Made by a program: the position numbers and the translations under genes
Assembly: GCA_021783455.1 (NCBI GenBank)
Contig: JAJXTW010000007.1
Location: forward strand, 1 to 32,024
DNA length: 32,024 nucleotides
Direction of reading: 5' to 3'
Source of the DNA: Nitrospirota bacterium
GTDB taxonomy: Bacteria; Nitrospirota; UBA9217
In this document: positions 1 through 32,024 of the stretch, piece by piece
Position numbering within the stretch: position 1 is the first letter of the stretch
Layout of the letters: every line of letters begins with the position of its first letter
The notes under the pieces: generated by a model
What the model was told of the DNA's origin: nothing
What the model saw: only the letters and a program-made list of their open reading frames with translations
Database searches by the model: none

Positions 1-1044
1 TACAGCGCAACCTATACGTCCCGGGGGCCGTCGCCCCTTTACTACAAACAGCTCGTCTGGGTTGCCCTGGGTGTGATCGTGATGCTGGCAGCGCTCATTA
101 TTGATTATCACACCATCGGCCGTTTTGCCTACATCATATACGCGTTCTCACTGTTCCTGCTTCTCCTTGTCATGGTCATCGGGAAAAGCGGTATGGGCGC
201 CCAGCGCTGGCTGGCCATCGGTCCCTTTGTGTTCCAGCCGTCGGAGCTGGCCAAACTTTCGCTCACCCTGGCTTTGGCCCGGTACTTTGCCGAGGACCCC
301 CGCAGGGGCGGCTACGGGCTCAAGGACCTGCTCGTTCCCGGCATCATGGTCCTGGTTCCCCTGGTGCTCGTTTTGAAACAGCCCGACCTCGGCACGGCGA
401 TCATGCTCCTTCTGACGTCCTCGATCATGGTCGTTCTTGCCGGCATTCACTTTCGGTCAGTCATGACCGTTATCGTCAGCATTGCCGTCGTCGCGTCACT
501 GGTCTTCTTCGTTTCTCCCGTCCGGCACAAGATCTGGGGGTCCCTCAAGCCCTATCAGCAGAACAGGATCCGTGCTTTTATCGACCCAAGCTCCGATCCC
601 CTGGGAAGCGGCTACCACGCAAACCAGTCCAAGATCGCGGTCGGCTCAGGCCAGATCACGGGCAAGGGGTACCGCAAGGGAACGCAGAGCCAGATGGCGT
701 TTTTGCCCGAGCGCCACACCGATTTCATCTTCGCGGTCATCGCGGAGGAAATGGGGCTCGTCGGCTCCGGCGTGTTGATCCTGTTATACCTGGCCCTCCT
801 GCTGATCGGCGTGGACACGGCGAAAAACGCGAAAGACCGCTTGGGCGTTTTCATGGCAGGCGGCATTGTCGGCATGATTTCGCTGTACGTGTTCATTAAT
901 GTAGGCATGGCAGTGGGCATCGTGCCGGTCGTCGGCGTTCCGCTTCCCCTCGTCAGTTATGGCGGCACCTCCATCATCACAACCTTCCTCGCGCTCGGTT
1001 TGCTCTTGAATATCCAGACGCGCCGGTTTAGCCTGTTCTACTAA
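1..1044 (+). CDS. rodA: RodA, SEDS-family peptidoglycan glycosyltransferase (5' truncated)
   Basis: The reading frame is open from the first base, so about 30 N-terminal residues are missing; 347 residues are visible. RodA polymerises lipid II glycan strands in the inner membrane with a class B penicillin-binding protein, driving lateral wall growth. The visible start YSATY matches the end of the first helix of the family. Further on are many hydrophobic segments, the G-YHxxQSKIAVGSG stretch and the hallmark FLPERHTDFIFAV. The Asp at visible residue 241 is the position essential in SEDS polymerases. The C-terminus carries the VPLPLVSYGGTS motif. It is followed by an intergenic repeat element and a radical SAM gene on the same strand. 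FtsW is the alternative, but RodA fits better by sequence style and neighbours. Confidence 0.93.
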   Translation, partial: YSATYTSRGPSPLYYKQLVWVALGVIVMLAALIIDYHTIGRFAYIIYAFSLFLLLLVMVIGKSGMGAQRWLAIGPFVFQPSELAKLSLTLALARYFAEDPRRGGYGLKDLLVPGIMVLVPLVLVLKQPDLGTAIMLLLTSSIMVVLAGIHFRSVMTVIVSIAVVASLVFFVSPVRHKIWGSLKPYQQNRIRAFIDPSSDPLGSGYHANQSKIAVGSGQITGKGYRKGTQSQMAFLPERHTDFIFAVIAEEMGLVGSGVLILLYLALLLIGVDTAKNAKDRLGVFMAGGIVGMISLYVFINVGMAVGIVPVVGVPLPLVSYGGTSIITTFLALGLLLNIQTRRFSLFY

Positions 1045-1049
1045 CATCA

Positions 1050-1118
1050 GGGGCCAGGGTCCCGTAGCAAGGGTCCAGGAATCTAAAACCTGGACCCCGG
1101 ACCCCGGACCCCGGACCC
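1050..1118. repeat. Intergenic element A: inverted array of 7-nt units
   Basis: The left arm is four in-phase heptamers, GGGGCCA, GGGTCCC, GTAGCAA and GGGTCCA (1050-1077). A 13-nt loop follows (1078-1090). The right arm is four heptamers, TGGACCC then CGGACCC three times (1091-1118). The core, 1071-1079 with 1089-1097, is a perfect 9-bp inverted repeat. The element fills the rodA/radical-SAM gap and ends just before the TGAGG that can serve as Shine-Dalgarno for the next gene. It is related unit by unit to the element at 12598-12667. Confidence 0.85.
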
Positions 1119-1128
1119 TGAGGTAATC

Positions 1129-3648
1129 ATGCTCGAAGATTTTCTTCCGCTTGTCGCAAAACCTGCCAGGTACATCAACAGCGAGGTCAACGCCGTACAC
1201 AAAGATCTCGGGCAGGTGAAGACCACGGTCTGCCTTTTCTTTCCGGACACCTACGAAGTCGGCATGTCGCACCTCGGCCTGCGGATCCTCTACCACATCC
1301 TGAACAGCAGGAGCGATGCGGCATGCGAGCGGGTGTTTTCCCCCTGGACGGACTATGAAGCACGGCTGCGCGCATCGGGCAGGCCGCTCACGAGCCTCGA
1401 GTCCAATCTTCCGCTCGCAGCGTTCGACTTGATCGGCATTACGCTCCAGTACGAGCTGTCCTATTCCAATATTCTGGCAGGCCTCGAACTGGCCCGGATA
1501 CCCCTGCGCGCGGCGGACCGGACCGCGGAGCACCCCGTCATTATTGCAGGCGGCCCCTGCGCCGTGAACCCCGAGCCGCTTTCGGACTTCATCGATGTTT
1601 TTTTCATCGGTGAGGCCGAGGAGGCCATGCATGAACTCGTTGAACTCCGGCAGGCCCACGTTGACAAGGCGTCGTTCCTCGAAGCGCTTGCAGCCCGCGA
1701 CGGCTACTATGTCCCCGCGCTCGGCAAAAGGACGGTCCGCAGGCGTTTCATGAAGGACCTTGAGTCCGCGCCCTTTCCGGACAAGCCGCTTTTGCCGCTC
1801 ATGAAACCGATCCACGATCGCGTGACCGTGGAGGTCGCGCGCGGCTGCATTCGCGGGTGCCGCTTCTGCCAGGCGGGAATTATTTACCGCCCCTACCGCG
1901 AGCGGAGCGCCGGGCGGGTCAAAGACCTTCTCCGCACATCGCTCCGTTGTACCGGCTATGATGAATTGTCGCTGGCATCGCTCAGCTCCGGCGATTACTC
2001 GGATATTCAGCCCCTCATGCAAGACCTTGTTACGACCTATCGCGACGACAGGATTTCCATTTCCCTTCCTTCCCTTCGCATCGGGACGCTCACGCCCGGG
2101 ATGATCCGGGCAGTTGCCGGCGTCCGCAAGTCCGGCTTCACCCTGGCGCCGGAAGCGGGCACGGAACGGCTTCGCCGCGTGATCAACAAACCGGTTTCCG
2201 ACCAGGACCTTCTGAATGCGGCAACGACGATTTTCTCCAGCGGCTGGAGCGTCCTGAAACTCTACTTCATGATCGGGCTGCCCACCGAGACGAACGAGGA
2301 CTTGGACGGCATTATCAGGATCGCCCAGGACCTCCTCATGGCGGGCAAGCGGTCTTCACGGCGTCCAATACAGATCAACATCACCGTCTCCACGTTCGTG
2401 CCGAAGCCCCATACGCCCTTCCAGTGGTTCGGCCAGGCAACACGGGAAGAGATCAGGGCAAAACAAACTTACCTGGAAAAAGGCCTTCGAAAAAAAGGAA
2501 TATCGCTCAAGCCTCATCATGCGGAAACGAGCCTGCTTGAGGGCGCCTTTGCGCGCGGAGACAGGAGCGTCGGCAGGGTCATCGAAGAGGCAGTGCGGCT
2601 CGGCTGCCGCTTCGACGGCTGGTCCGAGTGTTTTGATTTTGCGAAATGGCAACAGGCGTTCCAAGCCTGCGGCATGGATCCGGCCGCGCTTGCGTCCCGC
2701 ACCTACGCTCTCGACGAAGCCCTGCCCTGGGACCACATCCAGAGCGGCGTCACGAAAAAATTTCTGCAAAGTGAGTACGAACGGGCCCAGGCCGCGGAGA
2801 GCACGGAAAATTGCCGCGAGAAGTGCGAGCGCTGCGGCATCGGCTGCACGGACGGCGGCACAGCACTGCTCGGAAAACCCGCCCTGCCCAAAGACAAGGA
2901 GTGCGCCCCGGAGCCAAGGGCAAGCAATGTGCGTGATTCGTTCGAAAGGGGGGAAAAGGCCCCTTCGCGCCAAAACCTCGATGTACGGTACAGAATGAAA
3001 TTCACAAAAATTGGGCGGTTGCGATTTTTATCCCACTTGGACCTGATGGCCCTTTTTCAACGGGCGGCCGCACGGGCAGGAATTCCCATCGCTTTTTCCC
3101 AGGGCTTTAACCCCCATCCGAAGATCTCCTTTGGCCCCGCCCTTTCCGTAGGCATAGAAAGCGTGTCGGAATATCTGGACATGGAAACGAGCACCTACGT
3201 CGAGCTCCAGGAGCTGACAAAAGCCCTGAACAGCGCGCTTCCGGAAGGCGTCAAAATTCTCGAATCCCGGGTGGTCTCTCCGAAAGCGCCTTCCCTTTCG
3301 GGAAGCATCAGTCGGTATACCTACGAGGTTGCCGTACCAAAGCGCTCTTTCCATGACGTGGCCGAACTGGCAGCCTCCTTCTTGTCCCGCGAAGCAGTCA
3401 TCGTAGCAAAAGACGGAAAGCAGAAGGACATCAGGCCCTGCATCGAGTCGATCAATGTTAACGCAAAGAACAACGCCGTGGAAATCGAAATAGTCCTGGT
3501 TGATCACGGCCAGCAAAAGCCCCGGATCCAGGACGTGCTGGGTCAGCTCTTTGCGGTCACTGCGGAAGAGTCTCACCTGTTCGGCGTACGGCGTACGGGA
3601 TTGTACTGCGAAGAAAAAGGCCAATGGGTGCCTCCGATTTCGCTCTAA
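1129..3648 (+). CDS. Radical SAM protein (TIGR03960-type) fused to DUF2344 radical-SAM-linked domain
   Basis: This 839-residue protein has a B12-binding-like N-terminal region (about 1-200) followed by a radical SAM barrel. The cluster motif is C240-x3-C244-x2-C247 (GCIRGCRFC), which should bind a [4Fe-4S] cluster for S-adenosylmethionine cleavage. A cysteine-rich linker, CREKCERCGIGC, lies near residues 562-573. From about residue 618 comes a DUF2344 domain (TIGR03936, 'radical SAM-linked protein'), with FLSHLDLMALFQRAAARAGI and SQGFNPHPKISFGPALSVG. The two families are usually neighbouring genes or a fusion, commonly beside rng, as here. The substrate is unknown; an RNA or ribosome role is only suggested by the rng neighbourhood. 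The ATG start at 1129 is preceded by TGAGGT. Confidence 0.9.
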   Translation: MLEDFLPLVAKPARYINSEVNAVHKDLGQVKTTVCLFFPDTYEVGMSHLGLRILYHILNSRSDAACERVFSPWTDYEARLRASGRPLTSLESNLPLAAFDLIGITLQYELSYSNILAGLELARIPLRAADRTAEHPVIIAGGPCAVNPEPLSDFIDVFFIGEAEEAMHELVELRQAHVDKASFLEALAARDGYYVPALGKRTVRRRFMKDLESAPFPDKPLLPLMKPIHDRVTVEVARGCIRGCRFCQAGIIYRPYRERSAGRVKDLLRTSLRCTGYDELSLASLSSGDYSDIQPLMQDLVTTYRDDRISISLPSLRIGTLTPGMIRAVAGVRKSGFTLAPEAGTERLRRVINKPVSDQDLLNAATTIFSSGWSVLKLYFMIGLPTETNEDLDGIIRIAQDLLMAGKRSSRRPIQINITVSTFVPKPHTPFQWFGQATREEIRAKQTYLEKGLRKKGISLKPHHAETSLLEGAFARGDRSVGRVIEEAVRLGCRFDGWSECFDFAKWQQAFQACGMDPAALASRTYALDEALPWDHIQSGVTKKFLQSEYERAQAAESTENCREKCERCGIGCTDGGTALLGKPALPKDKECAPEPRASNVRDSFERGEKAPSRQNLDVRYRMKFTKIGRLRFLSHLDLMALFQRAAARAGIPIAFSQGFNPHPKISFGPALSVGIESVSEYLDMETSTYVELQELTKALNSALPEGVKILESRVVSPKAPSLSGSISRYTYEVAVPKRSFHDVAELAASFLSREAVIVAKDGKQKDIRPCIESINVNAKNNAVEIEIVLVDHGQQKPRIQDVLGQLFAVTAEESHLFGVRRTGLYCEEKGQWVPPISL

Positions 3649-3805
3649 AGCTCCTGCTGCAGAAATGCCCCCGTTCATGCCGCACGGGAGCGCAAAGCGT
3701 ATCCGCCTCGCGGGAGCTTATATTCCAGTCCCACTGTTGCAATGGCGCTTCTCATTTTTTTAGCAGCCAGTAGCATATCAGCGTCCTTCCTGCTACAATT
3801 AAAAA

Positions 3806-3918
3806 CAAGTTCAGTGCCGGGATAAGATACCAGCCCTATGCGGCTGTGAGCGCTCCCTCATTGCCGAAAGTCCGGCATGGTGCAGGGCAATGAAAGCCGG
3901 GGAAAGGAGAGTTTTTTT
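3806..3918 (+). other. Possible structured leader or small RNA upstream of rng
   Basis: The 338-nt gap 3649-3986 holds no convincing ORF. Within it I see a hairpin CAGCC/GGCTG (3831-3835 with 3842-3846). A 7-bp inverted repeat TCATTGC/GCAATGA (3858-3864 with 3887-3893) follows. Two competing pairings overlap it: GCCG/CGGC (3863-3866 with 3873-3876) and CCGGC/GCCGG (3872-3876 with 3896-3900). Seven T residues follow at 3912-3918. A TACAAT box at 3794-3799 could start transcription near 3806, though no good -35 box is visible. It matches no riboswitch I recognise. A folded RNA is inferred from base pairing only. Confidence 0.3.
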
Positions 3919-3922
3919 ACCC

Positions 3923-3950
3923 TTGTATTACCTTCCCCACTTATTATAAA
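3923..3950 (+). promoter_or_regulatory. Sigma-70-like promoter for rng
   Basis: TTGTAT at 3923-3928 and TATAAA at 3945-3950 are separated by 16 nt. This would start transcription near 3957, about 30 nt before the rng ATG, leaving room only for the AAGGAG ribosome binding site. Confidence 0.5.
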
Positions 3951-3986
3951 ATAGCCCCGCTCACCACCAATGCTTAAGGAGAACGC

Positions 3987-5492
3987 ATGCCATCTGAGAT
4001 CATCGTAAACGCAGGCCGCGAGGAAACCCGCGTGGCCCTTCTTGAGAACAGCCTCGTCACGGAAATCTACATCGACCGGAAAAAGGACCGCGGCATCGCC
4101 GGCAACGTCTACAAAGGCAGGATCATGAAGGTCCTGCCCGGCATGCAGGCTGCGTTCATCGACATCGGCCTGGAGAAATCCGCGTTCCTCTACGTCGGCG
4201 ATGTCTTTGACAGCTCGTCGGAATACACGCCCCTGATGGAAGACGAGGGCCTGGAGCTCGAGGTCGAAACGAAACGGAAACGCGCCCACGCAAACCAGAT
4301 CGAAGACCTGTTGCAGGAAGGGCAGGAAATCCTCGTGCAGGTATCGAAAGAGCCGATCAGCACCAAGGGCGCGCGGGTCACGACCTACATCAGCATTCCC
4401 GGCCGCTACCTCGTCATGATGCCCGGCGTGAACCATATCGGCGTCTCGCGCAGGATCGAGAACGGCGAGGAGCGGAAGCGGCTCCGCGAGATCGTGAGCC
4501 GCTTGCGGAAGCCGAATACGGGCTACATCATCAGGACCGCCAGCCAGGGCAGGAGCGAAGAGGATTTCGTGGCCGACATAGAGTTTTTGAGCAGGCTCTG
4601 GGACAACGTCCAGAAGAAAAAAGAGCGGGCTTCGGCGCCGGCGCTCCTGCACAACGAACTCGACCTGGTCTTCCGCGTGATCCGCGACGTGTTCAGCCGA
4701 GACGTGGACAGGATGGTCATCGACTCTCCCGACGAGTACCAGCGCGTCAGGGAATTCGTCGATTCCTATATTCCGCCGCTTTCCCGGCGGGTGAAGCCCT
4801 ACGACGGCGACGACCCCATCTTCGACCACTACGGCGTGGAGATCGAGATCTCCCGCGCCCTGGGCAGAAAGGTCTGGCTCAAGTCGGGCGGCTACATCAT
4901 CGTGGACCAGACCGAGGCCCTCGCGGCGATCGACGTGAACACCGGCAGGTACGTGGGCAAGCGCACGCTCGAGGACACGATCTTAAAGACGAACCTCGAG
5001 GCCGTGCGGGAGATCGCCTACCAGCTCCGTCTCCGGAACATGGGCGGCATCGTCGTTCTGGATTTCATCGACATGGAGCGTGAGGACAACCGCAGGAAAG
5101 TCTATTCAGCGCTCCAGGAAGCGCTGGCGAACGACAAGGCCAAGACCACGATCTCGCACATCTCGCCCATCGGTCTTATCGAGATGACCAGGAAACGCAT
5201 CCGGGAGAGTCTCGGCCGCACGCTCTGCGAGCCCTGCCCCTACTGCGACGGCCGCGGCTACATCAAGTCGAGCCGCACCATGTGTTACGAGGTCCTGCGC
5301 GAACTCAGGAGGGCCTTCTCGAGCGCAGACGAAAAGAAGGCCCTCGTCACCGTCAATTCCGTCGTGGCCGATATGCTGTATGACGAGGAGCGCCAGGGCG
5401 TGGAAGAACTGGAAAAGGAATTTCAGAAGAAGATCGTGATCAAGGCAGACCCGAATCTGCACCAGGAGCAGTATGAAGTGGTGATGGTGTAA
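3987..5492 (+). CDS. rng: Ribonuclease G (RNase E/G family)
   Basis: RNase G is a 5'-end-dependent endoribonuclease that matures 16S rRNA and degrades mRNA in the cytoplasm. The 501-residue length fits RNase G, lacking the long C-terminal scaffold of RNase E. An S1 RNA-binding domain spans roughly residues 38-125 (GNVYKGRIMKVLPGMQAAFIDIG). The catalytic metal-binding aspartates are in AIDVNTG (D316) and VVLDFIDME (D359). The zinc-link motif CPxC is at C417-P-Y-C420, with an additional C414. The start is ATG with AAGGAG 7 nt upstream. The final 31 codons are duplicated in degenerate form at 7182-7274. In many genomes rplU-rpmA follow rng, but not here. Confidence 0.96.
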   Translation: MPSEIIVNAGREETRVALLENSLVTEIYIDRKKDRGIAGNVYKGRIMKVLPGMQAAFIDIGLEKSAFLYVGDVFDSSSEYTPLMEDEGLELEVETKRKRAHANQIEDLLQEGQEILVQVSKEPISTKGARVTTYISIPGRYLVMMPGVNHIGVSRRIENGEERKRLREIVSRLRKPNTGYIIRTASQGRSEEDFVADIEFLSRLWDNVQKKKERASAPALLHNELDLVFRVIRDVFSRDVDRMVIDSPDEYQRVREFVDSYIPPLSRRVKPYDGDDPIFDHYGVEIEISRALGRKVWLKSGGYIIVDQTEALAAIDVNTGRYVGKRTLEDTILKTNLEAVREIAYQLRLRNMGGIVVLDFIDMEREDNRRKVYSALQEALANDKAKTTISHISPIGLIEMTRKRIRESLGRTLCEPCPYCDGRGYIKSSRTMCYEVLRELRRAFSSADEKKALVTVNSVVADMLYDEERQGVEELEKEFQKKIVIKADPNLHQEQYEVVMV

Positions 5493-5584
5493 GGCAGTTT
5501 GATGTGCAACTGACTAAAAACCGGTCGAATTCCGGGATCAGGCCAAGGACCCGGAGTGTTGCCCCAAAATTCGGGAGTTGTACA

Positions 5585-7102
5585 ATGATTAATCTGCTTT
5601 CGGAACTATTTTCCCGCCAGTCGAAATCCGCAGGCGGGAGTGGGCCGTCCCGGGCGCTGGAGGGAGATTCGGCCGTGCTCGCCGCATCGGCCGCAGGAGG
5701 CGCATCAGAATCACGGGGCCTGTCCTGGGTCAAGAGCGCCTGCACCCGCTTCTTCTCGGGCCTTGACCCGATTGTGCCGATGATACTCATGGCGGCGGTG
5801 GTAGGCTTTATCAGTTCCCTTTCCGTTGAATTGTTTCGCAAAGGAATGTATACGATCGTCAGTCTCTATTCCACCCATGAACATCTCGTGGCTGCTGCGC
5901 GCGATTTACCGTTGTGGATGCGGGTATTAGTACCCACGCTCGGAGGTCTTGGCGGAGGGTTGATAATGTGGGCGGGCCACCGCTGGATCAAGCGCCCGCA
6001 CGGACCGGAATATATGGAGGCGGTGCGTATCGGCGACGGCATCCTGCCTCTCGGACCGAATCTCGTTCGGACCGTTGCATCGCTGGTCGGGGTCAGCGGA
6101 GGCATTACCATCGGCCGCGAAGGAACGATGATCCAGTTCGCCTCCGTGACATCGTCTATTCTTGGACGGCTGGCCCGCGTGGACGTCGCCCACCGCCGGC
6201 TGATCGTCGCCTGCGGCGCTGCAGCGGGTTTTGCCGGTGCTTATCACGCGCCGATCGCGGGCACTCTCTTCGTTGCGGAAATCATCCTCGGGGGGCTGGC
6301 GCTGCGGGAGATTACCGCCGTGCTGGTTGCGGCGGTCATCGGCGAGCTGACCACGCAGGCGCTGTTCGCCACCGGTCCGCTCTACATTTCACACGTCGTA
6401 CCGGCAGTGGGATTTTCTGATTTATTCGATGCATCACTCCTAGGGTTAATGGCCGGCCTGCTCGGCCCCGCGTTCCTGTGGCTGCTCGCCACCGCAAACC
6501 ACAGGTACCAGGCCCTCATTGGTTTTTTGCCGCTGCGCATGGGCGTGGCCGGACTAGGCATCGGGCTGTTGTCGACATTGCGCCCGGAGGTCTGGGGCAA
6601 CGGGTACAGCATTATTGAATCGTTTTTCGTTTCGCACTGGGCGTTGAGCGCGGTAGCGGCGGTGTTCGTGCTGCGGTTGATTGCCGTGACGTTTGCCAGC
6701 GCCGCGGGCATCCCCGGCGGCGTGCTCACCCCCACGTTGCTGCTGGGCGGGGCCATGGGATTGCTGGTAGGCCACACGATGCTGATACCGTCGGCCGACC
6801 ATTCGCAGACGCTGTGGATACTGGTCGGGATGGGCAGCTTGCTGGCGGCAACCACTCACGCACCGGCGATGTCCGCTATCATGGTCTTCGAGCTCACCCG
6901 TAACTACAACGTCGTCCTGGCAGCGATGCCTGCCTGCGTGATCGCATCGGTTATCGGGAGCCTGTTGCGGCATCGTTCCGTCTACGCCGAGGCCCTGGGC
7001 CTGGGCAGGGGCATGCACGCTACGCCTGCCCCTCAGCGCCAGGCATTTCCGAGCCGCAGCCCAAGTCCCGGCGATTCCCCTTCTGTTCGCGTTGACAAGT
7101 AG
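5585..7102 (+). CDS. ClcB-like voltage-gated chloride channel / Cl-/H+ antiporter
   Basis: This 505-residue polytopic membrane protein belongs to the ClC family, which moves Cl- across the inner membrane, usually coupled to H+. Visible motifs are GREGTMIQ with the gating glutamate at E179, AEIILGGLALREI in the proton-path region, and GIPGGVLTPTLLLG. The canonical GSGIPE filter loop is replaced by HGPEYMEAVRIGDG, a pattern I associate with the ClcB branch. There are no C-terminal CBS domains; the tail is a short Pro/Ser-rich segment. I chose ATG 5585 because GGGAG lies 7 nt upstream; the same frame also opens at GTG 5504 without a binding site. The gene lies between the true rng 3' end and a decayed second copy of it, so it probably arrived by recombination. 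Confidence 0.88.
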   Translation: MINLLSELFSRQSKSAGGSGPSRALEGDSAVLAASAAGGASESRGLSWVKSACTRFFSGLDPIVPMILMAAVVGFISSLSVELFRKGMYTIVSLYSTHEHLVAAARDLPLWMRVLVPTLGGLGGGLIMWAGHRWIKRPHGPEYMEAVRIGDGILPLGPNLVRTVASLVGVSGGITIGREGTMIQFASVTSSILGRLARVDVAHRRLIVACGAAAGFAGAYHAPIAGTLFVAEIILGGLALREITAVLVAAVIGELTTQALFATGPLYISHVVPAVGFSDLFDASLLGLMAGLLGPAFLWLLATANHRYQALIGFLPLRMGVAGLGIGLLSTLRPEVWGNGYSIIESFFVSHWALSAVAAVFVLRLIAVTFASAAGIPGGVLTPTLLLGGAMGLLVGHTMLIPSADHSQTLWILVGMGSLLAATTHAPAMSAIMVFELTRNYNVVLAAMPACVIASVIGSLLRHRSVYAEALGLGRGMHATPAPQRQAFPSRSPSPGDSPSVRVDK

Positions 7103-7175
7103 CCAGGGCACGGGCCCCAGTCCGGACCCACGGGCGATTGTTTTTAAATATGCTTTGCGCAAGCGACCCACATTG

Positions 7176-7274
7176 CAGCAGGTGGAAGAGCTGGAGAAGG
7201 AATTCCAGAAGAAGATCGTGATCAAGGCTGGCCCCAACCTGCACTAGGAGCAGTATGAGGTGGTGATGGTGTAA
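7176..7274 (+). pseudogene. Degenerate second copy of the rng 3' end
   Basis: Bases 7182-7274 align without gaps to 5400-5492, the last 31 codons of rng. I count 84 identities in 93 positions. Seven of the nine differences are synonymous (for example GAA/GAG, TTT/TTC, AAT/AAC). One changes Asp to Gly and one turns CAG into TAG. Similarity fades just upstream of 7176. The dominance of synonymous changes means most divergence arose while the sequence was still coding. The likely source is therefore a related rng allele or an old duplication rather than a recent copy. Confidence 0.93.
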
Positions 7275-7336
7275 GAGAGACGTCCAAAAGAAATTCCGCA
7301 GTTTCTATATGAGTCTGCGGCAAATGATGCAAAGAT

Positions 7337-7364
7337 GTCGGGGTTCGCCTGCACTTAACCCGAC
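7337..7364 (-). terminator. Weak hairpin downstream of the DUF4160-DUF2442 pair
   Basis: An inverted repeat pairs about 8 bp (GTCGGG-TT with AACCCGAC, one bulged G) around an 11-nt loop, some 20 nt past the minus-strand stop at 7384. No good T-run follows on the minus strand, so termination is only possible. A second perfect 6-bp stem, CCGCAG/CTGCGG, lies at 7296-7301 and 7315-7320. Confidence 0.25.
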
Positions 7365-7383
7365 CTGCTCTATGCATATTACA

Positions 7384-7653
7384 TTATTTGGTTTTTGCGG
7401 TTGACTTTGTCCTGTCGCCAATGCCTAACAAGAGACCTTCTACGCTGATATCTTCGTCCAGTTCATCCCAATGTATCCCTGTACCCCCGCCGCTCAGTTC
7501 ATATTGTTGAAGCTGTTTGCCCGTCGCATGCAGTAGCCGTGGGAAATAGGCCAAGGGAACTGAAAGTTGTCTTCCATCGGTGAGTTCCAGCCAAATATTC
7601 GCTTCATCAAACCAGACTCTTTTAGCCGCCGCCGTGACTGACAAAGTGATCAT
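7384..7653 (-). CDS. DUF2442 family protein
   Basis: This 89-residue protein has the DUF2442 pattern: a beta-rich start (VWFDEANIWLELTDGRQLSVPLAYFPRL) and the closing signature IHWDELDEDISVEGLLLG. I start at ATG 7653 because AAGGAGG lies 6 nt upstream (complement of 7660-7666). The frame also allows ATG 7680 without such a site. It overlaps the end of the DUF4160 gene by 32 nt, so the two are co-transcribed and probably translationally coupled. DUF2442 domains occur elsewhere fused to helix-turn-helix domains, consistent with an antitoxin-like or regulatory partner. That role is inference; no enzymatic residues are recognisable. Confidence 0.85.
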   Translation of the reverse strand: MITLSVTAAAKRVWFDEANIWLELTDGRQLSVPLAYFPRLLHATGKQLQQYELSGGGTGIHWDELDEDISVEGLLLGIGDRTKSTAKTK

Positions 7654-7879
7654 GCCAAGCCTCCTTAATCTTCGATTCATTTTCCTGTATGATATTTTCT
7701 ATTTCTTTTAATTCCGAGGGGCTCATTTCGTAAGCCTCAGCGAGAGATATCTGCGGCTCTATCCAAAATTTTGCCACTCGTGCTCCGTTTCTCACATGCA
7801 CGTGAACCGGCTCCAAGGGATTCCCTTCGTTTGAGAAAAAGAAAAGACGATAGCCTCTATATCTCGCAATTACCGGCAT
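7622..7879 (-). CDS. DUF4160 family protein, partner of DUF2442
   Basis: This 85-residue protein matches DUF4160: MPVIARYRGYRLFFFSNEG at the start, then the EPVHVHVRNG segment with two histidines and AKFWIEP. A helical tail follows (SPSELKEIENIIQENESKIKEAWHDHF). DUF4160 and DUF2442 genes are commonly adjacent and have been suspected of forming toxin-antitoxin-like modules. I cannot tell from sequence whether this one is toxic. It is the promoter-proximal gene of the pair, with a strong promoter about 30 nt upstream and no strong Shine-Dalgarno. The 5' leader is only about 20 nt. Confidence 0.85.
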   Translation of the reverse strand: MPVIARYRGYRLFFFSNEGNPLEPVHVHVRNGARVAKFWIEPQISLAEAYEMSPSELKEIENIIQENESKIKEAWHDHFVSHGGG

Positions 7880-7906
7880 CCGGGGTTCCCTCGTGCGCTT
7901 TGTAAA

Positions 7907-7935
7907 ATTATATTAGTTTCTATGATTCATAGCAA
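7907..7935 (-). promoter_or_regulatory. Promoter of the DUF4160-DUF2442 pair with embedded palindrome
   Basis: On the minus strand, TTGCTA (complement of 7930-7935) and TATAAT (complement of 7907-7912) are separated by 17 nt, near the sigma-70 optimum. A perfect 13-nt palindrome, CTATGATTCATAG, covers 7920-7932. It lies in the spacer and overlaps the -35 box, where a repressor would block RNA polymerase. Confidence 0.75.
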
Positions 7936-8019
7936 GACAAAATACGAGCAAAGGGAAAGTGCGGACGCGGAGACAAGTTCAATATTCACCCGATAGAACC
8001 GTTCGAGAACAGGCTCTGC

Positions 8020-8796
8020 TCAGGGTTCGGAGGGAGGAAACCGCGTCCGGGAAGGTTTCGCCAATTTCGTTGAGGGTGCCGCGGGCTCGCTCTGGTGATC
8101 AATGCGGCCTACGAGCATCGCAAAGAATTCCGGCACTTCCGCTTCGAAGGTGAGCCGCTTGTTGCTAACAGGATGGTTGAAGGAAATCCGTCTCGCATGG
8201 AGCGCCATGCGCGGCTGCGCCCTGTCCTCTTTTCCGTACTTTGTGTCGCCTACGATCGGGTGGCCGATGCCGGCGAGGTGCACCCGTATCTGGTTCTTCC
8301 TGCCCGTCAGCAGCGTCACTTCCAGCAACGAAAGGCCTTTTATCTTCTTGAGCACTGTGTAAACCGTGCTGGAAAGTCTGCCCTTTGTGCTGTCGGACGT
8401 GGAATAAACGTTATACTGCTTGTCCTCCGCCAGGAAGGTCGTAATGGTGTCCGAGCTCTTTTCGCAGGTGCCGTGGACCACGGCGAGGTACTTCTTTTCC
8501 GTTTCTTTCCACCGGGCCTTCAAACGGAGCATCGCCTCTTCGCTCTTTGCAAAGATGAGCACCCCTGAGGTGTCCCTGTCCAGCCGGTGAACAACGAAGA
8601 GATGCTTGCGGCCTCTCCCGCAGCCCGTGCTGATGTAATCCGTCAGCAGGGAGTGGGCTGTGCGCGATTTTTCCCTCTCCGTGGCAACCGCCAACAGGCC
8701 CGCCGGTTTGTCCACCACAAGGATGTCTTTATCCTCGTAGAGGATTCCGAGCCCTTTCGATACAAACCTGATGTTTGAAGGAGACCGTCTTCGCAT
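8020..8796 (-). CDS. RluA-family pseudouridine synthase
   Basis: The 258-residue enzyme isomerises uridine to pseudouridine in rRNA or tRNA. The family signature HRLDRDTSGVLIFAK includes the catalytic aspartate D73. A second conserved block, LLTGRKNQIRVHLAGIGHPIVGDTKYG, follows near residue 165. The N-terminal S4 RNA-binding domain of RluC/RluD is absent; the protein begins directly at the catalytic core (LYEDKDILVVDKPAGLLAV). The substrate position cannot be assigned. The C-terminal 25 residues are Pro/Ser/Lys-rich and probably disordered. The ATG start at 8796 has no strong ribosome binding site. Confidence 0.93.
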   Translation of the reverse strand: MRRRSPSNIRFVSKGLGILYEDKDILVVDKPAGLLAVATEREKSRTAHSLLTDYISTGCGRGRKHLFVVHRLDRDTSGVLIFAKSEEAMLRLKARWKETEKKYLAVVHGTCEKSSDTITTFLAEDKQYNVYSTSDSTKGRLSSTVYTVLKKIKGLSLLEVTLLTGRKNQIRVHLAGIGHPIVGDTKYGKEDRAQPRMALHARRISFNHPVSNKRLTFEAEVPEFFAMLVGRIDHQSEPAAPSTKLAKPSRTRFPPSEP

Positions 8797-8863
8797 AGTA
8801 ACTTAAGGAAGCCCATCGGCCGTCTAGCTGCACATACAATCGGGATGCTGTCGAGGAGGGTCG

Positions 8864-9898
8864 CTACGCCGCTGCAACAGGCCGGGCGCAGCCGATGCTG
8901 GTGGTGTATTTCATCTTCTTGGTGTTTAAGAGCGCGCGGTCCGCGGACAGAATGAGGTCGCGCGAGTTTTTCCCGTCGCGTGGAAAAGACGCGATGCCGA
9001 TCGTGACCGTCAATGCAAACTCGTTGTTGGTGATCTTCTCAAAACCCTCTTCTATCTCCTGTTTGATCCTGGTGGTAAATAAACGATAGGCCTTGGAAAG
9101 CTTGGTCTCGGGCAGGATAATGACGATCTCGTCGCCGCCGTACCGCGCGGCAAAGTCGGTGCTCCGGACGGCCCGCCGGATCGCCTCGCCGAGCGCGGTC
9201 AGCGCCCGGTCTCCGGACTGGTGGCCATAGGTGTCGTTGAATTTCTTGAAGTCGTTCACATCGACGAGCGCGAGCGAGAACTCCCGGTCGTGGCGTTCCG
9301 CACGCTGGAATTCCCGGTCCAACACGCCTTCGAAACACCGGCGGTTGAACAAGCCGGTCAGGCTGTCGGTGTTCGCCTCCCGTATGAGCGTGGAATGAGC
9401 ACGCGCGTTATTGATGGCGATCGAGGCGAAGGATGAAAGGATCTCCAGGGTCTGGAGGTCTTCTGCGGGGAACTTTCGGGGGGTGAAGTCATCGACGTAC
9501 AGAATGCCGACGACCTCGTTGTCTACGAGGAGCGGGACACAGACAAGGGACTTGATCCCCTCGTGAACGGCGATGGGATTGGTAAAGAAAGCTTTGTTCG
9601 TTGTGCTGTTGAGGACGGTCATGGTCGGTGACTTGAGGATCCGGTCGGTGAGTCCGCCCCGGCACACTTTCCACTCACGGTTGGGAATAAAACCCCGGGA
9701 AAAACCTTTATGCGCATGAATGCGCATGGTCGCGGTCTTCGGCGTGTAAAGGGCGATGCTCCCCGCCCGGGTCCCGGTGATCTCCATCGCTTTCTTGAGG
9801 ATGATCGACAGAACTTTATCGAGGTCCAGATGGGAAAGGACCATCCTGGACGTGTCCATGATGTCGAGCAGGATCTTCTGTTCCTTCAAAGCCGCCAT
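8864..9898 (-). CDS. GAF-GGDEF diguanylate cyclase
   Basis: This 344-residue soluble protein should convert two GTP to cyclic di-GMP. A GAF sensor domain covers about residues 20-165 (AGSIALYTP, SLVCVPLLVDNEVVGILYVDD). A GGDEF domain follows from about 172 (DSLTGLFNRRCFE, ALVDVNDFKKFNDTYGHQSGD). The active-site loop reads GGDEI at 254-258 rather than GGDEF; the first four residues, which matter for catalysis, are kept. An inhibitory I-site, R245-S-T-D248, stands exactly five residues before the loop, so product feedback is likely. There is no membrane segment. The same strand carries a PilZ gene 1.5 kb upstream, a plausible c-di-GMP receptor. Confidence 0.95.
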   Translation of the reverse strand: MAALKEQKILLDIMDTSRMVLSHLDLDKVLSIILKKAMEITGTRAGSIALYTPKTATMRIHAHKGFSRGFIPNREWKVCRGGLTDRILKSPTMTVLNSTTNKAFFTNPIAVHEGIKSLVCVPLLVDNEVVGILYVDDFTPRKFPAEDLQTLEILSSFASIAINNARAHSTLIREANTDSLTGLFNRRCFEGVLDREFQRAERHDREFSLALVDVNDFKKFNDTYGHQSGDRALTALGEAIRRAVRSTDFAARYGGDEIVIILPETKLSKAYRLFTTRIKQEIEEGFEKITNNEFALTVTIGIASFPRDGKNSRDLILSADRALLNTKKMKYTTSIGCARPVAAA

Positions 9899-9972
9899 GA
9901 ATCGTTCGCCCCCATGAGGCCGCTTACGATCTGTTTATTCGACGAGGAACCGGTACGGCCACTGTCTTGATA

Positions 9973-10815
9973 TCATAGAATGAGCAGATTGTCAATTAAT
10001 CTTGTGCTGCCGATGTGAACTGCAACCAACAGCACCATGTTTTCTGTGACGGCGTTGACAGGCGCAAGACTTTCCGGGTCGACAATTTCAATGTAATCGA
10101 TCGAGATCCCCTTCTCCTCGGCCAGGATTGCCTGAATTTTATTCCTGAGCTTCTCCGGCTCCCTGACGCCCGCGGCAGCAAGCTGCTTGGCCGCGAAAAG
10201 CGCGCGGTAGATTACCGCGGCCCTGCGGCGCTCATCAACGTTCAGATAGCTGTTGCGCGAGCTCATGGCAAGACCGTCCTTTTCCCGGACGATCGGCATC
10301 ACAACGATTTCCACGTCCAGGTTAAGGCCTTTTACCATGCCCTTGATGACCGCGCACTGCTGAAAGTCCTTCTGGCCGAAGAACGCCTTGTGCGGCTTCA
10401 CGCTGGAAAAGAGCTTGGCGACCACCGTGGCAACGCCGCGAAAATGTCCGGGCCTGATTGCGCCTTCCAGGACGTCGGATATCCCCTCGACAACAACGAA
10501 GACCGACGGCTTTTCAGGATACATTTCAGCAACCGCGGGCATGAACAACACGTCGACGCCCGCTGCTTCGCATTTTTTCCGGTCGCCTTCCTCGTCGCGG
10601 GGATAGCGGCTAAAATCCTCCCGGGGCCCGAACTGCGTAGGATTGACGAAGATGCTCACCATCACGATGTCGCAGGACTGCCGTGCCCGGCCCATGAGCG
10701 ACACATGGCCGTCGTGCAGAAAGCCCATGGTGGGCACGAAGCCGATGGTCCGCCCCTGCGATCGAAGGGAGTCGGCAAAGGACTGCATGTCTGAAATGCC
10801 GGTGATGATCTTCAT
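9973..10815 (-). CDS. panC: Pantothenate synthetase
   Basis: PanC condenses pantoate and beta-alanine with ATP to give pantothenate, the coenzyme A precursor. The 280-residue length is standard. The nucleotidyl-transferase HIGH-type motif is in PTMGFLHDGH (residues 28-37; H34 and H37). Other family blocks are NPTQFGPREDFSRYPRD, FGQKDFQQ and MSSRNSYL. The ATG start lies 12 nt after the ferritin-like gene's stop, with no clear ribosome binding site, suggesting translational coupling. panB and panD are not in the window. folK and a deoxynucleoside kinase, often neighbours of panBC elsewhere, sit 13 kb away. Confidence 0.97.
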   Translation of the reverse strand: MKIITGISDMQSFADSLRSQGRTIGFVPTMGFLHDGHVSLMGRARQSCDIVMVSIFVNPTQFGPREDFSRYPRDEEGDRKKCEAAGVDVLFMPAVAEMYPEKPSVFVVVEGISDVLEGAIRPGHFRGVATVVAKLFSSVKPHKAFFGQKDFQQCAVIKGMVKGLNLDVEIVVMPIVREKDGLAMSSRNSYLNVDERRRAAVIYRALFAAKQLAAAGVREPEKLRNKIQAILAEEKGISIDYIEIVDPESLAPVNAVTENMVLLVAVHIGSTRLIDNLLIL

Positions 10816-10827
10816 GGTTACAGCGGG

Positions 10828-11253
10828 CTATTTCCCGAGAAGTGTCGTGAACGTGTCGTGGTGGTCCTCTTCCTCGGCAAGGATCTCCTCGAAGAGCAGA
10901 CGTGTCGTCGAGTCGCCTTCGGATGCCGCCTGCTTGATGATCTCCTTGTACAGGTCAATGGCCTCTTCCTCGGCCCTGGCATCAACCTCGAGCATGTGGT
11001 TGATATCGCCGCCGACGTTGATGGGCGAAGGTACGGTCGTCGGTGCAACATTGAAGTAGAAGAGCCGCTCGGCGATCTTTTCCGCGTGCTTCATCTCCGC
11101 TATGGCAACGTCCTCGAACATATCGGCGATCTCGGACGAGTTCAACCCCTTTGCCATCACGTGCTGCCACATGTATTGAACACTCACCTGGATCTCGCGG
11201 GCGATCGCCTTGTTGAGCAGTTCCGTCAATTTGCCGCTTGCCTTCTGTACCAT
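10828..11253 (-). CDS. Bacterioferritin-like ferritin-superfamily protein
   Basis: This 141-residue four-helix protein should oxidise and possibly store iron. The di-iron ligand pattern is present: E20 in ARE, E53 and H56 in AEMKHAE, a glutamate in ARAEEEAIDLY (95-97), and EEEDHH (127-132). M54 occupies the place of the haem-ligand methionine of bacterioferritin (EMKHA). It is about 17 residues shorter than E. coli bacterioferritin. The start is ATG 11253 with AAAGGAG upstream and its own promoter. It reads into panC across a 12-nt gap. A DPS or other ferritin-like role remains possible. Confidence 0.88.
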   Translation of the reverse strand: MVQKASGKLTELLNKAIAREIQVSVQYMWQHVMAKGLNSSEIADMFEDVAIAEMKHAEKIAERLFYFNVAPTTVPSPINVGGDINHMLEVDARAEEEAIDLYKEIIKQAASEGDSTTRLLFEEILAEEEDHHDTFTTLLGK

Positions 11254-11294
11254 AGTTGTGCTCCTTTCGTAAGGGAAATGACCCGATTAAAAAC

Positions 11295-11323
11295 ACTATA
11301 GCTGAAAACACCTGGAATGGGAA
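11295..11323 (-). promoter_or_regulatory. Promoter of the bacterioferritin-like gene and panC
   Basis: On the minus strand, TTCCCA (complement of 11318-11323) and TATAGT (complement of 11295-11300) are 17 nt apart. Transcription would begin about 35 nt before the start codon. A perfect 6-bp hairpin, GCGTCG/CGACGC (11352-11369), abuts the PilZ stop codon just upstream. Confidence 0.5.
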
Positions 11324-11368
11324 GTGCCGAGTGCGCGATCACGGCGTACCGGCGTCGCGCTGCCGACG

Positions 11369-11761
11369 CTACGGCATGGGCCGCCGGATGCCCCAGTGGG
11401 AGAGAAACTCCTGTTCGGCGCGTTCGGGGTCGGTCGCGTTATTGATGATCACCTGGCGGAGATGATGATAGCTGTCGGGATCGAGCGAAGTGAATTCCAC
11501 GGCCAGGCTTCCCGTGACGGATCGGACCACGGCGCCGTCCGCCTGAATGATCACCGGGTGTTTAGAAGCTTTGAGCATGATGGAGACACGGCAGGGCGCC
11601 CCCGCGGCCGGGATCTCCTGATCGGTCTTCATATGGAGGCCCCTGAGGCTGATATCGATTCGGTCCATCGACCGGATCGTACGATTGCCGACCCGGATTT
11701 CAACCTCGGTGTTGAAGGGAACTCTCAGGAACTCCCTTTTTTCTTCTGCCTCTGAAACCAT
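11369..11761 (-). CDS. PilZ-domain c-di-GMP-binding protein
   Basis: The 130-residue protein carries both PilZ ligand motifs: RxxxR at R9-EFL-R13 and D/NxSxxG at D36-I-S-L-R-G41. The C-terminal 30 residues (PDSYHHLRQVIINNATDPERAEQEF) extend as a probable helix. PilZ proteins bind cyclic di-GMP and adjust motility, adhesion or polysaccharide export. No output domain is fused, so it presumably acts through a partner. The start is ATG 11761 with GAAAGGAAG upstream and a good promoter. Confidence 0.93.
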   Translation of the reverse strand: MVSEAEEKREFLRVPFNTEVEIRVGNRTIRSMDRIDISLRGLHMKTDQEIPAAGAPCRVSIMLKASKHPVIIQADGAVVRSVTGSLAVEFTSLDPDSYHHLRQVIINNATDPERAEQEFLSHWGIRRPMP

Positions 11762-11788
11762 GGCCGCTTCCTTTCACGTCTTTTGTTA

Positions 11789-11817
11789 AGTATAACAGCT
11801 ACGATGCCTTATCGCAA
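11789..11817 (-). promoter_or_regulatory. Promoter of the PilZ gene
   Basis: On the minus strand, TTGCGA (complement of 11812-11817) and TATACT (complement of 11789-11794) are separated by 17 nt. It faces away from the cyclophilin promoter at 11906-11934, giving a divergent regulatory region of 234 nt. Confidence 0.6.
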
Positions 11818-11905
11818 ATATTTCCGGCTCATCCCCGTAACAGGCGGACAGAGCTCCCAGGAGGTCTTTTCGCGGGCCGTCAACCGCGCAAGCCTCTGGT
11901 TTTGT

Positions 11906-11934
11906 TTGACATATCTTTGGGTTTCTGGTAAAAC
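11906..11934 (+). promoter_or_regulatory. Promoter of the exported cyclophilin gene
   Basis: A consensus TTGACA at 11906-11911 is followed after 17 nt by TAAAAC at 11929-11934. The preceding TGG supplies an extended -10 element. The 5' leader to ATG 11996 would be about 55 nt. Confidence 0.55.
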
Positions 11935-11995
11935 TGTATATCTTACGCATTCACAAGGTCCATCAGGCATTTTTCCCTCAGGAGGTTGCAGATAC

Positions 11996-12595
11996 ATGAA
12001 AAAGGTGCTCATCGTCCTCTCATTTCTACTGATCGGAGTGCTCGGCGCTCAATTATCATTTGCCCAGCAGCCTTCGAAAAAATTTTCGCCACAGGAGATA
12101 AAGAAAATGCAAAAGACAAAAGCGCTCATCGAGACCAAGTTCGGCACCATTACCCTGAAGTTTTTCCCCGACGTCGCCCCCGGTCATGTAAAGAACTTCA
12201 TTGACCTGGCCAAAAAAGGCTTTTATGACGGGACGACGTTTCACCGGGTGATCCCCGGGTTCATGATCCAGGGCGGCGATCCGAATTCAAAAGACGCGGA
12301 TAAAAGCAAGCACGGCACCGGCGGCCCCGGATACACGATCAAAGCCGAGTTCAGCGATAAGCCGCATGTCCGCGGCACGCTCTCCATGGCACGGGCGGCC
12401 AGCCCCGACAGCGCCGGGTCGCAGTTCTTTATCGTCGTAAAGGATTCGCGGTTCCTCGACAAACAGTATACGGTTTTCGGCGAGGTGGAAAGCGGCATGG
12501 ACGTTGTAGACAAGATCGTGTCCCAGCCCCGCGATCCCCGCGACAACCCGAACGAGCGCATCGAAATGAAAGTGAAGATCGTGGAAGGAAAATAA
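11996..12595 (+). CDS. Exported cyclophilin-type peptidyl-prolyl cis-trans isomerase
   Basis: The 199-residue protein begins with a Sec signal peptide (MKKVLIVLSFLLIGVLGAQLSFA, likely cleaved after residue 23), then a short Lys-rich linker and a cyclophilin domain. Active-site residues are visible: R84, F89, M90 and Q92 in FHRVIPGFMIQGGDP, plus GSQFFI at 141-146. The tryptophan that binds cyclosporin in eukaryotic cyclophilins is absent (FLDKQYTVFG). It should assist folding in the periplasm. I start at ATG 11996, with AGGAGG 10 nt upstream and the signal peptide directly following. The frame extends upstream without start support. Repeat element B separates it from argG. Confidence 0.93.
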   Translation: MKKVLIVLSFLLIGVLGAQLSFAQQPSKKFSPQEIKKMQKTKALIETKFGTITLKFFPDVAPGHVKNFIDLAKKGFYDGTTFHRVIPGFMIQGGDPNSKDADKSKHGTGGPGYTIKAEFSDKPHVRGTLSMARAASPDSAGSQFFIVVKDSRFLDKQYTVFGEVESGMDVVDKIVSQPRDPRDNPNERIEMKVKIVEGK

Positions 12596-12597
12596 TG

Positions 12598-12667
12598 GGG
12601 TCAAGTAGCACGGGTCATGGGTCCTGGTCAGATCAAACCTTGACCCTTGCCCCCTGACCCTTGACCC
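12598..12667. repeat. Intergenic element B: inverted array of 7-nt units
   Basis: The left arm is the heptamers GGGTCAA, GTAGCAC, GGGTCAT and GGGTCCT (12598-12625). A 14-nt loop follows (12626-12639). The right arm is TTGACCC, TTGCCCC, CTGACCC and TTGACCC (12640-12667). Unit length, unit number, the odd GTAGCA unit and the GG-AAACC loop ends all match element A at 1050-1118. It begins 3 nt after the cyclophilin stop and ends just before the AAGGGAG of argG. Confidence 0.85.
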
Positions 12668-12683
12668 ATAAGGGAGTCAACAC

Positions 12684-13895
12684 TTGTCGCAGAAGATAAA
12701 CAAGGTCGTGGTCGCCTATTCCGGCGGGCTCGATACGTCGGTCATCATCACCTGGCTCAGGGAAACCTACGGCTGCGAGGTGATCGCGTTCACCGCCGAC
12801 ATCGGCCAGGGCGAAGAACTCGAACCGCTCCGGGAAAAAGCCGTCAAGACCGGGGCGAGCAAGATCTACATCGACGACTTGCGCGAGGAGTTCGTTCAGG
12901 ACTTCGTATTCCCCATGCTGCGGACGAATGCGGTGTACGAAGGCCGCTACCTCCTCGGCACCTCGATCGCGCGGCCGCTGATCGCAAAGCGCCAGATCGA
13001 GATCGCGCAGAAGGAAGGCGCCGATGCCGTCTGCCACGGCGCGACAGGCAAGGGGAACGACCAGGTCCGCTTCGAGCTGACCTATTATGCGCTCAAGCCC
13101 GATGTCAAGATCGTCGCGCCCTGGCGCGAGTGGGACATGAAAGGCCGCGAGGAACTGATCGCCTACGCGGAGAAGCACAAGATCCCGGTGACGGCCACGA
13201 AGTCAAAGCCCTATTCCACGGACCGGAACCTGCTGCACATCAGCTACGAAGGCGGCATCCTGGAGGATCCGTGGAAGGAATCCACTTTGGACATGTACAC
13301 CATGGCCGTGCCCGTGGAAAAAGCCCCGGACAAGGCCGAGTATGTGGAAGTGGAATACCAGGCCGGAAATCCTGTTTCGATCAACGGCACGAAGCTGTCC
13401 CCTGCGGCCCTTCTTTCCGAGGCGAACCTCATTGCCGGCGGCCACGGTATCGGCAGGATCGACCTCGTCGAGAACCGCTATGTGGGCATGAAGTCCCGCG
13501 GTGTGTACGAGACGCCGGGCGGCACGCTGCTCCATGCGGCGCACCGGGCCGTGGAGTCCATCACCATGGACCGCGAAGCCATGCATCTCCGCGACAGCCT
13601 GGTTCCGCGCTATGCCGAGCTCGTGTACTACGGGTACTGGTTCGCGCCCGAGCGACTGATGCTGCAGGCCATGGTTGATGAGTCCCAGAAGAACGTCACG
13701 GGAACTGCGCGGGTGAAGCTCTACAAAGGAAACTGCGACACCGTGGGGCGCAGGTCGGCCGTTTCGCTCTACAACCCCGAACTCGCCACCTTTGAGGCGG
13801 ACCGCGTGTATAATCAGAAGGACGCCGAAGGGTTCATCCGCTTGAATGCGCTCCGGCTGAGGATAGGAAGCAAGGCGAAAGACCCGACACGGTGA
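12684..13895 (+). CDS. argG: Argininosuccinate synthase
   Basis: ArgG joins citrulline and aspartate with ATP to form argininosuccinate, the penultimate step of arginine synthesis. The 403-residue length is normal. The N-terminal PP-loop is [11 protein letters not shown] (S13-G-G-L-D17-T-S). Also present are [13 protein letters not shown] and the C-terminal [13 protein letters not shown]. The start is TTG at 12684, supported by AAGGGAG 7 nt upstream and by the family's usual N-terminus; no ATG fits. The last codons and the TGA stop lie inside element C (from 13886). The product feeds argH immediately downstream. Confidence 0.97.
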
Positions 13896-13963
13896 CGGGG
13901 AGAACCGGAGACGCGGCGTAAATGCCCTTGTCCCCCCTCTCCGCGTCACCCTGTCTCCGCGTC
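13886..13963. repeat. Intergenic element C: inverted array of 8-nt units
   Basis: The left arm is four octamers, GACACGGT, GACGGGGA, GAACCGGA and GACGCGGC (13886-13917). A 14-nt loop follows (13918-13931). The right arm reads, on the complement, GACGCGGA, GACAGGGT, GACGCGGA and GAGGGGGG (13963 back to 13932). The first units overlap the end of argG, and the repeat supplies its TGA stop. It ends 15 nt before argH. Units share a GACRCGGA consensus with element D. Confidence 0.8.
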
Positions 13964-13978
13964 TGTTTAAAGTGAACT

Positions 13979-15406
13979 ATGGCGACAAAAGCGAAAAAAA
14001 AAGTGAACGTGAAAACTGCGACGAAGGCCGCGACAAAAGCAAAGCCCTGGGGCGGGCGGTTCACGGAAGCGACGAGCGAACTCGTGGAAGAGTACACCGC
14101 GTCGATTCCCTACGACTGGCGGCTGTATCCCTATGATGTCGCCGGGAGCATGGCCCATGCCATGATGCTGGCGAAAACCGGGATCATAACGAAAAGCGAG
14201 TCCAGCCGCATCATCCGGGGACTGGAAGGCATTCTCAAGGAAATCGCCTCGGGCTCCTTTTCGTTCAGCATCGAGCTCGAAGACATCCACATGAACATCG
14301 AGAGCCGGCTGATCGAGAAGATCGGGCCCGTGGGCGGCAAGCTCCACACGGCCAGAAGCAGGAATGATCAGGTGGCCCTCGACATTCGCATGTATCTGCG
14401 CGATGAGATCGCCGCCATCCACGACCTCCTGGGGTCGCTGCAAAAAACGCTCGTTGCGCTTGCGAACAAACACCAGGAGGTGGTCCTCCCGGGGTACACG
14501 CACCTCCAGCGGGCGCAGCCCGTGCTCCTGGGCCATCACCTGCTCGCGTATTACGAAATGCTCGAGCGGGACCAGGACCGGCTTGAGGACTGCTTCCGGC
14601 GGGTGAATGTGATGCCCCTCGGGGCCGGCGCGCTTGCCGGTACGGTGCTCCCCATCGACCGGAAGTTCGTGGCCCGGCAGCTGGGCTTCGGCAGCGTGAG
14701 CGAGAACAGCATGGACGCCGTTTCGGACAGGGATTTCGCCATAGAATTCGTCTCCGCCTGCGCCCTGATCATGATGCACCTCTCGCGCTTGTCCGAGGAG
14801 CTCGTCATCTGGTCCTCGTCGGAGTTCGGCTTCATCACGCTGTCCGATGCGTTCACGACCGGCTCGTCGATCATGCCGCAGAAAAAGAACCCCGATGTGG
14901 CCGAGCTCACGCGGGGCAAGACCGGCCGGGTCTACGGCAGCCTCGTGTCGCTTTTGACGCTCATGAAGGGACTTCCGCTCGCCTATAACCGGGACATGCA
15001 GGAGGACAAGGAGCCGCTCTTTGACACCGCGGATACGGTCTCGCTCGCACTCTCCGTGGTGACCGAGATGCTCAAGGGCGTCACGGTCCACAAAAAAGCG
15101 ATGCAGAAAGCGGCTGAGGACGGCTTCATCACGGCCACCGACCTTGCCGATTACCTCGTCAGAAAAAACGTTCCCTTCCGCCGGGCCCATGAGGTCGTGG
15201 GGAGGGCGGTGCTGCGCGCAACTGAGCTGGGATGCGGCCTCGGCGACATGACGCTCGCTGAATACCGGAAGCTGTCGCCACAGATTGATAACGACGTCTA
15301 CGACGCCATCTCCGTCAAATCGTCGGTAAACAGAAGGACGTCGTACGGCGGTACAGCCCCCGTGAACCTGAAAAAACGTCTGCAGACGCTCAAAAAAATG
15401 CGATGA
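13979..15406 (+). CDS. argH: Argininosuccinate lyase
   Basis: ArgH splits argininosuccinate to arginine and fumarate. The 475-residue protein carries the fumarase/aspartase-superfamily signature GSSIMPQKKNPD (residues 295-306) containing the catalytic serine loop. Other blocks are WGGRFTEATSELVEEYTASI, HTARSRNDQVALDIRMYLRD and HLQRAQPVLLGHHLLAYYEM. About 20 residues rich in Lys, Ala and Thr (ATKAKKKVNVKTATK) precede the usual start of the family near WGGRF. The ATG at 13979 has no strong Shine-Dalgarno, and no better internal start is evident. The stop overlaps the next gene's ATG (ATGA). Confidence 0.96.
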   Translation: MATKAKKKVNVKTATKAATKAKPWGGRFTEATSELVEEYTASIPYDWRLYPYDVAGSMAHAMMLAKTGIITKSESSRIIRGLEGILKEIASGSFSFSIELEDIHMNIESRLIEKIGPVGGKLHTARSRNDQVALDIRMYLRDEIAAIHDLLGSLQKTLVALANKHQEVVLPGYTHLQRAQPVLLGHHLLAYYEMLERDQDRLEDCFRRVNVMPLGAGALAGTVLPIDRKFVARQLGFGSVSENSMDAVSDRDFAIEFVSACALIMMHLSRLSEELVIWSSSEFGFITLSDAFTTGSSIMPQKKNPDVAELTRGKTGRVYGSLVSLLTLMKGLPLAYNRDMQEDKEPLFDTADTVSLALSVVTEMLKGVTVHKKAMQKAAEDGFITATDLADYLVRKNVPFRRAHEVVGRAVLRATELGCGLGDMTLAEYRKLSPQIDNDVYDAISVKSSVNRRTSYGGTAPVNLKKRLQTLKKMR

Positions 15407-16518
15407 AGATCTGCGCCCGGTGGTTTCGCGCGGCCTGTTTGGCGCTGGTGCCCGCAGCACTTGCCGCCTGTGCATTGAAAACCGACCCGCTCATACCTCC
15501 CAGCCCCCGGCCCGAGCCGGTAAAAAATATCAAGGCCGAGACGCGCGACGCTGCCGCGTTTTTGTCGTGGCCGATCCCGGAGAAAAACGTGGAGGGCGTG
15601 AGCCTGAAGCCCGCCGATATCCTGCTGTTCCGGGTCTACCGGGCCGAATTCGGACGGGACCGCAGGAAGACGCGGTACAAGCCGTATACTGAGATCCGAG
15701 TGGCCAGCCCGGCGCCGGCGGTCATTCGAAACAACGTCGTCTTCTGGACCGACCATCGGGTAACCTACGGCTATTTGTACGAATACCGGATCAGGGCAGT
15801 AAGCGTGCGCAACGGAGTAAGCGCCTGGTCCGACGAAGTACGGGTCATGCCGCTGCTCAGTCCCGCAGTCCCCGCGGGGGTCGCAGCACAGGGCGGAGAT
15901 GGTTATAATCTGATCACCTGGCAGACCGTCACCACCTGGGTGGACGGCAGCCGCTACAGCGGCTTTGTCGGCTATAACGTCTACCGGGGAACGGAGCAAG
16001 GCTGGCCCGACGAGATGCCGCTCAACAAGGAGCCGCTCACGACGACTGCCTATAAAGATACAACGGCTTCGAACAACAGGACCTATTATTATGCGGTCCG
16101 TTCCGTGAACAGTCCGGCCCCTCCCTGGAAGGAGAGCCTGGATTCCGCCGAGGTTTCCGCAACTCCGCGCGACCTGACGCCTCCGGAGAGGCCCACGGGA
16201 CTCACGGTCGTTCCGGGGGTGGGCAGAGTGTTCCTCACCTGGAACGAAAATAAGGAGCGGGACCTCGCGGGCTATCACGTGTACCGCTCGCTGCGGCACG
16301 GCAAAAGCTATGAACGGTTGACGGACAAGCTGCTGGCCCGGACGACGTTCTCCGATGAAACGGTTAGGAGCGGAAGAACATATTACTACGTGGTCACCGC
16401 CGTGGACCAGTCGGGAAACGAGAGCGACTATTCTTTAGAGCGGAAGGTTTTTGTCGAGAAGCTTGATGCAGGAAAATTTACCACGGAGAAGCCGAAAAGC
16501 GGACAACATGGCCGGTGA
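15403..16518 (+). CDS. Fibronectin type III repeat lipoprotein
   Basis: The 371-residue protein has a lipoprotein signal with lipobox L20-A-A-C23. Alanine follows the cysteine, so an outer-membrane rather than inner-membrane location is expected. A proline-rich spacer (PLIPPSPRPEPV) follows, then three fibronectin type III modules at about 38-145, 148-258 and 260-362. They show the usual YEYRIRAVS, TYYYAVRSVN and TYYYVVTAVD strands, and HVYRS/NVYRG turns. No catalytic domain is seen. The ATG overlaps the argH stop and the stop abuts lysA. A lipoprotein gene between argH and lysA is common in related gene orders, but its function is unknown; a structural or binding role is inferred. Confidence 0.88.
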   Translation: MKICARWFRAACLALVPAALAACALKTDPLIPPSPRPEPVKNIKAETRDAAAFLSWPIPEKNVEGVSLKPADILLFRVYRAEFGRDRRKTRYKPYTEIRVASPAPAVIRNNVVFWTDHRVTYGYLYEYRIRAVSVRNGVSAWSDEVRVMPLLSPAVPAGVAAQGGDGYNLITWQTVTTWVDGSRYSGFVGYNVYRGTEQGWPDEMPLNKEPLTTTAYKDTTASNNRTYYYAVRSVNSPAPPWKESLDSAEVSATPRDLTPPERPTGLTVVPGVGRVFLTWNENKERDLAGYHVYRSLRHGKSYERLTDKLLARTTFSDETVRSGRTYYYVVTAVDQSGNESDYSLERKVFVEKLDAGKFTTEKPKSGQHGR

Positions 16519-16568
16519 GCGTTCCCTGGTTTTTGACCGGTTGTCCGGAGTCGGGTGCGGGACGATCT

Positions 16569-17834
16569 ATGCATGATTTCCAGTATAAGAACGGCGAACT
16601 TTACTGCGAGGGGGTGCCGGTAAAGACCGTGGCCCAGCGGATCGGTACGCCTTTTTATCTTTACAGCAGCAATACGCTCTCGATGCATTTCCGGGCATTC
16701 GACACCGCCTTCTCCGGCGTCCCGCGCGTCATCTGCTACGCGCTCAAGTCAAACTCGAACAGCGCCATTCTCCGGCTGCTGGGTCGGGAGGGCGCGGGCG
16801 CGGACATCGTGTCGGGCGGCGAGCTGTTTCGCGCGCTCCGCGCGGGCATCGATCCGAAAAAGATCGTCTACGCAGGCGTCGGCAAGCGCAGGGACGAGAT
16901 CGAATATGCGCTCAAAATCGGCATCCTCATGTTCAACGTCGAATCGGGAGATGAGCTTCGCGCGCTCGACGACGCGGCCGGTGAAATGCGGGCAACGGCG
17001 CGGATCGCCCTCCGGGTGAACCCGAACATCGACCCCAAAACGCATGCCTACATTTCCACCGGATTGAAGGAGAACAAGTTCGGCATCCCGATCGAACAGG
17101 CGCTCGAGTATTACCAGATGGCCAGGTCCCTCTCCCACGTGGAGATCGTCGGCGTGCACCACCACATCGGCTCGCAGATCACCGAGGTCCAGCCCTTCGT
17201 CGATGCGCTCGAAAAAGTCGTCGCCTTCATCAAGGAGCTCAAGTCCGCAGGCATGAATATCAAATATATCGATATCGGCGGGGGGCTCGGCATTACGTAC
17301 AAGGACGAAACACCGCCGCTCCCCCGGGAGCTGGCAACGGCGATCCAGCCGCTCCTCAAGGATTGCGGCTGCACCCTGGTGCTCGAACCGGGCAGGGCCA
17401 TTGTCGGGAACGCCGGCATCCTGGTGACAAGCGTCCTCTACCACAAGGAAACGGGAGAAAAAAAGTTTCTGATCGTTGACGCAGGCATGAACGACCTTAT
17501 CCGCCCAAGCCTCTACGATGCGTACCATGAAATCAAGCCAATCGTCGAGCCCGCAGCGCAGGACCCGCATGATGTCGTCGACGTGGTCGGCCCGATCTGC
17601 GAGTCCGGCGATTTCCTGGCCAAAGAGCGGGACATGCCGGCGGTCAAGCGCGGGGACCTCCTGGCCGTTATGAGCGGAGGGGCCTATGGCTTCTCCATGT
17701 CGTCAAACTATAATTCCCGGCCGCGGGTTGCCGAAGTCATGGTCCGGGGAAACGAATATTTCGTCATTCGCGAACGCGAAACCTACAACGATCTCATCAA
17801 GGGCGAGAAAATTCCGCGGTGGCTGGCGGGGTAA
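16569..17834 (+). CDS. lysA: Diaminopimelate decarboxylase
   Basis: LysA decarboxylates meso-diaminopimelate to lysine using pyridoxal phosphate. From ATG 16569 it is 421 residues. The PLP-binding lysine is K60 in CYALKSNSN. Phosphate and substrate blocks follow: VGVHHHIGSQI, DIGGGLGI, LEPGRAIVGNAG and GPICESGDFLAK with the active-site cysteine. I prefer ATG 16569 because MHDFQYKNGELYCEGVPV matches the family's usual N-terminus. The frame also opens at GTG 16515, overlapping the lipoprotein stop, which would add 18 unusual residues. A single-arm 7-nt repeat lies between it and dapF. Confidence 0.96.
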   Translation: MHDFQYKNGELYCEGVPVKTVAQRIGTPFYLYSSNTLSMHFRAFDTAFSGVPRVICYALKSNSNSAILRLLGREGAGADIVSGGELFRALRAGIDPKKIVYAGVGKRRDEIEYALKIGILMFNVESGDELRALDDAAGEMRATARIALRVNPNIDPKTHAYISTGLKENKFGIPIEQALEYYQMARSLSHVEIVGVHHHIGSQITEVQPFVDALEKVVAFIKELKSAGMNIKYIDIGGGLGITYKDETPPLPRELATAIQPLLKDCGCTLVLEPGRAIVGNAGILVTSVLYHKETGEKKFLIVDAGMNDLIRPSLYDAYHEIKPIVEPAAQDPHDVVDVVGPICESGDFLAKERDMPAVKRGDLLAVMSGGAYGFSMSSNYNSRPRVAEVMVRGNEYFVIRERETYNDLIKGEKIPRWLAG

Positions 17835-17839
17835 AAGGC

Positions 17840-17860
17840 ATTTCGGATTTCAGACTGCGG
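17840..17860. repeat. Half-element G: three 7-nt units between lysA and dapF
   Basis: Three heptamers, ATTTCGG, ATTTCAG and ACTGCGG, run in tandem in the 59-nt gap between the lysA stop and the dapF start. No inverted second arm is visible. It may be the remnant of an element of the same design as A-E. Confidence 0.45.
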
Positions 17861-17893
17861 ATAGACATTCTGAACGAGGTACCTGGTCGGACC

Positions 17894-18706
17894 ATGAAAA
17901 AAATACCTTTTTATAAAATGCAGGGGAGCGGCAACGACTTCATCCTGATCGACAACCGCAGGAACATCCTGAAAGGGAAGAGCCTGAAAGACCTTGCCAC
18001 GACGCTCTGCCACCGGCATTATTCGGTGGGCGCCGATGGGCTGATCGTTATCGTTCCTTCGAAGAAGGTCGATTTTAAGTGGCGGTTTTTCAATGCAGAC
18101 GGAAGCGAGGCCGGGATGTGCGGCAATGGTTCACGGTGCGCTGCGCGTTTCGCCTTCATCAAAAAAATTGCCAAAAAGGACATAGCCTTTGAGACGCTTG
18201 CCGGGATCATCCATGCCCAGGTAAAGCCCCGCTCGGTCAAGGTCCAGTTGACCGGCGCCGCGGGCCTCCGCATGAACATCGCCGTACCGCTCGACAGCGG
18301 GACCCGGATGGGCCATTACATCGACACCGGCGTGCCGCACCTGGTCTACCTGTCCAAGGACATCGATAACGAAGACGTTGACCGCGTAGGGAGAACGACG
18401 CGGTATCATGAGCTTTTCAAACCCGCGGGCACGAATGTGAACTTCATCCAGATCGACAGTAAGCGCAAGCTTCGCATCAGGACCTACGAGCGCGGGGTGG
18501 AAGGCGAGACCCTGGCCTGCGGCACGGGCTCGGTGGCCGGCGCTCTGATTGCCGGCGCGCTCGGCGCTGTTTTTTCGCCTGTCGAGGTCCACACCCGGGG
18601 CGGAGAGACGCTGACGGTTTCGTTTGAGCGAAGTGCGGAGGCATTCAGCGGGATCTACCTCGAAGGGAATGCCGAGGTGATCTGCGAGGGAACGCTGTAT
18701 ATTTAG
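17894..18706 (+). CDS. dapF: Diaminopimelate epimerase
   Basis: DapF interconverts LL- and meso-diaminopimelate by a two-cysteine, cofactor-free mechanism. Both cysteines are present: C76 in GMCGNGSRC and C209 in LACGTGSVAGAL. The protein starts KKIPFYKMQGSGNDFILIDN, the family's standard N-terminus, so ATG 17894 is chosen (270 residues). The frame extends 25 codons upstream into repeat-like sequence without a start signal. It is essential here, because the DapL route yields the LL isomer while LysA and peptidoglycan need meso. Confidence 0.96.
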   Translation: MKKIPFYKMQGSGNDFILIDNRRNILKGKSLKDLATTLCHRHYSVGADGLIVIVPSKKVDFKWRFFNADGSEAGMCGNGSRCAARFAFIKKIAKKDIAFETLAGIIHAQVKPRSVKVQLTGAAGLRMNIAVPLDSGTRMGHYIDTGVPHLVYLSKDIDNEDVDRVGRTTRYHELFKPAGTNVNFIQIDSKRKLRIRTYERGVEGETLACGTGSVAGALIAGALGAVFSPVEVHTRGGETLTVSFERSAEAFSGIYLEGNAEVICEGTLYI

Positions 18707-18746
18707 TTTCGAGTTTTGTGGAGAAAGATGTCTTAAGGAGGCTGTT

Positions 18747-19619
18747 ATGTTTAAAGGTTCAATGGTTGCGATTGTAACGCCGTTCAAGAACGGGAAGATT
18801 GACGAAAAAGCCCTCGGCGATCTTATAGAGTTTCATATCAAGAACGGTACGGACGTGATCGTTCCCTGCGGCACGACCGGAGAATCCGCCACACTGTCTC
18901 ATGAGGAGCATCACCGCGTCGTCGAATTTACGGTGAAAACGGTCAACAAGCGGGTCCCGGTCCTTGCCGGCGCAGGCTCGAACTCGACCTCGGAAACGCT
19001 GGAGCTCACGAAGTTCGCGCAAAAGGCGGGCGCCAACGGCGTCCTGCTCATCACCCCCTATTACAACAAGCCCACGCAGGAAGGGCTCTACCGGCATTTT
19101 GCGCACGTGGCCGATTCGACAGACATGCCGATCGTCCTGTACAATGTCCCGGGACGAACAAGCGTCAACATGCTCCCTTCGACGGTCGCGCGCCTTCGGG
19201 AAAAGAAGAACATTGTCGGCATCAAGGAAGCAACCGGCGACATGAAGCAGGTAAGCGAAGTCCTGCGGCTGTGCGGCAAAGACTTCGACGTGCTTTCCGG
19301 CGACGATTTCACCACGTTCCCGATGCTTGCTCTGGGCGGCGTCGGCGCGATCTCGGTAACGGCGAACATCGCGCCTGCGGATTGTGCGGCCATGTTCGAC
19401 GCATTCTTTACGGGCAAAACCGAGGAGGCCAAGAGGCTGCACTATAAGCTGGAGCCGCTTCACGGCCCCATGTTCATCGAGACCAATCCGATCCCGGTCA
19501 AGACCGCGCTTGCGCTCATGGGCAAGATCAGCGAGGAGTTCCGTCTGCCGCTTTGCCCTATGGCGGACGCAAACAAGGACAAGCTCAAAAAGGCGCTCAA
19601 GGAGTACGGATTGATATAA
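18747..19619 (+). CDS. dapA: 4-hydroxy-tetrahydrodipicolinate synthase
   Basis: DapA condenses pyruvate with aspartate semialdehyde, the committed step to diaminopimelate. The 290-residue protein has the Schiff-base lysine K160 in GIKEATGD, catalytic Y132 in YNVPGRTSVN, and the GTTGESATL loop near residue 45. The start is ATG 18747 with TAAGGAGG upstream, one of the best ribosome binding sites in the window. Repeat element D lies between it and dapB. Confidence 0.97.
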   Translation: MFKGSMVAIVTPFKNGKIDEKALGDLIEFHIKNGTDVIVPCGTTGESATLSHEEHHRVVEFTVKTVNKRVPVLAGAGSNSTSETLELTKFAQKAGANGVLLITPYYNKPTQEGLYRHFAHVADSTDMPIVLYNVPGRTSVNMLPSTVARLREKKNIVGIKEATGDMKQVSEVLRLCGKDFDVLSGDDFTTFPMLALGGVGAISVTANIAPADCAAMFDAFFTGKTEEAKRLHYKLEPLHGPMFIETNPIPVKTALALMGKISEEFRLPLCPMADANKDKLKKALKEYGLI

Positions 19620-19632
19620 CCGATAGCCATTT

Positions 19633-19693
19633 GCCACGGAGACACCGAGAGGACGCAGAGAATTGATTCTCCGTGTCTCTGCGCCTCTGTGGC
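19633..19693. repeat. Intergenic element D: inverted array of 8-nt units
   Basis: The left arm contains CACGGAGA and CACCGAGA in tandem, then CGCAGAGA after a 3-nt insertion (19635-19661). The right arm is TCTCCGTG, TCTCTGCG and CCTCTGTG (19668-19691). The termini GCCAC and GTGGC pair. It fills the dapA/dapB gap and ends 16 nt before the dapB ATG. Read in another register, its units match the GACRCGGA consensus of element C. Confidence 0.85.
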
Positions 19694-19709
19694 TGAATCG
19701 AGGTTGCAT

Positions 19710-20513
19710 ATGATCAAAGCAGTCGTAACCGGCGCAGCAGGCCGCATGGGATCACGCATCATCAACGTGCTCTCCGCATCGGAGGGCATCGCACTGGGCG
19801 GGGCCGTGGAAAGAAAGGGACATTCCCTCGTGGGCCAGGACGCGGGCGGTCCCGCCGGCGTCGCGGCCCTGGGGATCAAGATCACGGACGACCTTTCTTC
19901 GGCGCTCAAATCCGGTGACGTCCTCATCGACTTCACGTTCCCCGAGGCAAGTCTGGAACACTTAAAGGCCTGCGCCGAACTTGGCAGGCCGGCCGTCATC
20001 GGGTCAACGGGCTTTACGAAGGAACAGCTCGCCCGGGCCGCCGATTATGTCCGTGCGATCCCCTGCGTCCTTTCGCCGAATATGAGCGTCGGCGTGAATG
20101 TCTGCTTCAAGGCGCTCGCCGATATCGCGAAGATCCTGGGGAGCGATTTCGACGTGGAGATCGTCGAGTCGCACCATCGGATGAAAAAAGATGCGCCGTC
20201 GGGCACCGCCGTACGAATGGGAGAGGTGGTGGCACGCGCCCTGGGCCGCGACTATCGCCAGGTCGCCAATTACCACCGCGAGGGCATCACGGGGGAGCGG
20301 ACAAAGGAAGAGATCGGCATGCAGACCATCAGGGGCGGCGATATTGTGGGCGAGCATACGGTCTACTTCATCGGCATGGGCGAACGGATCGAGCTTACTC
20401 ATCGCGCCCACACACGAGACATGTTCGCCCGCGGGGCCGTGCGGGCCGCCAAGTGGGTCGTGGGCAGGAAACCCGGCCTCTACGACATGCAGGACGTGCT
20501 GGGATTGAAATAG
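19710..20513 (+). CDS. dapB: 4-hydroxy-tetrahydrodipicolinate reductase
   Basis: DapB reduces the DapA product with NAD(P)H to tetrahydrodipicolinate. From ATG 19710 it has 267 residues. The dinucleotide-binding loop is VTGAAGRMGSRI at the N-terminus. The substrate motif is HHRMKKDAPSGTA (H155, H156 and the following lysines). The domain-closing segment GERTKEEIGMQTIRGGDIVGEH follows. The ATG is preceded by GAGG. The frame can be read seven codons further upstream into element D, which I discount. The acyl-pathway genes dapD, dapC and dapE are not seen; dapL replaces them. Confidence 0.96.
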   Translation: MIKAVVTGAAGRMGSRIINVLSASEGIALGGAVERKGHSLVGQDAGGPAGVAALGIKITDDLSSALKSGDVLIDFTFPEASLEHLKACAELGRPAVIGSTGFTKEQLARAADYVRAIPCVLSPNMSVGVNVCFKALADIAKILGSDFDVEIVESHHRMKKDAPSGTAVRMGEVVARALGRDYRQVANYHREGITGERTKEEIGMQTIRGGDIVGEHTVYFIGMGERIELTHRAHTRDMFARGAVRAAKWVVGRKPGLYDMQDVLGLK

Positions 20514-20564
20514 GAATCATACGAGTTTCCTCACTCGGATATTACTTTACAAAGGGAGTCTACA

Positions 20565-21338
20565 ATGAAAAAAGTATTCACTATCACCATCATGCTTGCT
20601 CTTCTGTGCACTGCGTTCCTGGCATCGGGCGTCCATGCCTTTGCGCCGAAAAAAGGCGACAAGCCCTGCCTTGACTGCCACAAGCTCGACAAAAAGGACG
20701 CCGAGGTCATCGTAAAGAAGATTGTGCCCACGGGCACGGTCACGGATATAAAAGCGTCGCCGATCAAGGGCGTGTGGCAGATCGATGTGGAGGCCGGCGA
20801 AGGAAAGCACGGCTCGCTGTATCTGGATTTTTCGAAGAAGTTTCTCGTGGCCGGCCAGATCGTTCCTGTTGATCAGCTCGGGAAACAGCCCCCGGCGCGG
20901 AAAGTCGACCTTTCCAAGATCCCCACGGAGAATGCGATCGTAGTCGGGTCCAAGACCGCTGCGAAGAAGGTCATTGTGTTCAGCGATCCCGATTGCCCCT
21001 ATTGCCGTGAGCTCCACAAGATCATCAAGCAGATCGTCGCAAAGCGGCCCGACATTGCCTTTGAAATTATTCTGAATCCGCTTCCCATGCACAAGGAGGA
21101 CGCATTTAAGAAGGCCCAGGCGATCCAGTGTTCGAAGTCGACGGAGATGCTTGACGATGCTTTCTCCGGGAAGACGGTGCCGGAGCCGACCTGTCCTCCT
21201 GACCAGATAGAGAAGAACAGGGAACTTGCGGCAAAGCTCGAATTCAACGGCACGCCGACCCTCGTCCGTGACGACGGGACAGTGCTCTCCGGCTATCTTC
21301 CGGAAGAAAAACTTCTGGAGTGGATCGACAAGAAATAA
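20565..21338 (+). CDS. Exported DsbC-like thioredoxin-fold protein with N-terminal CxxCH
   Basis: The 257-residue protein starts with a Sec signal peptide (MKKVFTITIMLALLCTAFLASGVHA). A DsbC/DsbG-like layout follows: a small N-terminal region (about 40-110) and a thioredoxin-fold domain. The redox motif is CPYC (C144-P-Y-C147) within VIVFSDPDCPYCREL, and a cis-proline lies in NGTPTLV. Two more cysteines, C189 and C210, match the second disulfide of such proteins. Immediately after the signal peptide is C35-L-D-C38-H39, which has the form of a c-type haem attachment site. It should act in the periplasm on disulfides or haem/cytochrome maturation. It lies inside the lysine gene cluster, with GGGAG before the ATG and a small CGAGT/ACTCG hairpin at 20522-20537. 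Confidence 0.85.
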   Translation: MKKVFTITIMLALLCTAFLASGVHAFAPKKGDKPCLDCHKLDKKDAEVIVKKIVPTGTVTDIKASPIKGVWQIDVEAGEGKHGSLYLDFSKKFLVAGQIVPVDQLGKQPPARKVDLSKIPTENAIVVGSKTAAKKVIVFSDPDCPYCRELHKIIKQIVAKRPDIAFEIILNPLPMHKEDAFKKAQAIQCSKSTEMLDDAFSGKTVPEPTCPPDQIEKNRELAAKLEFNGTPTLVRDDGTVLSGYLPEEKLLEWIDKK

Positions 21339-21342
21339 TATA

Positions 21343-21399
21343 AGGACTGGGGGAAACATGCTTTGGACGGAGAGACGTTTTTGCTCCCCGCTCAGTCCT
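21343..21399 (+). terminator. Hairpin between the DsbC-like and FAH-family genes
   Basis: AGGACTG (21343-21349) pairs with CAGTCCT (21393-21399), with a GGGG/CCCC pairing also possible just inside. The stem begins 4 nt after the DsbC-like stop. No T-run follows, so processing or mRNA stabilisation is as likely as termination. Confidence 0.3.
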
Positions 21400-21442
21400 C
21401 ATCCCTCAGGCCTGACTTACTCTTGTGATCCCGGAGGGCTGG

Positions 21443-22195
21443 ATGAAACTCGTTCGGTTTCAGGTTGGCGGAAGGGAATCGCACGGAGTTTTGAGCGGCA
21501 ACGAGGTCCGGGAACTGGAAGGGGACTTCCTCGGCTCCTTCGACGCTGTGAAGAGGTCCCACGCTCTCGACAGCATTAAACTTCTGGCGCCGTGCATTCC
21601 CACGAAGATCGTCGCTGTGGGACTCAATTATCGTGATCACGCTCTTGAGTTGGGTTTTCCGATTCCGGAAAACCCGATTATTTTTCTCAAGCCGCCCACC
21701 AGCATCATCGGACCCGGCGATACAATCGTCGTACCGGACATGAGCAAACGGGTCGACTATGAAGCTGAGCTCGGGGTTGTGATCAAGGACCGGGTGCGAA
21801 ACGTTTCTGCTGAACAAGCGTCGGGCCACATCCTCGGGTATACTTGTGCGAACGACGTTACCGCGCGGGATTTGCAGAAACAGGACGGCCAGTGGACCCG
21901 AGCGAAATCCTTTGATACGTTTTGCCCCGTGGGCCCCTGGATAGAGACCGACCTTGATCCCCGCAACCTTCTTGTCGAAACGTACCTCAACGGTGAGCGA
22001 AAGCAGTCCTCCCGGACGTCTCAGTTTATTTTTACGATTGATCACGTGGTAAGTTTCATTTCCCGGATCATGACCCTAAACCCCGGCGACCTCGTCATAA
22101 CCGGCACACCTTCCGGCATCGGCCCCATGAAGCCCGGCGATGAGATCGAGGTCCGGATCGAGGGTATTGGCAGTTTAAAAAATTCAGCAGCGTAA
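21443..22195 (+). CDS. Fumarylacetoacetate hydrolase family protein
   Basis: This 250-residue protein belongs to the FAH superfamily (COG0179), which hydrolyses or decarboxylates beta-diketo or 2-oxo acids with a divalent metal. Visible motifs are VGLNYRDHALELG, DYEAELGVVI with metal-ligand acidic residues, CANDVTARDLQ, KSFDTFCPVGPW, and the C-terminal PGDLVITGTPSGIG. The substrate cannot be read from sequence; oxaloacetate decarboxylase or acylpyruvase activity is known for relatives. I chose ATG 21443, which follows GGAGGG by 4-5 nt; a GTG at 21425 is in frame. Its place between dapB and dapL has no obvious metabolic reason. Confidence 0.9.
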   Translation: MKLVRFQVGGRESHGVLSGNEVRELEGDFLGSFDAVKRSHALDSIKLLAPCIPTKIVAVGLNYRDHALELGFPIPENPIIFLKPPTSIIGPGDTIVVPDMSKRVDYEAELGVVIKDRVRNVSAEQASGHILGYTCANDVTARDLQKQDGQWTRAKSFDTFCPVGPWIETDLDPRNLLVETYLNGERKQSSRTSQFIFTIDHVVSFISRIMTLNPGDLVITGTPSGIGPMKPGDEIEVRIEGIGSLKNSAA

Positions 22196-22226
22196 TTTTG
22201 TGATCTCATAAAGGGTCTGATTTTGC

Positions 22227-22294
22227 CGCAGAAAAACGGAGAAATACACTTTGCAAGAGTAAGGATTTTCTCTGCGCCCTTTGCGTTCTTTGCG
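22227..22294. repeat. Intergenic element E: inverted array of 9-nt units
   Basis: The right arm is three tandem nonamers, TTCTCTGCG, CCCTTTGCG and TTCTTTGCG (22268-22294). The left arm has the inverted-sense units CGCAGAAAA and ACGGAGAAA (22227-22244), then a degenerate stretch and loop. It lies in the 172-nt gap between the FAH-family gene and dapL; I see nothing else in that gap except the dapL ribosome binding site. Confidence 0.75.
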
Positions 22295-22367
22295 GTGAAA
22301 AAGCTTTTCCGACGTTGTTAATTTTTTCCGTCATCCTTTTCATTTCATCGCTTCGGAGGATTTAGCA

Positions 22368-23612
22368 GTGACAACTGAAAACGAAACCTACATCCAATCC
22401 CTCTTTGCCGAGCGGCTCGGCGGGAAGATGTTCGGCAAAGAAACAAAGATCTATAAGTTCGAGAAGATCAAGCGGGCCAAGCGCGCTGCCCTGGCGGCAC
22501 ATCCGGGCGCGGAACTTATCGATTTCGGCGTGGGCGAGCCCGATGAAATGGCCTTCCCCGGTGTGGTCCAGTCGCTTCAGAAAGAAGCGGAGAAGCCGGA
22601 GAACCGCGGGTATGCGGACAACGGCATCCGGGAGTTCAAGGACGCCGCTGCGCGGTATATGGAGAAGGTATACAACGTCAACGGGATTAATCCGGAAACC
22701 GAAGTGCTGCACGGCATCGGCAGCAAGCCCGTGCTCGCCATGTTCCCGGCAATCTTCATCAATCCCGGCGACATAACGCTCATGACCGCGCCGGGATATC
22801 CGATCATGGCGACCCACACACGCTGGTACGGCGGCGAGGTGGTGCATCTGCCGCTCCGCGAGGAAAACGGTTTTCTCCCGGACCTCGACGCTCTCTCTCT
22901 TGACGTCAAAAAGCGGGCAAAGCTCCTCTATATAAACTACCCGAACAATCCGACCGGCGCAGGCGCAACAAGGGTTTTCTTCGAAAAGGTCGTTGCCTTC
23001 GCGAAGGCTCACAACGTTATCGTGGTCCACGATGCAGCCTATGCCGCACTCACCTACGGCTCCCGGCCCCTCTCCTTTCTGTCAATCGCAGGCGCCAAGG
23101 ACGTGGGAGTTGAAATCCACTCGCTTTCGAAAGCCTTTAACATGACCGGCTGGCGTCTCGCCTTTGTTGCCGGGAACGACCGGGTTGTCGCGGGCTACGG
23201 GAACGTGAAGGACAATTATGACTCGGGCCAGTTCAAAGCCATTCAACAGGCAGGGGTCTACGCTCTCAACCATCCCGGGATCACGGACGAGATCAAGGCC
23301 AAATACGAGCGGAGGCTTCGGGCCATGTCGTTGGTCCTGGCGGACATGGGTTTTAACGCAAAAATGCCGGCAGGCACGTTCTACCTCTATGTCAAAATGC
23401 CGAAGGCGGTCAAGAACGGCAAAATCTTTTCGAGTGCCGAGGATTTTTCGGAATTTTTGATCACGGAAAAACTCATCAGCACCGTGCCCTGGGACGATGC
23501 CGGATCGTACATTCGCTTCTCGGCCACGTTCGAATCCAAAGGCAAGGCCGACGAGCTGCGGGTCCTCGAGGAGTTTAAAAAGAGGATGGGCGGGTTGCGG
23601 CTTGAGTTCTAA
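22368..23612 (+). CDS. dapL: LL-diaminopimelate aminotransferase
   Basis: DapL converts tetrahydrodipicolinate directly to LL-diaminopimelate with glutamate as amino donor, bypassing the succinyl or acetyl pathway. The 414-residue fold-type I aminotransferase has the PLP lysine K255 in HSLSKAFNMTGWRL. Other blocks are IDFGVGEPDEMAFP, YADNGIREFKDAAARYM, INYPNNPTGAGA and VVHDAAYAAL. The start is GTG 22368 with CGGAGGA 7 nt upstream. Context (dapA, dapB, dapF and lysA in the same array) supports DapL over a generic aspartate aminotransferase. Confidence 0.93.
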   Translation: MTTENETYIQSLFAERLGGKMFGKETKIYKFEKIKRAKRAALAAHPGAELIDFGVGEPDEMAFPGVVQSLQKEAEKPENRGYADNGIREFKDAAARYMEKVYNVNGINPETEVLHGIGSKPVLAMFPAIFINPGDITLMTAPGYPIMATHTRWYGGEVVHLPLREENGFLPDLDALSLDVKKRAKLLYINYPNNPTGAGATRVFFEKVVAFAKAHNVIVVHDAAYAALTYGSRPLSFLSIAGAKDVGVEIHSLSKAFNMTGWRLAFVAGNDRVVAGYGNVKDNYDSGQFKAIQQAGVYALNHPGITDEIKAKYERRLRAMSLVLADMGFNAKMPAGTFYLYVKMPKAVKNGKIFSSAEDFSEFLITEKLISTVPWDDAGSYIRFSATFESKGKADELRVLEEFKKRMGGLRLEF

Positions 23613-23652
23613 AATAAGATCTCTCGGCGCATTCTACGGTAAATAATTTTTT

Positions 23653-24153
23653 ATGCTCACAACCGCATACATCGGCATCGGCTCGAACATAGGGGACAAA
23701 AAAGCCGCCTGTCGCCGGGCGATCAAACTGCTTGGCAAAGCGGGCCGCATTGTCGCTGCTTCTTCTTTCTATTGCACCGAGCCCGTCGGCTACCCGGACC
23801 AGGAAGAATTCGTCAACGCGGTGGTTGAACTCGAGACACCCTTGTCGCCGCCGGCGCTTCTGGCGCAGTGCCACGTGATCGAGGACGAACTGGGCCGGAG
23901 CCGTCTTGTCCGATGGGGGCCGCGCACCATCGATCTCGATATTCTTTTATACGGCGAGGCGGTACTAAACGATGCGGAACTCACGATCCCCCATCCGCTG
24001 ATGTCGGCGCGCGCGTTTGTTCTCATCCCGCTCGCTGAAATCGCGGACGAGGCGGTCCACCCGGTTTGTAAAGAGACGATCGCGCAGCTGCTTCACAATT
24101 TGCACGACGTTCACCGGGTTACTCTGTGTGATTCACCGGTTGATCAACCATGA
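23653..24153 (+). CDS. folK: 2-amino-4-hydroxy-6-hydroxymethyldihydropteridine pyrophosphokinase
   Basis: FolK transfers pyrophosphate from ATP to the pterin in folate synthesis. The 166-residue protein shows the standard motifs: TAYIGIGSNIGDK at the N-terminus, FVNAVVELET, and the signature RWGPRTIDLDILLYG with the metal-binding aspartates. PHPLMSARAFVLIPLAEI follows. The stop overlaps the ATG of the next gene (ATGA), so the two are translationally coupled. A folK gene directly after dapL is a familiar arrangement. Confidence 0.96.
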   Translation: MLTTAYIGIGSNIGDKKAACRRAIKLLGKAGRIVAASSFYCTEPVGYPDQEEFVNAVVELETPLSPPALLAQCHVIEDELGRSRLVRWGPRTIDLDILLYGEAVLNDAELTIPHPLMSARAFVLIPLAEIADEAVHPVCKETIAQLLHNLHDVHRVTLCDSPVDQP

Positions 24154-24815
24154 ACAAGCAAGCGGAGTCTCTTCGCCATACAAAATATATCGTGACCGAA
24201 GGTCCGATCGGCGTGGGCAAAACCAGCCTTACGTCGCTCATCGCCGAGGAGCTCGGCGCGCGCCTTATTCTCGAGCGTGCCGAGGACAACCCTTTTCTCG
24301 CCGATTTCTACAGAGACCCTGCCCGCTACCGGTTTCAGACGCAGATGTTCTTCCTGTTGAGCAGGTTCAGCCAGCAGCAGGAACTGGCCCAGCCGGACTT
24401 GTTCACGCGGATCACCATGAGCGATTATCTCTTCGACAAGGACCGGATCTTCGCCTACCTGAACCTCGACGAGAACGAACTCACGCTGTACGAGCAGTTC
24501 TACAGGATCCTGGAACCCAAAATCATGAGGCCCGACCTGGTGATCTTTCTCCAGGCGGACACGGACACCCTGCTTAAACGCATCAAAATGCGCGCGCGGC
24601 CCTTTGAAAAAGAGCTCAACTACGAATACATTGCGGCGGTCAACGAAGCGTATAATCAATTTTTTTTCCGGTACGCGGACACACCGCTTCTCGTCATCAA
24701 TACGTCCGATATCGATTTTGTCCACCGCAGGGAAGACCTCGACGATCTCTTGAAGCAGATTTTGGACATGAAACAGGGAACGCAGTACTACGTTCCGGTA
24801 TCGGGGAAAAAGTAA
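24150..24815 (+). CDS. Deoxynucleoside kinase (deoxyadenosine/deoxyguanosine kinase family)
   Basis: The 221-residue protein phosphorylates deoxynucleosides for salvage. The P-loop is GPIGVGKTS (G18 to S26). The family's acidic/arginine motif appears as MSDYLFDKDRIFA. A lid-like KRIKMRARPFEKELNYEYIAAVNEAYNQFF segment follows. The substrate (dA, dG or dC) cannot be told. The ATG overlaps the folK stop. In several Desulfobacterota, folK and this kinase precede panB-panC; here panC is on the other strand about 13 kb away. Confidence 0.93.
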   Translation: MNKQAESLRHTKYIVTEGPIGVGKTSLTSLIAEELGARLILERAEDNPFLADFYRDPARYRFQTQMFFLLSRFSQQQELAQPDLFTRITMSDYLFDKDRIFAYLNLDENELTLYEQFYRILEPKIMRPDLVIFLQADTDTLLKRIKMRARPFEKELNYEYIAAVNEAYNQFFFRYADTPLLVINTSDIDFVHRREDLDDLLKQILDMKQGTQYYVPVSGKK

Positions 24816-24897
24816 CGGGAACGGGACCCGGCGATGCGCTCCGTTCCCATCTTTGCCGTTGCGGTTTATCAGAGGATTGTGTAAGATTCAGCCACGT

Positions 24898-25833
24898 ATG
24901 GCGCTCTACATCGTTAAACGCATCCTTCTTTTTATTCCCACCCTCCTGGGCATAACGCTCATAACGTTCATCCTGATGCAGGCCCTGCCCGGCGACCCGG
25001 TCGCGGGCATGGCGGGCGAGCGCGCCAGCCCCGAAACCATCGCGCGCATCCGCGCGGAACTTGGTCAGAACAGGTCGCTTCCGCTTCAATACGCCGGGTA
25101 TTTAAAATTGCTCGCGACCGGAGAACTGGGCAGGTCCTATTACACGAACCGCAGGATAGCCGATGATCTTGTCCAGAAATTTCCGAATACGCTCAGACTG
25201 GCCCTTGCCGCAATGTGCTTTGCCTCGGTGTTCGGCATCGGCATGGGCGTCTTTTCCGCCGTCAAGCGGGGGACGAAATGGGACCGCCTCGTGACCCTCG
25301 TTTCCGTGGGCGGGATCTCGGTCCCGGTCTTCTGGCTGGGCCTTGCGCTGATGCTCCTGTTCTCCTTTTATCTGCGGTGGCTTCCGCCTTCGGGCATGGG
25401 CAACGGCAGCCTCCTCTACATCATTCTTCCGGCTGCGACGCTCGGCACCTTTTCCCTGTCCTACATAACGCGCATAACAAGATCGTCCATGCTCGAAACG
25501 CTTTCCCAGCCTTACGTTGCGGCTGCCCGCGCAAAAGGTCTTTCGGAAACCGCTGTCGTGCTGAAGCACGCGCTCAAAAACTCGCTCATCCCCATCATCA
25601 CGCTCATCGGCCTCGACCTCGGCTCCTATTTGAACGGCGCCGTCCTGACGGAAACCATTTTCGGATGGGACGGCCTCGGCCGCTACGCCCTGGACGGCAT
25701 TATCAAAAGGGATTACCCGGTGATCATGGGCGTCGTGCTCTTCGGCGCCGTAATCTTCGTTGCCATGGACCTGATCGTCGATATTTCATACCACTTTCTT
25801 GATCCCCGGGTGCGGGTGAAAAGTGAAAACTAG
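24898..25833 (+). CDS. dppB: DppB/OppB-type ABC transporter permease
   Basis: The 311-residue inner-membrane protein is the first permease of a dipeptide/oligopeptide/nickel-type ABC importer. It begins MALYIVKRILLFIPTLLGITLITFILMQALPGDPV, the family's typical first helix. It ends with the FLDPRVR motif. The cytoplasmic EAA loop that contacts the ATPase is AARAKGLSETAVVLKHALKNSLIPI. ATG 24898 is chosen; the frame continues 15 codons upstream to a TTG with no better support. The solute-binding protein and ATPases are not in the window, so the substrate is unknown. Confidence 0.93.
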   Translation: MALYIVKRILLFIPTLLGITLITFILMQALPGDPVAGMAGERASPETIARIRAELGQNRSLPLQYAGYLKLLATGELGRSYYTNRRIADDLVQKFPNTLRLALAAMCFASVFGIGMGVFSAVKRGTKWDRLVTLVSVGGISVPVFWLGLALMLLFSFYLRWLPPSGMGNGSLLYIILPAATLGTFSLSYITRITRSSMLETLSQPYVAAARAKGLSETAVVLKHALKNSLIPIITLIGLDLGSYLNGAVLTETIFGWDGLGRYALDGIIKRDYPVIMGVVLFGAVIFVAMDLIVDISYHFLDPRVRVKSEN

Positions 25834-25865
25834 CGGAGTGCGTCATCAATCTCTTTACCCGGGTC

Positions 25866-25935
25866 GTCATTTGAGCGCAGCGAAGGATCTTGTCTTCCCA
25901 AACTGTTGCAGACCCTTCCATTCGCTCAGGGCGAC
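25866..25935. repeat. Intergenic element F: long imperfect inverted repeat between the permease genes
   Basis: The left arm 25866-25889 (GTCATTTGAGCGCAGCGAAG and four more bases) pairs imperfectly with the right arm 25911-25935, whose complement begins GTCGCCCTGAGCGAATGGA. The shared core is GAGCG-AGCGAAGG. It lies in the 183-nt gap separating dppB from dppC, which are usually adjacent or overlapping. Unlike A-E it has no tandem units. It resembles a GTCATT-GAGCG-GAAGGATC type of intergenic repeat I have seen in unrelated bacterial genomes. Confidence 0.75.
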
Positions 25936-26016
25936 AGCACAGGGAAAGAAGTAGTGGACCCGCTACATCGGCAAAAACCTGTGATTCACCTGCTGTCGTG
26001 AGGCGTCATTCAGATC

Positions 26017-26850
26017 ATGAAAAAATTTTCTTTACGAGACCTTACCGAGAACACTCCCGCGCTGATCGCGGCGATCATCCTGGTTTTTCTTGTGTCCGTT
26101 GCCGCCTTTGGCCCCGCTCTTGTCCATTACGACCCCCTCTCCATGGACCTGGATAGTCTGAGGCAGCCGCCAAGCAAGGCCCATCTGCTCGGCACGGACA
26201 GCACGGGCAGGGATATTCTTTCGCGCCTCGTGTACGGCGCGCGGATATCGCTCAGCGTCGGTATTATCGCTTCCCTTCTTTCCCTGTCCATCGGCATCTT
26301 CTTCGGATTGATCGCGGGGTACTTCGGCGGCAAAACAGACTCCATTCTTTCCCAGTTTTTCGACATCTTCCTTGCCTTTCCCAGCCTGCTCCTCGCCATC
26401 GGCATCAGCGCCGTCATGCCAGCGGGCCTGACCTCGGCCATGCTCGCGATCACGCTCGTGGGATGGGCCGGATTTGCCCGCCTCGTTCGCGGCATCACGC
26501 TCTCGCTCAAGGAGCAGACCTATGTGGAAGCCTCCCGCGCCCTCGGCGCGACCCCCGCGAGGATTTTGTACAAGCACATCCTGCCGAACGCCCTCCCGTT
26601 GGTCGTTGTCGCGGGCAGCTTGCGCGTCGGCGGGTTCATCCTGCTCGAAGCGGCGCTGTCGTTTCTCGGGCTCGGGGTCCAGCCGCCCACGCCGACCTGG
26701 GGATCTATGATCAGCCTGAACCGCGCCTTTATCAACTCCGCCCCCTGGATGGTGATCTTTCCCGGGATCGCCATCAGCATCACCGTGATCAGCTTCAACA
26801 TCCTCGGCGATTTTCTGCGCGACAAGCTCGACCCGAGATCGCAGGTTTAG
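26017..26850 (+). CDS. dppC: DppC/OppC-type ABC transporter permease
   Basis: The 277-residue second permease starts with a single hydrophobic segment (ALIAAIILVFLVSVAAFGPAL). The marker LLGTDSTGRDILSRLVYGARISLSVG follows. Further membrane segments and the EAA loop EASRALGATPARILYKHILPNALPL come next. The C-terminus is LNILGDFLRDKLDPRSQ, classic for the family. It should pair with the DppB-type protein upstream. Element F separates the two, so messenger RNA levels of the pair could be uncoupled. No ATPase gene follows; the next genes are convergent. Confidence 0.93.
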   Translation: MKKFSLRDLTENTPALIAAIILVFLVSVAAFGPALVHYDPLSMDLDSLRQPPSKAHLLGTDSTGRDILSRLVYGARISLSVGIIASLLSLSIGIFFGLIAGYFGGKTDSILSQFFDIFLAFPSLLLAIGISAVMPAGLTSAMLAITLVGWAGFARLVRGITLSLKEQTYVEASRALGATPARILYKHILPNALPLVVVAGSLRVGGFILLEAALSFLGLGVQPPTPTWGSMISLNRAFINSAPWMVIFPGIAISITVISFNILGDFLRDKLDPRSQV

Positions 26851-26961
26851 GGACCTCATGCGGCTCTAAAGCGAGTGAACGTATTTATGCAATTCGTGTG
26901 TCGTGCGGCATCTTGATCTTTTTTGAAGCGCTTTTCCCGCCAGTTGGCCTTGTCCCTCACC

Positions 26962-26995
26962 CCTGCCGGAAAAGCTGCCAGGCTGGAATTTTTTT
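26962..26995 (+). terminator. Possible terminator after the permease genes
   Basis: CCTG (26962-26965) and CAGG (26979-26982) can close a short imperfect stem, and a run of seven T follows at 26989-26995. The whole 275-nt gap 26851-27125 between convergent genes shows no ORF I would support. Confidence 0.3.
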
Positions 26996-27125
26996 CGGAG
27001 AATAACAAAGGTGCAGGCTTGCCTCAATTACAAAACGGGCGAAAGCTTTTCTGCCGGCAGAGCGGATAGTCATGACGCACCGGCGGCGGTTTAGCGCTGC
27101 CATCGTCCAGTCGATTTCACGTGTC

Positions 27126-28193
27126 TTAACTGTACGTCAGTTTTCGCTCAAGGTCTTTCGAGCGGGAGATGCGTTTTGCCTCATCGAGAGTCAGGAGTTC
27201 CGCTTTGCAGAGCTGAATGAGATGCTGGTCCATTGTCTGCATGCCGTATTCGTCGCGTCCCTTTTCGATGTACTGCTCGATCTCGTCGAGTTTATTGTCC
27301 CGGATACACGCCTTAATGGAGGAAGTTGCATACATCACTTCAAGGACGGGAAGGATCGTTTCGTCTTTTTTCCCTCGTACAAGCCTCAGGGAGATAACTG
27401 CTATAAGGCTCTCTGCCAGCCTTTGCCTGATATTCTCATGCGCCTGGGGCGGAAAATAACCGACGATACGGTTGATGGACGAAGCCGTATTATTGGTATG
27501 AAGCGTGGATAATACGAGATGCCCCGTCTCCGCGGCCTTTACACAGGAGTCTACTGTTTCGAGATCGCGCAATTCTCCGACCATAATAACGTCCGGGTTC
27601 ATACGCATTGCAGACCGTAATGCAACGGTGAAACTTTCCGTATCGATGCCTACTTCCCTCTGGATAATACAGCTTTTGTTCGAAGTGAACAGGAACTCGA
27701 TCGGGTCCTCAATCGTAATGATATTGTAATCGAAATTATCATTGATAAACCTCATCATCGAAGCAAGCGTCGTTGATTTGCCGTTGCCGGTCGGCCCGGT
27801 GACGAGTATCAGGCCGTTCGGAGCCTGCGCAATCTTGCCGAGCACCGGCGGAAGATTCAACTCCTCGAACGTTCCGATCTGGTGAGGTATAACGCGCATG
27901 ACGACGCCGAGATTGCCGCGCTGACGGAAAATGCTCACCCGGAAGCGGCCGACATTCGCCAGGGTATAGGAAGTATCAAGTTCCTTCAAATCTTCGGGCA
28001 GCTTCCGGTTGTGCTGCTCCATGACCGCGTTTGCGACGAACTCGGTGTCTTTTTTCGTCAAGTTCCCGAGCTTGGAACGAATAAGATGGCCGCGCGCCCG
28101 GAACATCGGCGGGTTGTCGACCTCAAAGTGGATGTCCGAAACCCTTTTTTCGAAGGCAATGTTAAGAATCTGGTTAAATACGGTAACGTCCAT
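27126..28193 (-). CDS. pilT: PilT/PilU-family type IV pilus retraction ATPase
   Basis: This 355-residue hexameric secretion ATPase powers pilus retraction and twitching. The Walker A motif is GPTGNGKST (133-141; Asn replaces the usual Ser). The Asp box is TIEDPIE (160-166), Walker B is MNPDVIMVGE (198-207), and the His box is TGHLVLSTLHTN (223-234). The N-terminal PAS-like region contains SDIHFEVDNPPMFRARG. The C-terminal part (ACIRDNKLDEIEQYIEKG, YGMQTMDQHLIQL) lacks the classical AIRNLIREGK of PilT and leans to PilU. A paralogue role is therefore possible. It is 51 nt downstream of the DUF4388 gene and probably co-transcribed. Confidence 0.9.
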   Translation of the reverse strand: MDVTVFNQILNIAFEKRVSDIHFEVDNPPMFRARGHLIRSKLGNLTKKDTEFVANAVMEQHNRKLPEDLKELDTSYTLANVGRFRVSIFRQRGNLGVVMRVIPHQIGTFEELNLPPVLGKIAQAPNGLILVTGPTGNGKSTTLASMMRFINDNFDYNIITIEDPIEFLFTSNKSCIIQREVGIDTESFTVALRSAMRMNPDVIMVGELRDLETVDSCVKAAETGHLVLSTLHTNNTASSINRIVGYFPPQAHENIRQRLAESLIAVISLRLVRGKKDETILPVLEVMYATSSIKACIRDNKLDEIEQYIEKGRDEYGMQTMDQHLIQLCKAELLTLDEAKRISRSKDLERKLTYS

Positions 28194-28244
28194 GGCGCCG
28201 TTGTACCTCCGCGTTTTATCTTGGTCGAAGACACATTACTGTCT

Positions 28245-30026
28245 CTATGATGATTTTTGAGCCGCTTTCGCTACCTGTCTGCGGAAAATCGCGTATTCCA
28301 GAACAATACCCGCCTGCAGAGAAAGGAGCTCGAGCATATCGAGCCACACCGGAGACGCCTCTTTCTGCCCGAAATCCCCGTAGATCACCGCTGCGACCTT
28401 TCGATCGCTTATCAAGGGCAGCAGAATGATGGCGGGACTCAAGGGCTTGCCTATTTCTGCAAAAAATGTCCTGAGCGTTTCATCGCCGCTCTCTCCGTAA
28501 TAGACCCGCCCTTTTTCGATAACGTCCCGGAACACCGAAGGCTTTGCAAGCTGGATCTTCAGCCGGTCCGCCGGAGCCGGGCCCATGCTTTTTTCGGAAC
28601 TGATCCCTATGGCCCGTTCACCGATCAATTCGGTCGCACGGACGACAAGCGTGACCGCGCGCTCGAACATCTCGGAAACAGCCGTGAGGACCACGAGCGC
28701 CGCATCGGAAGGAATCTTGATCTTGCTCAGCGACGTGATGCCGTCTTTCAGTTTCCTGCCGTAGATATCGGCATCCTCGTGTCCGTACTGAAAACCCTTG
28801 ACATAAGACGTGAACGCGTCGACGAACTGTATCGTGTCCTTGATGTACGTTTCTCTCCGGCCTTCTTTCGGTGGTTTGGGGAGAACGGCCCTCACGCCCT
28901 CACGGTACGATTGAAGGATGAAATCACTGTCCTGAAGAGAGGCGAATTGGATCACGGGAACCGCAGAGTATTTTGCGCTCACCTGCTTCCTCAGGCCTGC
29001 AATTTTTCCCCGGGAAAATCCGCCCTCCGATTGTACGGGATTGTCAAAGACAACGAGAGGCATTCTCGCGGAAAGAAGGCACTGCGATACCATCCGGTCG
29101 AGCTCCTTTTCGTCGTCTGTGGCGAATGCGAGCACTCCCTCATCGTTACAGAGGGCCATGACTGAATGACGGATCAGCGTATCATTGCTGAACATGACGA
29201 CGGCCTTGCTCGCCTGCTTCGCCGCAGCGTCGGGCGCAGCCTTGCGACCCACGGATTTCCTCACAAAAGAAACAAAGGCCTCCTGCTCTTCGACGGAAAA
29301 ACCCGGGAGCAATTCTTTTATTGTCTGGCGATGGATTGAGTCCGGATCAAAAAGTTCCATTTCAGAAACAGGCCGGGGTATCTTCTTCTCAAGCCGGTCG
29401 AGGTCGGCAAGCCCGAGATCATCCGCGGTAACTATCGAACGGTCTCCTTTTGTTTGACCCTCGCTTTCCTCGGGAAGGACATCGGCATAGAGCGCCTCAA
29501 GGGAGGGAATGTCTTTCCCGGCCGCGCGGTCACGTTCCCGCTCGTCTAAGATGCGAAGTGCCTCCATTAAAACCATCTGGGCATCAACTTCCAGGTCCAG
29601 CTCTCCTTCGGTAGAAACGACGGGCGTGTCCGTGTCGAACGTAAAGGTGCCCTTTGTCCAGCTCATCAGCTCAACGATCGTCATCTCGACCAGCTTTTTG
29701 AGTCCCCTGCGGGCGTCTTCTTGCTTCAGCTTGCCCATTTGTATCAACGTAACAAGAAGCGGAATGTTTTTTTTATAGGTATTCTTCTTGTCACCCAATG
29801 CCTGCTTGAGATCGTCAATGGTTATGGCGCCCATCTTTACCAGGACGGTCCCGATGCGGACGCTGTTGTTAAAATGATTTGCACCGACGATGTATCCGTT
29901 TCTAAAAACAATCTTGCTTTCCCCTTTGCTCCCCTGAACGAAAAAAATACCCGATTTCCTCGTTGTGTGGACCAACTGGATAATGTCTACTAGGGACAGA
30001 TGTTCTAAATCTCCGGTAAACGCCAT
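28245..30026 (-). CDS. DUF4388 protein with receiver-like and GAF-like regions
   Basis: The 593-residue protein starts with a DUF4388 domain (about 1-140; FTGDLEHLSLVDIIQLVHTTRKSG and GTFTFD). A charged linker to about 270 follows. A receiver-like alpha/beta stretch (about 275-415) contains VVMFSNDTLIRHSVMALC, PLVVFDN and VRAVLPKPP. A GAF-like domain (about 430-585) contains FERAVTLVVRATE, LRTFFAEIGKPL and VAAVIYGDF. The receiver-like part keeps LPKP at the usual lysine position. Whether it retains phospho-acceptor aspartates is doubtful. DUF4388 proteins are often found with gliding or pilus motility genes; pairing with a PilT-family gene fits. Function is inferred as regulatory. Confidence 0.85.
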   Translation of the reverse strand: MAFTGDLEHLSLVDIIQLVHTTRKSGIFFVQGSKGESKIVFRNGYIVGANHFNNSVRIGTVLVKMGAITIDDLKQALGDKKNTYKKNIPLLVTLIQMGKLKQEDARRGLKKLVEMTIVELMSWTKGTFTFDTDTPVVSTEGELDLEVDAQMVLMEALRILDERERDRAAGKDIPSLEALYADVLPEESEGQTKGDRSIVTADDLGLADLDRLEKKIPRPVSEMELFDPDSIHRQTIKELLPGFSVEEQEAFVSFVRKSVGRKAAPDAAAKQASKAVVMFSNDTLIRHSVMALCNDEGVLAFATDDEKELDRMVSQCLLSARMPLVVFDNPVQSEGGFSRGKIAGLRKQVSAKYSAVPVIQFASLQDSDFILQSYREGVRAVLPKPPKEGRRETYIKDTIQFVDAFTSYVKGFQYGHEDADIYGRKLKDGITSLSKIKIPSDAALVVLTAVSEMFERAVTLVVRATELIGERAIGISSEKSMGPAPADRLKIQLAKPSVFRDVIEKGRVYYGESGDETLRTFFAEIGKPLSPAIILLPLISDRKVAAVIYGDFGQKEASPVWLDMLELLSLQAGIVLEYAIFRRQVAKAAQKSS

Positions 30027-30170
30027 GTCTATAATCCCTCAGGGGTACTGAATATCAGCCTGGAAAGCACACGTTTCATCAACAAGATAAAATCGACCAT
30101 CGTACAGCCCCTCGGAGACTTCCTGTACTTGGAACGGGATTATCCTAATCAGAGGGGATAACTACCGTGG

Positions 30171-30199
30171 ATTATATAATGATAGGGGATAAGAATCAA
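30171..30199 (-). promoter_or_regulatory. Promoter of the DUF4388-pilT operon with direct repeats
   Basis: On the minus strand, TTGATT (complement of 30194-30199) and TATAAT (complement of 30171-30176) are 17 nt apart. The plus strand has AGGGGATAA at 30153-30161 and again at 30184-30192, starts 31 bp apart, flanking the -10 box. The leader is about 138 nt. The 347-nt gap 30027-30373 holds no ORF I support. It also contains a small GCCTT/AAGGC hairpin (30275-30287), with four T beyond it on the minus strand. Confidence 0.75.
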
Positions 30200-30373
30200 G
30201 TGCGCTTCTAAAAACAGCTAAAAATAAACAGAATCATGAATCGGCAAGTATGCCATCCGGTTAACGCAACAAAAGCCTTTTTAAGGCAGCGGCCCTCATA
30301 ATCTGCTCCTCCACCTCCGGCCGGAACGGTCCCGTGACAAATTCAGTTTGTAAATTATTCTATTAGTGTTAGT

Positions 30374-31174
30374 ATGTTTTCCATGGTTGACGCTATCCGC
30401 GCAAAAAAATCTTTGGGCCAGAACTTCTTACGGGACCCGCACTACCTTAAAAAAATCGCCGACGCTGCCGACATCGGCCCTGGAGACCAGGTATTGGAGA
30501 TCGGGCCGGGCTTCGGCCATCTTACGCAGGTGCTCGCCGAACGTGCGGGGACCGTGCTTGCCCTCGAAATCGACGAACGGCTCATGCCGCATCTCCACAC
30601 GGAATTCGGCGCCTACCGGAATGTCGAGATCGTTCATGCCGACGCACTCGACTATCCCTACGAATCGCTCCCCGGCAAATGGAAGGTCGTGGCGAACCTC
30701 CCCTATTATATTTCCACTCCCATCATTCAAAAGCTGATTTTGCACCGGGACAGGTTTCAGAGCCTCACGATCATGCTGCAGAAGGAAGTAGCGGAGCGGA
30801 TCGCCGCTCCGCCCGGAGGAAAAGAATACGGGTTTCTTTCGGTCCTCGTTCAGCTCTATGCGCTCCCGCGGGTCCTGTTCACTGTGCCGCCCGGCGCCTT
30901 CACACCGAGGCCCGAGGTTGACTCGTCCGTGATGACGCTTCTGATGCGCGACCGTCCTGCGGTTTCTGTCGAAGACGAAAATTTTTTCATGGTCGTGGTT
31001 AAGGCCGCGTTCTCCCAGCGAAGGAAAACCCTCAGAAATTCTTTGAAGCAGCTTGGTGCAGGCAAAGAGAAGATGGAGTCGATTCCCGGCACGATCGGCG
31101 TTGATCTCGGGAGGCGGGCGGAGACCCTTTCGCTCGGAGAATTCGGCAGGCTTGCGGCGTTTCTTCATCCCTGA
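30374..31174 (+). CDS. rsmA: 16S rRNA (adenine(1518)-N6/adenine(1519)-N6)-dimethyltransferase
   Basis: RsmA (KsgA) dimethylates two adenines in helix 45 of 16S rRNA during small-subunit maturation. The 266-residue protein has LGQNFL (14-19), the SAM-binding motif LEIGPGFGHLT (41-51), and the catalytic NLPYYIS (108-114). The C-terminal domain carries AFSQRRKTLRNSLK. The ATG at 30374 lacks a visible Shine-Dalgarno; ATG 30383 is an alternative three codons in. I found no convincing promoter close upstream. Confidence 0.96.
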   Translation: MFSMVDAIRAKKSLGQNFLRDPHYLKKIADAADIGPGDQVLEIGPGFGHLTQVLAERAGTVLALEIDERLMPHLHTEFGAYRNVEIVHADALDYPYESLPGKWKVVANLPYYISTPIIQKLILHRDRFQSLTIMLQKEVAERIAAPPGGKEYGFLSVLVQLYALPRVLFTVPPGAFTPRPEVDSSVMTLLMRDRPAVSVEDENFFMVVVKAAFSQRRKTLRNSLKQLGAGKEKMESIPGTIGVDLGRRAETLSLGEFGRLAAFLHP

Positions 31175-31257
31175 TGGATGCCGCCTTTGCCGGCCCCGGC
31201 GCGTCGCAGCTGTGCAGGGTCCTGCTTTCCGTCGATAACCCATTCGGCCTTTTCACC

Positions 31258-31285
31258 TTGACATTTTTTTGCCATTCCCTATAAT
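31258..31285 (+). promoter_or_regulatory. Consensus sigma-70 promoter of gmhA
   Basis: TTGACA at 31258-31263 and TATAAT at 31280-31285, both perfect hexamers, are 16 nt apart. Transcription would start near 31292, giving a leader of about 35 nt containing CAGGGAG before the ATG. Confidence 0.85.
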
Positions 31286-31325
31286 TAACGCCTGATCTTC
31301 AGGTTTCTGCTCAGGGAGTATCGCC

Positions 31326-31907
31326 ATGAAAGATGCGATCATACAAGCCTTTGACGAAAGCGCCCAGGTCAAGGTCAAATTCGTCAGAGAAAATATCGAC
31401 AAGATCATCGACGTGGTCCAGCTCATTGCCCAGGCCTTCCGCGAGGGCAAGAAGGTCATCCTCTTCGGGAACGGCGGAAGCGCCATGGATGCCTCGCACA
31501 TCGCAGCGGAATTCGTGAACCGTTTCCTCATGGAGCGGCCGCCCCTGCCCGCGATCGCGCTGAACACCGACACGGCGGTGCTCACGAGCATCAGCAATGA
31601 CTACGACTTCTCGCAGGTCTATTCGAAACAGCTGTCCGCCCTGGGCCACGAAGGCGACGTCGTGATCGGCATCAGCACGAGCGGCAATTCTCCGAACGTG
31701 ATTAAGGCGATCGACGTGGCGAAAAAAAACGGCATGAAGACCGTGATCCTGACCGGCGGCACCGGCGGCAAGCTGGCCAACGTGGCGGATTACACCTTCA
31801 TTGTGCAGACCAAGGCCACGCCGCGGATCCAGGAGACCCACATCACCCTCGGCCATGCCATCTGCCAGATGGTGGATGAAGAACTTTTCGGCAACCACAA
31901 CAAATAG
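31326..31907 (+). CDS. gmhA: Phosphoheptose (sedoheptulose-7-phosphate) isomerase
   Basis: GmhA isomerises sedoheptulose 7-phosphate to D-glycero-D-manno-heptose 7-phosphate, the first step to the LPS inner-core heptose. The 193-residue SIS-domain protein shows the family blocks FGNGGSAMDASHIAAEFVNRF, ISNDYDFSQVYSKQL, GISTSGNSPNV and RIQETHITLGHAICQMVDEELF. The last contains the active-site Glu/His region. The ATG has CAGGGAG 8 nt upstream and a near-perfect promoter. It implies a Gram-negative envelope with heptosylated LPS. Confidence 0.95.
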   Translation: MKDAIIQAFDESAQVKVKFVRENIDKIIDVVQLIAQAFREGKKVILFGNGGSAMDASHIAAEFVNRFLMERPPLPAIALNTDTAVLTSISNDYDFSQVYSKQLSALGHEGDVVIGISTSGNSPNVIKAIDVAKKNGMKTVILTGGTGGKLANVADYTFIVQTKATPRIQETHITLGHAICQMVDEELFGNHNK

Positions 31908-31912
31908 GCCCC

Positions 31913-32024
31913 ATGAAAAAGATCGATATCTCACGCATAAAGTCCTACTCGCTCAAAGGCCGCGAAAGCAAGGTCCGGGTCAACGATTTTTCCCGGCCCC
32001 ACAAAAAAGGCGGAAGCTTTCAGG
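31913..32024 (+). CDS. N-terminal fragment of an unidentified protein (3' truncated)
   Basis: An ATG 5 nt after the gmhA stop opens a frame that runs to the window end, giving 37 residues: basic, starting MKKIDISRIKSYSLKGRESK and ending HKKGGSFQ. No ribosome binding site is obvious, so translation may be coupled to gmhA. The opening is faintly reminiscent of deoxyhypusine-synthase-like bacterial proteins, but 37 residues do not allow an assignment. Confidence 0.6.
   Translation, partial: MKKIDISRIKSYSLKGRESKVRVNDFSRPHKKGGSFQ

Follow-up and report, generated by a model that had tools for sequence, protein, structure and literature searches.

Inverted pairs of short tandem units are already known from the intergenic DNA of bacteria, as heptamers in Xanthomonas (PMC4692102) and as 7-8-nt classes in Geobacter metallireducens (PMC2700814). 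The Xanthomonas repeats have a single unit, GGGAATC, and a single unit length per genome, are G-quadruplex-forming and amount to 70-75 inverted pairs per genome; their tandem units favour gaps between aligned genes, close to the upstream ORF, avoid divergent regions and vary among relatives in length and sequence (PMC4692102). In G. metallireducens, multicopy classes 1-4 and the GGACCGG elements are inverted pairs of tandem 7-8-nt units (GTTGCTYN, TCTCCGTS[Y], MTYCTGA), with 5-nt units in class 4; the main text interprets them as sites of an IHF/HU-type global regulator and reports no comparison of orthologous junctions (PMC2700814). Two further systems share single traits with the arrays described here. 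REP/REPIN sequences, which are associated with RAYT genes, are short palindromes located mainly 3' of genes, between co-directional or convergent genes (PMC3733652, PMC3116915). The TAACTGA heptamers of Beggiatoaceae are, like the one-arm arrays discussed below, intergenic 7-nt tandem repeats of patchy phylogenetic spread, but consist of a single unit, are almost never inverted and lie at start codons (PMC4679880).

The window analysed here, a stretch of 32,024 nucleotides, is one entire contig of a Nitrospirota MAG (G000; 2.8 Mb, 302 contigs). The original prediction, made from the letters of the window, had placed in it five elements of one design, with tandem units on the left repeated in inverted orientation on the right, and all five are present. 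Element A (1050-1118, between a rodA/ftsW-type gene and a radical SAM/DUF2344 gene) reaches a stem score S of 18 (Watson-Crick pair +1, mismatch -1, gap -2) at period 7; its right arm is CCGGACC repeated four times (period score 21), and its left arm is weak (6) and retains a relic GTAGCAA. Element B (12598-12667, cyclophilin gene/argG junction) is an inverted array of 7-nt units of the TTGACCC type (S=15, period 7; period score 8 on the left and 15 on the right). Element C (13886-13963, argG/argH junction) is composed of 8-nt units of the CTCCGCGT/CACCCTGT type (S=15, period 8; period score 7 in each arm), and element D (19633-19693, dapA/dapB junction) of 8-nt units of the CACGGAGA/TCTCTGCG type (S=12-14, period 8; period score 6 on the left and 8-9 on the right). 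The single design holds for these four hairpins and only in part for element E (22227-22294, between an FAA-hydrolase and an aminotransferase gene), which has S=9 only, a stem score common by chance since S≥8 is reached by 308 of 562 shuffled windows. The right arm of E, CTCTGCGCC CTTTGCGTT CTTTGCG, is a clear array of three 9-nt CTTTGCGnn units, the family of which has 81 matches genome-wide vs 9 for the reversed pattern, and its left arm is weak and scarcely periodic. Right arms are in general more regular than left arms, and the predicted unit lengths of 7, 7, 8, 8 and 9 nt are right-arm values that the left arms follow less well. The junctions are co-directional, as had been described; the location between the stop of one gene and the start of the next needs correction for C, which begins inside argG and overlaps its last 10 nt, stop codon included. 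The end of the right arm of D would fall within dapB if this gene started at the GTG at 19689, and the ATG at 19710 is therefore the likelier start. No T run directly follows any of the five elements on inspection by eye, and a reading of these hairpins as intrinsic terminators was therefore rejected.

Elements A-E are members of a genome-wide, non-random class of hairpins with 7-10-nt units. In 427 kb of the own genome, comprising 562 intergenic windows, 38 windows reached S≥12 with period≥6 vs 1.0 in dinucleotide shuffles, 21 vs 0 reached S≥12 with period≥8, and 19 vs 0 reached S≥14 with period≥8; these windows overlap, so that a few elements are counted twice. Intergenic regions were delimited by a home-made gene caller, thresholds were set by the analyst, and the genome was sampled as stretches, 678 kb (24%) in all. 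Such arrays are thus neither as frequent in shuffled sequence as in the genome nor confined to the window, in agreement with the original prediction. The best periods of 77 co-directional elements (S≥12, period score≥7; own genome, G004 and G011) were 7 (29 elements), 8 (28), 9 (9), 10 (4) and other values (7), and units of 9 and 10 nt occur beside those of 7-8 nt in inverted intergenic arrays. Phased matches within genes mostly have periods of 6, 9 and 12, suggestive of codon periodicity; one 8-nt case, at L069:1688, is genuine. The class shares with the Xanthomonas and Geobacter repeats the inverted intergenic pairs of tandem 7-8-nt units, which here are dispersed over the genome in several families per genome. 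With the Xanthomonas repeats it also has in common the placement close to the upstream ORF of aligned genes, the scarcity in divergent regions and the variation among relatives. The difference from Xanthomonas is that many units with lengths of 7 to 10 nt occur, and that these are swapped at orthologous junctions. By our reading of PMC2700814, the units of classes 2 and 3 of G. metallireducens would be identical to CACGGAGA and CAGGAGT of the present class.

Most of the arrays are found at co-directional junctions. In the 678 kb sampled from the own genome, co-directional intergenic DNA (57.2 kb) contains 35 phased elements (S≥13, period score≥7), convergent DNA (7.7 kb) 1 and divergent DNA (18.4 kb) 2, and pooling with G004 and G011 gives 70, 2 and 2 elements, respectively; counted per region in the own genome alone, the difference between co-directional and divergent DNA is not significant (p=0.2). 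Six genomes from other families of the phylum contained 4 co-directional cases in about 26 kb, about a quarter of the density in the own genome. The median element has its start at most about 10 nt from the stop of the preceding gene and its end some 25 nt ahead of the next start. The arms are also polar, the purine-rich arm being the 5' arm in 70 of 78 paired elements and the 3' arm in 8. By the thresholds used, one-arm arrays equal or outnumber paired ones (the own genome has 21 of each), some of those listed as one-arm in fact spanning both arms; they carry the same units as paired arrays, and 34 of the 42 polar ones have a purine-rich sense strand (8 the opposite).

The main finding is the turnover of these arrays: at one and the same junction, relatives often keep a phased inverted array with a different unit, even at about 95% identity. 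The gene pair around A is kept in 11 relatives, six of which have arrays at S≥12 with period≥6, three weaker ones of like build and one a masked junction, the last (L062) having none; the units at this junction vary (GACTATC/GACTTTC, GTCTCTC, CCTGTACCCTGAACC, CTCAATTA and others). Units likewise differ across genera at the cyclophilin-argG, argG-argH and dapA-dapB junctions. When G000 was compared with G001 and G002, the flanks of which are 95.5% and 93.8% identical to the own genome, respectively, identity was below 80% in 15 of 25 comparisons of element-bearing co-directional junctions vs 4 of 22 of other junctions (Fisher p=0.007, Mann-Whitney p=0.06). The clearest swap is L081:1644-1748, where flanks are unchanged and the unit is AATTACG in the own genome, CTTCTGA in G001, CAGGAGT in G002 and AATTGGA in G005. 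Smaller changes are seen as well. At L044:15276, one arm is rewritten in G001 and the other arm and the loop are retained; C has its middle rewritten in G002, and B has there one unit more than in the window. The GTAGCAA of the left arm of A corresponds to TTGCTAC, which L051 and L061, themselves differing in unit number, carry twice in the right arm, where the window now has its four CCGGACC units. At L044:18535 two contigs of G002 disagree, one having an 8-nt and the other a 10-nt element, which is probably strain variation. Replacement of units at orthologous junctions of close relatives is not reported in the open-access literature searched.

Whether such hairpins are maintained as RNA structures can be judged from their mispairs. 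A role in insulating, stabilising or processing operon mRNAs, in which the structure would be preserved whatever the sequence, agrees with their place after the stop and before the next gene of co-directional pairs, as for REPs, and with the hairpin that orthologous junctions often have despite differing sequence. However, the stems contain 107 G.T and 118 A.C mispairs in sense orientation (p=0.5), that is, no excess of the G.U tolerated in RNA, whereas such an excess is present in plain hairpins from these regions (93 G.T vs 59 A.C, p=0.007), and the assay is therefore able to detect selection on RNA. Homologous elements of close relatives show 18 one-sided stem changes and 0 compensatory ones in 11 comparisons, with pairing lost in 12 pairs and gained in 2, figures biased towards loss because the structure was taken from one member. 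Moreover, L062 has no hairpin at A, L109 and L111 carry one arm only at B, and the window has no Rfam match at gathering thresholds, so that a known RNA family was rejected. We consider this functional reading unlikely. A shared mode of formation, one half of what had been proposed for A-E, is plausible; the other half, a shared part in the processing of mRNA by way of RNA pairing, is unsupported since the stems have neither a G.U excess nor compensatory changes and the arrays are swapped. The arrays have the look of repeat DNA with a fast turnover and not of a conserved RNA switch.

The same turnover bears on the idea that a nucleoid or regulatory protein binds the arrays, a guess published for the G. 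metallireducens classes (IHF/HU; PMC2700814) and a function for which a tandem and inverted arrangement would be suitable. Many unrelated units and four unit lengths coexist within one genome, units are swapped at one junction between close relatives, and divergent promoter regions are avoided, which makes this guess highly improbable for the present arrays.

Some evidence exists for mobility. In one relative (L059), a 10-nt-unit element of about 160 bp with long imperfect inverted ends is bordered on both sides by TCAT, a 4-bp duplication, and the corresponding site of the window is empty; a target-site duplication with a clean empty site is thus present for this 10-nt-unit element and was not seen for A-D. 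A 185-bp repeat with 9-nt units occurs in copies 93-99% alike. Both resemble MITEs, and the clean insertion favours transposition, at least for the 10-nt type; most 7- and 8-nt elements differ from MITEs in having neither duplications nor near-identical copies. Units are also shared between genomes, identical consensus units forming 38 pairs vs 2.2 after letter shuffling, which indicates a common vocabulary across genera. Among 296 genomes of the phylum, 33 have the 8-nt family CACRGAGN (12 of the 14 own-family genomes, the rest being scattered) and 21 the 7-nt family TGCGGAR, the occurrence of both being patchy; outside the own family, the two occur together in 2 genomes vs about 0.7 expected, too few to speak of a genome-level propensity. 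On these grounds it is possible, if rather less probable than not, that several non-autonomous mobile families (MITE- or REP-like) insert whole hairpins at co-directional junctions, succeed one another at preferred sites and pass from taxon to taxon. Against this, the sampled genome contains no near-identical copy of most elements. When 13 elements, taken from G000, G001 and G002 mostly at sites where relatives differ, were searched for in these three genomes, no near-identical donor was obtained: besides self, matches were partial or at most 84% identical over most of the length, the sole longer near-identical match being the retained arm of L044:15276. The own-genus MAGs are 74-91% complete, so that donor copies could be missing from them, although near-identical 9-nt copies did assemble. 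In addition, replacements of 7- and 8-nt arrays keep the boundaries, with neither the old element nor a duplication visible, and one-arm rewriting and changes in unit number are local events.

Nor is a linked transposase seen. PF01797 genes, of the RAYT type, are present in all genomes of the own family, but the sampled ones bear other inverted ends, of the GGGTCAGGTC or GGGGACGTTG type, and are not flanked by arrays, and the array-bearing G020 and G036 outside the family show no PF01797; RAYT/REP mobilisation was therefore rejected. The arrays also differ from REP/REPIN elements in having tandem units inside the arms and in being mostly unique, not near-identical high-copy palindromes. Spread on plasmids was rejected as well, a PLSDB search with one 8-nt and one 9-nt element giving no match. 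Ku/NHEJ templated insertion is not a requirement for arrays either, since the array-rich G003, G004, G011 and G013 lack Ku.

These observations describe a genome-wide class with a shared 7-10-nt vocabulary, a mainly co-directional location, a purine/pyrimidine arm order, turnover at about 95% identity and no conservation of pairing. The explanation we favour, tentatively and with a confidence just short of even, is that A-E are heterogeneous fold-back repeat arrays that are quickly born, decayed and replaced in tolerated gaps between stop and Shine-Dalgarno sequence, through slippage and template switching and in part through MITE-like insertion. The usual birth of an array would be replication slippage near the stop codon, giving a tandem array on the sense strand, after which template switching (fold-back copying) would write an inverted copy downstream; some arrays may arrive ready-made as MITE-like insertions. 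Arrays would then decay neutrally, and the RNA hairpin would be mainly a by-product, with incidental, element-specific effects on operon mRNA. Hairpins are documented to arise by template switching (PMC8794818), slippage of the polymerase has been linked with the heptamer excess (discussed in PMC4692102), and slipped pairing fits the anatomy of the arrays. The excess over shuffled sequence, the location at junctions and the different units per orthologous junction argue for this explanation, as do the single-arm rewriting at L044:15276 and the GTAGCAA relic in A, the purine polarity and arm order (70 to 8), the one-arm arrays with the same units, the 13 elements without donor, and stems lacking both G.U excess and compensatory changes. 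The insertion route is included because of the L059 element and the 185-bp repeat. Against this explanation, the cross-genera vocabulary is not predicted by purely local slippage, and no individual template switch was traced nucleotide by nucleotide, the L044:15276 arm that is rewritten in G001 being an imperfect copy. Slippage alone leaves the vocabulary unexplained, and transposition alone leaves the missing donors and the one-arm rewriting unexplained.

A hypothetical enzyme that writes 7-10-nt arrays de novo at stop-proximal junctions, from limited templates and in a defined orientation (e.g., a telomerase-like short-template reverse transcriptase or a fold-back repair pathway), would account at once for a shared vocabulary without donors, one-arm arrays, arm polarity and rapid replacement. 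Ku would not be required for it, being absent from the array-rich G004 and G011. We regard such a writer as quite improbable.

In all, a hairpin at a given operon junction can give way entirely, within a genus, to one with other units while gene order is kept. Because such replacement occurs, a hairpin shared across species is not on its own evidence of selection on RNA structure. With many junctions, several unit lengths and close relatives that show both gains and losses, these arrays offer a natural system for testing how inverted repeats are born, be it by slippage, template switching or transposition.

Arrays of 8-nt CACAGAGG units are very numerous in the genome G027 (genus g13, family f6), in which the three-unit pattern gave 24 and 49 matches, and they are more abundant there than in the window's own family. 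Units of 9 nt (CGCAAAGnn) form the arms of a dispersed 185-bp repeat (stretches L009, L020, L021 at 1389-1629, L007, L013 and L019), which is bordered by AACCCGGACAAGCCGGAACTAAAGGCG, shows 93-99% identity between copies and in some cases lies at contig ends. RAYT-like (PF01797) genes carry inverted ends of their own, GGGTCAGGTCT...AGACCTGACCC or GGGGACGTTG...CAACGTCCCC, often with a short tandem repeat of 9-11-nt units (AGAACCTATAGAACCTATAGGGTCA; GCGCATATAAGCGCATATAAGCGCATAAAAGGGTCA) just beyond them (L252, L253, L257 and L268, among others). A separate palindrome family without phasing, GAGCGAGCCGACCGTGTCGGCGT...CGGCAACACGGTTGCCTCGGTCC, is repeated across several junctions of the related genome G005 (L114, L214, L215).

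Within the metagenome-assembled genome G002, another relative, contigs C309 (L192) and C195 (L204/L195) hold different elements, of 10-nt and 8-nt units, at the same junction, a difference that suggests strain polymorphism within this bin. At the cyclophilin-argG junction of relatives (L109, L111), one-arm TGCGGAG arrays immediately precede the argG start codon and may provide its Shine-Dalgarno sequence (GGAG).

Follow-up and report, generated by a model that had tools for sequence, protein, structure and literature searches.

A second rng tail and a putative toxin-antitoxin pair behind a ClcB-like gene in a Nitrospirota bacterium

Results

Genes and repeats at the rng locus

We analysed a stretch of 32,024 nucleotides from a Nitrospirota bacterium (hereafter the window), in which the RNase G-family gene rng is followed by a ClcB-like gene, clc, and by a pseudouridine synthase gene, rlu. 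G001 and G002 are the two other sampled genomes of the same genus. The region is laid out as follows.

3987-5492, + strand: rng, RNase G family, 501 aa, intact (PF10150, 360 bits; TIGR00757, 529 bits)
5400-5493, + strand: resident rng 3' tail, the reference copy in the repeat comparison
5585-7102, + strand: clc, ClcB-like chloride channel/transporter, 505 aa (PF00654, 231 bits)
7103-7166, + strand: clc 3' flank, common to G002 (to about 7166) and G001 (to about 7120)
7182-7275, + strand: second rng tail, pseudogenised, which opens the window-only segment (repeat comparison; absent behind clc in G001 and G002)
7276-7383, no strand: spacer that follows the second tail, with 46% G+C and without counterpart at the sister loci
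7384-7653, - strand: DUF2442 protein, DhiA-like putative antitoxin, 89 aa if started at the ATG at 7653 (98 aa if at 7680) (PF10387, 88.1 bits, cut-off 23.9)
7622-7879, - strand: DUF4160 protein, DhiT-like putative toxin, 85 aa (PF13711, 71.4 bits, cut-off 23)
7973-8019, no strand: rlu 3' flank, right limit of the window-only segment, 91% identity with G001
8020-8796, - strand: rlu, RluA-family pseudouridine synthase (PF00849), same position in G001 and G002

The stretch 5400-5493 recurs at 7182-7275 as a direct, ungapped repeat of 94 nt, including the G after the stop codon, with 90% identity and a spacing of 1782; no other repeat of the window equals it in strength. The initial annotation had described this repeat accurately: over the 93-nt coding tail (5400-5492 against 7182-7274) there are 84 matches without gaps, and the nine differences comprise, by codon, seven synonymous changes, one missense change (D to G, 7230) and one nonsense change (Q to TAG, 7245). 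With this D to G change and internal TAG, the second tail is a pseudogenised rng fragment. A search of all 302 contigs of the genome returned only these two true copies of the rng tail, the second with an E value of 2e-31. A 51-nt match on contig C78 falls inside an ABC-F gene and was discarded as chance similarity.

It had been stated that clc lies exactly between the copies, which is a fair description of the arrangement, but neither copy abuts the gene: clc sits 92 nt 3' of rng and 79 nt 5' of the second tail. The second tail begins mid-gene at 7182, at an abrupt junction without homology. At its other end, the homology to rng reaches the stop codon but not the rng-clc spacer, which is 88% conserved between the window and G001. 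An end exactly at the stop codon is what a donor with different DNA behind rng would give.

Gene order in related genomes

The comparison set consisted of 13 other genomes of the family, including G001 and G002, and rng orthologues (82-99%) were found in 12 of them. The order rng-clc is present in all three sampled genomes of the genus; G001 and G002 have rng-clc-rlu-GGDEF, as in the window, and G002 also has panC. Most of the other family genomes with a long enough contig have rng followed directly by a GGDEF gene and panC, without clc and without rlu, and in G009 other genes lie 3' of rng. Because of this arrangement in most of the family, clc and rlu are hence additions made at the rng locus within the genus. 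The absence of rplU-rpmA downstream, which had been pointed out before, is uninformative, since in the family genomes examined rng has other genes behind it, in most cases the GGDEF gene and panC. The rlu gene is found at the rng locus only in the genus, and its nearest homologue in the family (G009, 82%) is located on a contig other than that of rng.

Each of G001 and G002 has a single rng tail, with no second tail behind clc; among the genomes sampled so far, the second tail is seen in the window alone. Of the segment 5493-7274, for which the initial annotation proposed a check in sister genomes, clc is present in both and the second tail is missing.

These loci bear on a site-specific integration, in which clc or a decayed island would have entered the rng 3' end and the two tails would be attL and attR. 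Integrating elements often use the 3' end of a gene as att site, and the stop codon is also where the repeat terminates. Nevertheless, only clc lies between the repeats, without an integrase or other mobility gene, and the sisters carry the supposed island without attR. Integration of the att type is thus largely refuted, and we give it the smallest chance of all the readings considered here. As for a phage or attP origin, a degenerate rng-tail pattern matched three viral contigs, none of which encodes rng, and this candidate was rejected.

Acquisition and spread of clc

A close homologue of clc was found in none of the 11 family genomes outside the genus, which contain only distant homologues (26-31%). 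Close homologues (72-77%) are scattered across two other families of the phylum, with a second copy in G002, and a match at E<=1e-60 occurs in 13 of 396 phylum genomes. The DNA generally common to the clc loci across families is limited to about 1.4-1.7 kb around clc. The distribution is therefore patchy and the flanks unrelated, as is expected of a laterally acquired gene. Given the lack of a close homologue in the 11 other family genomes, clc is a genuine lateral acquisition by the genus at the rng locus, and its scattered close homologues with little shared DNA around them make it look like a moving single-gene module. The comparison of codon usage proposed in the initial annotation places clc lowest among its neighbours, yet with positive log-odds. 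A search for an rng tail in the flanks of the distant clc homologues returned none; in one genome (G319) a 40% RNase E/G relative lies 3.6 kb from a distant clc homologue.

Across Nitrospirota families, clc homologues about 78-87% alike were seen in mostly unrelated surroundings (loci L216-L223). The second clc copy of G002 (L152, G002:C317, 357-1787) groups with clc of other Nitrospirota families and adjoins a REP-type transposase-like gene (2210-3052), named by sequence inspection only.

Recombination within clc

The dS value between the window and G001 is 0.23 for clc and 0.07-0.14 for the neighbouring genes. The site patterns of clc among the three genomes of the genus are arranged in blocks: neighbouring sites show the same pattern in 92 cases, where 51.5 would be expected (p<=5e-5). 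Window-only blocks lie at about 5718-5965 and 6391-6634, the region of about 6004-6371 contains G001-only together with G002-only states, and after about 6640 mainly G002-only states are found. The clustering of rng site patterns among the same three genomes does not reach significance (p 0.09). The clc gene is thus a recombination mosaic among the three genomes and, because its site patterns are mosaic, homologous exchange among congeners is real here. This exchange reaches the rng stop codon or the rng tail, and window states private against both sisters are numerous between 5447 and a point well into the 5' part of clc.

At its 3' end (6687-7137), clc is 95-99% identical to G001, similar to the neighbouring genes. 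As this last 0.5 kb is no more distant from G001 than the surrounding genes of vertical descent, clc was probably already present before the window and G001 lineages split.

The window-only segment and its toxin-antitoxin pair

Between clc and rlu, the window carries a segment of about 0.8 kb (about 7167-7972), which begins with the second tail. In G002, the homology of the clc flank extends to about 7166, a few bases short of the second tail, and the DNA beyond is unrelated. In the alignment of the clc-rlu interval, the DNA between the shared flanks is unrelated in each of the three genomes, and the right junctions 3' of clc differ among all three. When the clc-rlu spacers of G001 and G002 were searched across the family, only the known flanks and a weak 71% match of the G001 spacer in G005 were obtained. 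Each sister has a different orphan sequence as spacer (L034 4960-5120; L035 8025-8160), and the interval is a local hot spot of insertion or turnover. The G+C content of the window-only segment is 46%, compared to 56-63% in the neighbourhood, and the segment is of foreign composition.

The toxin-antitoxin pair at 7384-7879 is absent from the initial annotation. The DUF4160 gene precedes and overlaps the DUF2442 gene on the - strand, which gives a toxin-first order, and both genes are intact. The score against the DhiT equivalog model NF048015 is 21.4 bits, below the cut-off of 100. From its domains, the pair is predicted to be a DhiTA-type (DUF4160/DUF2442) toxin-antitoxin pair, not a DhiT equivalog. 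The two genes have a G+C content of 45-49% and negative codon log-odds, compared to positive values for every neighbour. A related DUF4160/DUF2442 pair (77%) is located after valS in G002 and, given this other location, the pair is one that moves.

A segment seen in one genome only could also be an assembly chimera, in which the rng tail region of a second strain was joined behind clc. The genome is a draft of 302 contigs, probably metagenome-derived, with 89% completeness and 3% contamination. Against a chimera, the identity of the two tails is no more than 90%, G002 has the clc flank before 7166 as well, 7166-7182 contains no repeat likely to mislead an assembler, and the stop codon in the second tail means that it is no stray working rng. 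We consider such an artefact very unlikely.

Ancestry of the second tail

At 5447, 5453 and 5456, all third codon positions, the rng of the window differs from that of G001, and the second tail has the G001 states (GCT, CCC, AAC). Because these states are common to the second tail and G001, the second tail does not appear to be a fresh copy of the resident rng. It differs from the G001 rng at six sites, which include the missense and the nonsense change. Its branch length is 0.08, roughly 4-8 times those of the window rng and the G002 rng, as for a decaying fragment. In the trees of the tails against the rng of relatives, as proposed in the initial annotation, the maximum-likelihood position of the second tail is near G001 with 48% support, a weak placement from a 90-nt tail; of nine placements tested, the one with G005 alone was rejected and the other eight were not. 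The initial annotation had named as evidence against its own reading relatives with rng-clc and no second tail, which is what the sisters have, together with a tail recently copied from the same rng and changed at random, which is not what was found.

A topology that unites the second tail with the rng of the window is not rejected (AU p 0.09), which leaves room for a duplication of the resident rng tail within the genome, with no transfer. The nine differences between the tails, the G001-like states at the three sites where the window tail is private, and the foreign composition of the DNA that adjoins the second tail make this a reading of very low probability.

The branch length is additionally compatible with neutral decay since the ancestor of the genus (the rng dS between the window and G002 is 0.126). 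The second tail may then be an ancestral one, displaced when clc entered in the genus ancestor, and G001 and G002 would later have lost the tail and the toxin-antitoxin pair by separate deletions or replacements. The high lability of the spacer in the sisters agrees with such losses. Nevertheless, at least two losses are needed, the sister spacers are not sub-sequences of the window segment, and the clc flank of G002 is kept right up to the tail position, so that we regard this history as improbable.

Origin of the window-only segment

The tail and toxin-antitoxin segment is present in the window and absent at the G001 and G002 loci. The explanation that we favour, with a probability of about 0.5, is the illegitimate joining, behind the resident clc, of a fragment that carried an rng tail and a toxin-antitoxin pair and came from a relative in which clc did not follow rng. 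The resident gene order in the genus would be rng-clc-rlu. In the window lineage only, a fragment would have arrived from a close relative whose rng had no clc directly behind it, carrying the last 93 nt of rng, the region downstream and the DhiTA-type pair, and either end-joining or homology-facilitated illegitimate recombination (HFIR) would have attached it behind clc. The second rng tail would be the ragged end of this fragment, functionless since then, which later gained the stop and the missense change. The toxin-antitoxin pair would be the probable cargo, and may help to hold the segment in place. We infer the donor gene order, the joining mechanism and the retention by addiction; rng followed by this toxin-antitoxin pair, the order expected of the donor, was searched among the genomes and none was found. 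A recombined tract is seen on the rng/clc side, and the rlu flank shows no excess of window-only changes; the right end would therefore also be illegitimate, or joined on very short homology.

Alternatively, as in the reading of the initial annotation, clc could be the newcomer. The window lineage would have had rng-toxin-antitoxin-rlu, and an incoming congeneric rng 3' end with clc and its flank would have recombined homologously within rng and, illegitimately, 93 nt before the resident stop codon, leaving the resident tail behind clc. One illegitimate junction suffices here, while the favoured explanation needs two, and the outcome is achievable by HFIR (PMC3240628). The private window states from 5447 into the 5' part of clc, three of them within the resident rng tail, at sites that have kept the G001 states in the second tail, also agree with this alternative, as do the right junctions behind clc, different in each of the three genomes. 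Nevertheless, clc at its 3' end, together with the flank, is as near to G001 (95-99%) as the vertically inherited neighbours, clc is at the same place in both sisters, and the residual spacers by rlu are non-homologous among the three genomes, although the same resident DNA would be expected. The arrival of clc in the window lineage thus accounts less well for the 3' end of clc and for the sister loci than the joining of a toxin-antitoxin fragment behind clc, and we consider it unlikely. A further possibility, which we rate as distinctly less probable still, is that in this genus one-sided recombination is repeatedly anchored at the rng 3' end: clc would have been delivered several times independently behind rng, with another illegitimate right junction each time, and the one junction located inside rng, which left a tail, would be that of this genome.

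Of the initial proposal that homologous recombination with incoming DNA brought clc to the resident rng, the acquisition of clc and an exchange from the rng stop codon through clc are retained. The second tail as the scar of the arrival of clc is not supported: both sisters have rng-clc without the tail, and the tail belongs to the window-only toxin-antitoxin segment.

Discussion

The repeat adds a new case to a familiar class of recombination scars, and its donor was not found. The locus preserves a legible record of laterally joined genes in a sparsely sampled Nitrospirota lineage, represented here by draft genomes only. From a gene-tail scar, the wrong neighbour can be taken for the newcomer, as here the sister genomes indicate the toxin-antitoxin segment, not clc. 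In addition, the single-gene clc module is present in several Nitrospirota families with no shared neighbours, and recombines internally.

The locus resembles genomic islands in gene 3' ends in that acquired DNA is flanked on either side by copies of a gene tail, but it differs by the lack of an integrase, the imperfect 90% repeat and sisters without the second repeat.

The dhiTA system of Dickeya dadantii has DUF4160/DUF2442 domains, with the toxin gene first and overlapping genes (PMC8198452). The window pair scores far below the DhiT equivalog cut-off, belongs to a Nitrospirota host and is known here from its sequence, but it shares with dhiTA the domain pair, the toxin-first order and the gene overlap (PMC8198452).

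In transformable bacteria, HFIR integrates foreign linear DNA by homology at one end and an illegitimate join at the other, and may leave a partial gene copy at the junction (PMC3240628). ComEC-domain genes and DprA genes were each found in two of the three draft genomes of the genus, and uptake of linear DNA in the genus is possible. The window locus departs from HFIR in that there is no donor/recipient pair, the favoured explanation has no identified anchoring homology and competence is represented by genes only; it is like HFIR in its abrupt junction without homology and its partial gene copy (PMC3240628).
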